Source: Prevotella sp. | Lineage (GTDB): Bacteria; Bacteroidota; Bacteroidia; Bacteroidales; Dysgonomonadaceae | DNA: 64,000 bases | Assembly (NCBI GenBank): GCA_031285625.1 | Contig: JAITVV010000084.1 | Location: 83,791-147,790, forward strand | Reading direction: 5' to 3' | In this document: positions 1 through 64,000 of the stretch, piece after piece | Layout of the letters: every line of letters begins with the position of its first letter | Position numbering within the stretch: position 1 is the first letter of the stretch | Notes under the pieces: model-generated | Told to the model about the DNA's origin: nothing | Database searches by the model: none | What the model saw: only the letters and a program-made list of their open reading frames with translations | Position numbers and translations under genes: made by a program

Positions 1-2344
1 ATGTACCGCCACCGATAAGAATAGATACAAATAATATTCTCCATATAAAGTAACCATTCAGTAAAGGTGTCCGAGATGACCTCGGAGGTTGTTTCATCGT
101 ATCGGGTTCCAATTTTTCAAAAGCCAAAGCTAACGATATTGTCACCGAAGTAACCATATTAACCCAGAGAATCTGGATAGGCGTAAGTGGCATCAGCGTT
201 CCAAAAAGTATACTGGCAATGATAAGAAAACTTTCAGCACCATTTGTAGGTAATATAAATAGAATCGTCTTTTTCAGATTATCGTATACCCTCCTGCCCT
301 CTTCTACAGCTGCAGCAATGGTCGAAAAATTATCGTCAGCCAAAACCATCTCGGCTGCATCTTTGGTCACTTCCGTTCCTTTTATCCCCATTGCAATACC
401 CACATCCGCTTTTTTTAATGCAGGAGCATCGTTGACTCCGTCTCCAGTCATAGCACATATTATATTACGTGCCTGAAGGGCTTTCACCAGGCGAAGTTTA
501 TGTTCCGGACTAGTACGGGCAAAGATATTATATTCAAGTGCTGCCTCTTCCAGTTCTTCGTCGGCCATCCGTTCTATAGCTTTTCCCTCCAATGCCATGG
601 AGCCGTCACCAATTCCCATATCTTTACCGATAGATTTTGCTGTTTCAATGTGGTCGCCGGTTATCATTTTCACAGTTATACCAGCCTGTGCACATTGCCC
701 TATAGCTTCAATCGCTTCTTCTCTAGGAGGGTCAATAATACCTGCTAATCCTAAAAAGACTACCCCTTCCTGGATATCTTCATGCGATAATTTCTTTTTT
801 TGTTTGTCGACAATTTTATATGCGCCACCTATTATACGCTGTCCATTGCCGGCTAACCCGTGTATCTTAGACTCCCAATATTTCCTGTCAAATACTTTTA
901 GTCCATCTTCCGACAATTGTTTATCAGCCATACCGAGGAGACGATCCGGAGCACCCTTTATGTAAATGATATTTTTATCTTCACATTCAGCCAAAGTAGC
1001 CATGTATTTATATTCAGAGTCGAAAGGAATTGTAGCCAGCCTGTCGGTCTCATGATGGTCTACAGGTGCTTTCTCGTACAGAGTAATCAAGGCTCCTTCT
1101 GTAGGATCTCCTTTTACGTACCAGTTGCCTTCATCATCCTTACCCAACGATGCTTCGTTACAAATATAAAAACAACCGACAAGTTCATCTAAAACAGGCT
1201 CTGAAGAAAAATCAGCTTTCTCTTCAGCCTTCATTATATCACCTTTAGGTGAATAGCCTGTTCCCGTTACATGAAACTCTCCGGTAGCAGTAATCAGGCT
1301 TTTAACTGTCATCTCATTTTTGGTAAGAGTTCCTGTTTTATCAGAACATATAACAGCAACCGATCCCAGGGTCTCCACAGAGGGCAGAGTACGTACAATT
1401 GCATTCCGTTTAGCCATATTTTGAACTCCTATAGCAAGGATTATTGACAATATAGCCGGCAATCCTTCAGGTATGGCTGCTACAGCAAGTCCAATGACTG
1501 ACATTAATAGTTCGCCTGTCTGATAATCACGAAAGAAATAACCAAATGCAAATACAAGTATGGCAATAACAATTATCACCATAGATACCGTTTTACCAAA
1601 GCTTGCTGTTTGTTTGAGCAGGGGAGTCGTTATTTGCTTTACCTCTGACATCATACGGTTAATCTTCCCTATTTCGGTATCTTGCCCTATTGCCACCACA
1701 GCACCAATTCCTGTGCCCGCACTAACTGTAGTTGTAGAAAATGCCATATTCGTCCGGTCACCTAATGGTGTATCGGCATCAATAACTGTTACATTCTTTT
1801 CAGAAGGTACAGATTCCCCTGTCAGGGCAGACTCTTCAATCCGAAGATTATCTGATTTGATGATTCTAAGATCAGCAGGTATTTTATCTCCCGGATGAAG
1901 GATTACAATATCCCCTACGGCAAGATGCGAGGCTCCAATTTCAACTCTTTTTCCATCCCTTATTATTTGTGCTGTATGCGACAACATCTTTTTTATGTCC
2001 TCCAGTGCTTTCTCAGCCTTATTCTCCTGAAAGAAACCAATACTGGCATTTACAACAGCCACTATTACTATCACAATTGTATCTACCCAATGACCCAAAA
2101 GTGCAGTAACTACTGCAGCTATAAGAAGTATATAGATTAGTATATCATTGAAGTGTTTAAAAAAGCGAATTAATCTGCTTTCTTTTTTCTTTTCAGGCAA
2201 TACATTCTCTCCAAATTTGTTAAGACGTTCCTGCGCCTCAACTTCAGATAACCCTTTGGTCGAATTTGTACCAAGTAATTCAATTACCTCTTTCGTTTCC
2301 TGAGAATGCCAGCTTTTATTTGTCACTCTTTTTTCTCTTTCCAT
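1..2344 (-). CDS. Cation-transporting P-type ATPase (3' part outside window)
   Basis: About 781 codons are visible and the C-terminus lies beyond base 1. This is a P-type ATPase that pumps cations across the inner membrane by ATP hydrolysis. It shows the actuator motif TGES near residue 175, the phosphorylation motif DKTGT near residue 335 (bases 1328-1342) and the hinge GDGVNDAP near residue 634. The N-terminus (LLGTNSTKGLSEVEAQERL) looks like the cation ATPase N-terminal domain of the Ca2+ and Na+/K+ type pumps, with paired transmembrane helices before the actuator domain. No heavy-metal CxxC domain is present, so a Ca2+-like or monovalent cation pump is favoured over a copper pump. The substrate cannot be fixed from this sequence. 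Confidence 0.9.
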   Translation of the reverse strand, partial: MEREKRVTNKSWHSQETKEVIELLGTNSTKGLSEVEAQERLNKFGENVLPEKKKESRLIRFFKHFNDILIYILLIAAVVTALLGHWVDTIVIVIVAVVNASIGFFQENKAEKALEDIKKMLSHTAQIIRDGKRVEIGASHLAVGDIVILHPGDKIPADLRIIKSDNLRIEESALTGESVPSEKNVTVIDADTPLGDRTNMAFSTTTVSAGTGIGAVVAIGQDTEIGKINRMMSEVKQITTPLLKQTASFGKTVSMVIIVIAILVFAFGYFFRDYQTGELLMSVIGLAVAAIPEGLPAILSIILAIGVQNMAKRNAIVRTLPSVETLGSVAVICSDKTGTLTKNEMTVKSLITATGEFHVTGTGYSPKGDIMKAEEKADFSSEPVLDELVGCFYICNEASLGKDDEGNWYVKGDPTEGALITLYEKAPVDHHETDRLATIPFDSEYKYMATLAECEDKNIIYIKGAPDRLLGMADKQLSEDGLKVFDRKYWESKIHGLAGNGQRIIGGAYKIVDKQKKKLSHEDIQEGVVFLGLAGIIDPPREEAIEAIGQCAQAGITVKMITGDHIETAKSIGKDMGIGDGSMALEGKAIERMADEELEEAALEYNIFARTSPEHKLRLVKALQARNIICAMTGDGVNDAPALKKADVGIAMGIKGTEVTKDAAEMVLADDNFSTIAAAVEEGRRVYDNLKKTILFILPTNGAESFLIIASILFGTLMPLTPIQILWVNMVTSVTISLALAFEKLEPDTMKQPPRSSRTPLLNGYFIWRILFVSILIGGGT

Positions 2345-2504
2345 TCTTACTTTTTCAATTTTTTTGTCTGATTATTTAACATAGTGGTTATATTTTAACA
2401 ATTAAAGATGTAAAAAGTTTGGTTGTAACAATCTACCCTGCCTAATCAAAACATAAGCAGAAATAATTTTAAGTGTATAACAAACTATCTAAAAAAAGTA
2501 ATTA

Positions 2505-2512
2505 CCTTTGTT
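2505..2512 (+). promoter_or_regulatory. Bacteroidetes -7 box TACCTTTG
   Basis: This matches the TAnnTTTG consensus of the Bacteroidetes primary sigma factor. It lies 21 bases upstream of a 26-codon reading frame that is followed by an intrinsic terminator. No clear -33 TTG is seen. Confidence 0.5.
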
Positions 2513-2533
2513 ATATCAATATAGAGAATAATA

Positions 2534-2614
2534 ATGAAAACAATATCGCTTATACAACAGCATTATTTTCACAGTGACGATTCCTGTATTTTACATGATT
2601 TCTTTAAAATTTAG
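2534..2614 (+). CDS. Possible 26-residue leader peptide upstream of pyrB
   Basis: A short frame (MKTISLIQQHYFHS...) begins with ATGAAA, sits just after a host-type promoter and ends 5 bases before a strong terminator. The layout of promoter, short peptide and terminator ahead of pyrBI resembles an attenuator, and pyrBI attenuation is known in enterobacteria. The peptide is not dominated by one amino acid, although it has several His and Phe codons. It could instead be a small RNA with a chance reading frame. Confidence 0.3.
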   Translation: MKTISLIQQHYFHSDDSCILHDFFKI

Positions 2615-2619
2615 ATATC

Positions 2620-2656
2620 ATCCTCGAAGAAGTTTTCTTTTTCGGGGATTTTTTTT
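2620..2656 (+). terminator. Intrinsic terminator between leader and pyrB
   Basis: Stem ATCCTCGAA pairs with TTCGGGGAT (one G-T pair) and is followed by eight T. It ends the short transcript from the promoter at 2505. About 210 bases then remain before pyrB, including a CACCTTTG box near 2750 that could be pyrB's own weak promoter. Confidence 0.7.
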
Positions 2657-2868
2657 GAAGTATTTATCTAATATAAAGATATTTGACATATGAAAGAACG
2701 ATAAAATAAGAAATGAAAAAAGTAACAGATAAAACATATAAAAAAGTGTCACCTTTGTCACCTTTTTCTTCCAAAAACCTGGTTATTAACCATTTGACAA
2801 ATTTACGAAGTGTTACTTTTTACTTTATCTCCAATCAGATATAAATAACTCTTACAAAATAGACTGTT

Positions 2869-3786
2869 ATGTGCAACAAAAGCCTGGTATCAATCACAGA
2901 TTATTCGAAGGAAGATATCCTGAGAATACTCCACCTGACAAAAAAATTTGATGAACAACCTAACAGGAGACTACTGGAAGGAAAAATCTGCGCCACTTTA
3001 TTTTTTGAACCTTCTACGCGTACACGCCTTAGTTTCGAAACGGCTGTAAACCGTCTGGGAGGCCGTATTATTGGTTTTTCTGATGCAGCTACCACCAGTT
3101 CATCAAAAGGGGAAACATTAAAGGACACCATCCTGATGGTAAACAACTATGCTGATATTATCATCATGCGTCATCATCTGGAAGGCGCTGCCCGGTATGC
3201 ATCTGAGGTTTCATCCATACCTATTATTAATGCAGGAGACGGAGCAAATCAACACCCTACTCAAACAATGCTGGATATGTATTCCATATTTAAGACACAA
3301 GGGACTCTGGATAACCTGACAATCACAATTGTAGGAGACCTGAAGTATGGAAGAACGGTACACTCGCTTATTATAGGTATGTCACACTTCAATCCTACCT
3401 TTCTATTCGTTGCTCCCGAAGAATTGAGCCTGCCCGATCCATATAAGGCATTTTGCGACAGCCATAATATCAAATATGAAGAACATACCGATTTTTCGCC
3501 GGAAGTGATCAATAAAGCAGATATAATCTACATGACACGTGTTCAGCGTGAACGCTTTACAGATCTGATGGAATATGAAAAAGTAAAGAACATATATATC
3601 CTCAGAAAAGATATGTTGGAAGGTACTAAGGACAATCTGAAAATACTGCATCCCCTACCCCGCGTAAATGAAATACAACAAGATGTGGATGACAGCCCAA
3701 AAGCATATTACTTCGAACAGGCTAAGAACGGTATGTTTACCCGTGAAGCTGTGATATGTGATGCACTAGGAATAGAGGTTGAATAA
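2869..3786 (+). CDS. pyrB: Aspartate carbamoyltransferase, catalytic chain
   Basis: This enzyme joins carbamoyl phosphate to L-aspartate in the committed step of pyrimidine synthesis. At 305 residues it has normal length. The carbamoyl phosphate loop STRTR is at residues 49-53, Lys80 of the mobile SSKGET loop is present, and HPTQ (129-132) and HPLPR (near 262) complete the active site. It is followed after 36 bases by the regulatory chain, so the enzyme should form the class B (PyrB3)2(PyrI2)3 holoenzyme. The long upstream region with leader and terminator suggests regulated transcription. Confidence 0.97.
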
Positions 3787-3822
3787 GTTGTGAGTAAAAA
3801 AGTTAAGAAAAAAACCTGAATT

Positions 3823-4284
3823 ATGAGCGAACAAAGAAGAGAACTGCAAGTAGCTGCATTATGCAATGGAACCGCGATAGATCATATACCACCCCGCTTT
3901 GTCTTTAAAGTAGTATCCTTACTCGAGTTAGAAAATCTTGAAAACCCAATCACCATAGGGAATAACTTCGAAAGTAAAAAAATGCAATCGAAAGGAATTA
4001 TAAAGATTGCAGATAAATACTTCGAAGAGGATGAGATCAACAAGATAGCCCTTATAGCGCCCAATGTTGTTCTCAATATCATAAAAGACTACGAGGTAGT
4101 AGAAAAGAAAAGAGTTATACTTCCTCAGACCATAAAAGGTATTGTAAAGTGTAATAATCCGAAGTGCATTACCAACAATGAACCGATGATAACTCACTTT
4201 GAAGTAGTGGATTCTGACAAGATCGAGTTACGTTGCCATTATTGTAATATTAAAATAAAGAAAGACGAGATTATCCTGAAATGA
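3823..4284 (+). CDS. pyrI: Aspartate carbamoyltransferase, regulatory chain
   Basis: This chain binds nucleotides and gives allosteric control of PyrB. It is 153 residues long, the family norm. The N-terminal allosteric domain has the typical NGTAIDHIP, and the C-terminal zinc domain carries the four ligands Cys110, Cys115, Cys138 and Cys141. Its stop codon overlaps the start of the next gene by 4 bases, so the three genes are probably one operon. Confidence 0.96.
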   Translation: MSEQRRELQVAALCNGTAIDHIPPRFVFKVVSLLELENLENPITIGNNFESKKMQSKGIIKIADKYFEEDEINKIALIAPNVVLNIIKDYEVVEKKRVILPQTIKGIVKCNNPKCITNNEPMITHFEVVDSDKIELRCHYCNIKIKKDEIILK

Positions 4285-4856
4285 AACAAGACTGGAAACC
4301 AGGAACTTTAATTTATCCCTTACCTGCCGCCATGATTAGTTGCGGAGGTACTCCTGATGAGTACAATATTATTACATTAAGCTGGCTTGGTACTATATGT
4401 ACAAATCCACCGATGTGTTATATCTCGGTACGCCCTGAACGCCATTCCTACGATATTATAAAGAGGAATATGGAGTTTGTTATCAATATCACGACCAACG
4501 ATCTGGCATTTGCTACCGATTGGTGTGGGGTAAAATCAGGGAGGAACACAAACAAATTTGAGGAAATGGGACTGACCGCCGGAAAGGCCTCTATAGTACA
4601 GGCTCCGATTATAGTTGAATCTCCATTAAACATAGAATGCAGGGTAAAAGAAATTATCAGCCTTGGTTCGCACGATATGTTTATAGCGGATGTAGTAAAT
4701 GTAAAGGCCGATGAAAAGTATATCGATCCCGAGACTGATAAATTCTGTTTGGAAGAAGCGAACCCCATTGCCTATTCCCATGGACAATATTATAATCTGG
4801 GTAATAAAATAGGAGGATTCGGATGGTCAGTAAAGAAGAAAAAAGAAGATATCTGA
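4281..4856 (+). CDS. Flavin reductase family protein (FMN-binding split barrel)
   Basis: This 191-residue protein resembles the flavin reductase-like FMN-binding family, which binds FMN in a split beta barrel and often reduces flavins. The start PGTLIYPLPAAMISCGG and the central stretch TNPPMCYISVRPERHS are typical of the Bacteroidetes and archaeal subgroup. It is translationally coupled to pyrI through an ATGA overlap. The role is unknown; the linkage to pyrimidine genes may only reflect operon packing. Confidence 0.8.
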   Translation: MKQDWKPGTLIYPLPAAMISCGGTPDEYNIITLSWLGTICTNPPMCYISVRPERHSYDIIKRNMEFVINITTNDLAFATDWCGVKSGRNTNKFEEMGLTAGKASIVQAPIIVESPLNIECRVKEIISLGSHDMFIADVVNVKADEKYIDPETDKFCLEEANPIAYSHGQYYNLGNKIGGFGWSVKKKKEDI

Positions 4857-4932
4857 TTCTCTGATGTCAAAAAAGTTTTTTTAAGAATACAGTACGCCTT
4901 ATAAATTGTTAATACCAAACAAAACTGACACT

Positions 4933-6387
4933 ATGAAAAAGCATTTGTTTTCTGCATTATTAATTCTCAATGTTCTGTTTGCGGCTGCACAACAGAAAGC
5001 TCAAACAAGTAATATCCTCACCGAAGAACAAAAGATATACGGACTATCAAAGTTCTGGCATGAGGTACGTGAAAATTTTGTATTTATCAATCAGGTTGGA
5101 ATAGAAAAATGGGATAGTATATATCAGTCATACATACCTTTAGCACGACAAACCACAAATGACTGGGAATATTTTAAACTACTGCAGCACTTTTGTGCTC
5201 ACACCAACGATGGGCATACAGGAATAATGCGGCCTCCAATAGAATTGACTCAGACAGAAGCACGTAAACCGGGAGACGTATTCTTACCTGAACGTGACGG
5301 GATGTTTGAAGAGGGGGTTCTTCTCCTAATGAAAGTAGCCGGAAAAGCCTCGGTAATACGTGTAAACAAAAACATGGGAAAAGAAATCCCCGCCGGGAGT
5401 CAGGTACACACAGTAAACAATCTGCCTGTAGAAGAGTATATCAATCGCTATACCTTACCTTATGTCAACCAATCAACCGACCACATGAGGGCAAATATGG
5501 CTGTACGGAGTATTGTCAACGGTGTGTATGGTGATACTCTCAGACTAGGATATACAAAACCTGATGGAAAAGAAGGTAATATCAAATTAACTTTTGGGGG
5601 TACATCAAGGAACGCCTCTGAAGGGGAAGACCTGTTTTATATACCGACAAACCCTTCCGGAGAACTAGTTAGCCTGGAATGGCAGGATAACAATATTGCT
5701 CTTATCAAGCTCAATAGTTTTTCGAATAAAAAAATTGTTGATGATTTTAAACAGCTATTGCCTAAACTGCAAAAAGCCAAAGGGCTCATCATCGACCTAC
5801 GATTTAATGGTGGCGGAGATACATATAATGGCGTGAGAATTCTGCAATACTTTATACCTGACGATGTTCTTTACGGAATGCACTCCCGTTCACGCATGAC
5901 TATTCCAAGCTATAAGGCATGGGGAAACTATATGGCTGCAAAAGACACAATAAATAGTGCACATGCTAAGAAATCATATTTAGCAGCGCATAATGAATTA
6001 TATCATGATTTTGGAGTTGATACATTCAAGGTAGAAATTGACAAAAAGGAAAAATTGATCATACCAACTGTAATACTCACAAATAACTACACGGCATCTG
6101 CCGCCGAAGACTTCCTTATATACGCTGATAAACAAAAACATATGATACGCATGGGGCAGAAAACATTTGGTAGCACCGGACAACCTATAAATGTTCCATT
6201 AGTAGCAGGATTAGGTGCATATATCTGTACTAAAGAAGATACCTATACTGACGGGCGTAAGTTTGTAGGTGTAGGAGTAGTACCACATATTGAGGTAACA
6301 CCAACAATGGATGATTATCTGAAAGGTAAAGATGTAGAAGTAGACAAGGCTTGCGAATATATCAAAGAAGAATTGGCTAAAAAATAA
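4933..6387 (+). CDS. Secreted S41 family peptidase (C-terminal processing protease type)
   Basis: This is a serine protease of the S41 (tail-specific protease) family, about 484 residues from the chosen ATG. I prefer ATG 4933 to the in-frame start at 4906 because it opens a clean signal peptide (MKKHLFSALLILNVLFAAAQ). An N-terminal helical domain and a central PDZ-like region are followed by the catalytic core, with LRFNGGGDTYNG and the nucleophile segment NYTASAAEDF. It is probably periplasmic or surface attached. It stands alone and converges with galM on a shared terminator. Confidence 0.85.
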   Translation: MKKHLFSALLILNVLFAAAQQKAQTSNILTEEQKIYGLSKFWHEVRENFVFINQVGIEKWDSIYQSYIPLARQTTNDWEYFKLLQHFCAHTNDGHTGIMRPPIELTQTEARKPGDVFLPERDGMFEEGVLLLMKVAGKASVIRVNKNMGKEIPAGSQVHTVNNLPVEEYINRYTLPYVNQSTDHMRANMAVRSIVNGVYGDTLRLGYTKPDGKEGNIKLTFGGTSRNASEGEDLFYIPTNPSGELVSLEWQDNNIALIKLNSFSNKKIVDDFKQLLPKLQKAKGLIIDLRFNGGGDTYNGVRILQYFIPDDVLYGMHSRSRMTIPSYKAWGNYMAAKDTINSAHAKKSYLAAHNELYHDFGVDTFKVEIDKKEKLIIPTVILTNNYTASAAEDFLIYADKQKHMIRMGQKTFGSTGQPINVPLVAGLGAYICTKEDTYTDGRKFVGVGVVPHIEVTPTMDDYLKGKDVEVDKACEYIKEELAKK

Positions 6388-6412
6388 GTGGTCACAAATA
6401 ATGTGACCACTT
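6386..6412. terminator. Bidirectional terminator between S41 peptidase and galM
   Basis: A perfect 11-base-pair stem, AAGTGGTCACA with TGTGACCACTT and a 5-base loop, sits between two converging genes. It overlaps the stop codon of the peptidase gene. Confidence 0.8.
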
Positions 6413-6434
6413 AAAATTATTCTTTAGTAATTAT

Positions 6435-7580
6435 TTATTTCTTTACTGAAAACTTAAAGATTGTCTCGCTTTGATATTTTTCTCCCGGACGAAGAGTTGC
6501 CGAAGGCCAATCTTTCTTATTAGGCGTATCAGGGTATTTTTGAGTTTCTAAGCAAACTGCAGCGCGGTGCTGGTTTACCTTTCCTTTTTTACCTTTATCG
6601 CTACCATCCATGAAGTTTCCTGCATAGAACTGGATTCCCGGCTCTGTTGTATATACATCAAGAACGATTCCTGAACGAGGAGATTCTAAAGTAGCAGCAA
6701 CTTTGCTTATATCGCCATTTGTATTTAGTACCCAGTTGTGGTCATAACCTTTTCCGTTCTTCAACTGAACAAAATCGAAGTTATCTATTCTGGCACCCAC
6801 AGCAGTAGGAGTGCGGAAGTCCATATCTGTACCTTCCACATCCAGAATTTCACCTGTAGTCATAAATGTAGAATCAACAGGGGTATATTTATCAGCATGG
6901 AGAGTCAATAACCAATCTGTATTCTTCACATCCGGATCACCATCCATATTGAAATACGTGTGGTTAGTCAGATTCACTACAGTCGGTTTATCAGTTTCAG
7001 CCTCATACTTAATATCGATTGCATTGTCATCTCTCAAAGTATAAGTGATCTTCGTATTCAGATTTCCAGGGAAACCTTCTTCTCCGTCTTTTGACAGGTA
7101 TGTAAGTTCCAGTACCTTATCATCTATCTGATTAGCAGTAAATACTACAGTATGGAAACCTTTATCTCCGCCATGAAGTGTATGACCGAAGTTATTTTTA
7201 GGCAGGTCATACTTTACACCGTCAATTTCGAATGTGCCTTGTCCGATTCTATTACCATAACGTCCGATAGCTGCCCCATAATTATTTCCGGCAACATTAA
7301 TATAGTCCTGTATCGAATCAAAGCCAATAACAACGTCTTTTTTATTACCATCTTTGTCAGGTACCGAAACCGAAACAATACGCCCACCATAGTTAGTTAT
7401 ACAGACTTCCATACCGCTAGAATTAGTAAGCACATATAGATCTGTTTTCTTACCTTGCACTTCGGTCTCAAAGTTCTTTTTATCCAGACCCGATTCAGTG
7501 AGCTTACCTACAGGAGCTTTCTCATTACAAGCTACAAATAGAAATGCTGCTGACAAAGCTGCCAAAACTGTTTTCTTCAT
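6435..7580 (-). CDS. galM: Aldose 1-epimerase (mutarotase), lipoprotein
   Basis: This enzyme interconverts alpha and beta anomers of aldoses. The 381-residue protein has a lipoprotein signal peptide with Cys18 in FVACNEK, so it acts in the periplasm or at the outer membrane. The catalytic base region NHTYFN and the acid in CLETQKYPD are visible. The gene lies 10 bases downstream of a GH43 glycosidase gene on the same strand. The pair likely processes sugars released from a plant or mucosal glycan. Confidence 0.93.
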   Translation of the reverse strand: MKKTVLAALSAAFLFVACNEKAPVGKLTESGLDKKNFETEVQGKKTDLYVLTNSSGMEVCITNYGGRIVSVSVPDKDGNKKDVVIGFDSIQDYINVAGNNYGAAIGRYGNRIGQGTFEIDGVKYDLPKNNFGHTLHGGDKGFHTVVFTANQIDDKVLELTYLSKDGEEGFPGNLNTKITYTLRDDNAIDIKYEAETDKPTVVNLTNHTYFNMDGDPDVKNTDWLLTLHADKYTPVDSTFMTTGEILDVEGTDMDFRTPTAVGARIDNFDFVQLKNGKGYDHNWVLNTNGDISKVAATLESPRSGIVLDVYTTEPGIQFYAGNFMDGSDKGKKGKVNQHRAAVCLETQKYPDTPNKKDWPSATLRPGEKYQSETIFKFSVKK

Positions 7581-7590
7581 AATTTATATA

Positions 7591-8583
7591 TTATTTTAAT
7601 GGATTTGCTTCTACTCCTTCTTTTGTCATAATTATAGGTTTAATGTGCCCATTTTCATCAAAAAACATTTCTTCAATACATGTTTCCCTATAGTTTCCAT
7701 TTGTTTCAGTCAACGGACGACGATGGTAAATGATATACCATTTATCAGACTTAGGTTCATGTATAATAGAATGATGTCCTGCTCCATTAGCTATTTCAGT
7801 ATCTTGCTGCAATATAGTCTCTATTCGCTCGAATGGGCCGAAAGGACTATCTGCAATAGCATATGCCACTTTATAATCGGGTCCGGTCCACCCACCTTCA
7901 GACCACATGAAGTAATATTTATCATTTTTGATAAACATAAATGGCCCTTCCACATAATCTTTCGGCGTCACTTCTTTATATATTGATCCATCTTCGAATG
8001 GTACCAATCCGGTAAAGTCATCGTTAAGTTTAGCTACATTACAATGTTTCCATCCCCCATAATAGATGTAATAACTTCCATCTTTATCTTTGAATACAAA
8101 CTGATCAATAGGCTGTGCTCCATTGTAGAATTTATCAATTAACGGCTTCCCTAGATAATCCTTAAATGGCCCTTCAGGTTTATCAGCTACAGCGATACCA
8201 ATTCCACCATATTCCTCATCATTTTGTATGTCATTTCCCCCAAAGAAAAGGAAGTACTTACTATCCTTTTTCAGAATGGCTGGAGCCCACATCGCACGTT
8301 TTACCCATTTTACCGAAGCTGTATCAACTATCCGTTCATGTTTTGTCCAATTTACAAGATCCGTAGAAGAGAAGGCATCCATAAATACCTGCTGATCGTA
8401 TGGTGCCGAATATGTAGGATACACCCAATACTTATCATCAAAGATAATTCCTTCAGGATCGGCATACCATCCTTCAAATATGGGATTACCGGACATTTTT
8501 TTCTCTGTTGTGTTCGTTTGTTTAGGCGTACAAGCCTGTATCGCAAACAAGCATGCGAAGATCAATAGATAGTTGTTTCTCAT
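7591..8583 (-). CDS. Glycoside hydrolase family 43, lipoprotein
   Basis: This is a five-bladed beta-propeller glycosidase of family GH43, typically an arabinofuranosidase or xylosidase. It is 330 residues with a lipobox at Cys18 (AIQAC). The three acidic active-site positions fit Asp42 in YADPEG, the Asp in QPIDQF and the Glu in YVEGPF near residue 213. It is the first gene of a two-gene unit with galM. The exact substrate cannot be read from the sequence, and no susC/susD pair is in the window. Confidence 0.9.
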   Translation of the reverse strand: MRNNYLLIFACLFAIQACTPKQTNTTEKKMSGNPIFEGWYADPEGIIFDDKYWVYPTYSAPYDQQVFMDAFSSTDLVNWTKHERIVDTASVKWVKRAMWAPAILKKDSKYFLFFGGNDIQNDEEYGGIGIAVADKPEGPFKDYLGKPLIDKFYNGAQPIDQFVFKDKDGSYYIYYGGWKHCNVAKLNDDFTGLVPFEDGSIYKEVTPKDYVEGPFMFIKNDKYYFMWSEGGWTGPDYKVAYAIADSPFGPFERIETILQQDTEIANGAGHHSIIHEPKSDKWYIIYHRRPLTETNGNYRETCIEEMFFDENGHIKPIIMTKEGVEANPLK

Positions 8584-8658
8584 TTATTAATATTTTTTTA
8601 TTACCAGAAGATAAAAATACAATTTTTTTCATTTGATAATGTTCTGTTTTAGAATATT

Positions 8659-8688
8659 TTGATATTTGTTGTTAAAAAGTTACCTTTG
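8659..8688 (+). promoter_or_regulatory. Host promoter of the polyprenyl synthase gene
   Basis: TTG at 8659-8661, 19 bases of spacer and TACCTTTG at 8681-8688 match the Bacteroidetes primary promoter consensus. The promoter overlaps the most upstream in-frame start, which argues that translation begins at ATG 8744. Confidence 0.75.
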
Positions 8689-8743
8689 TTGGGGTACAAC
8701 ACAAATTAGTTCTACCTTTATTATAGATAAACCCAAAGGAATT

Positions 8744-9721
8744 ATGAAACCTCTATATACTTTTGATGAAGTTCTGAATATAGTAAATACAGAAATAAGC
8801 AAGATACAATATACAAATAAGCCATACTCTCTTTTCGAACCCATAACATATATTCTTTCCCTAGGAGGCAAACGGATTCGCCCAGCTTTGTCCCTTATGT
8901 CTTATAATTTATATAAAGAAGATGTAGAGCAAGTTATACCTGTTGCTTTAGGTATTGAGATATTCCACAACTTCACACTCCTTCATGACGACCTTATGGA
9001 CAGGGCTGATATGCGTAGAGGAAATCCGACAGTACATATTAAATGGAACGATAATACAGCTGTATTGTCCGGCGATGCGATGTTAATAGAAGCATACAAA
9101 GAAATAGCAAAAATAGATTCAAAATATTTACAACCTGTATTAGACTTATTCTCGATCACCGCTACGGAAATTTGTTGTGGACAACAGTATGATATGGAGT
9201 TTGAACAACGTATGGATGTCACAATATCTGAATACCTGGAGATGATCCGTCTGAAAACAGCCGTATTACTAGCCTGTGCTCTTAAAGAGGGAGCGATAGT
9301 TGCTGGAGCTTCATCGGCTGATGCCCACAATTTATATGATTTTGGAATTAACGTCGGACTAGGCTTCCAACTTAAAGATGACTTGCTGGATGTCTACGGA
9401 AATAGTACAAACTTTGGGAAAAGAATAGGTGGTGATATTCTTTGCAACAAGAAAACATTCCTGCTTATCAATGCATTGTCTGATGACACATCAAAACAAG
9501 AACTGATGACGTGGATAAATAAGGAAGAATATGCTGAATCAGAAAAGATAAAGGCTGTGACAGCTATATATGACAAACTGGATTTGAAGCAAAAATCTGA
9601 GAACTTAATACACGAATATTATAAAAAGGCAATAGCCTGTTTAGATAAGGTAACAGTGGACAACAATCGAAAAAAAGAACTTTATGATCTCGCCGAAAAT
9701 TTGATGTCCCGGATTTCATAA
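8744..9721 (+). CDS. Polyprenyl (isoprenyl) diphosphate synthase
   Basis: This prenyltransferase builds linear isoprenoid diphosphates by condensing isopentenyl diphosphate onto an allylic primer. From ATG 8744 it has 325 residues. The first aspartate-rich motif DDLMD and the second DDLLD, both Mg2+-diphosphate binding sites, are intact, as is GGKRIRP near the N-terminus. Short or medium chain products (geranyl or farnesyl) are usual for this length, but chain length is not provable here. Confidence 0.93.
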   Translation: MKPLYTFDEVLNIVNTEISKIQYTNKPYSLFEPITYILSLGGKRIRPALSLMSYNLYKEDVEQVIPVALGIEIFHNFTLLHDDLMDRADMRRGNPTVHIKWNDNTAVLSGDAMLIEAYKEIAKIDSKYLQPVLDLFSITATEICCGQQYDMEFEQRMDVTISEYLEMIRLKTAVLLACALKEGAIVAGASSADAHNLYDFGINVGLGFQLKDDLLDVYGNSTNFGKRIGGDILCNKKTFLLINALSDDTSKQELMTWINKEEYAESEKIKAVTAIYDKLDLKQKSENLIHEYYKKAIACLDKVTVDNNRKKELYDLAENLMSRIS

Positions 9722-9741
9722 CACAAAACAAACACAAAATT

Positions 9742-10461
9742 ATGCCATACAGACGTTTACCGAATACTGATAATGCTCGGATACGGGCTTTGAAGACGGC
9801 AATTGAAAAAAGTAATACATTCTTTGGTCAAGACATAATTTCTCTTGATATTCAAAGCTTGAGAATCATGCTTCGTAACTTTGAAAATGCTCAAATACGA
9901 TATAAAGATAGCCTGCAGTCACAAGCTTCAGCTAACCGTAAATTTCAGAAGCTTGTTAAAAATGCAAGGCTTTACATATCCCACTTTATTCAGGTTTTCA
10001 ATTTTTGCGTTATACGTAATGAAATAAAGAAAGAAGCAAAGCAATTATATGGAATTGATCCAGATAATTTTACAGTTCCGGATTTAACAACAAATGATTC
10101 CCTCCTTTTTTGGGGAGATAACATCATAAAAGGAGAGCAAATGAGAACTTCACAAGGTGGAGCTCCAATATATAATCCTACCATAGCGCGGGTAAATGTA
10201 GCGTTCTCCTTATTTAAGGATGCCTACTTTGCTCAAAAAACATTTCAGAATACAACTGCCAGACAACTGGATAGTTTGAGCCAGCAAAGAGAAGATATTG
10301 ATGCTACCTTAACTCTGCTATGGAATCAGATTGAAGGTGCATTTTCAGGCTTACCGACAAAAGAACGTCTTGACAGATGTAAAGAATATGGTGTTGTGTA
10401 TTATCTGAGGAAGGAAGAGCGGGAAAAAGAGAAGATTGTAGAAAGAAATGAGAATTATTGA
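9742..10461 (+). CDS. Conserved hypothetical protein, helix rich
   Basis: I do not recognise a named family in this 239-residue protein. It has no signal peptide or membrane helix and is predicted to be mostly helical and charged, with a Lys/Glu-rich C-terminus. It lies 20 bases after the polyprenyl synthase gene, and its end overlaps tatD by 14 bases, so it is probably co-transcribed and translationally coupled. Confidence 0.6.
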   Translation: MPYRRLPNTDNARIRALKTAIEKSNTFFGQDIISLDIQSLRIMLRNFENAQIRYKDSLQSQASANRKFQKLVKNARLYISHFIQVFNFCVIRNEIKKEAKQLYGIDPDNFTVPDLTTNDSLLFWGDNIIKGEQMRTSQGGAPIYNPTIARVNVAFSLFKDAYFAQKTFQNTTARQLDSLSQQREDIDATLTLLWNQIEGAFSGLPTKERLDRCKEYGVVYYLRKEEREKEKIVERNENY

Positions 10462-11224
10462 TACCCATTCGCATATTTATTCAGAAGAATTTGATAATGA
10501 TATTGAAGATGTTATCAACAGGGCAAAAAAAAACGGTGTAGAAAAGATATTAATGCCCAATATTGATATCTCATCCATAGAACGGATACATCATCTTTCC
10601 CACAAATATGAAGGTTACTGTATTCCGATGATGGGTTTACATCCTACCAGTGTCGCAGATAATTGGGAGAGCGAACTAGCCACCATCAAACAGCTGCTTC
10701 CTTTAAAATCGTATATAGCAATCGGCGAAATAGGTATGGATTTATACTGGGACAAAACATTCGAAAAAGAGCAGAAATTTGTCTTTGAGGAACAATTACG
10801 TTGGAGCATCGAATACGATTTACCAGTGGCTATACATTCACGTGACGCTATCCCTCAATGTATCGATTGTATAAAGAATATTGGAGAAGAAGAACTAAAA
10901 GGTGTCTTCCATAGTTTTGGTGGTACTGAGCAAGAACTAAATGAAATCTTATCTTTAATTAATTTCATGATAGGTATAAACGGTGTGGTAACTTTCAAAA
11001 ACTCTACTTTATCCACAGTATTGAAAAACACCGATTTATCACACATTATTATTGAAACAGATTCTCCATATCTGGCCCCTGTACCATATAGAGGAAAAAG
11101 AAATGAATCGTCATACACACTCAATGTGGTAGAAAAATTAGCAGAGATTTATAATATAAGTGCTGATAAGGTTGGAGAGATTACAACAGAAAATGCAGAA
11201 AAGCTATTCGCCTTGAAAAAATAA
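10448..11224 (+). CDS. tatD: TatD family metal-dependent hydrolase
   Basis: This is a 258-residue TIM-barrel metallohydrolase. Members act as Mg2+-dependent DNases or related phosphoesterases in the cytoplasm. The metal-binding DTHSHIY at the N-terminus, the Glu in [10 protein letters not shown], the His in AIHSRD and [17 protein letters not shown] near the C-terminus are all present. It starts inside the end of the preceding gene, which suggests coupling. Confidence 0.92.
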
Positions 11225-11228
11225 GTCC

Positions 11229-11236
11229 TATATTTG
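11229..11236 (+). promoter_or_regulatory. -7 box TATATTTG for tRNA-Ser
   Basis: This matches TAnnTTTG and lies 15 bases before the first base of the tRNA. Confidence 0.6.
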
Positions 11237-11251
11237 CACTCGCAAAACAAA

Positions 11252-11338
11252 GGAGAGGTGCTCGAGTGGTTGAAGAGGCATGCCTGGAAAGCATGTATAC
11301 GGGTAACTGTATCGAGGGTTCGAATCCCTTCTTCTCCG
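11252..11338 (+). tRNA. tRNA-Ser (anticodon GGA)
   Basis: The 87-base cloverleaf has the long variable arm of a class II tRNA. The acceptor stem GGAGAGG pairs with CTTCTCC, the anticodon GGA is at 11286-11288 in the loop CTGGAAA, and GGTTCGAATCC gives the T arm. The CCA end is not encoded. It reads UCC and UCU serine codons. Confidence 0.95.
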
Positions 11339-11351
11339 CAAAATATAAATG

Positions 11352-11383
11352 AAGGACTAAATATTTTAGTCCTTTTGTTTTTT
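11352..11383 (+). terminator. Terminator after tRNA-Ser
   Basis: A perfect 10-base-pair stem, AAGGACTAAA with TTTAGTCCTT and a 3-base loop, is followed by a T-rich tract. Confidence 0.75.
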
Positions 11384-11393
11384 GTATATGCAG

Positions 11394-11882
11394 ATGAAGA
11401 AAATATTATTTATATTATTACTTTTTATCTCTTGTAATCCCCCTGCTGAAAAAGATGAAGAGGTACTAAGGGGAAAAGTTGTAAGTGTAGCTGATGGTGA
11501 CACGGTAACTATACTTACAGATAATGATGAACAAATTCGTATCCGTCTCTATGGTATCGATGCTCCCGAAAAAGGACAGGATTTTTCAAATAAATCCAGA
11601 CAATTCTTAAATGATTTGTGCTATGGAAAAATAGTAAGTATAGAAAAAAAAGGGATTGACCAATATGAGCGCGTCCTTGGAATTGTTTATATTAATGAAT
11701 TCAACTTAAATAAGGAGATGGTGCGTAACGGCTTGGCATGGTACTACGACCATTATGTAAAGGATGCAGACTTGGAAGCTTTAGAACATACTGCGAGAAA
11801 ACAAAAACTTAATATATGGAGTATGAAGAATCCCACTCCACCTTACGAGTTTAGGAGAAATCAAAGAATGGGGAAAAATTAA
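11394..11882 (+). CDS. Thermonuclease (SNase-like) lipoprotein
   Basis: This is a staphylococcal-nuclease-fold protein that likely degrades nucleic acids outside the cytoplasm. ATG 11394 opens a lipoprotein signal ([17 protein letters not shown]), giving 162 residues; in-frame starts at 11382 and 11388 are less suitable. The core VADGDTVTI, the Arg of [10 protein letters not shown] and the segment [11 protein letters not shown] correspond to the OB-fold and active-site Arg/Glu residues of the family. It has no obvious operon partner. Confidence 0.88.
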
Positions 11883-11912
11883 ATTAAAAGGTACTTATTA
11901 AAATCTAATATT

Positions 11913-12746
11913 ATGACAAAATATATTGAACTGGACTTTGATCCCGACTCTGATCAGTTACACGATGTTCTTGATGAACTTTGTTTATGGTCGGCTCCTT
12001 TTGGACTAAAATTGTTAGATAACTTACTCCTAAAAAAAGGAATATCTGTGTTAGATATTGGATTCTGCGATGGATTTCCATTAACAGAACTGGCACTCCG
12101 CTTAGGCCAATCAAGCACAATCTATGGTATTGACCCTTGGGAAGCTGCAATTAGACGTACAAAGAAGAAAATCTCCATTTATAATATACAGAATGTAAAA
12201 ATAATAAAGGGGGTTGCAGAAAACATCCCCCTCGATAATAACTCCATTGATTTAATAACGAGCAACAATGGTATAAATAATGTAACTGATCTGGACAAAA
12301 CCCTTCAGGAATGTTTTCGCATACTAAAATCCGGAGGTCAGTTTATTCAAACGATGAATCTGAATTCAACAATGATCGAATTCTATGAAATCCTTGGGAA
12401 AGTATTGCAGGCAAACCGGATGGAGAATGAGCTAAATAAGATGAAAGAGCAAATCTATAAAAAGAGAAAACCTCTGGATGAATTTTTACAACTACTCAAA
12501 CAACATGGTTTCTCTATTACAAATGTAATGCATGATCAGTTTGATTACAAATTTGTAGATGGTACAACTTTACTAAATCACTATTTCATCCGCTTTGCGT
12601 TTTTATCAGGATGGAAAAATATCTTACCTGAAAGCAAACAAGCAGAGATCTTTGAAATTATAGAATCTGAGATGAATAATATTGCTGAGATAAACGGATA
12701 TTTCAAATTAAGTGTTCCTTTTGTTTTAATTGATTGTACCAAATAA
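11913..12746 (+). CDS. SAM-dependent methyltransferase (class I)
   Basis: This 277-residue protein has the Rossmann-type SAM-binding motif VLDIGFCDGFPLTELAL near residue 47, an acidic post-motif (IYGIDPW) and a motif IV-like SNNGINNV. It resembles the Methyltransf_11 type small-molecule methyltransferases. The substrate is not evident and the neighbours do not help. Confidence 0.82.
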   Translation: MTKYIELDFDPDSDQLHDVLDELCLWSAPFGLKLLDNLLLKKGISVLDIGFCDGFPLTELALRLGQSSTIYGIDPWEAAIRRTKKKISIYNIQNVKIIKGVAENIPLDNNSIDLITSNNGINNVTDLDKTLQECFRILKSGGQFIQTMNLNSTMIEFYEILGKVLQANRMENELNKMKEQIYKKRKPLDEFLQLLKQHGFSITNVMHDQFDYKFVDGTTLLNHYFIRFAFLSGWKNILPESKQAEIFEIIESEMNNIAEINGYFKLSVPFVLIDCTK

Positions 12747-12749
12747 TCC

Positions 12750-13280
12750 TTAATATTTAGAAGGTACATAGCCTATCAGCTTTTCCAGTTTCTTTATATA
12801 GATATGGAGGAAATATAATGGAATAAATCCAAATATACAGAATGAACAATCTATTAGCGTCCAATAGAATGGAATCCCCCTAATCGGCCCACAAATAAGT
12901 GATAAAGGAACCACACCGATACAAGCTATCATAGCAAAATACACAATCCAGATATTGCGCACAGGTTTAAGATATAATCCTATAAATGCAGCAGCAATCA
13001 CCAAATGAGAAAAAGCAAGCCAGTCTGTTCCATATGCAAGAAAAGGGTAATTATCATTTGTATTGATCAGTGCATCTGCAACTGTAGCAATCCACCCCTT
13101 TAAACCATCATAGGCCTCAGGAGATACATCATGAGATATACCCAAAATCTGGCAAACAATCCTTACTTCACTTTCTATAGGAAATGCAGTTACGCCCCAA
13201 AAAATAAGGGCAAACATATAAAATATCACCAATCCGCGAATTCTTACTAATAAATGTTTTTCTTCTTTTTTCATAGCCAT
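12750..13280 (-). CDS. Membrane protein of unknown function
   Basis: This 176-residue protein has about four hydrophobic segments (VIFYMFALIFWGVTAF, FSHLVIAAAFIGLYL, IWIVYFAMIACIGVV and a C-terminal pair). I recognise no catalytic motif. It converges with the methyltransferase gene, their stop codons being only 3 bases apart. Confidence 0.7.
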   Translation of the reverse strand: MAMKKEEKHLLVRIRGLVIFYMFALIFWGVTAFPIESEVRIVCQILGISHDVSPEAYDGLKGWIATVADALINTNDNYPFLAYGTDWLAFSHLVIAAAFIGLYLKPVRNIWIVYFAMIACIGVVPLSLICGPIRGIPFYWTLIDCSFCIFGFIPLYFLHIYIKKLEKLIGYVPSKY

Positions 13281-13367
13281 TAATTTAAATTCAAATAACT
13301 TTGAAATACAAAGTAAATAAAAATTTGCGAATTAAATGATAATTTTGAAAAATATTATGCCATAAAA

Positions 13368-13398
13368 AGCCCTTTGAATTGTTGCAATCCAAAGGGCT
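13368..13398 (-). terminator. Terminator of gdhA
   Basis: Stem AGCCCTTTG pairs with CAAAGGGCT around a 13-base loop. A T tract follows on the minus strand, just downstream of gdhA. Confidence 0.8.
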
Positions 13399-13424
13399 CC
13401 TCATTGATTGATTAAAAAATTTAG

Positions 13425-14762
13425 TTATACAACACCTTGTGCAATCATAGCACGGGCTACTTTCATAAATCCGGCCACATTCGCACCTTTTACATAATTG
13501 ATATATCCGTCATGATCTTTGCCAAATTTAAGACATTGACCATGTATATTTTTCATTATACCATGCAAGCGCTGATCGACTTCTTCAGCCCCCCACTGTA
13601 TGTGCATCGCATTTTGGCTCATTTCCAGACCTGAAGTAGCTACTCCTCCGGCATTTACGGCTTTACCAGGAGCAAATAATATGTGTTTCTCAACAAACAA
13701 GTCAACCGCTTCTGCAGTACATCCCATATTGGAAACTTCAGCTACACAAGTTACCCCATTAGCTATCAGGGCCTCTGCATCCTTTGCATTTAATTCGTTC
13801 TGAATAGCACAAGGCAGGGCAATATCAACCTTCTCCACCCATGGTTTTTTACCTGCATGGAATACAGAATTAGGATATTTTTCTGCATAAGGAGCTACGA
13901 TATCATTACCCGAATCACGAAGTTCAAGCATATATTCAATCTTATCTCCACTTACACCATCTGCATCATATATATAACCATCAGGCCCGGAGATAGTAAC
14001 AACTTTTGCACCCAGTTCTGTGGCTTTCAATGTAGCACCCCATGCTACATTTCCAAATCCGGAAATAGCAACAGTCTTACCCTTTAAATCTATATTTTTA
14101 GCTTTCAGCATCTCATTTACAAAATAGAGCGCACCAAAGCCCGTAGCCTCAGGACGTACTAGTGAACCACCGTACTCAAGTCCCTTACCGGTAAAAGTTC
14201 CCGTATTTTCTCGAGCTAGTTTCTTATACATTCCGTACAAATAACCTATTTCACGTGTACCAACTCCAATATCGCCAGCCGGAACATCCGTATCTGGTCC
14301 TATATTACGCCAAAGTTCCAACATAAATGCCTGACAGAAACGCATTATCTCGGCATTAGATTTACCTCGAGGGCTGAAATCAGAGCCACCTTTTCCTCCT
14401 CCCATCGGCAAAGTAGTCAAAGCATTCTTGAAAGTTTGCTCAAACCCTAGAAACTTAAGAGAAGAAAGATTCACCGATGCATGAAATCTCAGACCACCCT
14501 TATAAGGACCAATAGCATTGTTAAATTGCACACGATATCCTAAATTAACCTGAATATCACCTTTATCATCTACCCAAGGCACCTTAAACGTAAATATGCG
14601 ATCAGGCTCTACCAAGCGTTCAATAATACGATTTTTCTCAAATTCCGGATGCTGGTTATAAACATCCTCTATGGATACAAGCACTTCCTTCACTGCTTGT
14701 AAATACTCAGACTCTCCGGGGTGTTTTGCCTCTAAAGCTGATAAAATGTCATTAATCTTCAT
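13425..14762 (-). CDS. gdhA: Glutamate dehydrogenase (hexameric class I)
   Basis: This enzyme interconverts 2-oxoglutarate plus ammonia and glutamate using NAD(P)H. At 445 residues it fits the hexameric GDH50 class. The substrate-binding lysine segment GGGKGGSDFSP, the PAGDIGVGTREIGYLYG motif and the nucleotide-binding SGFGNVAWG are intact. A TACATTTG -7 box lies on the minus strand at 14803-14796, about 34 bases before the start. The cofactor preference cannot be read with certainty. Confidence 0.97.
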   Translation of the reverse strand: MKINDILSALEAKHPGESEYLQAVKEVLVSIEDVYNQHPEFEKNRIIERLVEPDRIFTFKVPWVDDKGDIQVNLGYRVQFNNAIGPYKGGLRFHASVNLSSLKFLGFEQTFKNALTTLPMGGGKGGSDFSPRGKSNAEIMRFCQAFMLELWRNIGPDTDVPAGDIGVGTREIGYLYGMYKKLARENTGTFTGKGLEYGGSLVRPEATGFGALYFVNEMLKAKNIDLKGKTVAISGFGNVAWGATLKATELGAKVVTISGPDGYIYDADGVSGDKIEYMLELRDSGNDIVAPYAEKYPNSVFHAGKKPWVEKVDIALPCAIQNELNAKDAEALIANGVTCVAEVSNMGCTAEAVDLFVEKHILFAPGKAVNAGGVATSGLEMSQNAMHIQWGAEEVDQRLHGIMKNIHGQCLKFGKDHDGYINYVKGANVAGFMKVARAMIAQGVV

Positions 14763-14948
14763 GATTTAATGGTTTAAATCGGTTACTTATCTATACAAAT
14801 GTATAAATAATGGAACAAAATTTCACATGCTTCTTTTCTTTTTTTCATTCCAAAAAACATGATTTACAACATAAAATGAATTAACGGAATCAAATTTCCA
14901 GAGATATTATTTTAATTCTTATTTTTGTTATCTCCAAAGCTAAAAATC

Positions 14949-15767
14949 ATGACTAATATTTACGAAATAGCCAATAAACTGAGAGCAGAGTCAAAACATC
15001 TTCCAATAAACAGAATTGAACTCGAAGATGCATTAAATACACTTATACATCGTGTACTATTCCCGATATGCGATCAAGAGAAATCCAGAGAAAAAAAGCT
15101 GTACTACTTTTATTCTATTCTGGTTGAGAATATCTCTGCATTACTAAATAGAGAAGAGGCTGAAGAGATGGTAGACCAATTCATCTCCCACCTTCCTGAA
15201 CTGCAAGACCAGCTGTATGAAGAAGCTAAAGTATATTATGAAAATGATCCGGCAGCAAAATCGATAGAAGAGGTCATATTGACTTATCCCGGTTTCTTTG
15301 CACAAGTTGTTTACCGCATATCTCATGAATTCTATAAAATGAATACCCCTATTATACCCCGTCTTTTCTCAGAATATGCACATTCAAAAGTGGGAATAGA
15401 CATTAACCCCGGCGCAGAAATAGGAAAGGCATTCTACATAGACCATGGTACAGGCATAGTTATTGGGGAAACAACCTTAATAGGCGACAATGTAAAAATA
15501 TATCAAGGTGTAACATTAGGAGCTCTATTTGTAACGAAAGGGCTTGCTAATGAAAAGAGGCACCCAACTATAGAAGACAACGTTGTAATCTATGCTGGTG
15601 CGACCATATTAGGAGGAAAGACTATAGTAGGCCATGACTCAACAATAGGTGGAAATGCATGGCTCACCAAAAGTGTTGTTCCTTATTCCCTTGTACAACA
15701 AAATTCAGAAATAAGGATACATAATACATTGAAAACAGGAGAGAATATTCTTGACTTCAATATATAA
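14949..15767 (+). CDS. cysE: Serine O-acetyltransferase
   Basis: This enzyme acetylates L-serine with acetyl-CoA to make O-acetylserine for cysteine synthesis. I start it at ATG 14949 (272 residues) because a TATTTTTG -7 box overlaps the upstream in-frame start at 14925. A long helical N-terminal domain precedes the left-handed beta helix, whose hexapeptide repeats run from VGIDINPGAEIG to IVGHDSTIGGNAW. The catalytic DHGTG motif and GETTLIGDNV are present. Confidence 0.93.
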   Translation: MTNIYEIANKLRAESKHLPINRIELEDALNTLIHRVLFPICDQEKSREKKLYYFYSILVENISALLNREEAEEMVDQFISHLPELQDQLYEEAKVYYENDPAAKSIEEVILTYPGFFAQVVYRISHEFYKMNTPIIPRLFSEYAHSKVGIDINPGAEIGKAFYIDHGTGIVIGETTLIGDNVKIYQGVTLGALFVTKGLANEKRHPTIEDNVVIYAGATILGGKTIVGHDSTIGGNAWLTKSVVPYSLVQQNSEIRIHNTLKTGENILDFNI

Positions 15768-15837
15768 TTTATAAAATAGGAAAGAATACAATATTTTTTG
15801 TACTTTCGTGTAAATTAATCATTACGATATAAGAACA

Positions 15838-16290
15838 ATGGAAGAAGCCCGTAAAAATCCATCTTCTCTGATCAGAAATACCTTTTTACAAGCAATTAAT
15901 GCTTTATCAAAAGATTATAAAGGTAGTTCTCTAACTGATATTTTTATCACAGTAGATAAAGAAAGTGGAGAGGTTGCATTCTATGATGACGAAGAAAATA
16001 AAGTTGGTGAAATCGTAGTTTTCGATTGGGTCAATAAGGTAGATGAGCTAAACGATGAAAAGATAATCTCAATCCTGCGAGAAATCACAGAACAGCTTGA
16101 TAATGAGGACATGTTTTCATCACTAGAATTATTCAAACCATTTTCAGTTAACTATGCAGACGACAGTTTTGAAGTAATTGACGAATTGCTATTGATAAAT
16201 GAAGAATCAACCATCAACTTAGATAATGATTTAATGGAGAAATTCGATAAGGAATTTGATGATTTTCTAGACAAGCTACTAAAAGAATAA
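15838..16290 (+). CDS. Conserved acidic hypothetical protein
   Basis: This 150-residue cytoplasmic protein is strongly acidic (DDEENK, DNDLMEKFDKEFDDF). It has no signal peptide, membrane segment or motif that I recognise. It lies about 70 bases after cysE with its own upstream T-rich region and converges with the phosphatase gene with no gap. Confidence 0.6.
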   Translation: MEEARKNPSSLIRNTFLQAINALSKDYKGSSLTDIFITVDKESGEVAFYDDEENKVGEIVVFDWVNKVDELNDEKIISILREITEQLDNEDMFSSLELFKPFSVNYADDSFEVIDELLLINEESTINLDNDLMEKFDKEFDDFLDKLLKE

Positions 16291-17001
16291 TTATATTTCA
16301 ACACCAATTTTTCTTCCTTTCTCTACATAACTTGTATCAGCCATAGACTCTACAGTAAATATCTTATTCTGATAAGTAACCTTACATACCGCAGCATTAT
16401 CCAGTGGTTTGGTGAACAGTCTGTCACCTCCAAGCCCTAATAGCATTGCCAGAATACTCATCCCGTGTGAAATAATAAGAATATTGCCATCACCGGATTG
16501 CACTTCGTTTTCGGCTATTTCTTTTAAGCTTTCCTGGGTACGCAATTCCACTTGTGAATAGTTCTCGGCCATCCCCATTTTATCTAATAACTTTATGGCA
16601 TCCAGTACATTCCTGTAACTAATATCCTTAGCCAGAATGGCTTTGAACATTTCATCTACAGATGTATAATGAAGATACAATGCAGCATTATGCCACATCA
16701 CATGATTGAAATCTGCTTCAAAACTACCAAAGCAAGCTTCCCTCAATCCGGCTAGTTCTATAATAGGTATATCATCCTGCCCCTTTGCCCCCAATATAAT
16801 TTGGGATGTTTGCCTGGTTCTGCGCAGGTCGCTGCAATAGACCGTGCGGAATTTTATATCACTAAGTCCATACCCAAGATAGCGGGCTGCATCAATACCT
16901 TCCTTTGTTAAAGGAGAATCGCACCAACCCTGAACTCTATCCAGGCTATTCATCATAGTTTTGCCGTGACGCGCAATATATAATGTTATTTTAGTATTCA
17001 T
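16291..17001 (-). CDS. Histidine phosphatase family protein
   Basis: This 236-residue phosphatase of the phosphoglycerate mutase-like fold uses a phosphohistidine intermediate. The catalytic RHG is in YIARHGKTMMNS, the second His in ILIISHGMS, and arginine pairs are in YCSDLRRTRQTSQ. The substrate is unknown; such proteins often act on small phosphoesters. Confidence 0.87.
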   Translation of the reverse strand: MNTKITLYIARHGKTMMNSLDRVQGWCDSPLTKEGIDAARYLGYGLSDIKFRTVYCSDLRRTRQTSQIILGAKGQDDIPIIELAGLREACFGSFEADFNHVMWHNAALYLHYTSVDEMFKAILAKDISYRNVLDAIKLLDKMGMAENYSQVELRTQESLKEIAENEVQSGDGNILIISHGMSILAMLLGLGGDRLFTKPLDNAAVCKVTYQNKIFTVESMADTSYVEKGRKIGVEI

Positions 17002-17060
17002 TTATTTTAGTAAATGTTAATATTTAATGCTGTATTTTTAAAGTAGTAATGCCTGAGATT

Positions 17061-17468
17061 TTATTTCCAATTTATATAATCTGCAAATGCCTTATCAAAC
17101 ATATCAGGCTTCCCTACTTTACCATCTATCAAACAAACTACCTCTATAACAGCATCGGCACATAAAGTGTTGTCAGGAATACGAATAATTTGCTGATGAA
17201 AAAAGTAACGAAGGCCTTTACGCTCAATATTAATACTGCAAATAAATTCTTCCGAACCACGCAGGGAACTTCTGTAGCTTATATTTACATTACGAACAAC
17301 CGGTAATATATTTTCTTCAGTGAGGTCGCGCAAACGCATGCCACACTTTTCCATTAGTTCATGACGTGTTGCCTCAAAATAATGTAAATAAATTGCATTA
17401 TTAACTACTCCTTGTGAATCACATTCGTAGTCACGAACTTTCATTTTATATTCAAAGGTTAATGCCAT
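17061..17468 (-). CDS. Acyl-CoA thioesterase, hotdog fold (copy 2)
   Basis: This 135-residue protein of the 4-hydroxybenzoyl-CoA thioesterase/YbgC type hotdog family hydrolyses acyl-CoA thioesters. The signature VRDYECDSQGVVNNAIYLHY contains the catalytic Asp and the turn before the hot-dog helix. It lies 9 bases after a close paralogue (17478-17900), so the pair looks like a tandem duplication. Confidence 0.87.
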   Translation of the reverse strand: MALTFEYKMKVRDYECDSQGVVNNAIYLHYFEATRHELMEKCGMRLRDLTEENILPVVRNVNISYRSSLRGSEEFICSINIERKGLRYFFHQQIIRIPDNTLCADAVIEVVCLIDGKVGKPDMFDKAFADYINWK

Positions 17469-17477
17469 AGACGATAC

Positions 17478-17900
17478 CTATACTTCGAAATATTTACCAA
17501 AGGCTCTGTCAAAAGCTTCAGGCTTTGCTAATTTACCATTGGTTATACATACTACCTCAAACTTCCCGGTAGAACAGACCTTATTGTCATGTAACCGGAC
17601 GATTTTTTGATTAAAAATATACCGGATGCCATCTCTTTCCAAAAAATCAACTGTAGAAATAAAATTATCCCCACCTTTTAACGAATTGGTATAACGAATG
17701 TATGCGCTGACAACAACTGCATCGGTTCCGCTTTCATGCAAGTCAAAAAAGCTCAGACCATTTTCATTAAAAAAATCATGGCGGGCAATTTCATAATAAT
17801 GCTGATAATTGGCATTGTTTACGATTCCCTGTGCGTCGCATTCATAGTCGCGCACCCTTATTGTACATTGAAATAAAGGGCTTTTACTTTTATCTATCAT
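17478..17900 (-). CDS. Acyl-CoA thioesterase, hotdog fold (copy 1)
   Basis: At 140 residues it shares the motif RVRDYECDAQGIVNNANYQHY and the C-terminal pattern FEVVCITNGKLAKPEAFDRAF with its downstream neighbour. Its start overlaps the end of the gene at 17890-18756 by 11 bases. The paralogues probably differ in acyl chain preference, which is inference. Confidence 0.87.
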   Translation of the reverse strand: MIDKSKSPLFQCTIRVRDYECDAQGIVNNANYQHYYEIARHDFFNENGLSFFDLHESGTDAVVVSAYIRYTNSLKGGDNFISTVDFLERDGIRYIFNQKIVRLHDNKVCSTGKFEVVCITNGKLAKPEAFDRAFGKYFEV

Positions 17901-18756
17901 TTTTTTTTATCATATGGCTGATATACTTACCAGCTTGTGAGTTAATATATAAAAACTGAATATTTGAATTTGATTTCTGTATTTCGAACAATTGATCTTT
18001 TGTTAATATAGAATTACGCAGCTTGAAATGAAAATGCTTATGAGAAAAAGCTTTAGAGTTAAAAAGTTTTATAAATGTCTCAAAAGAAGTATAATCATTA
18101 TCAGTAAGATCATCAAACTGATTAAGAGGTTCTGCATAGTCTAAAGAATATAGCGCAGGGAAGTTATTGCTCTCTGCAAGATTCTTTAGAAAATCCTGAC
18201 TATCACTACCAGCCTGAATGATCATATTCTGCAGTTCTGTATGTTCTATTTCGAAAAACGTACCATCAGGTGCTGCCGGAACTGTAAGCCTTCGTAATGT
18301 TGGCATTTTTGAAACTAACTTTGCGATTGTACCATCTTCTTCAAGATAATTTATAGCACTGATGTTATGATCTCCCAAATTAGTCAGACGAACCTTAAAT
18401 TCCTGTAGATTGGGAAAAATCACATCCGAATTTGTTAATCTATCAAAGCACCATTCATTTACACCATTTGCTCCTTCATCATAACTATCGAAGACTAATG
18501 AGATTACCCGATCTGCATATTCCTGATTGGTAAGAAAGTCTAACAAAGCACAAAATCCATAATTGTAATCTTCATCCAAATCGGTAGCTTTGATAGAAGG
18601 ATCGTCATCATATCCCGGTCCATGATAGTAAATACTTACCATATCACCGATAGGAAAAAATGATACTTGAGGCGAATAATCTAGTGAATAAGAATCTTCT
18701 TCCGTATTATGATAATTATAAATATTCTGTTGTAGTTCTAAAAGTTTATTTATCAT
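17890..18756 (-). CDS. Leucine-rich-repeat-like protein (resembles the STM4015 type)
   Basis: This 288-residue cytoplasmic protein has irregular leucine-rich segments (FPNLQEFKVRLTNL, MPTLRRLTVPAAPDG, FPALYSLDYAEPL). Its opening, with a local WGR/LRR-like layout, resembles STM4015-type proteins. I cannot name its role. It is translationally coupled to the downstream thioesterase pair. Confidence 0.5.
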   Translation of the reverse strand: MINKLLELQQNIYNYHNTEEDSYSLDYSPQVSFFPIGDMVSIYYHGPGYDDDPSIKATDLDEDYNYGFCALLDFLTNQEYADRVISLVFDSYDEGANGVNEWCFDRLTNSDVIFPNLQEFKVRLTNLGDHNISAINYLEEDGTIAKLVSKMPTLRRLTVPAAPDGTFFEIEHTELQNMIIQAGSDSQDFLKNLAESNNFPALYSLDYAEPLNQFDDLTDNDYTSFETFIKLFNSKAFSHKHFHFKLRNSILTKDQLFEIQKSNSNIQFLYINSQAGKYISHMIKKNDR

Positions 18757-18890
18757 ATTAACATTGTAAGGTCTCAGACCTATTTATTACTTTGGTAAGT
18801 AGAAGAGCAATAAGCTGTTACGATTTTAAAATATATCATTAAATACTTACTTTTACTTATTTTATTCAGATACAAAGTTAATATTATCTT

Positions 18891-20870
18891 TTATTTAGCA
18901 GGAATCAAAAATGATAAAGGAACATATAATCTTTCATTCCAGGCATTTTCAGAATGGTCTTTACCTTGAAATCCTCTTGTAATCCATTGCTTCGATGTAT
19001 ATCCTTTTTCTTGCATTACCTTATCCACTTTCTCTTGATGCGGTTTGTAAAAACGGTCAATCGTTTCGGTTCCATAATCAAAATATAACTTATGGCTTTT
19101 AGGAGAAGGTAATTTATTTCTCATATAGTTTACAAACGATCCGGGTATAATACTATTATCCGGATTTGTAGAATCGCCTATCCAATGTGTAGAAAGACAG
19201 GCTGCTGCTCCAAACACTTCAGGATATTCACAAATGGCATACATAGATACTAATCCTCCCATACTAGAACCCATTATGATTGTATTATCCTTATCCGGTT
19301 TGGTACTGTAGTTCTTATCTATAAAAGGTTTTAGTTCTTCGACAATAAATCGAAGGTAATTATCTGACCCAACAGGCTCCTTCATAGTACTCTTCTGTAA
19401 TTCAGGGGGTAAAGCTTCGAATGGTTTCTGAGGAAAATATTCTGAATACCTAAACTTCCCGTTATTCCACATTCCAACAACAATGCAATCCCTTATTTTT
19501 TTGTCGTCAATCAGCTTTCCTGCAACAGAATCTACATCCCATTCCTGATGATTCCATGTTATATTCTTATCAAAGAGGGCCTGACCATCATGCATATATA
19601 TAACAGTATACTTCTTAGATGGTGAATAATTCTCTGGTAACCACACATCAATATTCCGAGGCATAACAAAATCGGAAGGGAAGTTCGTATATCTATCGAT
19701 AGAACCGGACTGAACAGCTGGAATGGATTTTTGGATCACTTCCGAATACCTCTTTTTTATATCTACATAAGAACTGATCTGTTTGTAGTAATCTTCAATA
19801 TTTTCAGCTGTATGCCAATCCGGGTCGGGCATCTGTCTTTTTATATCCTGCCATTGCCGCCCATTAAAATAAAGAGGATCCATAGTACAACCCGTTAAGT
19901 CTTTAAACGGTTTTATAAAAATATAACCATCAAAGAAATCTTCCAATCTAAAATCACTATGACATAAACTAAAAAAGCTATTGTCCGATAATCTTCCTAA
20001 TGATGTATTTACTAAGTCAAAACCTACAGGCCTGTTATTATTTTTAGCCATGATCGCTTCAATAGCTCCATTTGCAGGGGAAATCCAATAGGAATTAGGT
20101 TTATCTTTCGACTCAAAAGGTAAATGAAACATTATATTAAATACCTTATCGGGATATTTCCGGTAGAGCCTGTTACCAACAAAACCTGTATCATAATCGC
20201 AGAAGTCATCATTATTCATTTTTAGTACAGGCATACCATATTTTGTAAATACATGAACAAGGCCCATATATATCAAAGCTTTTTCATTTTTGGCTATTAC
20301 CTCTTTTTCTATAATATTTGTTCTGAAATCGTCCGGGGTACCTCTATAGAAAACCCGACTCATATTCTCAGGTGTTCTGGGAGAGGCGAATTTACTCCAA
20401 TCATATTGATAACTAAGATTTACTATCCGGAATTTTCTTTCCCCTGCTGATAATGATTTATTTAGCTTCCATACTTCCTTATATATATCTGTGTATTCTT
20501 TATATGCCCAGCCAACGTTATAGAAAAACATCATATCTCTTGCCAGTTGTTCATTATACTCATCTGCACTAAGTAGAGAGTCTAACTGTGATTGCATTTC
20601 AAAAGAGCCGAATTCCATACAAAGATTGGTTACCCCCGCCTTATATAAATCAGGTATCAAATTCTTTACAAAATCTAAATGATCCTTTATTCCATGATCT
20701 TCACCTAATAAGACTAAATCATGTTTCCCAAATTTGGAGATTAAGTATTCTGATGGAGATTTACTATTCTTCCCAATATATTCAGTTTCGGAAATATATT
20801 GATCTTGACTTTTAAGCAAGGCCGGAATAAAACAAAAGATAGATAATAATAAAAAGATATTGTGTTTCAT
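18891..20870 (-). CDS. Two-domain secreted protein: EreA/ChaN-like domain plus alpha/beta esterase
   Basis: This 659-residue protein has a signal peptide. Residues about 30-340 resemble the erythromycin esterase/ChaN/TIKI-like fold (LVLLGEDHGIKDHLDFV, TNLCMEFGSF, and later His/Glu positions). Residues about 385-655 form an esterase-D-type alpha/beta hydrolase, with VIYMHDGQALFD for the oxyanion region, the nucleophile elbow GSSMGG near residue 533 and a C-terminal His in GKDHSENAW. The esterase half resembles siderophore or feruloyl esterases. The fusion of the two is unusual. The substrate is unknown. Confidence 0.7.
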   Translation of the reverse strand: MKHNIFLLLSIFCFIPALLKSQDQYISETEYIGKNSKSPSEYLISKFGKHDLVLLGEDHGIKDHLDFVKNLIPDLYKAGVTNLCMEFGSFEMQSQLDSLLSADEYNEQLARDMMFFYNVGWAYKEYTDIYKEVWKLNKSLSAGERKFRIVNLSYQYDWSKFASPRTPENMSRVFYRGTPDDFRTNIIEKEVIAKNEKALIYMGLVHVFTKYGMPVLKMNNDDFCDYDTGFVGNRLYRKYPDKVFNIMFHLPFESKDKPNSYWISPANGAIEAIMAKNNNRPVGFDLVNTSLGRLSDNSFFSLCHSDFRLEDFFDGYIFIKPFKDLTGCTMDPLYFNGRQWQDIKRQMPDPDWHTAENIEDYYKQISSYVDIKKRYSEVIQKSIPAVQSGSIDRYTNFPSDFVMPRNIDVWLPENYSPSKKYTVIYMHDGQALFDKNITWNHQEWDVDSVAGKLIDDKKIRDCIVVGMWNNGKFRYSEYFPQKPFEALPPELQKSTMKEPVGSDNYLRFIVEELKPFIDKNYSTKPDKDNTIIMGSSMGGLVSMYAICEYPEVFGAAACLSTHWIGDSTNPDNSIIPGSFVNYMRNKLPSPKSHKLYFDYGTETIDRFYKPHQEKVDKVMQEKGYTSKQWITRGFQGKDHSENAWNERLYVPLSFLIPAK

Positions 20871-20989
20871 AATTTATTGGATTAAAAAGTCTAATAACAA
20901 AAATATAGATTAGCGAACAGAGTTAATTAGGCAAGACCTTAATACCAAGACAAATAGTATGCAAACGATTGCGAAGCTAAAATGACTTC

Positions 20990-21160
20990 TAACTAAAAAA
21001 GTGACAAAAGTGACAGTTATAACATATTTTTCATGTCACCTTTTTCTTCTAAGTCTTTTTTTCAGGAATAAAAGGGTCGAGATGCTTCCTTCGTCAGTAT
21101 GGCTCGAACGAGAACAAAAAGTGACAAAGGTAACAGCTAAATAATATAATAGCTGTTACC
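20990..21160. repeat. Intergenic inverted repeats and partial dispersed repeat downstream of purL
   Basis: This gap holds three pieces: an inverted pair around GTGACA/TGTCAC near 21000-21046; a half copy of a dispersed repeat (GGGTCGAGATGCTTCC, near 21075) related to the complete element at 63736-63849; and a perfect 11-base-pair hairpin, GGTAACAGCTA with TAGCTGTTACC (21129-21160), that likely terminates purL. Similar GTCACCTTTGTCACC text occurs near 2745. Confidence 0.5.
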
Positions 21161-21209
21161 TTTTCTATTTTGCTTACATGTAGTGCCAACAGCCTACATA
21201 TAGATAATT

Positions 21210-24200
21210 CTATTTAACTTTCTTTATCCACTCACGTGCATTTACAAAAGCTTCCATCCAAGGAGTAAAGTCATCTTTACGATGTTCGAACGGATGATAA
21301 GCACATTGCCAAGGGAACAATGAACGTTCTAAGTGAGGCATCATAACCAGATGACGTCCATCATTCGAAACCAAGCCAGCAACGTCATAGTCCGAACCAT
21401 TCGGATTACCAGGATAGCCACTATAAATGTACTTCATGGTAACATTATATTCAGATTCGGCTTTCGGCATAGAGAAACGTCCTTCGCCATGAGCCACCCA
21501 TATACCAATCTTACTGCCCGAAAGCGAGCCTAACATTACAGATTTATTTTCCGGAATTTCAACACTTACAAAGGTCGATTCAAACTTATGCGAAGCATTG
21601 TGTTCCATTTTAGCTTTTACATCATGGTCAGGATATACCAGTCCCAGTTCCATCATTAACTGGCAACCATTACATACGCCAAGGCTGAGAGTATCCTCTC
21701 TCTGATAATATTTACGCAATGTTTCCTTAGCCTTTTCATTATACATAAAGCTACCTGCCCAACCTTTAGCAGAACCGAGCACATCGGAATTGGAGAACCC
21801 TCCACAGAAAACGATCAGGTTGATATCCTCAAGAGTCTCTCTTCCTGAAGCCAGGTCTGTCATATGGACATCTTTCACATCGAATCCTGCAAGATATAAA
21901 GCATAGGCCATTTCACGCTCACCATTTGTCCCTTTCTCACGGATAATGGCAGCTTTGACTCCTGTACGTTCTGTACGATTAGGATCAATACCATACTGAG
22001 CAAAACGACCAGTAAATGATGGATTGAATTTAAAGAGCAGAGGTTGTTTTTTATAATTATTGAAACGGTCTGCTGCCAGTTTCTCTCCTGATTGTTTTTT
22101 ATCTAACAGGTATGACGACTCGAACCAAACATCGCGAAGTTCATCTATATTGAATTCCTGAGAGAAAGCCTCCTTTTGGATAACTAGTTTTCTTTCTTCG
22201 ATAGGACGGGCAACAATCGCAAAGCCTATACCATAATCATCTAAGATTTTTTCTACTAAATGATGATGTTTTACCTGAATAAGAATACCCGGATTTTCTG
22301 AGAATAATACTTTTATTAAATCTGCATGATGCAGTTTATCCAAACGGGCTTCCAGTCCACCCTGAGGATTGGCAAAACACATCTCAAGCATGGCTGTGAC
22401 AAGTCCTCCGGCAGATACATCATGACCAGCCAGAATCAATCCCCTATCAACTAGTTCCTGCACTGCATTAAATGCATTCTTAAAATATTCAGGATCTTTT
22501 ACCGTAGGGACTTCTTCACCCAGTTTACTCATTGTTTGAGCAAACGCAGAACCTCCCAGTTTGAAAGTATCAAAAGAGAAATCAATATAATAAAGATATG
22601 TACCTTTGATATAAGCTAAAACAGGAGATACAATCTTACGAATATTTTTCACTTCTCCGGCCGCGGAAATAATTACAGTACCGGGAGAATAAACTTTCTC
22701 ATCTCCATATTTCTGGGTCATTGATAAAGAGTCTTTTCCTGTCGGTATATTAATACCCAATTCACAGGCAAAATCAGAGCAAGCTTCCACAGCTTTGTAC
22801 AAACGGGCATCTTCCCCCGGATTCTTACAAGGCCACATCCAGTTTGCACTTAGGGATATACCTTTCAAACCTTCTTCAATCGGAGCAAATATTATGTTTG
22901 TTAATGATTCGGCAATAGCCAATACTGAACCCGCTGCAGGATCTACCATTGCCGCCTGCGGAGCATGTCCTATTGAAGTAGCTATTCCAACTTTTCCTTT
23001 ATAATCGAGAGCAACCGCACCTAAGTCACTCAATGGCAATTGTATTTCACCCTGAGTCTGTTGACGGGCTACTTTCCCTGTGACAGAGCGGTCGACTTTA
23101 TTGGTCAACCAATCTTTACACGCAACAGCTTCCAGTTGAAGTACATTCTTTATATATTCTCCTAGATTTGACAGATCATAATCAGGATTTGTATATGTTT
23201 CTTCTATGCTTTCATCACGCATTATAGTCCGGGGAGCTTTACCAAAAAAGTCTTCCAACTTAAGATCGATAGGTCGTTTTCCGTCTGCCTGTTCAAAAAC
23301 GAATTTCATATCATCTGTAGTTTCACCCACTACATACATTGGCGAACGCTCACGTTCTGCTATTCGTTCTATTTTCTCTACGGCATCCGCTGGTATAAGC
23401 AGTCCCATACGTTCCTGACTTTCATTTCCTACAATTTCTTTCGAAGACAATGTAGGATCTCCAATCGGAAGCTTAGAGATATCTATTTTTCCACCCGTTG
23501 CTTCAACAAGCTCCGACAAGCAATTCAGATGACCGCCTGCTCCATGATCATGGATAGACACTATCGGATTATTATCAGATTCAGCCAACGCACGAATAAC
23601 ATTTGCCGTACGTTTTTGCATTTCCGGATTAGCACGCTGAACAGCGTTCAACTCTATTCCGCTGGAATATTGCCCTGTATCCACTGAAGATACAGCGCCT
23701 CCACCCATACCGATCCGATAATTGTCTCCACCAAGAATAACAACTTTCTCTCCCGGTTTTGGCTCACCTTTCAGCGCATCACGTTTATTTGCATACCCAA
23801 CACCTCCGGCAAGCATTATTACTTTGTCAAAAGCAAATTTCTTACGGTTTTCTTCATGTTCGAAAGTAAGCAAGGAACCACATATCAAAGGTTGTCCAAA
23901 GTGATTTCCAAAAGTGGAAGCACCATTGGATGCTTTTATCAATATTTCTTCCGGTGTCTGATATAACCATGGTCTTTCCGGCATAGTTTCTTCCCATGCC
24001 CTACCAGCTTTTGTACGAGGATATGAAGTCATATATACGGCAGTACCGGCAATAGGTAAAGACGCTTTACCCCCACCCAGACGGTCGCGAATCTCACCTC
24101 CCGAACCTGTAGCCGCACCATTGAACGGCTCTACTGTAGTGGGAAAGTTATGTGTCTCCGCTTTTAGAGAGATAACTGACTTAATTGGTTTGGTTTCAAA

Positions 24201-24896
24201 ATAACTTGGTTTATCTCCATCAACAGGAGCAAACTGTTCTATTTCCGGACCGGCATTAAATGCAACATTATCTTTATAGGCAGATATCAGTTTGTTTGGA
24301 TTTACCTGCGACGTTTTCTTTATTAATTTGAACAATGAACTTTCTTTCTCTTCTCCATCAATAATGAAAACTCCATTAAATATTTTGTGACGACAGTGTT
24401 CAGAATTCACTTGCGAGAAACCGAATACCTCACTATCTGTTAGTTTACGGCCGAGTCTTTCACTCACGCTATTCAGATATTCAATCTCATCTTCACTAAG
24501 TGCCAAACCTTCCTGAATATTGTATGCTTCAATATTGTCAATCTCAATGATCGGATCAGGCTGCTTATTTATAGTAAACACTTCCTGATTTATTCCGTCA
24601 TATACACGTTGAAGCATTGGATCATGTTCCGCATCATTACTGGAAACAGGAAAAAACTCTTCAATACGTAAAATACCATCAACACCCATATTTTGGGTTA
24701 TCTCAACAGCATTAGTACTCCAGGGAGTGATCATTTCGCGGCGAGGACCAATAAAAAAGCCTGAAACTTTATCGGCTTCAAGCATAGTTGCACCACTAAA
24801 TGCCCATGTAAGGCGTTGGATAAAATCGTTGTTGAGGGTTGAGTTTGTTTGAACAGCAATAATGCTTTTGGTAGGAGTTTGAAAGAAGGAAACCAT
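21210..24896 (-). CDS. purL: Phosphoribosylformylglycinamidine synthase
   Basis: This enzyme converts FGAR to FGAM with ATP and glutamine in purine synthesis. At 1228 residues it is the large single-chain form, with N-terminal, two AIRS-like ATP-binding and C-terminal glutaminase domains. The substrate-binding SEHCRHKIF is near residue 168, and the glutaminase nucleophile Cys is in GVCNGCQLMM near residue 1065. The C-terminal HGEGRF and His/Glu of the triad are also present. It appears to be transcribed alone. Confidence 0.98.
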   Translation of the reverse strand: MVSFFQTPTKSIIAVQTNSTLNNDFIQRLTWAFSGATMLEADKVSGFFIGPRREMITPWSTNAVEITQNMGVDGILRIEEFFPVSSNDAEHDPMLQRVYDGINQEVFTINKQPDPIIEIDNIEAYNIQEGLALSEDEIEYLNSVSERLGRKLTDSEVFGFSQVNSEHCRHKIFNGVFIIDGEEKESSLFKLIKKTSQVNPNKLISAYKDNVAFNAGPEIEQFAPVDGDKPSYFETKPIKSVISLKAETHNFPTTVEPFNGAATGSGGEIRDRLGGGKASLPIAGTAVYMTSYPRTKAGRAWEETMPERPWLYQTPEEILIKASNGASTFGNHFGQPLICGSLLTFEHEENRKKFAFDKVIMLAGGVGYANKRDALKGEPKPGEKVVILGGDNYRIGMGGGAVSSVDTGQYSSGIELNAVQRANPEMQKRTANVIRALAESDNNPIVSIHDHGAGGHLNCLSELVEATGGKIDISKLPIGDPTLSSKEIVGNESQERMGLLIPADAVEKIERIAERERSPMYVVGETTDDMKFVFEQADGKRPIDLKLEDFFGKAPRTIMRDESIEETYTNPDYDLSNLGEYIKNVLQLEAVACKDWLTNKVDRSVTGKVARQQTQGEIQLPLSDLGAVALDYKGKVGIATSIGHAPQAAMVDPAAGSVLAIAESLTNIIFAPIEEGLKGISLSANWMWPCKNPGEDARLYKAVEACSDFACELGINIPTGKDSLSMTQKYGDEKVYSPGTVIISAAGEVKNIRKIVSPVLAYIKGTYLYYIDFSFDTFKLGGSAFAQTMSKLGEEVPTVKDPEYFKNAFNAVQELVDRGLILAGHDVSAGGLVTAMLEMCFANPQGGLEARLDKLHHADLIKVLFSENPGILIQVKHHHLVEKILDDYGIGFAIVARPIEERKLVIQKEAFSQEFNIDELRDVWFESSYLLDKKQSGEKLAADRFNNYKKQPLLFKFNPSFTGRFAQYGIDPNRTERTGVKAAIIREKGTNGEREMAYALYLAGFDVKDVHMTDLASGRETLEDINLIVFCGGFSNSDVLGSAKGWAGSFMYNEKAKETLRKYYQREDTLSLGVCNGCQLMMELGLVYPDHDVKAKMEHNASHKFESTFVSVEIPENKSVMLGSLSGSKIGIWVAHGEGRFSMPKAESEYNVTMKYIYSGYPGNPNGSDYDVAGLVSNDGRHLVMMPHLERSLFPWQCAYHPFEHRKDDFTPWMEAFVNAREWIKKVK

Positions 24897-25087
24897 ATTT
24901 ATTTCAAGTTAATATTTGACTCTTTAATAGGCATACAAAGGTAATGAAAAGAATTAAAACAAAGATATAAAATATATACTTGAAACCGTACATATTTAAT
25001 TATTTCAACTTTGGCTTCACCCCCCTTAAATAAAAAAAGAGACTATCCCAATGGATTAGCCTCCTCTTATATTTTCTCATCATTTTT

Positions 25088-25252
25088 CTACTGAATTCTG
25101 CTGGTATTCCGAATATTCTTCAGTTCCATTAACATGACGTCCAAATCGTGCATCCACACATCTAAAATCTCGTGGGGTGTATCTTTGGGCGCATCTTCAA
25201 TATGCTTTTGAGCAAATTGAATTTCATTAATCAATTTTTTGTGCTGATCCAT
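25088..25252 (-). CDS. Small conserved hypothetical protein (54 residues)
   Basis: From ATG at 25252 this is a 54-residue soluble helical protein (MDQHKKLINEIQFAQKHIED...). A longer in-frame start at 25336 gives an implausible hydrophobic, asparagine-rich extension made from AT-rich upstream DNA. No family is recognised. About 190 bases of sequence without a gene separate it from purL. Confidence 0.5.
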   Translation of the reverse strand: MDQHKKLINEIQFAQKHIEDAPKDTPHEILDVWMHDLDVMLMELKNIRNTSRIQ

Positions 25253-25520
25253 GATTTTTACTTTAAGATTATTCTTATTTTGCAATACAAACAAAACAAT
25301 TACACAAATAATATTATTTTTTTGCAATATTAACATTACAAAAATGGGTATTATTTTTTATTTTATACGTATAAATATTATTTTTTAATATATTTTTAAC
25401 ATTTAAGAACATTACACAAAGAAGTTTATAAGTATTCGAAATCTTAACAACCTACTATGATAGTCAATTTATAACTAGGAAAATATTATCTTTGCAGCTA
25501 AAGTAAAAAACAACCATAAC

Positions 25521-26843
25521 ATGAAAATAGCTATAGTAGGCACGGGATATGTGGGCCTCGTTACAGGAACCTGTTTTGCAGAGATGGGTACTGAGGTTTT
25601 CTGTGTCGATATCGATAAAAATAAGATTGAAAAGCTAAAACAAGGTATAATTCCCATCTTTGAGCCTGGCTTGGACGAAATGGTTGAACGCAACCATAAA
25701 GCCGGACGCTTGCAGTTCACGACTGATTTAAGTTCAATTTTGAATGAAGTCGACATTGTTTTCTCTGCTGTTGGAACCCCCCCTGATGAAGATGGTAGCG
25801 CTGACCTAAAGTATGTTTTAGATGTAGCCCGTACTGTTGGACAGAACCTGAATAAATACATGGTTATTGTCACCAAAAGTACTGTCCCGGTAGGGACAGC
25901 CAAACTGGTGAAAAAGACAATACAAGACGAACTGAATAAAAGGGGATTATCTGATCTGAAATTTGATGTGGCTTCTAATCCAGAGTTCCTAAAAGAAGGT
26001 GCGGCCATTACAGATTTTATGCAGCCCGACCGCGTTGTTGTCGGAGTAGAATCGGAAGAGGCTAAACGCTTAATGGAAAAATTGTATAAACCTTTTACTT
26101 TAAATAACTATCGAATTATTTATACAGATATTCCTTCTGCAGAAATGATTAAATATGCAGCAAACGCAATGTTGGCAACCCGGATCAGCTTCATGAACGA
26201 TATAGCCAATATGTGTGAAATAGTAGGAGCCGATGTAAATATGGTTCGCAAGGGTATAGGAGCGGATGCCCGTATCGGATCAAAATTTCTTTATGCAGGA
26301 TGTGGATATGGAGGAAGTTGTTTTCCCAAAGATGTAAAAGCATTAATTCATACTGCTAATAAACTTGGTTACAAGATGCAGATACTTGAGGCCGTAGAAA
26401 ATGTAAATGAGTTCCAGAAAAATATACTCTTTGATAAGCTGATGAAGTATTATAATAACGATATAAAAGGTAAAACAATCGCAGTCTGGGGGTTAGCATT
26501 TAAACCTAAAACAGATGACATGCGAGAAGCACCATCATTAGTATTGATCGACAGGATTATCAAAGCCGGGGGAAAAGTGAGAGCTTATGACCCCGTAGCG
26601 ATGGAGGAAGCCAAGAAACATCATTTGGGCGACTCTGTTATATATGCGAAAGACATTTATGATGCCACATTAGACGCCGATGCAATCCTTATGGTGACAG
26701 AGTGGAACGAGTTCCGGTTACCAACTTGGGAGGTCATTAAGAAAACTATGAAAAAGCCTGTAGTCTTTGATGGTAGAAACATCTACAATAAAGAGGAAAT
26801 GAATGAAATCGGATTTGATTATTTCGGTATCGGTATAAAATAA
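25521..26843 (+). CDS. ugd: UDP-glucose 6-dehydrogenase
   Basis: This enzyme oxidises UDP-glucose to UDP-glucuronate with NAD+, a precursor for capsule and other glycans. It is 440 residues. The N-terminal Rossmann motif VGTGYVGLVTG, the catalytic Cys in YGGSCFPKD near residue 265 and the C-terminal domain (WGLAFKPKTDDMREAPS) are intact. A TATCTTTG -7 box lies at 25487-25494, about 26 bases before the start. Confidence 0.96.
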   Translation: MKIAIVGTGYVGLVTGTCFAEMGTEVFCVDIDKNKIEKLKQGIIPIFEPGLDEMVERNHKAGRLQFTTDLSSILNEVDIVFSAVGTPPDEDGSADLKYVLDVARTVGQNLNKYMVIVTKSTVPVGTAKLVKKTIQDELNKRGLSDLKFDVASNPEFLKEGAAITDFMQPDRVVVGVESEEAKRLMEKLYKPFTLNNYRIIYTDIPSAEMIKYAANAMLATRISFMNDIANMCEIVGADVNMVRKGIGADARIGSKFLYAGCGYGGSCFPKDVKALIHTANKLGYKMQILEAVENVNEFQKNILFDKLMKYYNNDIKGKTIAVWGLAFKPKTDDMREAPSLVLIDRIIKAGGKVRAYDPVAMEEAKKHHLGDSVIYAKDIYDATLDADAILMVTEWNEFRLPTWEVIKKTMKKPVVFDGRNIYNKEEMNEIGFDYFGIGIK

Positions 26844-26849
26844 GTAACA

Positions 26850-27521
26850 ATGATTATAGCAGAAGGCATTACAAAAAGTTTCGGCTCATTAAAAGTATTG
26901 AAAGGTATTGATCTTCATGTTGCAAAAGGTGAAATCATATCAATAGTTGGGGCCAGTGGTGCAGGAAAAACAACCCTTCTTCAAATAATAGGAACACTCG
27001 ATAAAGCGGATAGTGGAACTATATCGATCAATGATCAAAAACTAAATAGCCTGAGAGACACACAACTCTCTGATTTCAGAAATAAAAATATTGGATTTGT
27101 ATTTCAGTTTCACCAACTTCTACCTGAATTTACAGCCTTAGAGAATGTAATGATTCCGGCCCTGATAGGTAAGACTAAAGAATCCCAAGCAAAACAAAAG
27201 GCAAAAGAACTACTGGACATGCTGGGGCTTTCAGGCCGTATAGGACACAAACCAAATGAGCTTTCAGGCGGAGAGAAACAACGTGTAGCTGTGGCCCGCG
27301 CCCTGATAAACGATCCGGCTATTATTCTGGCCGATGAGCCTTCGGGAAGTTTGGATACAGAAAATAAAGAAGAATTACATCAATTATTCTTTAAGTTACG
27401 GGATACTCTCGGACAAACGTTCGTAATTGTCACACATGATGAACATCTGGCCTCTATAACGGACCGTACTGTACATATGCGTGATGGCCTGATTATTGAC
27501 AACCTAACAGAATCTTTATAA
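26850..27521 (+). CDS. ABC transporter ATP-binding protein, LolD-like
   Basis: This 223-residue ATPase has Walker A GASGAGKT, the Q-loop in [18 protein letters not shown], signature LSGGEKQR, Walker [13 protein letters not shown] and the switch His in VTHDEHL. The Q-loop region and length match the MacB/LolD family that powers lipoprotein release or FtsX-like permeases. No permease gene is next to it. It starts 6 bases after ugd and ends 3 bases before dprA, so all three may be co-transcribed. Confidence 0.9.
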
Positions 27522-27524
27522 ACT

Positions 27525-28061
27525 ATGCAGTCCTCTGATAAACGGCTTTATCAGATCGCTCTCACACAGGTTGCGGGAGTTGGTGATATTATTGCCCGCA
27601 AACTCTTACAGATAATAGGTGATGAAGAGGCTATTTTCAAATCAAATAGAAAATCACTGATAAGTACAGGTATTTCATCAAAGATAGCAGATGAGATACT
27701 AAATACGAAAGTGCTCGAAAGAGCAGAAAAAGAACTGAACTTTGTAGAGAAAAACAAAATAAGCACTTATTTCATCAGTGATAAAGACTATCCACATCGC
27801 CTCAAAGATTGTAGTGATGCTCCTATTCTACTCTACTTCAAGGGTAATGTAAATTTTAATGCAGAAAAGGTTATCAGTATTGTTGGTACCAGAAAATCGA
27901 CAAGTTATGGTAATAGCTTTTGTGATTCGTTTCTGAAAGATATATCCTCCATTTTTCCAGACACATTAATTGTAAGCGGACTGGCCTATGGTATAGATAT
28001 ACAGACTCATCAATCGGCATTGAAATATAATCTGCCTACAGTCGGAGTACTGACATATTAG
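27525..28061 (+). pseudogene. dprA: DNA-processing protein DprA, truncated by the prophage
   Basis: DprA binds single-stranded DNA and loads RecA during natural transformation. Only the first 178 of about 370 residues remain. They cover the N-terminal helical domain and the start of the Rossmann fold (ISIVGTRKSTSYG, VSGLAYGIDIQTHQSAL, NLPTVGVLTY). The family normally continues with a Gly-Leu-Asp segment, but here a stop codon follows within phage DNA. The remaining half is not elsewhere in the window, so the protein is unlikely to work. Confidence 0.93.
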
Positions 28062-28062
28062 A
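28053..28062 (+). other. Left prophage junction (attL candidate)
   Basis: The DprA reading departs from the family at about 28058. The local text ACATATTAGA agrees at 8 of 10 bases with ACATTTTGGA at the right junction. Serine integrases need only a short shared core, so this could hold the crossover point. It is not proven. Confidence 0.45.
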
Positions 28063-28068
28063 TGTATT

Positions 28069-28097
28069 TTGCAGTATATATTTTTTTCATATCTTTG
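28069..28097 (+). promoter_or_regulatory. Host-type promoter of the serine recombinase
   Basis: TTG (28069-28071), an 18-base spacer and TATCTTTG (28090-28097) match the host consensus. It lies 17 bases before the recombinase start. It differs from the phage-specific AAATATCAATA sites found in front of the structural genes. Confidence 0.7.
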
Positions 28098-28114
28098 ATT
28101 AAAAATTAAAGGAT

Positions 28115-29971
28115 ATGGGAAAAGTAATATTGTTAATTAGGGTAAGTACTGACAGGCAAGAATATGAAGCACAGACCACAGAGTTAGTACAGTTTGTTAA
28201 ATCATTTGGTTATGGTGATAATGACATAATATTGATTCAGGATAAAGAATCAGCTATCAAGTTATCAGAAGAAGAAAGGCAAGGATTAAATAAGATGAAA
28301 GAAGCCATTGTTAATAATGATGGCAATATTGATGCTGTATATTGTTGGGAGTTATCACGCTTATCAAGACAACCAAAGATATTATATTCTATCAGGGATT
28401 TATTATTAGAAAAAAGAATTAATTTAATAGTAAAAGAACCATTTTTAAAATTATTGGATGATAATAAAGAACCTGTATCTACATCAATGATTCAGTTTGG
28501 ATTCTTCATTACATTGGTTGAAAATGAAATGAGGGATAAGAAAGCAAGGTTTGATAGGGGTAGAAAAAATAAAGCATCACAAGGTAAATATGTAGGCGGT
28601 TATATTCGATATGGATATACAATAGATTCCAATAAGAAGTTTATTATAAATGAAGATGAAGCACAAATAATAAGGCTTGTATACAATTTATATGAGACGG
28701 GTAAATATTCACATAGGACAATAGTAGCTGAATTGAAAGAATTGGGGTATGGTAATGATATTGCTAATATTGGCAAGGTACAGAACATATTGAATGCAGA
28801 GGAATATACAGGTGTTACCAAGAATAAAAAATTAAACATATCTTTTCCAATAATCATATCAAAGGAACAATTTAATATATGTAGGCAAATAAGCAATGGG
28901 AATAATGATAAGTTGAATAAATCAAGTGAGATATATTATTCACAGTTATTATTGGAATGTTCTTGTTGTGGTAAGCATTTACATCCAAAGAAATCAGTAA
29001 ACTTATATGGATGTCCTGATAGGACTGTTTTAAATGGTTATCAGATGGATAATATAATTGAGAAGTGTGTAGACCAAAACTATTTAAATATGTCTATAAT
29101 GGATAGTTTATTATGGTATGTGGCAAAAGAAAAAGAAGCAATTACAATATTATCTTCCACTGAGGAAGAAATAAATTTAAATAATTTAAAGATTGAAGAT
29201 TTAAAGAAAAAAGCGGATAGCATTTATAATAGGTTAGATGATTTAAAAAAGAGAAGAAGCAGATTAGGTTTATCCTTCAGTGATGGAATGATAGATGAAG
29301 AAGCATATAGCAAAAGAAAGCAATCATTGAATGAAGAAGAAAATTTAATTAATAGTGATAAGTTGAATTATATAAATGAGATTGAAAGATTAGAAAAAGT
29401 TAATGCTAATATTCATTCCAATTTAATTAATATGAATAATTGGAGAGATATAAATGAGGGCAAGAATATATTAAAGAATTTGGATATTATTATTGGTGAA
29501 CAATTGGATAAGATTGTTGATGATAAGACAAGATATAATATAATCAGGAAACAAGTAAAGAATGTTGTTGTTAAAAAGATTGATGATATAACTAAACAGT
29601 TGGTTATATATTATAATGATGAAAAGTTTCAAAAAGAAAGTTTCTTTTATGAAAAGAAATCCAAACAATCAAAGCCATCCATATACAGGTTTAGCAACAA
29701 GACCATATTTGATATTAGGTCACGTGATAATAAAGATTATGAAATTAAATTTCCAATTGTAAAAGAATATAAAGGCAAGCCACAATTAGGGCAATATGAT
29801 AAGATAAAAGATAAGATGAAACAAGACCCTGAATATGCTGAGAGGAAAAGAAAGAAAGGATATTATTATACAAGGTGTTGGAAGATAAAGAATGATACAA
29901 AATTAACAACACAGCAAAAAGAAGAACAAATAAATAATTTAACTTCAAAATATAAAGAATGGATTATCTAA
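28115..29971 (+). CDS. Large serine recombinase (phage integrase)
   Basis: This site-specific recombinase integrates and excises the phage. The 618 residues show the resolvase catalytic domain with nucleophile Ser11 in IRVSTDRQ and ELSRLSRQ in the arginine-rich helix. A recombinase domain follows (from about residue 155), then a zinc ribbon with CSCCGKHLHPKK and a second Cys in YGCPDR (about residues 282-305). A long coiled coil lies at about 350-440. Length and order fit large serine integrases such as those of phages TP901-1 and A118. It is next to attL, as expected. Confidence 0.95.
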   Translation: MGKVILLIRVSTDRQEYEAQTTELVQFVKSFGYGDNDIILIQDKESAIKLSEEERQGLNKMKEAIVNNDGNIDAVYCWELSRLSRQPKILYSIRDLLLEKRINLIVKEPFLKLLDDNKEPVSTSMIQFGFFITLVENEMRDKKARFDRGRKNKASQGKYVGGYIRYGYTIDSNKKFIINEDEAQIIRLVYNLYETGKYSHRTIVAELKELGYGNDIANIGKVQNILNAEEYTGVTKNKKLNISFPIIISKEQFNICRQISNGNNDKLNKSSEIYYSQLLLECSCCGKHLHPKKSVNLYGCPDRTVLNGYQMDNIIEKCVDQNYLNMSIMDSLLWYVAKEKEAITILSSTEEEINLNNLKIEDLKKKADSIYNRLDDLKKRRSRLGLSFSDGMIDEEAYSKRKQSLNEEENLINSDKLNYINEIERLEKVNANIHSNLINMNNWRDINEGKNILKNLDIIIGEQLDKIVDDKTRYNIIRKQVKNVVVKKIDDITKQLVIYYNDEKFQKESFFYEKKSKQSKPSIYRFSNKTIFDIRSRDNKDYEIKFPIVKEYKGKPQLGQYDKIKDKMKQDPEYAERKRKKGYYYTRCWKIKNDTKLTTQQKEEQINNLTSKYKEWII

Positions 29972-30012
29972 CGATAATCCATTTTTTTATGTATATAAGG
30001 TAAATATCAATA
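29961..30012 (+). promoter_or_regulatory. Terminator-promoter cassette 1
   Basis: Hairpin GGATTATC/GATAATCC (29961-29980) overlaps the recombinase stop codon and is followed by seven T. TATGTATAT (29988-29996), five bases and AAATATCAATA (30002-30012) follow at once. The next start codon is 15 bases further. Confidence 0.7.
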
Positions 30013-30027
30013 ATATAAATTTGATAT

Positions 30028-30791
30028 ATGATAAAGATAACAATTGATAATGTTGATTACAATATACCTTCTGAATGGTCAGATGTAAAATTATCCCAGT
30101 ATGAAAAATGGTTTGAATGTGACATAAAAGAAAAGGAAGATGAAATTGCATTTGTATCTAATGTATCAGGAATTGATTTAAACCTATTAAAAACGCTTCC
30201 ATTGAGTTTTTATAATGATTTGGTAGATATAATAGGATTCTCATTAAAAGATGCTAATATGCTTCCTAAATCGAATATAATAATTGATGGTATTCAATAT
30301 TCAATTAACTCAAGGAATGAATTAACATTGGATGAATGGGTAGATACAGAAGCTGTATTAAAAGGAAATGATAATAAGTTAAGTTCAGTATTAGCAATTG
30401 TATGTAGACCAACAGGTGAAATATATAATAGTAATAGATTATCTGAAAGGATTGAATTATATAAGAATATTACAATGGATAAGTTGTTTCCCTTATTCAG
30501 TTTTTTTTTGACCTTAAAAGAACAATATCAAAAGATTATGAATACCTGTTTAATGGTTCAGGAAGTAACAAACCAATTGCACCTGCATATAGAGAATTTA
30601 GTAAAAAATGGGGGTGGTATAAGCAGATTGCAGAATTGGCGAATGATAATATTCAAGAAATGGATAACATTCTCAAACTCAAAGTTATTGAAGTATTTAA
30701 CTTCCTTTCTTATCAGGTTGATAAGCAAAAAGCAAAAGAAGAACAACAAAAGTTTGAAGAACAATTAAGAAAGAATAATATGAATAATTAA
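30028..30791 (+). CDS. Tail assembly chaperone with probable -1 frameshift
   Basis: In the first frame the protein reads normally for about 160 codons up to FSFF and then becomes atypical text until 30768. In the -1 frame, entered at the T9 tract 30501-30509, it continues as DLKRTISKDYEYLFNG, REFSKKWGWYKQIAELAND and a charged C-terminal helix ending at 30791. The combined product is about 254 residues. The layout matches tail chaperone genes (lambda G/GT type), which make a short and a frameshifted form. Its position before the other tail genes fits. A lost T in the tract (mutation or error) is the alternative. Confidence 0.65.
30501..30509 (+). other. Poly-T (T9) slippery site
   Basis: Nine T contain the heptamer T TTT TTT in the zero frame, the classic arrangement for -1 ribosomal slippage. 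The downstream -1 frame is open for 93 codons and looks protein-like. Transcriptional slippage on the same tract would have a similar effect. Confidence 0.6.
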
Positions 30792-30800
30792 AATAATATA

Positions 30801-31397
30801 ATGATAAAAAAGATAATATATTTATTTGAAAGGTTATCCAAACAGCATAAATTAATTCAATCATTCTACTATAACCGCAATTATGAAATTGGTAGTGGCA
30901 ATGAAAAGCATCCTTTATTATGGTTGGAAGACCCGATGTATATAAATATAACAGGTTCAAATAATAATATAATTGAAGCAGATATAAATTTCAGTGTGTT
31001 ATTGATACCAAATGAAGATACAACCTTTGTAGATTGTCAGGATTTAGCATTTAGTACAGGTCATAACATCATAGAATATATTAAAAAGTATAAACCATTT
31101 GGATTTATAATAAAATCAGGTACAGAATCTGCATTAACATTGCAACATTATTATGATAATAATACAGCAGGTGCAAGATTTTCGTTTGTTTTACAGAATG
31201 CCAATCCTGCAAGTATATGTTTATTGGATGAGCATTTTGAATCAGGTGTATTTAATTGTGATTTCAATGATGATTATTTAAAATATTGTAATGATAAAGA
31301 AGAAGATAAGGTTAATGATTTTGATGTAACCCCTGCAAATAATTGCACAACCTTTGTAGATAAATTACCTGACTTCACATTAAGGACATCAAGATGA
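30801..31397 (+). CDS. Phage structural protein of unknown function
   Basis: This 198-residue soluble protein starts 9 bases after the tail chaperone and overlaps the next gene by 4 bases. It has no motif I recognise. The mix of beta-rich text (NFSVLLIPNEDTTFVD, ARFSFVLQNANPASICL) and its position between chaperone and tail-completion gene suggest a tail or neck component. Confidence 0.6.
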   Translation: MIKKIIYLFERLSKQHKLIQSFYYNRNYEIGSGNEKHPLLWLEDPMYINITGSNNNIIEADINFSVLLIPNEDTTFVDCQDLAFSTGHNIIEYIKKYKPFGFIIKSGTESALTLQHYYDNNTAGARFSFVLQNANPASICLLDEHFESGVFNCDFNDDYLKYCNDKEEDKVNDFDVTPANNCTTFVDKLPDFTLRTSR

Positions 31398-31864
31398 ACA
31401 ATAAAGTAAAAACCATATTAAAAGCCATTAGTGAGGATATTGAAGTTCTTGCACAAATCATATTTGAGACTGATACAATAAGTAATAATACCAAGGTAAG
31501 TAAAAATACTTTAAAAGATAGTCAGTTATCGAAAGATGTAGAAGTAAAGATACAAGAATTGGGTAATCCTATAATAGATATAATGTTCAATCATTATATA
31601 GTTTATTTAGAATGGGATAGACCACCAATGTATGGTAAGATGCCACCTATATCTGATTTACGTGATTGGGCTATTAAAAATGATATTCCTGATGATAATA
31701 GTACATTATATTTGATAAGCAGGGCAATATGGAGAGATGGACATAAAGGCAGACCAATAACAAAAAACTTAATGATAGAGATTGAAGATAGGTTTGATAA
31801 GGAATGGTTTGATTTATTATTTGAAGGAATCATTGATGATTTAATTCAAATATTTAATGAATAA
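31394..31864 (+). CDS. Tail completion/neck-like protein
   Basis: This 156-residue protein has the segment YLEWDRPPMYGKMPPISDL, a pattern I associate with small head-tail joining proteins (HK97 gp10-like) in Bacteroidetes phages. It is coupled to the preceding gene through a 4-base overlap and ends at cassette 2. The family assignment is by resemblance only. Confidence 0.5.
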   Translation: MNNKVKTILKAISEDIEVLAQIIFETDTISNNTKVSKNTLKDSQLSKDVEVKIQELGNPIIDIMFNHYIVYLEWDRPPMYGKMPPISDLRDWAIKNDIPDDNSTLYLISRAIWRDGHKGRPITKNLMIEIEDRFDKEWFDLLFEGIIDDLIQIFNE

Positions 31865-31872
31865 AATATATA

Positions 31873-31925
31873 GAGTATCATTAGATACTCCATTCTTTTT
31901 TATGTATATGTTATAAATATCAATA
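31873..31925 (+). promoter_or_regulatory. Terminator-promoter cassette 2
   Basis: Hairpin GAGTATC/GATACTC (31873-31890), a T tract, TATGTATAT (31901-31909), five bases and AAATATCAATA (31915-31925). The start codon follows after 14 bases. Confidence 0.7.
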
Positions 31926-31939
31926 TTTAAAAAATTATA

Positions 31940-33901
31940 ATGTCGAATATTATAACTACAGATATAGCAACAATAGTTGATAGTGATAAGATTACATTGG
32001 TTAATAATCCATCATTTATACAGTTTATAGGTAATCAGGGTCTTAATGAAAAATTAGATACATTGGTTATTAAATTCAATGGGATAATGCAACCAAATGA
32101 TAATTTTGAAAATTTATATTATATTGGTTTCACTTATACTGACAATGGTATTCTATATAATGTTAAATATGTTCAAACTGTTGATGCAGAATATGCTGCA
32201 CAATATAATAATATCTTCTATCAAGGTAATACAGTAGTTGATACAGTTAGGAATTTACAGCAGAAGTTATTAGATAATAACTTCTTGGTTAATAATTTTA
32301 TCATTAGTGCTAATAATGATTTGCTATCTATTAAGCCAAAAGTAGGTGATGCAAGCAAAGCATATACATTATCATATATAACAGGTTATGCAACCACAAC
32401 TGACCCACATATTGAAATAAATGGTGCTATAACATACATTACACCATCAGTTATATCAAGTGGTACAGAAGAAGTTGATAATACCATACCAACATTTACA
32501 TTAACAGTGAATAGTTTTACATCAAATGATGCATTACCTGCTGCTGCTTTATTAACCTTTGTTGAAAACAACAGTAAAAACAGTTATAAAATACAGGGAA
32601 CAACTGATAAAAGTTTGATTGATGGTAATAAAAATTACTTTTATCTTAATTCCAATCCTGTAATAACCTGTAATAACCTTATTCAGGCATTGTTAACAGT
32701 ACCATTTTTCAAAAATAACTTCATTTTAAGTGTTGATGGGGATGAATTTTCATTGGTTGGTAAGCGAAATAACCCTAATTTTTCATTCAATGTTACATAT
32801 AATCCATCATTTTGCAGCATAAATAACACACAATATACAATAAATAACAGTAATGTATTATATAATAGTCAAATTGAGTTGGATATATACAAGAATAATC
32901 AGTATGTAACCACTGTATCTAAGTCATATATTGATAGTGATGTATGGTTTGATGTAAATAATATATTAAATAGAACAATGAAATCATATCCAAACTGTTT
33001 ATTCTTACCAAATAATATATTAGACAGTGGTACAACGATGAAATATAATTACAATAGTAAGTATATTAAAAATTATGATACACAATTTATTAACTTCAGT
33101 GAAAATAAATATGTTGTAGATGGCTTTGTTAGAACATTAGAACCAAATGATATAAACAGTTATATTTATTCAGCAGATGAAGATGTTGAATGTAATATAC
33201 TTACCAATAAGTTAGACAGGATATATAATATTGGTGAAGATATATCAGCTAATATTATAATAGAACCAAATGATGATACATCATATACAATTGGATTATT
33301 AATTAAATATTATGAGAATAATAAATTAGTTAATGAAAATATAATTGATACTGATAATGGTAAAGACTTGATTAGTAGTATATATGTTACTGCTGATAAA
33401 ATATTAATTACAGACAGGACACAATTTATAGATGTTGTTTGGGTGAAGATACCAAATGAAAGCCCTGATGACTTTTATGAAATTTCATCTTATATCAGAT
33501 ATAAGATATTACGTGAATGTAATGATAGTTATGGTTTTATGTTTTTGAATAAATTAGGGGGTTGGGATATATATTACTTCAATAGTGATTTCAATACAGA
33601 ATTTAAAACTGAGGTAACCACTTCATTTAAAACATTGCAACCAAATTATAAACTTAGTGATACTTACGAAAAGGTTGAATTTAAAGAAACAGAAGAAACT
33701 TTTGCAATTAAATCAATGGTGAATAAAGAGACTGCTGAATGGTTAAAAGAATTATCAACAAGTAAATATGTATATTCATTATTTGATAATAATAGGTATG
33801 TGATTGTACAAGATTTTGATTTAAGTATTTCGGATAAAGATTTATTTGAGGTCACAATGAAATATACCTATTCTGACACATATAATACTATTTTAAAATA
33901 A
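31940..33901 (+). CDS. Large tail/baseplate protein
   Basis: This 653-residue protein is rich in Asn, Asp and Thr and predicted to be mostly beta strand, with no signal peptide. I recognise no named domain. The internal pairing of FVENNSKNSYKIQG and repeated NNFIIS/NNFILS segments (about residues 112 and 255) suggests two related beta domains. It is a single-gene unit between cassettes 2 and 3, next to another large tail protein, so a baseplate or distal tail role is inferred. Confidence 0.55.
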   Translation: MSNIITTDIATIVDSDKITLVNNPSFIQFIGNQGLNEKLDTLVIKFNGIMQPNDNFENLYYIGFTYTDNGILYNVKYVQTVDAEYAAQYNNIFYQGNTVVDTVRNLQQKLLDNNFLVNNFIISANNDLLSIKPKVGDASKAYTLSYITGYATTTDPHIEINGAITYITPSVISSGTEEVDNTIPTFTLTVNSFTSNDALPAAALLTFVENNSKNSYKIQGTTDKSLIDGNKNYFYLNSNPVITCNNLIQALLTVPFFKNNFILSVDGDEFSLVGKRNNPNFSFNVTYNPSFCSINNTQYTINNSNVLYNSQIELDIYKNNQYVTTVSKSYIDSDVWFDVNNILNRTMKSYPNCLFLPNNILDSGTTMKYNYNSKYIKNYDTQFINFSENKYVVDGFVRTLEPNDINSYIYSADEDVECNILTNKLDRIYNIGEDISANIIIEPNDDTSYTIGLLIKYYENNKLVNENIIDTDNGKDLISSIYVTADKILITDRTQFIDVVWVKIPNESPDDFYEISSYIRYKILRECNDSYGFMFLNKLGGWDIYYFNSDFNTEFKTEVTTSFKTLQPNYKLSDTYEKVEFKETEETFAIKSMVNKETAEWLKELSTSKYVYSLFDNNRYVIVQDFDLSISDKDLFEVTMKYTYSDTYNTILK

Positions 33902-33906
33902 ATGAA

Positions 33907-33958
33907 TGGAGTATCATTAGATACTCCATTTTTTATGTATATATCCCAAATATCAATA
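33907..33958 (+). promoter_or_regulatory. Terminator-promoter cassette 3
   Basis: Hairpin TGGAGTATC/GATACTCCA (33907-33928), T tract, TATGTATAT (33934-33942), five bases and AAATATCAATA (33948-33958). The stem is the same as in cassette 2. The start codon follows after 16 bases. Confidence 0.7.
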
Positions 33959-33974
33959 TTTTAAAATATTATAA

Positions 33975-36707
33975 ATGCAACTTATAGAATTTTATATCAA
34001 TGATAGGTTAATAGATTATACCAATGCAAATGATTTAGGAATTAAATTATCAAGACAAATTTTTAAGCCATCTGAATTTACATCAAAAGATTCACAAATG
34101 TCTTATAAGATAACCATTCCAAATAGTGTTACCAATAATGAGATATTCAATTATTCAAATGTTGAAGAAGTAAAAGATAAATTCAATTATGAATATACAG
34201 CAAAGGTATATGTGGATAACATATTAATCTTTGATGGGTACTTTATGTTGCAGGAGATAACTGAAAAAAAATATATAGGTAATTTATATATTCCTGTATA
34301 TAAGACCATCAAAGATATATTTGGTAATAATGTGATGAATAAACCATCTTCCAATACTGAAAAAAACAAATGGTTATTTAATATGGATGGTGCATCAGAT
34401 ATAAGTGCTTGGAATGAACAAGTATTAACCAACTTTGAAAATAACAGGGCATCTGATTGTTTATTCCCATATATATTATATGGATTGATTCCAAAAATAA
34501 GTATTAATCCAAATGATTATGTAAATGGTGAAATGGTTGGTGAATATACTGATAAGAATGTATATGATAAATATGCAAGATTGGGTTATGAAGATATACC
34601 ACCTGCAATGAATGTATTGGAGACAATTAAACATATGTTTGTATCTAATGGTTTAACTATTTCAGGTACAGCATTTAACGATGATAGGTTGAAACATCTA
34701 TATATGTCATATTCCAATCCAACAGATTATATACAAGAATGGAATTATGGTGATTTATCCACCATTGAAGTAAACGGTTCTTGGTCAATGTGGGATATGA
34801 ATAATACATTTGAATGGCAAATTTCACAAAACAGTGATAGTTATGGTTCATATTATGGTACTAATATATTAGATTCAAATAGATTTATATTAAATTACTA
34901 TACTGATACAGGGACAAATACCATATATAATTCTTATGATGAGATAAAAAATGCTGTAACAAGAAAAAGAAATAATTTAAGTATTACCATACCTCAATCA
35001 GGCTACTATAAAATAACCTTATCGGGTAATTTATCATTAAATACAAGTGTTTACCGAGGTGAATTAGTTGATAATATAACAGGTAAAAAATTCACAGGTG
35101 TTATACAGCATAATAATGACACTCGTAATAATAGCTTTCAAAGGTCTATGTATGAGATTCAGGTATTACGTGATTTTGGTGAGGGTAGTTTTACATATGA
35201 TAAAGTTGTAGGTCATTATAATCAACCTAATTTTCCTCAGACACAAGCAGGTGATACTAATCAATATCCTAAATATTATCCATTTGATGGTGAGGATATG
35301 ATTATAGACCCTCAAACAAATATTAATTTTATTAGTGGTTTGCATTGGGGTAATTATGATAATGAATTAAAAGATTATAATCCAATTGGGGGTACATATC
35401 CTTCAAATTATATGTTTATGAAAAATGGATATAGTTGGAATAATACTTTTTCTCAAAGGCAAAAAATATACCACGTGTATGATAGTGAGAAATCAGCAGG
35501 TACAGATGATGGTGTTAATTACAGATGTTATAATTTAGATGACTTAACCAATCAATTAGTAACTAATGATGTGGCATTACATTATGGTAAGATAGAAGAT
35601 ATGCCAAATAATAATTATTGTGCTCAATCTAATGGAATATATGGTGAGGGGTTGGTACAAAGTGTAATATGGTTGGATAAGGGTGAACATATAACTGTTG
35701 CTGTTGTAGGTAATATGGGTGACTACAAGAAGCAATCATCAGACCATACCCATTTTGATGCAAATATTGTGTTGATAGATAGTGTTAATTTTGATTTAAA
35801 AATTGAAAGTTTCAGAACTGATATTCAATGGAATAATTTTGACAATGATGGAAATTATGATTCAGATAATGTATTATCTTGGAATGATGCTAATACATTC
35901 CAAAATGGATATATAGATTTATGTAAGTTTCTTCCATCAGAAGTTAAAATTAATGATTTCTTGGATAATTTTTGTAAGGCATTTAATTTGAATTTGATAC
36001 AACCAACACAAAATAATTTTGAATTAAATGTAAAACAGACCAAACAGTTAGGTACAAGTGATATAGTATCATTTGAAGATAAGTTTAATATTAAATTAAG
36101 AACAAATGAACCATTAGGCTTACCAAGTGAGATTAATATTAAATGGTCTATTGACGAGGAAGAAGAAGGATATGTTGCAAGTGGTGGTTATACAGGTAAT
36201 GGACAATTTCAAACAGGTACTATTGGTGGTTCAGTAAGTGAACAATCATCAACATTTAGTTATAATTGGTATAAGGATATTGATTTCTTTGGAGTTTCAG
36301 ATAGTGTACCTGTGATATCCAAACACGAAGTATGGGAAAATGGTACAGAAGATTATGGTGAAATGCAGAAGAAATATTATTCAAATTTACCAATAAGATT
36401 TTTCTATCCAAATAGTTTAGTTGCTTGGAATAATGGTAATTATCATTATAATGTCTTCCAATTAGGTAATAATTATGTTGATTTGGTGAGTTTAAAAAAT
36501 GAATATGACATTACAACGATATCCATTTTGGATTATGAGAATAAACAGTATTCAATTTTGAATAATTATTTTACATTGATTACAACAAATAATACCAATT
36601 ATACAATAATAGAGACTTATTTGACACCTGAGGAATATCAATTATTAAATGGTAGGAATATTCAGATTTATATTATGTATCTTCAATTGACCAATATGAC
36701 CCATTGA
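33975..36707 (+). CDS. Large distal tail/baseplate protein
   Basis: This 910-residue protein opens with MQLIEFYINDRLIDYTNAND and DSQMSYKITIPNS, which resembles tail proteins of Bacteroidetes siphophages that begin with a distal-tail-like domain. A region of mixed beta strands follows, then a Gly/Ser-rich linker near residue 740 (SGGYTGNGQFQTG). No enzymatic motif is seen. The position before the holin-like and tape measure genes supports a tail-tip role. Confidence 0.6.
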   Translation: MQLIEFYINDRLIDYTNANDLGIKLSRQIFKPSEFTSKDSQMSYKITIPNSVTNNEIFNYSNVEEVKDKFNYEYTAKVYVDNILIFDGYFMLQEITEKKYIGNLYIPVYKTIKDIFGNNVMNKPSSNTEKNKWLFNMDGASDISAWNEQVLTNFENNRASDCLFPYILYGLIPKISINPNDYVNGEMVGEYTDKNVYDKYARLGYEDIPPAMNVLETIKHMFVSNGLTISGTAFNDDRLKHLYMSYSNPTDYIQEWNYGDLSTIEVNGSWSMWDMNNTFEWQISQNSDSYGSYYGTNILDSNRFILNYYTDTGTNTIYNSYDEIKNAVTRKRNNLSITIPQSGYYKITLSGNLSLNTSVYRGELVDNITGKKFTGVIQHNNDTRNNSFQRSMYEIQVLRDFGEGSFTYDKVVGHYNQPNFPQTQAGDTNQYPKYYPFDGEDMIIDPQTNINFISGLHWGNYDNELKDYNPIGGTYPSNYMFMKNGYSWNNTFSQRQKIYHVYDSEKSAGTDDGVNYRCYNLDDLTNQLVTNDVALHYGKIEDMPNNNYCAQSNGIYGEGLVQSVIWLDKGEHITVAVVGNMGDYKKQSSDHTHFDANIVLIDSVNFDLKIESFRTDIQWNNFDNDGNYDSDNVLSWNDANTFQNGYIDLCKFLPSEVKINDFLDNFCKAFNLNLIQPTQNNFELNVKQTKQLGTSDIVSFEDKFNIKLRTNEPLGLPSEINIKWSIDEEEEGYVASGGYTGNGQFQTGTIGGSVSEQSSTFSYNWYKDIDFFGVSDSVPVISKHEVWENGTEDYGEMQKKYYSNLPIRFFYPNSLVAWNNGNYHYNVFQLGNNYVDLVSLKNEYDITTISILDYENKQYSILNNYFTLITTNNTNYTIIETYLTPEEYQLLNGRNIQIYIMYLQLTNMTH

Positions 36708-36746
36708 TGAAATCACCATCAAAAATTAAATTGATTAGAAAAATAT

Positions 36747-36757
36747 AAATATCAATA
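36747..36757 (+). promoter_or_regulatory. AAATATCAATA site before the holin-like gene
   Basis: The core AAATATCAATA is exact, but there is no TATGTATAT or hairpin upstream. The start codon is 20 bases further. Confidence 0.5.
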
Positions 36758-36777
36758 TTTTTTAAAATATAATATTT

Positions 36778-36981
36778 ATGAAAGATTTATTTTGTGAAGA
36801 TGGAAGTTGTGATATTTCCAAAGGTAAATTATGTATTCGTAGAGTTATAGGGGCATTAGGATTTATAGCTTTTATTGGATGTATTTATTTGGGAATTTAT
36901 CATCCATCAGTTGATTTATTGGCAATGTTAAGCGCATCATTAATTGGTTTAACAACGGTTGATAAATTTATTAAAAAATAA
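36778..36981 (+). CDS. Small membrane protein, holin-like
   Basis: This 67-residue protein has two hydrophobic helices (VIGALGFIAFIGCIYLGIY and LLAMLSASLIGLTTV) and a Lys-rich end, a shape shared by small phage holins. It sits among tail genes and not next to the lysis-type gene at 54259, so a tail-related membrane role is also possible. Confidence 0.5.
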   Translation: MKDLFCEDGSCDISKGKLCIRRVIGALGFIAFIGCIYLGIYHPSVDLLAMLSASLIGLTTVDKFIKK

Positions 36982-37001
36982 TATATTAAAATGAAATGAA
37001 T

Positions 37002-37056
37002 GGGAACACAATAAAGTGTTCCCCTTTTTTTTATGTATATGTGGGAAATATCAATA
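37002..37056 (+). promoter_or_regulatory. Terminator-promoter cassette 4
   Basis: Hairpin GGGAACAC/GTGTTCCC (37002-37023), eight T, TATGTATAT (37032-37040), five bases and AAATATCAATA (37046-37056). The start codon of the tape measure follows after 19 bases. Confidence 0.7.
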
Positions 37057-37075
37057 TTTCAAATTACTATTTGAA

Positions 37076-40000
37076 ATGAGTGATAAAAAAACTTTCTCAA
37101 TAACCATTGATGGTTTGGAAAAAGCATATAATGATGTACTTAAATTAAGTGATGCACTGAAAGCAATTAACAGTGTTAATGCTTCTGTTGCTACAACTAA
37201 TAATGAAGTAACATCATCAATTACATCTAAAAGTAAAGCTACTGATGAATTATCAAAGGCACAGGAAAAATTAAATGCTTATGATGCTGAATATCAAAGA
37301 CAATTAGCTGAAACAAAAGCTGAATTATCAGCAAATAATAAAGAAATTCAAAATAATATTAAAGTAACACAAGCATTAGCAACAGTTGAAGCAGGTGTTA
37401 CAGATACTTATGCTGATAAACAAAGGTTATTAACTGCATTGGGGACTACGATTAAAAATATGTCCACCACAACTGATGCTGAGATAGCTCAACAGAATGA
37501 ATTAATTGCACAATATAAGGCATTAAATGATGAATTAACAGCTACTGATGAACGTATGGGTAATAACCAACGCAAAGTAGGTGCTTACGAAAATGCAACC
37601 AAATCATTGAAAGGTCAGTTAAGGGAAATGACAGAGGAATTGGCAACAATGATTGCTAATGGTGTTCAACCAACTGATGCTGCCTATCTTGATTTAGCGA
37701 CACGAGCAGGGGAATTACGTGATGCAATGGGTGATGCACAAGGTGCTATTACTAAATTTGGTTCTGATACAAGGGGATTAGATAATATTATATCAGTCGG
37801 ACAAGGTATTACATCCATATTTGGTACTGCACAGGGTGTAATGTCAATGTTTGGTCAATCGGGTGAACAGGTTGCTCAATCTATGGAGAAGATGATGGGT
37901 GTAATGACTACCTTACAATCACTCCAAGAATTGCAAAATCAATTAACTACACAAGGTACTGTGTTCAATAAATTATATACTACTGTATTACAAGCGATGG
38001 GATTAGCTAAAAAAGCTGATATAGCTAATACAGTATCACAGGCAGCAGCAACAACAGGTGCAAGTGTAGCAACAGGTGTTGCCACAACAGCAATGAAAGC
38101 ATTTAGGATTGCATTAGTTAGTACAGGTATTGGTGCTTTAATTGTTGGTTTAGGTCTATTAATATCCAATTTTGATAGTGTTAAAAAATGGGTGGTTGAT
38201 TTAGTTCCTGCATTAGGCAATATGGGTGAGGCTTTTGATGAAGTTAAATCTGTTGTGATGGGTATTGGTCAGGCATTATTGGAATTTGTTATTGCTCCAT
38301 TTAAGACTTTGATAGCTGTTGTACAGGGATTTATGGAAAATGGTATTGATGGCGCATTAGCAGCAGGTGAAGCACAGGTTAAAAGTTCACTTGATGTGGT
38401 TGGTAATTATGAAAAAGGTTATCACGACCAAAGTGTTAGGAATGCAGAAGCAGCAGCCAAAGCAAAAGCAGAAGCATCAGCAACTGAATTAGACAATTTA
38501 ATAAAAGATAATGAAGCTAAATTGGGTTCAGATTGGAAATATTCAACTGAAGGTAGAAAAGCATATGCTAATTTCTTTGATGCTAAAAAAGCAATGTATG
38601 GTGATGATAAAGAAAAGTATGCTGAGGCTCAAAGAGAGGCTTGGAAATTTATGGCTGAGACTACCAAACACGATGCAGACGAAAGAAAAAAACGTTCTGA
38701 TGCAGGTAAACAGGCAGCACAAGAAGCTAAACAAAGATTGGATGATTATAAAAAATCATTGGAAGCATTCACCAAACAAACGAATACATTAGAGATTAAT
38801 AATGAAAAAACAAGAATTACCAATGCAAAAGATGCTGCTGAAAAAATGGTTGCTACAACCAAAGATGAGTTAACCAAACGAAATAATGCTATAACAGAAG
38901 CCTATGGTAAACAACAGATTCTACAACAAAAATTAAATTTAGATGAAATTGCAGCAGTTGATAAACAATATAATGAATTGATTGAAAAAGCTAAAAAAGC
39001 TAAAAAAACTAAACAAGATATAAGTAAAATTGAAGAAGAAAGACAAAATCTATTATCTGAATTAAGAACAAAATTCACATTAGAAGAAATTAATTTAAAT
39101 AAAGAAAAAAACGAAAAAATTAAATCTTCCAATAAAGATTTTGATGATGATGAAAAAGAGAGGGCTGAAAATGCTAAAAAGTTAGCACAAGATAAGGTTA
39201 ATTTTGAGATGGAATTGATTGATAAACAATTTAAAACCATTAATGAATTAAAAGAAAACTTTACTGCAAGGGGTGGAGCATTAGATTTAATTGATGTTGA
39301 CCAAACAAAAGCAAATCTTGCTGTCATTCGTGATGAATTGGATAAACAAAAAACCTCATTAGTAAAATATAAAGATGAATTAGAGAAAAATACTACACTT
39401 GACCCCAAGGCAAAAGAAAAAGCATTGGATGATATTAATGCTAAAATTAAAGTTAATGCAAAAGATATTGCTGATAATACCCAACAACAAACCCAAGTTA
39501 TGACTAACTATTGGGCTGATTTTTCGGATAAAGTTGGTGGTTATATATCTGTTGTTAGTGATTCTTTAAATTCAATATTTGAAACAGTTGGTTCTTTCTT
39601 TGATATGAAGTTAGAAGAAGCACAAGAAAAATTAGATGAAATATCTGAAAAATATGATGAAACTGTTGAATTACAAGAAGAAAGCAATGAAAGGTTATTA
39701 GCATTACAAGAAGAAGCTAAAAATGTATCAGGTGGTAGGGCATTAGTTGTACAGGATGAAATTTCTCGTGAAATGGCATTAAATAAAGAACTTGCCAACC
39801 AAGAAAAACAATTAGCAAAAGAAAAAGAAGCCCGTGAAAAAGAAGTTGCCAAAATTCAAAAACAACAAAAGAAAGCTGAATTGATGGGAAATATTGTTAG
39901 CGGTTTATCAGGTGGTGCATTAGCTGTAATTAATGCATTACAGGTACAACCATTCCCATTAGGGTTAGCATTAGCTGCTGTTGCAGGCGCAATGAGTGCT

Positions 40001-40453
40001 GTACAGGTTGGTATAATGTCAGCTCAATTAGGTAAGTTAGAAAAGGGTGGATTATTACAAGGTAAACGACATTCAGAAGGTGGTATTCCTGTTGGTAATA
40101 CAGGTATTGAAGTTGAAGGTGGTGAATATGTTACCAATCGCAATACAACATCAAAGAATTTGGGTCTATTAACCTACATAAATAGTCAGGATAGGGAATT
40201 AGGTATTAATGATTTTGTTAGTTATTATGATGATAGTACAGGTAAAATAATGCCTAATCCAAGATTTAGAAAAATGTTTGCTGATGGTGGACAAATGGAT
40301 ATATCAAATATATCAAATTCATCAGGTACAAACAATGATGCAATCTTAAATGCATTATCAGGTATTAATTTTTCACCTGTTGTTAGTGTGGTTGATATAA
40401 TTGATTCTACTGCACAAGTAACAAGTGTAAGAGATTCAGCAGGATTTTCATAA
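37076..40453 (+). CDS. Tail tape measure protein
   Basis: This protein sets tail length and is injected with DNA. From ATG 37076 it has 1125 residues; an upstream in-frame start at 37016 would translate the cassette and is rejected. It has long coiled coils (about 60-200, 480-760 and 870-940), hydrophobic segments near 340-365 and 395-420, and a Gly/Ala-rich hydrophobic region near 940-985. The hydrophobic core ALVSTGIGALIVGLGLLI is typical of tape measures. Length implies a long flexible tail. Confidence 0.9.
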   Translation: MSDKKTFSITIDGLEKAYNDVLKLSDALKAINSVNASVATTNNEVTSSITSKSKATDELSKAQEKLNAYDAEYQRQLAETKAELSANNKEIQNNIKVTQALATVEAGVTDTYADKQRLLTALGTTIKNMSTTTDAEIAQQNELIAQYKALNDELTATDERMGNNQRKVGAYENATKSLKGQLREMTEELATMIANGVQPTDAAYLDLATRAGELRDAMGDAQGAITKFGSDTRGLDNIISVGQGITSIFGTAQGVMSMFGQSGEQVAQSMEKMMGVMTTLQSLQELQNQLTTQGTVFNKLYTTVLQAMGLAKKADIANTVSQAAATTGASVATGVATTAMKAFRIALVSTGIGALIVGLGLLISNFDSVKKWVVDLVPALGNMGEAFDEVKSVVMGIGQALLEFVIAPFKTLIAVVQGFMENGIDGALAAGEAQVKSSLDVVGNYEKGYHDQSVRNAEAAAKAKAEASATELDNLIKDNEAKLGSDWKYSTEGRKAYANFFDAKKAMYGDDKEKYAEAQREAWKFMAETTKHDADERKKRSDAGKQAAQEAKQRLDDYKKSLEAFTKQTNTLEINNEKTRITNAKDAAEKMVATTKDELTKRNNAITEAYGKQQILQQKLNLDEIAAVDKQYNELIEKAKKAKKTKQDISKIEEERQNLLSELRTKFTLEEINLNKEKNEKIKSSNKDFDDDEKERAENAKKLAQDKVNFEMELIDKQFKTINELKENFTARGGALDLIDVDQTKANLAVIRDELDKQKTSLVKYKDELEKNTTLDPKAKEKALDDINAKIKVNAKDIADNTQQQTQVMTNYWADFSDKVGGYISVVSDSLNSIFETVGSFFDMKLEEAQEKLDEISEKYDETVELQEESNERLLALQEEAKNVSGGRALVVQDEISREMALNKELANQEKQLAKEKEAREKEVAKIQKQQKKAELMGNIVSGLSGGALAVINALQVQPFPLGLALAAVAGAMSAVQVGIMSAQLGKLEKGGLLQGKRHSEGGIPVGNTGIEVEGGEYVTNRNTTSKNLGLLTYINSQDRELGINDFVSYYDDSTGKIMPNPRFRKMFADGGQMDISNISNSSGTNNDAILNALSGINFSPVVSVVDIIDSTAQVTSVRDSAGFS

Positions 40454-40469
40454 TTACCTATAATAATTA

Positions 40470-40480
40470 AAATATCAATA
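40470..40480 (+). promoter_or_regulatory. AAATATCAATA site before the first tail fibre gene
   Basis: Exact core copy with no hairpin or TATGTATAT. The start codon is 14 bases downstream. Confidence 0.5.
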
Positions 40481-40494
40481 TAGTAAAAATTAAT

Positions 40495-41688
40495 ATGATA
40501 ATTACGACAACAGATAGTTCAGTTAAAATTGAAGACAATAGTGGTATAGTTTGGACAGGTGGATTAAATACATTTGTATTAACTTATTCAGCACCTGAGG
40601 ATAGTGTAACATTATTTGATGACACAAGATTAATAGCAACAGGTAAATTAACTGATTCAACCATAAATGGTACTCAGTTAACAGGTGATAATATTGATAG
40701 CGCATTACAGGATATATTTAGTACAGCAGGTAGTAATAGTGGTACAGGTGGTGTTAGTTCAGTTAATGGTTATACAGGTAATGTAGCTTTAACTGCTGCT
40801 GATGTAAATGCTTATACACAAGACCAAGTAGATACTATGTTAGGTCAGTTAAATACAGCAGAATTTGCAGGTCCATATGCAACAATAGATGTTATACCAA
40901 CACCATATGATACAAATGACTTATATTTAGTTGGTGATGCAGTTCCATATGCTATCTATGCGAATGTTGCAGGTGTCTTAACACAAATAGGTAGTTCATC
41001 TGTTGATTTATCTGATTATTATACTAAAGATGAAATTGATTCAATTGGTGAAGCTGACCCAATTTTTAATGCTTGGAAAAATGGTACATCAGTTGTGATT
41101 GGTAGTTCTTCGACAGGTACAGGTATAGCCATTGGTAATATTGCACAAGGGGCAGGTATTGCAATTGGTAAAAATTCAGTAAGTTCAGCAAATAATAGTA
41201 TATCACTTGGTAATAATGCAAGGTCATTAGGTACAGGTATAGCCATTGGTTATTTGGCAGCAGCTAATATTAATTATGGTGTTGCTATTGGAGCATCTTC
41301 TTCAACAATTGCAACTAATGGTGTTGCTATTGCATATAATGCCTACAATGCAGGTAATAATGGTGTTGCTATTGGCTACAATGCAAGTACATTAGGTCAA
41401 AATTCGGTTGCATTGGGAACACAATCACAGGCAAAAAACCCTAATGAGATAGGTATTGGAGCAAATAATAAAATTGTATCAGGTTCAACTGCTGAACAAA
41501 ATACACAATTTACTGTTGCATCATATTCTGCTGATACTTCAACTAAAAGAAATGCCCTAGAAATTCGTCAAAATGATGATATATGGATTTTTATGAATAA
41601 TAATCAAGTAATGATTCAAGATTATTTTAATCAAATAGAGGATTTAAAAGTACAAATAGAGGATTTAAGAGCACAAATAGGTGGGTAA
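40495..41688 (+). CDS. Tail fibre with YadA-like head repeats
   Basis: This 397-residue protein has an N-terminal attachment region and an SVNGYTGNVALTAADV motif common in fibres. From about residue 205 to 325 it has repeats of the type GIAIGNNA..., as in trimeric autotransporter (YadA-like) heads. It ends in a short coiled coil (QIEDLKVQIEDLRAQ). This predicts a trimeric fibre. The repeats are a likely site for variation in receptor binding. Confidence 0.75.
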   Translation: MIITTTDSSVKIEDNSGIVWTGGLNTFVLTYSAPEDSVTLFDDTRLIATGKLTDSTINGTQLTGDNIDSALQDIFSTAGSNSGTGGVSSVNGYTGNVALTAADVNAYTQDQVDTMLGQLNTAEFAGPYATIDVIPTPYDTNDLYLVGDAVPYAIYANVAGVLTQIGSSSVDLSDYYTKDEIDSIGEADPIFNAWKNGTSVVIGSSSTGTGIAIGNIAQGAGIAIGKNSVSSANNSISLGNNARSLGTGIAIGYLAAANINYGVAIGASSSTIATNGVAIAYNAYNAGNNGVAIGYNASTLGQNSVALGTQSQAKNPNEIGIGANNKIVSGSTAEQNTQFTVASYSADTSTKRNALEIRQNDDIWIFMNNNQVMIQDYFNQIEDLKVQIEDLRAQIGG

Positions 41689-41717
41689 TATAATTTTAAA
41701 ATATTATAAATGAAATG

Positions 41718-41763
41718 AAAGGTGGACATGTCCACCTTTTTCTTTTTATATGAAATATCAATA
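41718..41763 (+). promoter_or_regulatory. Terminator-promoter cassette, variant
   Basis: A 22-base perfect palindrome (41718-41739, core GGTGGACATGTCCACC) is followed by a T-rich tract and AAATATCAATA (41753-41763). TATGTATAT is degenerate and the spacing is shorter. The start codon is 18 bases further. Confidence 0.6.
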
Positions 41764-41781
41764 AAGTAAAAAATAATTGAT

Positions 41782-43440
41782 ATGACCATAAATGAATTAA
41801 AATATCTAATTACAACTAAAATATATACAAATGGTATTGAAGATATAACAGCAGAAGATTTACAACAAGTGTTATTGGTTATGGCAGATAGTGCATTTAC
41901 TGATGTTATTGACAGATTAGATGTAACACGTGTTGATGCAGCATTATCAGCTAATCAAGGTAAGATATTGAATGATAAAATTACTTCAATATTAAATGAT
42001 ACATCTGATATTCATCTTACCATTAATAGTATTCTATCAGAATTGCTTACATTATCAGATAATATTGCAACTGAGGTTAATGATAGAAAAACTGCTGACA
42101 CAGCCATATTAGTTAGTTTAGATAATGAAATTACCAACCGCACAAATGGTGATATATCAATTAATACAGCCCTAACAAAAGAAATTCAAGATAGAAAAGA
42201 TGCAGATACTGCCATTAATACAACTATTACAAGCAATGTTAATACTATTAATGGTAAAATTAATACTTTAACCAATAATTTAACTGCTGAGGCTGCTATT
42301 CGTGAACAAGCTGATACAGCATTAGGTGTAAGAATTGATAATGAAACTACCAATAGAATAAATTATGACCAAAGATTGGATGATAAAATATCAACTGAGG
42401 CTACTGACAGGAAAAATGGTGATATTCAGATTCAATTAACATTAAATAATGAAATTGAAGAAAGAAAATCAGATGTAAACGCTTTAAATACAAGGGTTAC
42501 AATTGAAGTTCAAGATAGAACCAATGCAGATAAATTACTTAATCAACGAATTGATAATCTTCCTGTAATTGATTTAACACCATATTATACAAAGGATGAG
42601 GTTGATGATTTAATTGATAATATTGAAGCAGGTGAAGTAGATTTATCTGATTATTATACTAAAGAACAAGTAGATGAAGCCATTGATGAAGCAGTTACAG
42701 GTGGTACAGTCGATTTATCTAATTATTATACAAAAACTGATGCTGATGCCTTATTAAATAATAAAGCTGATAAATCAACAACTTATAACAAGACAGAAGT
42801 AGATAGTAAATTTACACCATATTATACATCAGCACAAGTTGATAGTAAAATTGCTGCTATTCCTACTGTTGATTTAACTAATTATTATGATAAGGATGAA
42901 ATTGATGACCTATTAGATAATTTATCAGCAGGTGATGTTGATTTAACAAACTATTATACTAAGTTACAAGCAGATAGTTTATTATCAAATAAAGCTAATG
43001 TAGGTGATTCATATACCAAGACAGAAGTTGATGGTAAAATTGCTGCTATTCCTGCTACTGATTTATCAAATTATTATACCAAGACAGAAGTAGATAGTTT
43101 AATACCTGATTTATCTAATTATTATACCAATGATGAAATTGATAATTTGCTATTAAATAAGGCTTCTGCTATTGATGTAGCAGGTAAACAAGATAGATTA
43201 ACAGCAGGTACTAACATTACAATAGCAGGTAATGTAATATCAGCAAAAGATACTGTATATGATGATACTGCACTACAATTAATGGTATCACAAAAGCAGA
43301 ATCAATTAGTTGTTAGTGATGGTTTAAATTTGGATAGTACCAGATTAACTTTGGATATCCAACACGTGATATTAACACAGGCAGAATTTGATGCATTAAC
43401 CACTAAATCAACCACAACAATATATTATATAAAAGGATAA
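41782..43440 (+). CDS. Tail fibre with YYTK repeats
   Basis: This 552-residue fibre is made of heptad-like coiled coil (about 60-260, with repeated DRK/NRTN units) and then about eight copies of NYYTKTEVD-type repeats (about 265-460). Such repeats are typical of phage fibre shafts that trimerise. The C-terminal part (RLTAGTNITIAGNVISAKD and YYIKG) is a common fibre end. It is followed after one base by the next gene. Confidence 0.75.
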   Translation: MTINELKYLITTKIYTNGIEDITAEDLQQVLLVMADSAFTDVIDRLDVTRVDAALSANQGKILNDKITSILNDTSDIHLTINSILSELLTLSDNIATEVNDRKTADTAILVSLDNEITNRTNGDISINTALTKEIQDRKDADTAINTTITSNVNTINGKINTLTNNLTAEAAIREQADTALGVRIDNETTNRINYDQRLDDKISTEATDRKNGDIQIQLTLNNEIEERKSDVNALNTRVTIEVQDRTNADKLLNQRIDNLPVIDLTPYYTKDEVDDLIDNIEAGEVDLSDYYTKEQVDEAIDEAVTGGTVDLSNYYTKTDADALLNNKADKSTTYNKTEVDSKFTPYYTSAQVDSKIAAIPTVDLTNYYDKDEIDDLLDNLSAGDVDLTNYYTKLQADSLLSNKANVGDSYTKTEVDGKIAAIPATDLSNYYTKTEVDSLIPDLSNYYTNDEIDNLLLNKASAIDVAGKQDRLTAGTNITIAGNVISAKDTVYDDTALQLMVSQKQNQLVVSDGLNLDSTRLTLDIQHVILTQAEFDALTTKSTTTIYYIKG

Positions 43441-43441
43441 T

Positions 43442-44580
43442 ATGGGAATATACAGCACAAATGATATAAGTTCAATATATATTGGTGGTACTAATATAAT
43501 AAAGGTATTTGCAGGGGATATACAAGTTTTTCCTGCTGCTGTAATACCACCTGTAACAGATGAAATTGTTAAAGTAGGCTTTTCAGATGAAATTGGTTCA
43601 TCTGAAATGGTATATGTAACCCCATCAGGACAGTATATAATGGGCTTAAATAACTATGAATCCCCAAATACTTATTATACAACAAAAGTATATTCAATAA
43701 ATAATTCATTATCAACATCAAAAGCATTAACTTCTACTGCTAAACCTTATGCAGGTTCAGTTATTGGTAGTGATTTATATATTTATACCAATAACTCAAG
43801 TAATGTTGATTTTATCTATAAGTATAATGATGCAACTTCATCCTTTACCAAGATAAATTCAAGTACAACTAAGGTTATAAATAATATATTTGATATTGAT
43901 GGTGTAATATATGCTGTTGGTAATAGGTATGTATTTACCATTTCAAATAATAATTTAGTTGTATTAGCTGATACTACTACTTCCATTAATTTTTATTACG
44001 GGGTTAAAATAGGTAGTGATATTATATTTAATGCGCAAACAGGTATGTATAAATATAATGGTTCAACCACAACTAAAATATTGAATTTTGGGAGTGTATA
44101 TAAGCCATATTTCGCTAATAATAAATATTATTATCCTTATGGTTCAGGTAGTATTAGCGCATTTTATGTTATTGATGAAAATTTGATTGATAGTATTAAG
44201 TCCTTTACAGACTTTACTATTGTGAGTAGCACAAATAAGTTACCAATTCAAATGATAAATGGTGAATTATTTTTAATTGCAAAAAGTAAATCGGATAGTA
44301 AATTTTATTTATATAAATTAAATGCAGATGATACATATACACAGCTTGTACAAGTTGATTTAAGTCAAAATATTGAAATGTATTATTTTAATGATGCATT
44401 ATATGTTCAGTCAAATGATATAACTATGGTGTACTCTATAAGTATGATTTAAATACATTTAGCCATACAGTATTATTAGACGGTACACAAGGATATTATT
44501 TAAATACAATATCATTATCAACAGATGAACAAAAATTATTCCTTGATTGTGATGATGGTTGGCGATATATAAGTATATAA
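43442..44580 (+). pseudogene. Receptor-binding or fibre-tip protein, frameshifted near its C-terminus
   Basis: The first frame gives 336 residues ending at 44452. The N-terminus (DISSIYIGGTNIIKVFAGD) is an adaptor seen in Bacteroidetes phage fibres, and the rest forms repeated beta blades like a small propeller. In the -1 frame the text continues sensibly from 44419 (YNYGVLYKYDLNTFSHTVLLD) to a stop at 44580, adding the expected last blade of about 50 residues. One missing base near 44420 would explain it. No homopolymer is present, so this looks like a mutation or an assembly error. Confidence 0.6.
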
Positions 44581-44591
44581 TATATAAATGA

Positions 44592-44632
44592 ATGGTTGCA
44601 GTGATTGCAACCATTTTTTTATTTATCAATAT
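44592..44632 (+). promoter_or_regulatory. Terminator-promoter cassette, variant
   Basis: Hairpin ATGGTTGCA/TGCAACCAT (44592-44614) with seven T is followed directly by TTATCAATATT, a variant of the core. The start codon is at 44646. An in-frame ATG in the hairpin at 44592 is not a plausible start. Confidence 0.55.
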
Positions 44633-44645
44633 TATAAAAAATAAT

Positions 44646-45836
44646 ATGATTAATAGAGATTTACCATTATATAAATGTGAAATTAAGGATGATGATGATA
44701 CAGGTATATATGCAATGTCATTTGTTGATTATCCTGCTGTTGAAGTAGATTTTATTGCATTATCAAAGGTGTCTGAACATAAACTACACCTTAACCAAGA
44801 TAAACAAATTCTTACAGGTGCTATATTAATTCCTGACCAAATAATATATAGAAATGATAATGGATATGAATATAACATATCATTTGATGCTGACCAAATT
44901 GAAAAAATATCACATAAAATGATGAAAAATTCAATTGTTCTTCATAGCACCACACATCAACATCAATCTGAACTATCTGATAATTATTTAATTGAAATGT
45001 GGATAATTGAAGACCCTGATAATGATAAATCAAATGCATTAGGCTTTAAAAATTTACCAAAAGGGACAATGATGGCTTCATATAAGATTACTGATAATGA
45101 TTATTGGTTAAATGAAGTAAAGACAGGCAATGTAAATGGATTTAGTCTAGAAGGGTATTTTTACGACAATAAAGTTAATCTAAAAAAAGATAAAGAAAAA
45201 TTATCAATAAAAGAAAATATAGTAGAAATGCAAAAAGAAAATACAAGTTTAATAAACAGAATTTTAAAAGCAATTAATATGTCAATGGATGAAGTTGATT
45301 CAAAAGATGTAACTGAATCTGGTAAAAACTTTAAAGAATTTACATTGAAAGATGGTAAAGTGATTAAAGTTGATGAAGAAGGATTTGCAACTATTGATGG
45401 TGAACAAGCTCCAAGCGGTGAACATATCTTATCTGATGATGCTGTAATTGTAATTAATGCAGAAGGGTATATGGTTGAAACAGTTGAAGAAGTAAAGAGT
45501 GAAGAACCTGCTACTGCTGAAACTGAATTAGCTGATGAAACACCTGCTGATGAACCAAAATCAGAAGATGCACCTGTTGAAAAATTCAAAGTTGAAATTG
45601 ATGGTACTGAATATGAAGTTGATGAAGCGGTTGCAAATTATATTGCTGCTTTACAAGCTGAAATAGCCTCTCTTACAGAAGATAAGACAGCAACAGATGC
45701 TGAATTAGCTACATTGAAGAAAAATACACCAAGTGCTTCACCTATTAATGTGAACGCAAACAAAAATGAAAAAAAATATACTGAAATGAGTAGAGCAGAA
45801 CAAATTGCTTACCAAATGAGAAGTGTATTAAAATAA
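44646..45836 (+). CDS. Prohead protease, XkdF-like, with C-terminal scaffold region
   Basis: About 396 residues. The first 180 resemble XkdF-type prohead proteases (FVDYPAVEVDFIALSK, GAILIPDQIIYR, HQHQSELSDNYLIEMWIIED, GTMMASYKI, VNGFSLEGYF). The acidic, Ala/Glu-rich C-terminal part with coiled coil looks like a scaffold. It lies directly before the major capsid gene, the usual place. The protein likely shapes and matures the prohead. Confidence 0.8.
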   Translation: MINRDLPLYKCEIKDDDDTGIYAMSFVDYPAVEVDFIALSKVSEHKLHLNQDKQILTGAILIPDQIIYRNDNGYEYNISFDADQIEKISHKMMKNSIVLHSTTHQHQSELSDNYLIEMWIIEDPDNDKSNALGFKNLPKGTMMASYKITDNDYWLNEVKTGNVNGFSLEGYFYDNKVNLKKDKEKLSIKENIVEMQKENTSLINRILKAINMSMDEVDSKDVTESGKNFKEFTLKDGKVIKVDEEGFATIDGEQAPSGEHILSDDAVIVINAEGYMVETVEEVKSEEPATAETELADETPADEPKSEDAPVEKFKVEIDGTEYEVDEAVANYIAALQAEIASLTEDKTATDAELATLKKNTPSASPINVNANKNEKKYTEMSRAEQIAYQMRSVLK

Positions 45837-45847
45837 TAATTTTTTTA

Positions 45848-45857
45848 ATTATCAATA
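45848..45857 (+). promoter_or_regulatory. ATTATCAATA site before the capsid gene
   Basis: A variant of the phage core motif lies 33 bases before the capsid start codon, more distant than in other copies. Confidence 0.35.
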
Positions 45858-45890
45858 ATTAAAATATAAAGAAAAATATAATAAAATAAG

Positions 45891-46811
45891 ATGGCAATAG
45901 ATTTAACAACTACAACTTATCAACCAAAGAGAGAATTAGATTTCTTTACCAAGTTGATGTTTAATAACAAAACATCTGAACACGTGCGTATTATACCAAA
46001 TGTAAAATATGAAACACTATTAAATATATCTGATATTACAGATGATTTGCTACAATTTGATGGTGCAGGTGTTGATTGTGGATGGACACCTTCAGGTGAT
46101 GTAAAATTCAGTGAAAGAGTACTTAAAGTAGTACCATTCAAAATTAATTTTGAGCAATGTTTAAAGGATTTTGAAGGAACTTGGTTAGGTGAAGCAATGA
46201 AACCAGGTGCAAATTTAGGTGAAATGCCTATTGAGGCTAATGAACAAATTGTTTTCCTTTTAGGTAAAAAAATTGGTAAAGAAATTGAAAATAAAGTTTG
46301 GAATGCTGTGGCTTCTGCAACTTCAAATGATGGTTTCTTAAACATTTTGGCAACTGCAACTGATACTAATGCAGTAGCAGGTGTGAGTTTAACAAAAGCT
46401 AATGTTTTGGGTGAGATGGAAAAAGTTTACTTAGCACAAACTGCTGATGTAATTGGCGGTTCACAAGAAGGAAATTTAAAATTCTATGTTGGTACATTAA
46501 CTTCTCAAATAATTAGATTGGCTTTGGGTGATGCTTCAAATCAAACAATTGCTTCAAATTGGGTTGCTGATGCAAATGGTTTAAAATATATGGGTTATGA
46601 TGTTGTTGCATTGAATGCAATACCTGCTAACACTATTGTATTTGCAAACCAAACTAATTTAGCTTATGGTACTGACTTGATTTCAGATGAAACTGAATTA
46701 AAAATTGGTATGTTCCCTGAACCTAATGAAGATATGTATTTTGCAAAAGGTCGTTTGAAACTTGGTGTACAAGTTGGATTCCCTGATGAAGTAGTTTACT
46801 ACCATTCATAA
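45891..46811 (+). CDS. Major capsid protein
   Basis: This 306-residue protein follows the prohead protease and scaffold and is followed by tail-tube-like genes. It has the mixed alpha/beta character and even composition of phage capsid subunits (KVVPFKINFEQCLKDFEGTWL, PEDE-type loops). I identify it by position and general resemblance to capsid proteins of Bacteroidetes siphophages; no short motif proves it. Confidence 0.7.
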   Translation: MAIDLTTTTYQPKRELDFFTKLMFNNKTSEHVRIIPNVKYETLLNISDITDDLLQFDGAGVDCGWTPSGDVKFSERVLKVVPFKINFEQCLKDFEGTWLGEAMKPGANLGEMPIEANEQIVFLLGKKIGKEIENKVWNAVASATSNDGFLNILATATDTNAVAGVSLTKANVLGEMEKVYLAQTADVIGGSQEGNLKFYVGTLTSQIIRLALGDASNQTIASNWVADANGLKYMGYDVVALNAIPANTIVFANQTNLAYGTDLISDETELKIGMFPEPNEDMYFAKGRLKLGVQVGFPDEVVYYHS

Positions 46812-46827
46812 TCAAATAATATAATAT

Positions 46828-46853
46828 ATGGGGGATATGAATAATATCCCCAT
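46828..46853 (+). terminator. Hairpin after the capsid gene
   Basis: Stem ATGGGGGATAT pairs with ATATCCCCAT. No long T tract follows, so it may stabilise the 3' end or act as a weak terminator. Confidence 0.45.
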
Positions 46854-46896
46854 AATATTAAAACTGAATAATAAAATTAAAAAAATATAATACAAA

Positions 46897-47451
46897 ATGG
46901 GATGTTTAATAACAAATGGTATAGTAAAGTCTTGTGATTACTCTGTAAGTGGTATTCAAAGAGTTTATATTACCAATTTCAATAAAGATACCACTTATAC
47001 CAATGATACTGATAGTGATGCTATTGCTACTATAACATTAGGAGACCCGACTGATAAGTATTTTTATTTTGAACCGCTTGATAATACTGCCTTCTTTCAA
47101 GATGATTTAACAGTAGGTTCAAATGGTACCAAATATCGTACTCATACAGTTACCCTATTGTTAGATGGTAATGTATATGACTACAACAAGGTGGCTACTG
47201 CATTAGACCTAGGTAAATTTACTGTAGTAACAGTTGATGCATCAGTTGATAGTGTTGGTTCAGGTGCTGTAAGAATGTTTGGTAGAATGAATGGTTTATC
47301 GGCAACAGCTAATAACTTGGCAAGTGGTACAGCAGTAGGTGATTCAAAGGCTTGGACTTTGACATTGGTTGGTACACAAGGTGAATTACACCAAATATTG
47401 GAAGATGAATCAGTTGTAACTGCATTGCTTCCATCTACAACTACTCCATAA
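46897..47451 (+). CDS. Tail tube protein (first copy)
   Basis: This 184-residue protein begins CLITNGIVKSCDYSVSGIQ and ends with beta text (KAWTLTLVGTQGELHQILED), which fits major tail tube proteins of Bacteroidetes siphophages. The next gene has the same start pattern and a similar beta region, so the two are paralogues. Cassette 5 separates them. Confidence 0.65.
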   Translation: MGCLITNGIVKSCDYSVSGIQRVYITNFNKDTTYTNDTDSDAIATITLGDPTDKYFYFEPLDNTAFFQDDLTVGSNGTKYRTHTVTLLLDGNVYDYNKVATALDLGKFTVVTVDASVDSVGSGAVRMFGRMNGLSATANNLASGTAVGDSKAWTLTLVGTQGELHQILEDESVVTALLPSTTTP

Positions 47452-47480
47452 TTTAAAAAAATTTAAATTAAAATATTAAA

Positions 47481-47537
47481 TGAATAATACAATTAAGTAT
47501 TATTCATTTTTTTATGTATATACCACAAATATCAATA
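47481..47537 (+). promoter_or_regulatory. Terminator-promoter cassette 5
   Basis: Hairpin TGAATAATAC/GTATTATTCA (47481-47506), T tract, TATGTATAT (47513-47521), five bases and AAATATCAATA (47527-47537). The start codon follows after 15 bases. Confidence 0.7.
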
Positions 47538-47552
47538 TTATAAAATTATAAT

Positions 47553-49298
47553 ATGATAGATTGTATTGTTGATAAAGATATATTGAATGGCTGTAATTAT
47601 GATTATGCAGGTATAGATAAGATATATTTGTTACCATTTGATGAGTTCCAAGCATTGGAAGAAAGACCAAAATATTCAGCATTTAATAATTCATTTGATA
47701 ATTCATTTATGATTGGTAATGGTGTTTATTATACTAATATATTATCAACCACAAAATTTATTGAACTACAAGCTGATGATACTTCTACATTCAGGAATGT
47801 ATTCAACTCACATTATTATAATCAAACATTAACAACCAAAGTAAGACGAATTGACCAAGAATTGGATAATATGTTATCCAAGAATAAGAATAAAAAATTC
47901 ATTGTGGTGGTATTTCCAACTATAAATAATAAGATATGGGAGACATTTAATAATGTCCAATCACTTACATCAACATTTTGTTTTTTTATGGGTGTTGAAA
48001 ATGGTTGTAGTTGGACAATTCAATATGATGTTGAACAAAAAAATAGTAGTTCAGCATATACAATACAATTTCAAACTAATTCATATCAAGGTTTATCAGT
48101 AATTGAAGATATTGATTATAAATCATTAATAACTGATAATGTTATTGATTATAAATTCATTCCAAAGGAATATATATGTGTTGGTAATACTAATTATGAG
48201 GTGGCTATGTATGCTGTTGCTGTTACCAATGACAGGAATCAACAAGCAGTAGATGAAAATGGTGAATTATGCTCTATAAGTGGTCTTAAACAGGCTGCAT
48301 ATACTTATAGTGATGTTGCTACCTATGAAGATTATATTATTGCGGATTTGGCTGACTATGATGTTATTGGTGTATATGAACTTGATGCAATATTTGAAGG
48401 TAAAAAAGTTAAAAGATATAACACAACTTGTTATAATTTTTATAATCTTCAATTATATTTTACTGATAATCAAACTGAAACTTCATTGGATGAACTATAT
48501 GACTTTGAAGGTGAAAATAGGGTATATAACATTACTTGTGTTGGTAAATCAGGTAAATATACTGCAACATCTTCTACAACGTGGTTAAGAACATCTATTA
48601 GTGCTGATAATAAATTAACTATATCAATTGATGAGAATGAAGATGATTCACGCAGTGGTACTGTTACCCTTGTTCATAATGATGATTCAACGTTAAAATT
48701 AACCATCAATGTTACACAGGCAAAAAATATAATAATTATTCCTGAATTTGATTATTTGGTATTCAGATATTTTTGGGCTGATACCGATGGTAGAGACTTA
48801 GATACTTCAACAGGTTATATTAATACAGGTATCACATTTGATGATACTACACAACTTGATAACTCACCTGTTGGTTGGTCAATGGCAGGTAATTATAATA
48901 CCAATGTACAAAATTATATTCAATTCGCAGGTGATAATACAGGTTCAGGTAATGAGTGTGTATTTATTACTATGAATACTTTAGTTGAACAATATGATAA
49001 TATTCCTGATGTGGTTAATATAGATGTATATGCTAATTGGTTTGGCTCTCGATTGACAGGTAATTGTAAATTTGAATTAACAGCCTATAAAGGTGGTGCA
49101 ATGGTTCAAGATGGATATAATTATGATAATGTTGGTGGTGAAGAAGTATTAATTACTGTTGTGAATGTAAATATTGCAACATCAGGTAGTGGCAAAGCAA
49201 GCACATATAAGACTGATTATAGCAAAATTGGGCAAATTCAATATAATAAATTGAAAAGAAATGCACAATATGTTATTGATGCTCCAATAGTTTATTAA
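47553..49298 (+). CDS. Tail-tube-like protein with BACON domain
   Basis: This 581-residue protein has three parts. Residues 1-230 mirror the tail tube protein next door (CIVDKDILNGCNYDYAGID, then YTIQFQTNSYQGLSVIED). Residues about 330-395 form a BACON-type Ig domain (TSSTTWLRTSISADNKLTI, SGTVTLVHNDDSTLKLTI, NVTQA), known from Bacteroidetes surface enzymes and crAss-like phages and thought to bind carbohydrate. The C-terminal 180 residues are an unrecognised beta-rich domain. It may decorate the tail and bind glycans. Confidence 0.65.
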   Translation: MIDCIVDKDILNGCNYDYAGIDKIYLLPFDEFQALEERPKYSAFNNSFDNSFMIGNGVYYTNILSTTKFIELQADDTSTFRNVFNSHYYNQTLTTKVRRIDQELDNMLSKNKNKKFIVVVFPTINNKIWETFNNVQSLTSTFCFFMGVENGCSWTIQYDVEQKNSSSAYTIQFQTNSYQGLSVIEDIDYKSLITDNVIDYKFIPKEYICVGNTNYEVAMYAVAVTNDRNQQAVDENGELCSISGLKQAAYTYSDVATYEDYIIADLADYDVIGVYELDAIFEGKKVKRYNTTCYNFYNLQLYFTDNQTETSLDELYDFEGENRVYNITCVGKSGKYTATSSTTWLRTSISADNKLTISIDENEDDSRSGTVTLVHNDDSTLKLTINVTQAKNIIIIPEFDYLVFRYFWADTDGRDLDTSTGYINTGITFDDTTQLDNSPVGWSMAGNYNTNVQNYIQFAGDNTGSGNECVFITMNTLVEQYDNIPDVVNIDVYANWFGSRLTGNCKFELTAYKGGAMVQDGYNYDNVGGEEVLITVVNVNIATSGSGKASTYKTDYSKIGQIQYNKLKRNAQYVIDAPIVY

Positions 49299-49300
49299 AT

Positions 49301-49636
49301 ATGAAAATTATATATAATAATATATTACCACCAAAGGGTTATATAGGCATTAATTTATTTGGTTTATTATTTGTCCGAAATAATACAAACATTTCGGACA
49401 AATTGATTAATCACGAAAATATACATACCCATCAGATGAAAGAATTAGGTTATATTTTCTTCTATATATTATATATTATTGAGTTTATTTTTAGATTAAT
49501 TCAATATAGAAATTGGGATAAAGCATATAGGAACATATCATTTGAAAGAGAAGCTTATGATAATGATGATAACTTTTCTTATCTGTCATATCGCAAATTT
49601 TTTTCATTTATAAACTACTTAAATATCAATAAATAA
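49301..49636 (+). CDS. Small zincin-like membrane-associated protein
   Basis: This 111-residue protein has the pattern HENIHTHQ, a variant of the HExxH zinc-protease motif, with a hydrophobic stretch (YIFFYILYIIEFIFRLI) and a later Glu in SFEREAYD that could be the third ligand. Similar small proteins occur in Bacteroidetes genomes. The role in the phage is unknown. It starts 2 bases after the preceding stop. Confidence 0.5.
   Translation: MKIIYNNILPPKGYIGINLFGLLFVRNNTNISDKLINHENIHTHQMKELGYIFFYILYIIEFIFRLIQYRNWDKAYRNISFEREAYDNDDNFSYLSYRKFFSFINYLNINK
49621..49631 (+). promoter_or_regulatory. AAATATCAATA site before the S74 fibre gene
   Basis: Exact core copy overlapping the end of the preceding gene. 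The start codon is 15 bases downstream. No hairpin. Confidence 0.5.
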
Positions 49637-49646
49637 AATTGATATA

Positions 49647-50690
49647 ATGAGTAAAGCAAGTGTAACACAAACTATCATTGATAATGTATATGATAATACT
49701 GATAATGAAGTAACAGGTGGAATGGTTCAAACTGCAATGATAGCCATTGTAAATGATGAATATACAGCATTAGCGACAAAACAAGATAAATTAGTATCAG
49801 GAACGAATATTAAAACAGTAGGTGGTACATCATTATTAGGTAGTGGTAATATAGCATTGTCAGCAGGTACAGTTGGGGCATATTCCAAGACTGAAATTGA
49901 TTCACTTTTAAACACAAAAGTAGCCAAAACAACAACTGTTAATGGTAAAGCCTTATCAGGTAATATAACATTGGCTGCTGCTGATGTAAGTGCATTACCA
50001 TCTACAACTACATATGCAGGTTCTTCAACTGTTGGTGGTGCTGCAACATCGGCAAATAAAGTTAATTCAACATTAACAATTCAACAAAATGGAACATCAG
50101 CAGGTACATTTAATGGTTCTGCTGCAACCACAATAAATATCACACCAACAGGAATAGGAGCATATACCAAGGCACAAGTTGATACAGCATTAGCAGCTAA
50201 ACAAGCTACATTGGTATCAGGAACGAATATTAAAACTATTAATGGTGTTACATTATTAGGTACAGGTGATATAGCATTATCAACATCAGGTAGTTATTTA
50301 CCATTAGCAGGTGGAACATTAACAGGTGCATTAAATGGCACTACTGCTACATTAACAGGTAATGTTACAGCTCTTGGTTTTTATCAATCGTCAGATAAAA
50401 GATTTAAGAAGAATATTAAAAATATTGAAGCATATGATATAATTGATAAGGTTGATAATATTAAATTTAAATCATTTGATTGGATTAAGGATAATAAAGA
50501 AGATATTGGTGTTATTGCACAAGATGTTGAACAATATTTACCTGAATTAATTAATGTTAATGAAGATGGTTATTTGTCAGTTAACTATGTTAAATTACTT
50601 ATTATGAAAAATATAGTAATGGAAAAAAAGATTGATGACCTTCAAAATATATTAAATAAATTAATAGTTAGATTATATGGCAATCAGTAA
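49647..50690 (+). CDS. Tail fibre with S74 intramolecular chaperone
   Basis: A 347-residue fibre with two copies of an SGTNIKT...LLGSGNIAL-type unit (near residues 50 and 190) and AYTKAQVDTAL repeats. The C-terminal 95 residues are a peptidase S74 endosialidase-type chaperone (SSDKRFKKNIKNIE, IGVIAQDVEQYLPEL, SVNYVKL). This domain trimerises the fibre and normally cleaves itself off at the Ser of SSDKR. The next gene overlaps its end by 14 bases. Confidence 0.88.
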   Translation: MSKASVTQTIIDNVYDNTDNEVTGGMVQTAMIAIVNDEYTALATKQDKLVSGTNIKTVGGTSLLGSGNIALSAGTVGAYSKTEIDSLLNTKVAKTTTVNGKALSGNITLAAADVSALPSTTTYAGSSTVGGAATSANKVNSTLTIQQNGTSAGTFNGSAATTINITPTGIGAYTKAQVDTALAAKQATLVSGTNIKTINGVTLLGTGDIALSTSGSYLPLAGGTLTGALNGTTATLTGNVTALGFYQSSDKRFKKNIKNIEAYDIIDKVDNIKFKSFDWIKDNKEDIGVIAQDVEQYLPELINVNEDGYLSVNYVKLLIMKNIVMEKKIDDLQNILNKLIVRLYGNQ

Positions 50691-51303
50691 AATAGCAACT
50701 TGGGAAGATATTGATGATTTAATAGATAGTATACCAAGTGGTACAACATATAATCAATGTCCTACATATTCTAAAATAATAGCATTATCAGGTGTTACAG
50801 TATCAGGAACTTATGCAGATAATCAATTAGTAGCATATAGTGATATATCATACGTTTCTCCTGTAGTTATGCGTACTGTAACTAATAGTAATTATACATT
50901 TGCATATATTAATGAATTGGATGATTATATAAATAATGGTACTTGTTCAGTTACAGCAACATTTTCAATTGATGGTAGTGATGATGTGACTGTCATTATT
51001 GCTGATATATATATTGATACTCCTATTAGTTCAATTGGTAATGAACATTTTGTTAGTAGTAGACCAATGTCTATACCTAATGGGGCAACATTAAAGAGTT
51101 TATCTATTACAGGTAATATAGGTTCAACACAAACATCAACTGCATTAAAGTTAACTACATCAGGTGAATTAAGTTTAAGTTCATCACAAGTGAGTACAGG
51201 AACAAATACACCAACAAATGTATTAATGTTAGATAATATTGGTTATGCATTACCTGATGGTGATTATACAATGACATTAAATGTGACAGTTTCAGTTTAT
51301 TAA
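50677..51303 (+). CDS. Beta-rich tail protein of unknown function
   Basis: This 208-residue protein is rich in Ser, Thr and Val and predicted to be all beta (SVTATFSIDGSDDVTVIIADI, DYTMTLNVTVSVY). It is coupled to the S74 fibre gene. No known domain is recognised. A second fibre or decoration protein is likely. Confidence 0.55.
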   Translation: MAISKIATWEDIDDLIDSIPSGTTYNQCPTYSKIIALSGVTVSGTYADNQLVAYSDISYVSPVVMRTVTNSNYTFAYINELDDYINNGTCSVTATFSIDGSDDVTVIIADIYIDTPISSIGNEHFVSSRPMSIPNGATLKSLSITGNIGSTQTSTALKLTTSGELSLSSSQVSTGTNTPTNVLMLDNIGYALPDGDYTMTLNVTVSVY

Positions 51304-51320
51304 TTTTTTTATATCATATA

Positions 51321-51331
51321 AAATATCAATA
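51321..51331 (+). promoter_or_regulatory. AAATATCAATA site before the portal gene
   Basis: Exact core copy. The portal start codon at 51348 is 16 bases downstream. A T-rich tract precedes it but no clear hairpin. Confidence 0.5.
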
Positions 51332-51347
51332 TGATAAATATTTGATA

Positions 51348-52517
51348 ATGGCAAGAATTAAAGCTATACAAAAACTATCATATTCGACTATTAAATTATC
51401 TGATAATATTCCTGCGTACCCAACATTTAAATATGATATGGGTAAAGGTTTTGTTAAATTTGGAAAGAAAAATCTATTCCCTCAGGAATTGCTTGATATA
51501 ACAGCAGCTTCACCAATCAATAGTTCAATAATCAAATCTAAATCTATATATACATTAGGTATGGGTGTTGATACTACCAAATTTGTAGGACAACCAAATT
51601 TTAAACAATCTTGGAATCAATTCTTAGATAGATTAATATTGGATTATATAACATTTGGTGGGTATTCATTTCAGATTATTCTTAATGAAGATGGTAAATC
51701 AGTTAGTTTATTCCATCAAGATTTTTCAACTGTTAGGTGTGGTGAATATGATGAGTTTGGAACTATTCATAATTATTACATTTCAAACGATTATACTAAA
51801 TCAAATATTGCAGCAATACAATTACCTGCGTGGAATGGTTTTAAACAAGCCACCAAAGGACAACCATACTTATTTGTGTATAATAATTATGTTCAAAATA
51901 TGCCTTATTATACTTTGCCTGAATGGTATTCGGCTATTAACTATGTTGATGCTGATGGTCAATTAGGTAAGTTCTATAATAATGCGATAAATAATAATTT
52001 TATGCCTTCTATTATGCTACAAATGCCATCTGACCCTTCACCTGAAGAAAAAGATGCTTTTGAACATAATTTGGTTAATACATTTAGTGGGGTTGAGAAA
52101 GTGAATAAAATATTGGTGATGTGGAATCAATCCATAGATAACCCAATTAAAATTGAAAAATTTGAGGCAAGTAGCAATACAAACCTATATAATACTATTG
52201 ATGAAAAAATAACACAGAAGATAATTACAGCACATAGATTAACTTCACCTACATTAGCAGGTCTATCAGGTAGTGGTAATTTAAGCGGTAATGCTAATGA
52301 GATAATTGATTCAATGATATTGTTCAACTACTCAGTTATTTTAAATTATCGTATTAATATCTTGAATGGTGTTAATCAATTTGTTAGAAACAATTATAAT
52401 ACAGAACTTTCATTTATTGATTTACCAATAGTTGATAAAATCAAAGAATTGAATCAAACCCAAACCAAAGAAGAAATAGTTGAAGATATAAATGAAAATT
52501 TAAAAAAATTAAAATAA
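51348..52517 (+). CDS. Portal protein
   Basis: This protein forms the ring through which DNA enters and leaves the capsid. I start at ATG 51348 (389 residues) in place of an upstream TTG. The text resembles PBSX-type and Bacteroidetes phage portals: LFPQELLDITAASPINSSII, ILDYITFGGYSFQIILN, PYYTLPEWYSAINYVDAD, IDEKITQKIITAHRLTSP and GNANEIIDSMI. It sits downstream of the capsid genes, an inverted order relative to most phages. No terminase gene lies beside it. Confidence 0.85.
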   Translation: MARIKAIQKLSYSTIKLSDNIPAYPTFKYDMGKGFVKFGKKNLFPQELLDITAASPINSSIIKSKSIYTLGMGVDTTKFVGQPNFKQSWNQFLDRLILDYITFGGYSFQIILNEDGKSVSLFHQDFSTVRCGEYDEFGTIHNYYISNDYTKSNIAAIQLPAWNGFKQATKGQPYLFVYNNYVQNMPYYTLPEWYSAINYVDADGQLGKFYNNAINNNFMPSIMLQMPSDPSPEEKDAFEHNLVNTFSGVEKVNKILVMWNQSIDNPIKIEKFEASSNTNLYNTIDEKITQKIITAHRLTSPTLAGLSGSGNLSGNANEIIDSMILFNYSVILNYRINILNGVNQFVRNNYNTELSFIDLPIVDKIKELNQTQTKEEIVEDINENLKKLK

Positions 52518-53072
52518 ATGGAAATAGTATTAATCACTGAACAATTACTGAAAGATAATTCACCAATATCTAATAATGTGGATATTACAGATATTGTACC
52601 ATATATTTCTATTGCACAAAAATTACATATTAATAAAATTCTTGGCACTGCATTATTAACTGAATTGGAAGACCAAATATATAATAATACATTAACCACT
52701 GAGAATAGTGATTTAATTATGAAAATTGTTCCTGCCTTATCATATTGGGTCTGTTATCAGGCTCTACCATTCCATTGGTATAAATGGTTAAATAAGGGTA
52801 TAACGACATTAGATTCTGAAAATTCCAATGCTACAACAATGAAAGATATGGCACAATTAAGATTATATCTTAAAGATGATGCGCAAACACTTACACAAGA
52901 TTTAATTGATTTCTTATGTGAATGTAAGGTTAATTATCCATTATGGATGCCTAATCAAGATTGTGGTTGTGGCTGTGATGATAAAGATGAGAATGGACAA
53001 AGTAGATTAAAATGGGATAGTGGTATTAATTTTTTAAACCATCATTCACGCCGTGGTATTGGTAATTTTTAA
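52518..53072 (+). CDS. Head-tail connector-like protein
   Basis: This 184-residue protein starts directly after the portal stop. It resembles the DUF6712-type connector proteins found beside portals in Bacteroidetes phages (ITDIVPYISIAQKLHINKILGTALLTELEDQI). A CGCGCDDKD segment near the C-terminus may bind metal. Assigned by position and resemblance. Confidence 0.6.
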   Translation: MEIVLITEQLLKDNSPISNNVDITDIVPYISIAQKLHINKILGTALLTELEDQIYNNTLTTENSDLIMKIVPALSYWVCYQALPFHWYKWLNKGITTLDSENSNATTMKDMAQLRLYLKDDAQTLTQDLIDFLCECKVNYPLWMPNQDCGCGCDDKDENGQSRLKWDSGINFLNHHSRRGIGNF

Positions 53073-53109
53073 TTAAATTATTATCAATAATATAAACAAA
53101 TAAACAAAA

Positions 53110-53352
53110 TTGAAAGACAAGATACTATACCAATTTATTATATCATCAGTACTTATATTAGTTGGATGCTTTTTACTTATTGCAGGTTTATTTATACCAC
53201 CTATTGGTATAATAGATAATTCAGTGCTTATTGCTTTCGGCGAGATATTAACCTTCGTGGGTGCTTTATTTGGGATAGATTACAGGTATAAATATCAAAT
53301 CTTTATGGCTGACAAAAAAAAAGATAAAGAAAATACTTCAGTTGAACAATGA
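53110..53352 (+). CDS. Small membrane protein, holin-like, TTG start
   Basis: This 80-residue protein has two hydrophobic helices (FIISSVLILVGCFLLIAGLFI and SVLIAFGEILTFVGALFG) and a charged cytoplasmic tail. Its only suitable start is TTG, 20 bases after the core variant ATTATCAATA (53080-53089). It may be a holin, given the lysis-type gene downstream at 54259. Confidence 0.55.
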   Translation: MKDKILYQFIISSVLILVGCFLLIAGLFIPPIGIIDNSVLIAFGEILTFVGALFGIDYRYKYQIFMADKKKDKENTSVEQ

Positions 53353-53438
53353 TTTTTAAATATTTTAAAAGGTTATGGTAAAGCGCAACCATCAGATTTA
53401 AATTTAAATATAATCATATATACATTATTGAAGAAGTT

Positions 53439-53463
53439 AAGCAGGTTCATTACCTGCTTTTTT
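53439..53463 (+). terminator. Terminator ending the late + strand genes
   Basis: Stem AAGCAGGT/ACCTGCTT with a 5-base loop is followed by TTTTT. It lies between the last + gene and the converging minus-strand operon. Confidence 0.75.
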
Positions 53464-53475
53464 ATTTACAAAAAA

Positions 53476-53497
53476 AAAGGTGGACATGTCCACCTTT
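53476..53497 (-). terminator. Terminator of the minus-strand regulatory operon
   Basis: This 22-base palindrome (core GGTGGACATGTCCACC) is identical to that at 41718-41739. Read on the minus strand it is followed by a run of T, so it ends the DUF5053 gene transcript. Confidence 0.7.
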
Positions 53498-53532
53498 AAA
53501 AAACTACTACTTTAAATTACCAAGTTAAAGTA

Positions 53533-53919
53533 TTACAATGAAATTGAAATATTAAGTAGTTTTTTACTCATATCCTCTAAACCAAATTTTAATTGTATTT
53601 TTTCCTCATTAGTTAATTTTGCAGCCTTACCATTAACTTTATTCCTGTTTAAGCGTTGGGATAAATATGAACGTGATTTACCCAAATACTTTTCAGCTAA
53701 ATAAGTTAGAGATATGCCATTATTGGATAATTCTAATAATGATACTTCAAAAGATATATCTTCAACCTTATCTTTAATTATACTAAGGCTTTTCATAACA
53801 TCATCATCAGAATCATTCTTATGTTTAGTCTTCAATTGTTGAACTAATAATTGTCGTTCTTCATCAGTTTTACAAGCTCTTAATAATTCCAATTCTTCTT
53901 CTATAATATTCTTCTTCAT
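53533..53919 (-). CDS. DUF5053-like protein with helix-turn-helix
   Basis: A 128-residue protein. The C-terminal half (LTYLAEKYLGKSRSYLSQRLNRNKVNGK) is a helix-turn-helix like that of the DUF5053 family common in Bacteroidetes phages; the N-terminal half is a charged coiled coil. It is the second gene of the only minus-strand unit in the phage. It may be a repressor acting on the palindrome at 54185-54206, which is inference. Confidence 0.75.
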   Translation of the reverse strand: MKKNIIEEELELLRACKTDEERQLLVQQLKTKHKNDSDDDVMKSLSIIKDKVEDISFEVSLLELSNNGISLTYLAEKYLGKSRSYLSQRLNRNKVNGKAAKLTNEEKIQLKFGLEDMSKKLLNISISL

Positions 53920-53938
53920 AATAATTTTAATATTAAAA

Positions 53939-53958
53939 GCACCCCAATTAAGGGGTGC
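53939..53958 (-). terminator. Hairpin between the two minus-strand genes
   Basis: Stem GCACCCC/GGGGTGC with a 6-base loop and a short T tract on the minus strand. It probably reduces read-through from the 58-residue gene into the DUF5053 gene. Confidence 0.55.
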
Positions 53959-53964
53959 AAATTT

Positions 53965-54141
53965 TTAACCTTTTAATTCTTTTAATCTCTTTTTAATTTC
54001 ATTTATTTCATCTAAAATACTATCAATGTAATCAGTGTAATCTTTTGAACCACTTAGTTTATCATTTGATGTATGAATTTCAATAATCAATTCATAATCT
54101 CTAATTAGTTGTTCCAACCTTCCAATTTCATTTTTCATCAT
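53965..54141 (-). CDS. Small charged coiled-coil protein (58 residues)
   Basis: The frame starts with ATGATGAAAAATGAA, 39 bases after a host-type promoter on the minus strand. The product (MMKNEIGRLEQLIRDYE...) is helical and charged with a Lys-rich end. It has no known domain. The first gene of the regulatory operon is a good place for a small regulator or antirepressor. Confidence 0.55.
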   Translation of the reverse strand: MMKNEIGRLEQLIRDYELIIEIHTSNDKLSGSKDYTDYIDSILDEINEIKKRLKELKG

Positions 54142-54179
54142 TTCAAAGAATTTATTAATACTTGTTTAACTTGGTATTA

Positions 54180-54210
54180 CAAATATAATAACGTTTTCGT
54201 TATTATGCAA
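54180..54210 (-). promoter_or_regulatory. Promoter with overlapping palindromic operator
   Basis: On the minus strand, TTG (54210-54208), 20 bases and TATATTTG (54187-54180) match the host promoter consensus. The spacer is filled by a palindrome with 9-base arms, ATAATAACG and CGTTATTAT around TTTT (54185-54206). A protein bound there would block the polymerase. The same region lies before the + strand gene at 54259. Confidence 0.65.
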
Positions 54211-54231
54211 GCATTTCATAATATTTTTTTC

Positions 54232-54241
54232 AATATCAATA
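54232..54241 (+). promoter_or_regulatory. AATATCAATA site before the DUF5675 gene
   Basis: Core copy lacking its first A, 17 bases before the start codon. A T-rich tract precedes it. Confidence 0.45.
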
Positions 54242-54258
54242 ATTAAAAATTTATAATT

Positions 54259-54714
54259 ATGAAAATAGAATTAAAAAGAATATACAAGTGTGCAAAATAT
54301 ACTATAGGTCATTTATTCATTGATGGTGAATATTTTTGTGATACCATTGAAGATTGTGACAGAGGATTAGATGATAGTATGTCATTGGAACAAATTAAGG
54401 CAAAAAAAATATATGCTGAAACAGCTATTCCGACAGGTATATATACTGTAAGTATTGGTATTGTTTCCCCAAAATTTTCTCAAAAACCTTTTTATAAAGA
54501 ATTTTGTGATGGTAGAGTACCAAGATTATTAAATGTAAAAGGCTTTGATGGGATATTAATGCATATTGGTTTGAATGAAAGAAGTTCAGCAGGATGTATA
54601 ATAGTTGGTGAGAATAAAATAAAAGGTCAAGTAATCAACTCTCAGGCAACATTTGAAAGATTTTATGAAAAATTGAAAGAGGTAACCGATACAATAATGA
54701 TTGAAATTAAATAA
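54259..54714 (+). CDS. DUF5675-like protein, probable lysis role
   Basis: This 151-residue protein matches the DUF5675 pattern (MKIELKRIYKCAKYTIGHLFIDGEYFCDTIED, DRGL, AIPTGIYTV, GILMHIGLNERSSAGCIIVGEN). Members are common in Bacteroidetes phages and have a conserved His and Cys like an L,D-transpeptidase-type fold. A role in cell wall breakdown is plausible. Its enzymatic activity is not established here. Confidence 0.75.
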   Translation: MKIELKRIYKCAKYTIGHLFIDGEYFCDTIEDCDRGLDDSMSLEQIKAKKIYAETAIPTGIYTVSIGIVSPKFSQKPFYKEFCDGRVPRLLNVKGFDGILMHIGLNERSSAGCIIVGENKIKGQVINSQATFERFYEKLKEVTDTIMIEIK

Positions 54715-54884
54715 TAGGGTTGAAAGGAATTTGTATTTAATAGATATACAAGTATGACAAATTGACAGTGGTCATATAAAATACATATATTATTAAATAT
54801 CAACATATTAACCTGAATAAAACTAAGTTAAAATAAACAATTGGTATCTCCTTATTTTAACCACTGTTAAAGATATATGAAAAT

Positions 54885-54915
54885 TTGTCAGTTAAATTTT
54901 CATTATATACCTTTG
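54885..54915 (+). promoter_or_regulatory. Host-type promoter for the gene at 55161
   Basis: TTG (54885-54887), 20 bases and TACCTTTG (54908-54915) match the host consensus exactly. The start codon is about 245 bases downstream, which leaves a long leader. Confidence 0.7.
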
Positions 54916-54921
54916 TAACAT

Positions 54922-55160
54922 CAAATTTGAATTAGTTGTAAGATTTAATTTGATAGGTCAAGTTCCACCACTGAACAACCTTAATTTAATTGATAATAGA
55001 TAATAGTGGTACTATCCATTATCAGTTAAATGAAAAAAATTAAAAACATTCTATTTAGTACATTAAAGTGTATGCTGTAATATAGCATATAGGGGACACT
55101 TTGTCTCAAAATTAAAATAGTAATAACAGTGGAGTAACCCCACATAAATTAAAAAACAAA
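54922..55160 (+). ncRNA. Long structured 5' leader of the 55161 gene
   Basis: The leader folds into at least two hairpins: a GATAAT...ATTATC stem with ATAGT/ACTAT inside near 54995-55023, and AAAGTGT (55065-55071) with ACACTTT (55096-55102) enclosing ATGCT/AGCAT. Such a leader may control expression, but no known riboswitch is recognised. Confidence 0.4.
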
Positions 55161-55748
55161 ATGAAAAAAAATACATTATCAACAGAAATATTAAATTATA
55201 TCACAAAAGCAGTATCAAAAACTTGTACACCAACCCAATTTATGAAATTATTTGATTTATCTTCTTATACAGATATATCAAAGAATGATGTTGAAGAATG
55301 GGAAATGTTCCACCACGAAGTTTATCATACATACTATAACCTATGGATAGCACAATTTGATACAACAAAGGATGCAGAAGATATTGTTGATAAATTAACA
55401 GCATTAGAATATAAAGAAGTTATCACCAACTATATTAATTCAGAATTGGATGATTATGAAAGTTTTAATCATTGGGCTATGGATTGGTATTTAATCAAGA
55501 ATGGTTTTGATGTTGATGAATTGGTTAATAAGATGGTTAACTTGGCAATCTTGAATGATGATAATAAGGTTGAATATCAATATATGCCTTTTGATGCTGT
55601 TGCTGATGAGTGTATGGATATATTCATTGATGACTACAACTTTGACAGAGAGATAGCTTGGTACAAAGCCTATGGTGTAATTGGAGATATTTTTGAAGGA
55701 TTTTCAAAAATTATAAAAAGTCAAAAAATATCAACTTTTGCTTTTTGA
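55161..55748 (+). CDS. Acidic phage protein of unknown function
   Basis: This 195-residue acidic soluble protein (DISKNDVEEWEMFHHEVYHTYY, YINSELDDYESFNHWAMDW) has no signal peptide or known domain. It is an independent unit with a host-type promoter, a long leader and a double terminator. Expression from a host promoter suggests activity in the lysogen, as for a cargo or counter-defence gene, which is inference. Confidence 0.6.
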   Translation: MKKNTLSTEILNYITKAVSKTCTPTQFMKLFDLSSYTDISKNDVEEWEMFHHEVYHTYYNLWIAQFDTTKDAEDIVDKLTALEYKEVITNYINSELDDYESFNHWAMDWYLIKNGFDVDELVNKMVNLAILNDDNKVEYQYMPFDAVADECMDIFIDDYNFDREIAWYKAYGVIGDIFEGFSKIIKSQKISTFAF

Positions 55749-55812
55749 AACCCTTTACTGATAAGGGTTTTGAGAGTACCCCTTGTCCTGAGCAAGACAA
55801 GGGTTTTTATTT
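55748..55812 (+). terminator. Double terminator after the 55161 gene
   Basis: AAACCCTT/AAGGGTTT (55748-55770) is followed by CCCTTGTC/GACAAGGG (55780-55803) and a long T tract. The second is a textbook intrinsic terminator. Confidence 0.85.
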
Positions 55813-56286
55813 TTTTTTGTAAGTTGGAATATAAATTTAACAGCAAAAAATAATACTACCCCTAGTTCAATTTTTGGACTACATTAAATAACTATATATA
55901 AAATATAATATTATATATAATATAAATTATAAATAATAAGAAAATCTCTTAAGAGATTTTCAATATATAAATAATATAAATATTAATATATTATATTTTA
56001 AATTTAAAAAACAATTTTTTTTTAATTATTTTTCAAAAAAAATTAAATTATAAATATAAAAAATCACTTGAGGTGATTTTTCTTTTTTTAATTTATTATT
56101 TCAATATTAAATTTTTAAATATTATGTTCTCGCTCTTTAAGGCTCGAACATCCAATCATAAGATAATGTTAATAAAACTAAAATAAACCACCTCATAGGC
56201 TCACAGTTGAATTATTATCTAAAAGTGGATAAATCCTTCAACTTGAATCTTATAGTGTCTTAAATCGCTTTAAAATCAGCCTTACT
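55813..56286. other. AT-rich non-coding stretch with short hairpins
   Basis: No credible gene is seen. The sequence is nearly all A and T. It includes hairpins AATCTCTTAAGAGATT near 55942, AAATCACTTGAGGTGATTT near 56062 and an ATGTTC...GAACAT pair near 56123-56150. Confidence 0.5.
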
Positions 56287-56336
56287 GTGTTAACGAATGT
56301 TATACAAAAAAAGATTAAAAAAAGTTACAAAATCCT

Positions 56337-56367
56337 TTGGATATTCCAAAATAAAGTAGTAAATTTG
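56337..56367 (+). promoter_or_regulatory. Host-type promoter of a candidate small RNA
   Basis: TTG (56337-56339), 20 bases and TAAATTTG (56360-56367) match the consensus. No gene follows, but a strong terminator lies about 115 bases downstream. Confidence 0.6.
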
Positions 56368-56373
56368 TATTGT

Positions 56374-56488
56374 GATTGGTTGAGATGTATAACACAAACT
56401 TCCAATCATATCAAAGCGAAAAGTAATCAAAAACATTATGAGTATATCCCGATTAGTAATAGTCGGGAGATATACATAATGTTTTTTT
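56374..56488 (+). ncRNA. Candidate phage small RNA (about 115 nt)
   Basis: The transcript would start near 56374 and end at an imperfect long inverted repeat (ACATTATGAGTATAT, CCCGA, with the matching TCGGG and ATATACATAATGT arm) followed by eight or more T. A 72-codon frame across this region is low in coding character. Bases 56399-56416 repeat exactly in the M28 peptidase gene at 61012-61029. Size and ends are predictions. Confidence 0.5.
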
Positions 56489-56588
56489 TATTCTTACTGA
56501 GGTGACATTAAAAAAATATGTTGTAAAACATATGAAAATAAATTAACCAAAAGTGAATTTTTGCAAAGTATTATATATTTATAATTAT

Positions 56589-56857
56589 AAGGGGAAGCAA
56601 ACGAGCTTCCAAGACAAAATAAAAAAATGTAAAAATATTTTAAATTACGTTAAACCTTTTTACATTTCAATAGTCTAAGTAATATAACAAGTTTGATAAC
56701 AATGGTGATTGTTTTTTTTTATTTCATTTGATTATTCCAATCACCATTCAAACTTAAAATATAATATTGATAGGTAAGTACAACCGAAAAAGGGTAGGTT
56801 TCTTGCATATTTTTTCTACCCTTTCAATATTTTAAAGATTATAGGTAATGCAAGAAA
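56589..56857. other. Cluster of inverted repeats before the replication gene (possible origin)
   Basis: Four inverted repeats follow one another: GGAAGC/GCTTCC (56593-56610), AATGTAAAAA/TTTTTACATT (56626-56666), AATGGTGATTG/CAATCACCATT (56701-56748) and AAAGGGTAG/CTACCCTTT (56789-56824). A fifth pair, TTTCTTGCAT/ATGCAAGAAA, spans about 56799-56857. All lie in non-coding DNA just before the replication initiator gene, where a phage origin would be expected. They could also be regulatory or terminators. Confidence 0.4.
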
Positions 56858-56885
56858 AAATAAAAAGTAGTATAATAAAATAAAT

Positions 56886-58019
56886 ATGCAACCAACAATT
56901 AATCAATCAACAACAGAAAAGGGGTTCAACACCTATTTCGCAAACAATTTAACTGTGATAAAAGATAACGCACTTTACAAGGTATTATTCAAGCTAACAA
57001 GCTTGCAAATGAAAGAATATAACAAAGCGGTGAAGAATAACTTAACAACTGATAATATAACATTTCAATACTCTCTTAATGAGTTTAGAATGGATTTACA
57101 AATGGGTAAATCAACCATCATCAAAAAGTTAGATATACTTAGTTCTGTTAAACTATTAACCATTACTAAGAATTGTGATGAAAAGAATAGTTACCAATTG
57201 AATATAAACAAGTTAAATGAAATTGTATCAAAACTAAATGGAATGAGAAGATTACAACGTATTGAATATATTAATTCAATATTTGGTGTAACCACTTCCA
57301 AATCATTTACAAAGATTGATGAAGGTAAATTTGGTAATGAAACTTCAACACCTAAATATGCTGCATCATCAGCAGCACCAAAACAAACTTCTATTATCAT
57401 TCCTCTTACCAAAGAGGACGAACAAGAAGTTGCAGTAAATAATATGGTAGAACAAATGAAAAACCTTAATACAAACGAAGATATGACATTAAAACAAATG
57501 AATATTGCCTTAAATGTTGCAGAACAACAACAAGCAATAAAAGAAGATATTGAACAAAACTTCATTGAAGAAATGATAACAAATGAATTACCAATTGAAG
57601 ATAACAAAGTAATCAATGACCAAATAATAGTCGAAGAAATTGTTGCACAAATTGAAGATGAATATAATGTCAAGAACATTAAACCAAATAATACCATAAA
57701 TAAACATAGTAATGGTTCAATCTTTGATTATTTATTTAAACAAGTCGAGGCAAAACAAATGACAGTTAATGAAGTAAATAAATATATAAAAGAAAAAGAA
57801 TCAGAAATTTTAGGTTCACCAACATTACCTGATTGGGATGTAACTGATGAAGAAGATAATCAAGAAAAAAGATTGAAAGAACAAAAAGCAAAACTTCATT
57901 CAATGTACTATGATGATGAGGATTTTGGTGAAGATGTTGATTTTTTTGATTATGGTGATAAGAGAGCTAATGCAATTATAAATGCTTACCCCGAAGAACG
58001 GGTTGATATATGGTTATAA
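56886..58019 (+). CDS. Replication initiator-like protein with winged helix
   Basis: This 377-residue protein has an N-terminal winged-helix segment (YSLNEFRMDLQMGKSTIIKKLDILSSVKLLTITKN), a low-complexity middle (SAAPKQTS) and an acidic C-terminal half with coiled coil and DDEDFGEDVDFFDYGDK. It resembles phage replication or primosome-loading proteins of Bacteroidetes. No helicase or primase motif is present. A DNA-binding regulator is an alternative. Confidence 0.5.
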   Translation: MQPTINQSTTEKGFNTYFANNLTVIKDNALYKVLFKLTSLQMKEYNKAVKNNLTTDNITFQYSLNEFRMDLQMGKSTIIKKLDILSSVKLLTITKNCDEKNSYQLNINKLNEIVSKLNGMRRLQRIEYINSIFGVTTSKSFTKIDEGKFGNETSTPKYAASSAAPKQTSIIIPLTKEDEQEVAVNNMVEQMKNLNTNEDMTLKQMNIALNVAEQQQAIKEDIEQNFIEEMITNELPIEDNKVINDQIIVEEIVAQIEDEYNVKNIKPNNTINKHSNGSIFDYLFKQVEAKQMTVNEVNKYIKEKESEILGSPTLPDWDVTDEEDNQEKRLKEQKAKLHSMYYDDEDFGEDVDFFDYGDKRANAIINAYPEERVDIWL

Positions 58020-58023
58020 GATT

Positions 58024-58275
58024 ATGCCACGATTATCATTTAAAGGTTGCTTAAATGCTCCATTCATTAAAGTAGAACATTATAGAGATAATACCTATTT
58101 GAAAGTTATAAGGACAAATTTAAACGATTATGAACTTAATAAGCTAACCAACCTTATAACTTACCTGACTGATAAGTATCACTCAAGGATAAAGTTAGAA
58201 CCAAAGAAGATTATTATAAAAAAAGAAAATAATATACAATTAGAAAAATTTAAAAAGATAATTATAAATAAATAA
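58024..58275 (+). CDS. Small basic hypothetical protein
   Basis: From ATG 58024 this is an 83-residue basic protein (MPRLSFKGCLNAPFIKVEHYR...) ending in a Lys-rich tail. It starts 4 bases after the previous gene, so an upstream in-frame start inside that gene is unlikely. No family is recognised. Confidence 0.55.
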   Translation: MPRLSFKGCLNAPFIKVEHYRDNTYLKVIRTNLNDYELNKLTNLITYLTDKYHSRIKLEPKKIIIKKENNIQLEKFKKIIINK

Positions 58276-58284
58276 ATAAATCAA

Positions 58285-58746
58285 ATGAAAAAATTATTTA
58301 CACTCACTTTACTTGTCATCACATTGTTTACAGCAACAACAACTTTTACATCTTGCTCGAAAGATGATGATGTATTTCAACTTAATGGAGTTATGGAAGA
58401 TGAAATTGATATTACATATTTAAATCAATTTGAATCTGATGAGGCTGAATATGAATTTCTCATCAACAAATATAATATTACCCCCGAACTAAGAGAACTA
58501 TTAACAAAGATAGGTGGACAGGGACAAGTGAAAGGAGAAATAACTGATGTTAATGTTATAAAGGAATGGGTGAATAAAGATAAACCAATTCATTTCAAAT
58601 TTAATAAAAATACATACAACCCCAAAAATTACCACATAATTAAATATAATCACTATTATCACTATCCAATGAATAATTATACTGAAGATGGTGAATATGA
58701 TTTAATATTCTTACCCATTGATGTTATATGTAAATGGACTTGGTAA
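58285..58746 (+). CDS. Phage-encoded lipoprotein
   Basis: This 153-residue protein has a lipoprotein signal (MKKLFTLTLLVITLF, then FTSC at the cleavage site) followed by an acidic SKDDDVF. It contains no enzyme motif. A prophage lipoprotein may alter the cell surface, for example superinfection exclusion, which is inference. Its last gene position before a terminator fits a lysogeny cargo gene. Confidence 0.65.
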   Translation: MKKLFTLTLLVITLFTATTTFTSCSKDDDVFQLNGVMEDEIDITYLNQFESDEAEYEFLINKYNITPELRELLTKIGGQGQVKGEITDVNVIKEWVNKDKPIHFKFNKNTYNPKNYHIIKYNHYYHYPMNNYTEDGEYDLIFLPIDVICKWTW

Positions 58747-58819
58747 TAACAATATAATAGTTATCCATCTATATTAAAATGGTTAAATAGATTTCATATT
58801 GTGTTTTGTTATTTGTTGC

Positions 58820-58848
58820 AACCCCTGCCTGTGATAGGTCGGGGTTTT
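58820..58848 (+). terminator. Terminator after the lipoprotein gene
   Basis: Stem AACCCC...GCCT pairs with AGG..CGGGGTT around a 5-base loop, followed by TT-rich DNA. Confidence 0.65.
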
Positions 58849-58856
58849 GTTATTAA

Positions 58857-58866
58857 TTATCAATAT
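58857..58866 (+). promoter_or_regulatory. ATTATCAATA site before the DUF6808-like gene
   Basis: Core variant directly after a terminator; start codon 17 bases further. Confidence 0.4.
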
Positions 58867-58883
58867 GATAAATTAATAATGTT

Positions 58884-59360
58884 ATGAAGGAAAGAATCAT
58901 TTATATATCAATTATACTTGTATTATTGACTAAATTACATTTAAATAATGATGTTATAACCACAACAACTACAACTACAACCACAATAGATACACTATAT
59001 ATAACTGATTCCATTATAATCAACAAACCACAATATATAGATAAGTACATCACACATCATATAACTGATACACTATACTCAGTTGATAGTATATTAGTTC
59101 CTGTACATATTCCAATCGAAACAGCAATATATTCTGATTCAACATCAACATATAAATATAAGGCACAAATAAGCGGATATAACCCATCATTAGATAAATT
59201 GGATATATATACTACCACACCACAATATAATTCAACCACGATAATCAAACAGGGTAAACCAAAGAAGTTTTCCTTATCTGTTGGGGTAGGTTATCAACCA
59301 TTCAATAATCATTCAATCGGACCAACTATTACAGTTGGTTACAATATTTTTTCATTTTAA
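58884..59360 (+). CDS. Membrane-anchored protein with barrel-like C-terminus (DUF6808/spanin-like)
   Basis: This 158-residue protein has an N-terminal membrane helix, a run of nine Thr, a Thr/Ile/Asp-rich beta region and a C-terminal piece SLSVGVGYQPF...TITVGYNIFSF typical of outer-membrane beta strands. It resembles the DUF6808-type proteins of Bacteroidetes phages and could link inner and outer membranes during lysis. Not proven. Confidence 0.5.
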   Translation: MKERIIYISIILVLLTKLHLNNDVITTTTTTTTTIDTLYITDSIIINKPQYIDKYITHHITDTLYSVDSILVPVHIPIETAIYSDSTSTYKYKAQISGYNPSLDKLDIYTTTPQYNSTTIIKQGKPKKFSLSVGVGYQPFNNHSIGPTITVGYNIFSF

Positions 59361-59485
59361 AATATTTTAAATAAGTATTTACTTTTTCATCTATTCTTAT
59401 ATCTTTTATATATAACATATAATTTTTTTTTACAAAAAACTTAACTTTTTAAAAGTTGATGATATTTATATATAAAGGGAATATA
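59361..59485. other. Short AT-rich gap, no gene
   Basis: T-rich tracts and a weak AACTTAACTTTTTAAAAGTT inverted repeat near 59436. No credible gene. Confidence 0.5.
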
Positions 59486-59569
59486 ATGAATACAGATTAT
59501 AAATATTTAATTCTTCTCTATCTCTTGGAAGAATTATTTGAAGATGGTGAAGAACCTGATAAAGAATAA
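59486..59569 (+). CDS. Possible 27-residue gene in frame with the next
   Basis: A short frame (MNTDYKYLILLYLLEELFEDGEE...) starts with ATG after an AT-rich leader and ends in TAA. The next gene is in the same frame with only a GTG start, so this may be the original N-terminal part of that gene, cut by a stop. Confidence 0.35.
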   Translation: MNTDYKYLILLYLLEELFEDGEEPDKE

Positions 59570-59584
59570 AAAAATGAAAAAGAA

Positions 59585-60157
59585 GTGGTACAATTTAAAT
59601 CGAAACAAGATGAAATAAATGATAAACTGAATAGTCTATGTCCTGACTATAATGATAGAATTAGGGTACAGGAATATATAAGCAGAAGCATTATAAGTAA
59701 TTATTATCTTATACCAAGGGGAACAAATAAAGAACAAATAGTATATACACCATTGGATAATGATTACTATGATATAGGCATACCTTCAACACAGACAAGC
59801 ATAGAAGTGAAAGAACGTTCTTCTATCTATGATGGAAGACTTATAATAGAGGAAAAAAAGTTCATTAATCTAATGATGCAACGTAAGCCATACTATATTA
59901 ATTACTCATTGGACGGTAATACCATATACACATTTGACCTTAATATACAAGATATACAAGATATACCAACAGAGATATTAACCTGCAACGATATAACATA
60001 TAAATCATCGACAGATAAAATAGAAAAAAAAGTTAAATACTTACCAAAAGAGTTAGCATATACTTATACCGTTAATCAACCATTTATTAATATCAAATAT
60101 GATTATGTTAAACGATTAACAATTGAAAATATAAACAAGAAAATTTTAAAAAAATAA
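59585..60157 (+). CDS. PD-(D/E)XK nuclease-like protein (tentative)
   Basis: A 190-residue frame beginning at GTG. The pattern DNDYYDIGIPSTQTS, IEVKERSS with an E-x-K pair, and a following helix (EEKKFINLMMQRK) are compatible with a PD-(D/E)XK nuclease core. This is a pattern guess. Its stop overlaps the start of the next gene. The lack of a good start raises doubt about the 5' end. Confidence 0.4.
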   Translation: MVQFKSKQDEINDKLNSLCPDYNDRIRVQEYISRSIISNYYLIPRGTNKEQIVYTPLDNDYYDIGIPSTQTSIEVKERSSIYDGRLIIEEKKFINLMMQRKPYYINYSLDGNTIYTFDLNIQDIQDIPTEILTCNDITYKSSTDKIEKKVKYLPKELAYTYTVNQPFINIKYDYVKRLTIENINKKILKK

Positions 60158-60795
60158 TGAAACAAAATAAAACAAGATATAACTATGGTGGATGTGGCAG
60201 GGATGGACACAATAATAAAGGCAAAACATATATTAACTATGAAGATGACTATATACCATCCCCCGAAGATATGCAACGATGTGATGAATTTAAATTATGG
60301 TTCAATAATAATTATAATGAAATCAAATCAAATCTAATTGATAAAGGTAAATATAATGAGGACACGATAATTAATACATTCCTTAAACTATATCGTATAT
60401 TGGAACGCGGACATATTATAAATAATTATAGAACATATTGGAATACAGCGTATTTCACTAATATTTTTAATGAAACCATCAAAACTTCAAAATATAATAA
60501 CAGAATGGAATATATAGGTGATAATGGTGAACAATATGATGGAATAGATTATAATGACAATGGTGAAGAACAATATGATGAACTAATTCATCAAATTGAT
60601 GAATGGTTAAATGATAATGTAACAGATGTGATTGAAAGGGAGATATTCATCATATATATCAATACTAAGTATGATACCAACTATAAGATGACCTACACAA
60701 GACTATCACAACTAACAGGTGTTGATGAAAATAAAATTAAAGAAATAATACCAAGAATAAAAAAACAAATAAAAGATAAATTTAAAAAAATATGA
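60157..60795 (+). CDS. Sigma-70-like factor
   Basis: A 212-residue protein. After a Gly-rich N-terminus, the segment YNEDTIINTFLKLYRILERGHIINNYRTYWNTAYFTNIF resembles sigma region 2, and the C-terminal MTYTRLSQLTGVDENKIKEIIPRIKKQ is a region-4-like helix-turn-helix. Such a factor could direct polymerase to phage promoters such as the AAATATCAATA sites. The assignment is by pattern only. Confidence 0.5.
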   Translation: MKQNKTRYNYGGCGRDGHNNKGKTYINYEDDYIPSPEDMQRCDEFKLWFNNNYNEIKSNLIDKGKYNEDTIINTFLKLYRILERGHIINNYRTYWNTAYFTNIFNETIKTSKYNNRMEYIGDNGEQYDGIDYNDNGEEQYDELIHQIDEWLNDNVTDVIEREIFIIYINTKYDTNYKMTYTRLSQLTGVDENKIKEIIPRIKKQIKDKFKKI

Positions 60796-60939
60796 TGACA
60801 TTAATATTATTAATTATAATTAATATAATAGGCTACACAATAGGCTATGTTGCAACTGAAACTAAATTTAGATTTGTTGACTACTTCCCAAATTTAAATT
60901 TTAAACCATTTAATTGCAGACCCTGTTTCACATTTTGGA
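60792..60939 (+). pseudogene. Phage membrane protein cut by the right junction
   Basis: The first about 49 codons (MMTLILLIIINIIGYTIGYV, then FKPFNCRPCFTFW) look like a small phage membrane protein with an NCRPC motif seen in Bacteroidetes phages. The frame then enters antisense M28 peptidase DNA, so the C-terminus has been lost. The frame runs on to 61061 only by chance. Confidence 0.6.
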
Positions 60940-61685
60940 CAATCGCCAAAAGCAGGATGAGATTCCGTATAGAAATAAACCACATGCTTCGGATTGTACT
61001 CATTATTGTTTCTTCCAATCATATCAAAGTTGAGATAACCCTTAATAGAAGATGCGAATGAACAATTAAGCATAAAATATTCAGACCCTAACAATCCTAA
61101 TTCCTCACCATCCCAAAAGGCAAAAATAACAGAGCGCTCAGGTTTCTCCCCACTGGCAAGAAAAGCTTTTGCTATCTGTAAAACTGCAGATACACCGGAT
61201 GCATTGTCGTCTGCCCCATTGTATATTTTATCTTCGAATAATGCCTCATCCATACCCAGATGGTCGTAATGAGCTCCGATTATAACAAACTCATCTTTAT
61301 TTTTTCCTTCGATATAGCCAAGTACATTACGTAGCTCCAATTTTCTATGCGCAGCCAGTTGTTTATATTTAGAAATAGAGTCAGGGTGTACCGAGTAACG
61401 GACTCTCTTTTGTCTTTCTTTACTATACGCCTCAAAGTATTGAAAATAAGAATCCTTGTTTAGAGGTTTTATACCCAAATCCTGCAAAAGTGATTTTATA
61501 TATTCGCCTGCAACCTGCCCTCCATGCCTGCCAGCCTCCCTTCCTTGAAGGGCATCACTCGCCAGAAAGCCGACATAAGCTTCTGCACTTTCTTTATTTA
61601 TAGTTTTTAATCCTTTCTCTTTGGGAGATTGAGAAAATAAAGCTATAGAAATGAACAACAAAAAAGGGAATAGTAATCTTTTCAT
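60894..61685 (-). pseudogene. M28 family zinc aminopeptidase, 3' end replaced by phage DNA
   Basis: A secreted metallopeptidase. It keeps the signal peptide (MKRLLFPFLLFISIALFSQ), Zn ligands in IGAHYDHLG, NGADDNASG, the catalytic Glu in WDGEELGLLGSEY and NFDMIGRN. After SHPAFGD the text leaves the family and ends after 14 phage-derived residues. The C-terminal His ligand and about 70 residues are missing, so activity is doubtful. Confidence 0.9.
60930..60939 (+). other. Right prophage junction
   Basis: Phage coding text ends and antisense M28 coding text begins at about 60930-60945. The bases ACATTTTGGA agree at 8 of 10 positions with ACATATTAGA at the left junction. A true attR is possible, but the flanking host gene is not dprA. 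Confidence 0.45.
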
Positions 61686-61687
61686 AA

Positions 61688-62104
61688 TTAATGTAATCCT
61701 AAAAACATATTAGCAATAATAATGGATAATACAATCAATGTTATTACCACATACATATAATCTTTTTCGATGAGAAAACCTACAACAGAAAATGCAACCC
61801 GAAGAATAGGAGTTGCTATTAATACACATACCCCTAACTGTATAATGGCAGCACCATCAAAAGCCAAGACTCTTGGTATTATAGTGGATAATTCTCTCAA
61901 ATAATGGTCTACACCGGGAAAAGGCTGATCATCAGGAATAGGCTTGTAATGTTGGATTGATAATCCGTGATTTTGGAATAAGTAAACGGCACCGCCAAAT
62001 AAGGTAATACCACAAGCCAGTATAACACCATAACGCAGTAACTTTCCGATAAGAAGCTCCATATCCCTTTCTGCCCAAAATTCTTTAGAAAAAATATTCT
62101 TCAT
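61688..62104 (-). CDS. DUF1634 membrane protein
   Basis: A 138-residue inner-membrane protein with about three helices (YGVILACGITLFGGAVYLF, GVCVLIATPILRVAFSVVGFL, YVVITLIVLSIIIANMFLG). DUF1634 genes typically neighbour TauE/SafE transporter genes, as here, and may act as their partner. It lies 5 bases after the transporter gene. Confidence 0.85.
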   Translation of the reverse strand: MKNIFSKEFWAERDMELLIGKLLRYGVILACGITLFGGAVYLFQNHGLSIQHYKPIPDDQPFPGVDHYLRELSTIIPRVLAFDGAAIIQLGVCVLIATPILRVAFSVVGFLIEKDYMYVVITLIVLSIIIANMFLGLH

Positions 62105-62108
62105 CTTA

Positions 62109-62957
62109 TTATAGCTTACCTGTTATGCCATTATATATCATAGAAACAGCCAGAAAGAAAATAACAATGCTAAACAGCATCCGCAATTTTCTCACATTCG
62201 TTTTTGGTAAAATCTTAGAGCCAAAGAATGCACCCAACAATACCCCGACAACAATAGGCATAGCTAGTCCGGGATCGATATATCCACGCTGAAAATAAAC
62301 TACCGCACTAGCTGCAGCAGTTACTCCAACCATAAAATTACTTGTTGTAGTAGATACTTTAAAAGGTATTTTCATCGCTGTATCCATAGCTAATACCTTT
62401 AATGCTCCTGAGCCAATACCCAGCAAACCGGATAAGACTCCGGCAACAGTCATAAGTGAGTATCCTCCAACAACATTATGAACATTATATTTTTCTTCGC
62501 CCCCACCCTTAACAGGATACGAACCGTTAAGTTTTAGCCTTACCCCCAATTTGTCTCCCGGAGCAGAATAATCAATATTATCCTCCTTTTTGGTTATAGA
62601 ACGGATTGCAGAAAAAATTAAAACAATACCCAGTATAATTGCAATATACATCTTATCGAGGTACATAGCTACAATAGCTCCGATAACAGCACCTGTAGTT
62701 GTAGCTATTTCGAGAAACATCCCGATACGCACATTTGTTATCCCCTCTTTTATATACGCCGCCGCTGCGCCCGAAGAAGTAGCAATAGATGTTACCAACG
62801 CTGCGCCAACAGCATATCTTATATCTACACCAAAGCCCAAAGTGAGTAAGGGTATAACAATTACACCTCCCCCCAGCCCGGTGAGAGATCCGATAAGTCC
62901 TGCAAAACAGGCTCCAAAAAATAAGATAAGGGAAAATATCTCCAGACTCAAATCCAT
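62109..62957 (-). CDS. TauE/SafE family sulfite or sulfur-compound transporter
   Basis: An inner-membrane transporter with about eight helices and the duplicated motifs GSLTGLGGGVIVIPLL and SGLLGIGSGALKVLA. I start at ATG 62957 (282 residues); the upstream TTG at 63002 overlaps a possible -7 box (TATCTTTA, 62986-62979 on the minus strand). Members move sulfite, sulfoacetate or related anions. First gene of the unit with DUF1634 and M28. Confidence 0.88.
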   Translation of the reverse strand: MDLSLEIFSLILFFGACFAGLIGSLTGLGGGVIVIPLLTLGFGVDIRYAVGAALVTSIATSSGAAAAYIKEGITNVRIGMFLEIATTTGAVIGAIVAMYLDKMYIAIILGIVLIFSAIRSITKKEDNIDYSAPGDKLGVRLKLNGSYPVKGGGEEKYNVHNVVGGYSLMTVAGVLSGLLGIGSGALKVLAMDTAMKIPFKVSTTTSNFMVGVTAAASAVVYFQRGYIDPGLAMPIVVGVLLGAFFGSKILPKTNVRKLRMLFSIVIFFLAVSMIYNGITGKL

Positions 62958-63059
62958 TCCTTTTTCTTTTTGAAGATGTAAAGATAACCTTTTTAGCCCC
63001 AATAAATATTATCTATATTAGGAAATCATTTATCTAACAAAAATTTTATTCGCTTTTGT

Positions 63060-63067
63060 TAAATTTG
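63060..63067 (+). promoter_or_regulatory. -7 box TAAATTTG for the glutathione peroxidase gene
   Basis: Matches TAnnTTTG, 93 bases before the start codon. No clear -33 element is seen. Confidence 0.4.
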
Positions 63068-63160
63068 CTACAATATATTTTTCTTCAATCTTGTTTATAT
63101 TTATAATAAACTTTACTTTATAATTAATTGTTTACCATATAGTCACTAAAAACAAACAAA

Positions 63161-63697
63161 ATGAAAAAAATTGTTTTTGCTTTTTTATTCAGTTTAATTT
63201 CTATAGCTATGCTTGGACAAGGGTCATTATATGATTTTAAAGTAAAAGATATTGACGGGAAAGATTTTGATCTGTCAAGCCTTAAAGGGAAGAAGGTATT
63301 AGTTGTGAATGTTGCTTCTAAATGCGGTCTCACACCCCAATACGAAAAACTGCAACAACTATATGAAAAATATAAAGACAAGAATTTTGTCGTAATCGGA
63401 TTTCCAGCCAATAACTTCAATGGGCAAGAACCGGGAACAAACGAAGAAATAAAGTCATTTTGCGTTCTGAATTATGATGTAACATTTCCCATGATGAGCA
63501 AGATAGATGTAATAGGGCATAACAAAGCTCCTATTTACAAATGGCTTACCTTAAAGTCGGAAAACGGGAAGATGGATGCAGAAGTTCAGTGGAATTTTCA
63601 GAAATTTATGATTGACGAAAATGGTCATTTCGTTGATTTTGCAGCACCTCGCGAAGATCCGTTCTGTGACAAAATAGTAAAATGGATCGAAAATTAA
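63161..63697 (+). CDS. Glutathione/thioredoxin-type peroxidase, secreted
   Basis: Reduces hydroperoxides. 178 residues with a signal peptide (MKKIVFAFLFSLISIAMLGQ). The peroxidatic Cys is in NVASKCGLTPQY, and the Gln/Trp tetrad is seen in PANNFNGQEPG and VQWNFQKFMID. The Cys form usually takes electrons from thioredoxin rather than glutathione. Stands alone. Confidence 0.93.
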   Translation: MKKIVFAFLFSLISIAMLGQGSLYDFKVKDIDGKDFDLSSLKGKKVLVVNVASKCGLTPQYEKLQQLYEKYKDKNFVVIGFPANNFNGQEPGTNEEIKSFCVLNYDVTFPMMSKIDVIGHNKAPIYKWLTLKSENGKMDAEVQWNFQKFMIDENGHFVDFAAPREDPFCDKIVKWIEN

Positions 63698-63735
63698 GTA
63701 ACTAAAAGTATTTATTGTCGCATTTTACTTCATTC

Positions 63736-63849
63736 TTGTCATTCTGACCGCAGGAAGAATCTCATCCCCTCTTTACATACGCTACGCTCCTGTGACCGTT
63801 GGTTGTCTTGATAAATGGGTCGGGATGCTTCCTATTGTCAGCATGACAA
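63736..63849. repeat. Palindromic repeat element (REP or MITE-like)
   Basis: The left arm begins TTGTCATTCTGAC and runs to CATCCC (63736-63768); the right arm runs from GGGATGCTTCC to GCATGACAA (63822-63849) and is its imperfect inverted copy. About 53 bases lie between. A half copy is at about 21075. No coding capacity, so a non-autonomous or intergenic palindromic repeat is likely. Confidence 0.6.
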
Positions 63850-63926
63850 AGAGAATCAAAATCTTTTCACAATTATTTTCCTACAACTTTATCTATTATA
63901 AGTAACAATAAAAACTTATAACAGAT

Positions 63927-64000
63927 ATGGCAAAGTATACAGACAAGTTAGTTGAAAAGATTGTATCCCTTATAGAAGAAGACACCTTTAGTATTTCAGA
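63927..64000 (+). CDS. Partial gene, helix-turn-helix or small-terminase-like start
   Basis: Only 24 codons are in the window (MAKYTDKLVEKIVSLIEED, then TFSIS). The text is like the N-terminus of phBC6A51-type helix-turn-helix or small terminase proteins. It could begin another mobile element. Too short to decide. Confidence 0.35.
   Translation, partial: MAKYTDKLVEKIVSLIEEDTFSIS

Follow-up and report, generated by a model that had tools for sequence, protein, structure and literature searches.

Absence of GATC and near-absence of CCAG and CATG in a prophage of a Dysgonomonas relative

A bacterium related to Dysgonomonas carries a dormant virus, a prophage, from which the word GATC is missing altogether. 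The DNA analysed, here called the window, is 64 kb long and contains 82 GATC. Between 28059 and 60940 a direct count finds none, as had been claimed from a reading of the letters. The gap free of the word runs from 27554 to 61927, or 34,373 bases, and the second longest in the window is 2,124 bases. For 28059–60940 base composition predicts 80.6 and a second-order Markov model 85.2; the tetranucleotide count that the sequence-only reading had called for thus places the absence far beyond chance. That reading also took GATC to be normally frequent in the flanks, which holds for the left flank (1–28058), where there are 76 compared with 108 expected. Its figure of about 15 in purL is close, though not exact, as the gene at 21210–24896, which by its length is the one meant, has 13.

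The element is AT-rich (28% GC), and composition or codon usage alone might be thought sufficient to account for the absence, all the more as ACCG and ATCG are also under their codon-shuffle means, as are AGCT (51 in coding sequence with a mean of 91; 56 overall with 86 expected) and TCGA (14 with a mean of 40; 15 overall with 22 expected), both of which are moderately low. However, when synonymous codons were exchanged among identical amino acids, so that both the proteins and codon usage were kept, the 27 coding sequences (28,359 bases) were expected to contain 44.1±4.3 GATC. The minimum across 300 shuffles was 30, and none of these, nor any of a further 200, came down to the observed count. 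Two other palindromes, GTAC (81, with 75 expected) and TGCA (149, with 171 expected), match expectation. With 44 GATC expected from the shuffles and 85 from the Markov model, the possibility raised with the original claim, that composition explains the absence, has a probability close to nil, and neither composition nor codon bias survives the codon-preserving shuffles as an explanation. The absence is real.

The element, 28059–60947, has ends defined by where homology of two host genes stops. To its left a dprA gene (27525–28061, plus strand; Pfam DNA_processg_A) is truncated after residue 178, with homology stopping at 28058. In matching other genomes of the genus the dprA open frames are 372–403 amino acids long, and the second half of the gene was not found in the 64-kb window. 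To its right an M28 peptidase gene (60894–61685, minus strand; Pfam Peptidase_M28) has lost its 3′ end: homology to relatives stops at residue 246 of 263, near 60948, and the final residues are encoded by the element. In two of 11 loci (L221 and L223) an M28 gene points towards the end of dprA, with 847 bases between the corresponding break points, from which it seems that some 0.85 kb of host DNA is missing here. The element may be a prophage whose right end is damaged, or one whose insertion was accompanied by a deletion. Its plus strand encodes a serine recombinase, the integrase (28115–29971; Pfam Resolvase and Recombinase), and a portal protein (51342–52517; PHROG portal). On the same strand are a probable head maturation protease (44592–45836), with PHROG matches to unknown function (246 bits), protease and head maturation protease, a probable tape measure protein (37016–40453), so designated from its length and weak similarity to functionally unassigned PHROGs, and a probable major capsid protein (45891–46811), judged by place and size and matching a PHROG without assigned function. 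Fibre-like genes are also recognised. A search with four phage terminases revealed no large terminase subunit in the prophage; one of the four matches the host's other phage-like element.

GATC is not the lone extreme outlier for which it had been taken. CCAG, counted together with its complement CTGG, and CATG are depleted equally strongly, and these three words have an observed to expected ratio below 0.1 in the element. For CCAG/CTGG there are 4 in 28059–60940 compared with 129 expected (79±7 by codon shuffle), and for CATG there are 2 compared with 99 (0 compared with 31 in coding sequence). CTAG occurs 4 times with 35 expected, GGCC is absent with 8 expected and CCGG is absent with 3 expected (11.5 by codon shuffle). 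The six-base words GAATTC and CTGCAG are also absent (8.5 and 6.0 expected). Of the four comparison words said to be present in the phage, GTAC, AGCT and TCGA indeed occur, in the numbers given above, but CATG is there merely as the two copies of one hairpin.

Loss of GATC alone is ordinary for phages; it is loss of the asymmetric CCAG that is the unusual part. The four residual sites are at 30096–30099 (CCAGT), 43340–43343 (CCAGA) and 46203–46206 (CCAGG) on the plus strand, and at 45319–45322 where the plus strand has CTGG and the opposite strand CCAGA. The plus strand, which carries nearly all the genes, thus retains three CCAG and one CTGG. As an observation favouring restriction, the word is avoided in both orientations. 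With T, A, G and A following the residual sites, a longer target behind CCAG is not favoured in the window phage. In two prophages of Dysgonomonas sp. 520, considered next, G follows a single residual CCAG out of 44 in one and out of 16 in the other, the figure for the host flank being 19 of 126, and there may be extra pressure on CCAGG there. A literature search found no paper on Bacteroidetes methylomes with CCAG as a motif.

The nearest relatives found are these two prophages (NZ_QVMP01000015, NZ_QVMP01000013) and a short contig, all of Dysgonomonas sp. 520 (Dysgonomonadaceae), which in the genome collection belongs to the same family as the window genome. Single-sequence searches with the portal protein in viral and genome contigs yielded no relatives, and it was alignment-based searches that found them. 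Aligned pieces of the 520 prophages have some 65–75% DNA identity with the window phage, and none of the three 520 stretches has a GATC (55, 62 and 11 expected, 128 in all). With sequences this far apart, both lines must have maintained the absence rather than merely inherited it. The 520 prophages share with the window phage zero counts for GATC, GGCC and CCGG and low counts for CATG and CTAG; unlike in the window phage, their loss of CCAG is partial (44 of 110 and 16 of 109 expected). Next to one of them lies an integrase gene of a different kind, encoding 396 amino acids and, judged by eye, of tyrosine type. A far lineage from IMG/VR has no GATC where 27 are expected in 14.1 kb counted without overlaps (an overlapping contig, L089, has one), and its CCAG is not depleted, at 118 of 128 expected over five overlapping contigs. 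These five are not five phages: in long overlaps they are 95–100% identical (two short overlaps are 88–90%), so they were counted as one lineage. With CCAG loss strong in the window phage, partial in the 520 prophages and absent from the far lineage, the pressure on this word looks more recent or more local.

Phage-like genes in this host do not all lack GATC, since its second phage-like element has 123 of 170 expected. Portal and capsid relatives in the genus, with about 37–49% identity, proved to be part of another element with host-like composition and were set aside. Of 24 other genomes in the genus, 21 have its portal and 17 its capsid protein (one partial), and in short loci of relatives of that element the GATC ratio is uneven, with 1 of 8 and 4 of 16 at the low end. 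The window element has 1,612 four-base words that are one substitution from GATC. If changes are neutral and even, the zero count sets a 95% bound of less than about 0.6% on divergence since selection ended, so that the element either is a recent arrival in this host or remains under selection.

How often phages lose such words was gauged in 50 sequences: the window phage, the two 520 prophages, four named phages (crAss001 represented by its first 40 kb and B124-14 by 40 of 47 kb) and 43 IMG/VR loci, which are those of the best 80 of 509 relatives left after 37 under 8 kb were dropped. A word was taken as depleted at an observed to expected ratio below 0.1 where the expectation was at least 20. 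With the loci thus drawn from the best 80 of 509, with two of them (L163 and L167) near-duplicates and some possibly holding host DNA, so that the counts are not independent, depletion was seen for CTAG in 17 of 47 testable sequences, GATC in 12 of 50, CCGG in 7 of 26, CATG in 5 of 45, CGCG in 4 of 35 and GGCC in 2 of 27. In the same set CCAG, the sole asymmetric word, is depleted in one of 49, the window phage. Its standing as unique is weakened by values near the cut-off for other words: CAGG 4 of 32 and CTGC 9 of 46 expected in L141, and CAGG 13 of 71 in L143.

Loss of GATC is a known phenomenon, as crAss001, phiX174 and the survey of Rusinov et al. (PMC6286503) attest. Bacteroides phage crAss001 (MH675552), counted as three separate pieces with the two junctions excluded, has 1 GATC and 2 CTAG in 102,679 bases; it is, however, an unrelated large phage, and in its first 40 kb CATG (92 of 110) and CCAG (195 of 227) are near expectation. 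In papers on crAss001, crAss002 (PMC8042965) and phiPDS1, the letters GATC turned up in a company name and, in one paper, a primer sequence. PhiX174 shares the complete lack of GATC, as stated in the accessible part of PMC5014478, but is a small single-stranded DNA phage of E. coli for which mismatch repair is invoked there. The portions available of Rusinov et al. 2018 (PMC6286503) report that avoidance of restriction sites is widespread among phages though not universal, that orthodox Type II systems are its main cause, and that in 45 of 46 phages with corresponding host enzymes the GATC ratio is below 0.8; complete elimination is rarer in temperate phages. Ratios below 0.1 at short, mostly palindromic words are common to the phages described in those portions and to the present one. 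What differs here is that the phage is temperate, that no matching enzyme was found in its host and that CCAG is asymmetric.

That selection acts at the level of DNA is supported by its surviving control for proteins and codon usage and by its persistence in relatives 65–75% identical. Since several short words, mostly palindromes, are affected and relatives have candidate systems, restriction is the likeliest agent, and repeated selection by Type II restriction systems probably shaped the losses. We infer the agent, the acting enzymes and the timing along the following lines. The phage lineage would move among Dysgonomonadaceae and their kin, whose set of Type II restriction-modification systems changes by gain and loss. 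On entry of unmodified phage DNA into a restricting cell, variants without the target word would survive, and the word would disappear by way of synonymous substitutions and others that the phage could bear. GATC would have been purged long ago, its absence being maintained since then in more than one line. The counts of CATG, GGCC and CCGG are low in the nearest relatives as well. The pressure on CCAG may have come later or acted more locally. The long selection against GATC restriction or methylation proposed by the sequence-only reading stands as to selection on DNA, though GATC is not alone in being selected against and no such system was found in this host; that interpretation is partly supported, as it names the right kind of process, covers too few words and lacks a link to this host. 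Some observations count against restriction: the rarity of full elimination in temperate phages and the atypical asymmetry of CCAG, both according to the accessible portions of PMC6286503, and the finding of no candidate GATC family in the host assembly, nor one listed for Dysgonomonas sp. 520.

A survey of five enzyme families, each in some of 150 genomes with the host's own included, found candidate GATC systems in 15 of the 150 related genomes, at most 8–12 of them convincing. GATC as their target is predicted from family membership. DpnII matches are in seven genomes, three of them strong and full-length, one a fragment with stops (G069) and three weak; in the three genomes with a strong full-length DpnII (G039, G108 and G133) a Dam-type methylase adjoins it. 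Matches to a DUF6997 nuclease are in eight genomes, including one of the host's genus, and no genome is common to the two lists. A Dam-type methylase adjoins the nuclease in all five DUF6997 loci inspected, and one such methylase has as its best solved relative 2dpm, the DpnII methylase. Both DpnII and DUF6997 nucleases match PADLOC Type II restriction enzymes. The search for DpnII and Dam genes suggested with the original claim thus succeeded for relatives but not for the host, whose assembly, 94% complete, has no Dam-type methylase (PF02086), DpnII (PF04556) or DUF6997 (PF22518). A GATC enzyme belonging to a further family could still be present. The genome of Dysgonomonas sp. 520 is not among the PF02086 and DpnII matches, and one DUF6997 protein query against it was negative. 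The families searched yielded no enzyme that would target CCAG, CATG, GGCC or CCGG. The host does have a HhaI-like cytosine methylase, accompanied by a Vsr gene and a 250-amino-acid neighbour. It also has a Type IIG-like protein and, near a BrxD-like ATPase, a gene resembling a methylase. The recognition word of HhaI is GCGC, and this is not avoided in the phage (8, with 5 expected). GATC and CTGCAG are the two methylation motifs common to all five Bacteroides fragilis group species of one study, according to the part available of PMC10333322.

Agents other than restriction have been proposed or can be imagined for GATC. Dam/MutH-directed mismatch repair could counter-select it, as proposed for enterobacterial phages; PMC5014478 cites an older paper by Deschavanne and Radman. 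PhiX174 is devoid of GATC and, according to the accessible part of PMC5014478, adding GATC lowers its mutation rate. However, the host assembly, 94% complete, has no PF02086 match, and CCAG and CATG, which lie outside what Dam/MutH reads, are depleted just as strongly, all of which makes this explanation very improbable. Scarcely better placed, though a little less improbable, is a phosphorothioate-based defence (Dnd or Ssp) in place of methylation. The portion available of PMC11931770 lists G*ATC, C*CGG, C*CA and C*AG among phosphorothioate motifs of gut microbes, with Bacteroidota as the leading phylum; CCAG is the overlap of C*CA and C*AG, and both GATC and CCGG are at zero in the element. 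Yet CCA itself is not avoided (CCAA 384 with 314 expected, CCAT 316 with 281), nor is CAG (TCAG 287 with 247 expected, CCTG/CAGG 205 with 138), and the words of G*AGC/G*CTC are near expectation, at 30 compared with 38.

For CATG we are less sure of restriction as the agent, since this word could instead be a signal confined to hairpins where genes end, with copies elsewhere avoided because they would confuse the factor that recognises it. In the window phage each of the two CATG forms the loop of a 9-bp hairpin, present in two copies (41718–41739 and 53476–53497) and located between genes, with a T-rich right and an A-rich left side. In the window phage and the 520 sequences together all 17 CATG, 15 of them from 520, are in hairpins; the stem is perfect over at least 6 pairs in 16 and over 5 pairs in one, and in all 17 at least 6 of the 12 bases on one side are T or A. 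All but one are outside open reading frames of at least 90 amino acids, the exception (L062, 10402) being at the very start of a predicted one, which as a site inside a frame speaks against such a signal. In a stricter test, requiring the whole word in the loop, 15 of the 17 CATG qualify compared with 10 of 449 for GTAC, TGCA and AGCT in two of these phages (ATAT, with 28 of 956 having stems, was left out of these controls), giving a Fisher p of 7e-20, which is too small since the 520 hairpins are partly homologous and the 17 sites therefore not independent. Counts by the hairpin test in host DNA are 2/89, 0/41, 0/63, 0/37 and 0/8. The two 520 prophages retain 5 and 9 CATG, numbers that would give no protection from an enzyme cutting at CATG and so keep a signal function alive as an alternative. 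Nevertheless, CATG is the loop in just 2 of the 14 listed extragenic hairpins of the window phage, so that, the other 12 having other loops, it is not a required one, and three loci (L163, L167 and L189) have no CATG (25, 25 and 49 expected) and lack such hairpins. On balance a reserved signal as the explanation for CATG is unlikely, although less so than either mismatch repair or phosphorothioation is for GATC.

Restriction remains the preferred reading. Beyond it lies a bolder and more doubtful one, possible though we would sooner bet against it: Dysgonomonadaceae or their kin may harbour an undescribed, effective DNA defence that recognises CCAG in either orientation and under which a temperate phage has lost 95–97% of these sites, with CATG separately serving as a reserved hairpin signal at gene ends. 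If restriction did shape the losses, the purged words record the defences met by the ancestors of the phage. The record seems layered, the absence of GATC being old and shared and that of CCAG strongest in this phage. It would make the defences that limit phages of this bacterial family open to test, and it points to a CCAG specificity among them.

In the GATC-free phage, and in the Dysgonomonas sp. 520 sequences that are its nearest relatives, all 17 of the CATG words that remain are housed in hairpins flanked by sequence rich in A or T, and outside these hairpins CATG is almost missing. The hairpins of the window phage are at 41718-41739 and 53476-53497, and the Dysgonomonas sp. 520 sequences concerned are the fetched loci L060 (from 10301), L061, L062 (1-18300) and L038. 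Some other relatives (L141, L143 and L144) are strongly depleted in the asymmetric words CAGG (4 copies observed for 32 expected and 13 for 71) and CTGC (9 for 46 and 33 for 84).

The host's own assembly has two gene groups of potential relevance to restriction and defence. On contig G000:C22 (L109, 10952-13068) an HhaI-like cytosine methylase gene is accompanied by two others, one for an uncharacterised 250-aa protein and one for a Vsr endonuclease; the trio is probably a restriction system. The 250-aa protein matched nothing in Pfam, NCBIfam, PADLOC, plasmids or the sequences of the PDB. On contig G000:C48 (L110, 2156-6855) a methylase-like gene is followed by an uncharacterised gene, one for an ATPase with weak likeness to BrxD and a second uncharacterised gene, and this group is a possible defence cluster.

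Both termini of the window phage sit in truncated genes, those for dprA (27525-28061, forward strand) and an M28 peptidase (60894-61685, reverse strand). In two relatives these genes are convergent neighbours, and the approximately 0.85 kb separating the break points there seems to be missing from the window. No large terminase subunit was recognised within 28059-60947 with four phage terminases as queries or with PHROGs, and the prophage may be defective. Its DUF5675 gene region (54259-54714) shares approximately 70% DNA identity over 164-188 bases with crAss-like phages, whose matching genes are annotated as (putative) transpeptidase or L,D-carboxypeptidase/transpeptidase.

The host also carries another phage-like element (L039, L064 on G000:C52; relatives L003-L030), the portal (45% identity) and capsid of which are relatives of those of the window phage. 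Its base composition resembles that of the host and, among 24 other genomes of the genus, a search by its portal finds it in 21. One possible identity for this element is a domesticated particle or a gene transfer agent.
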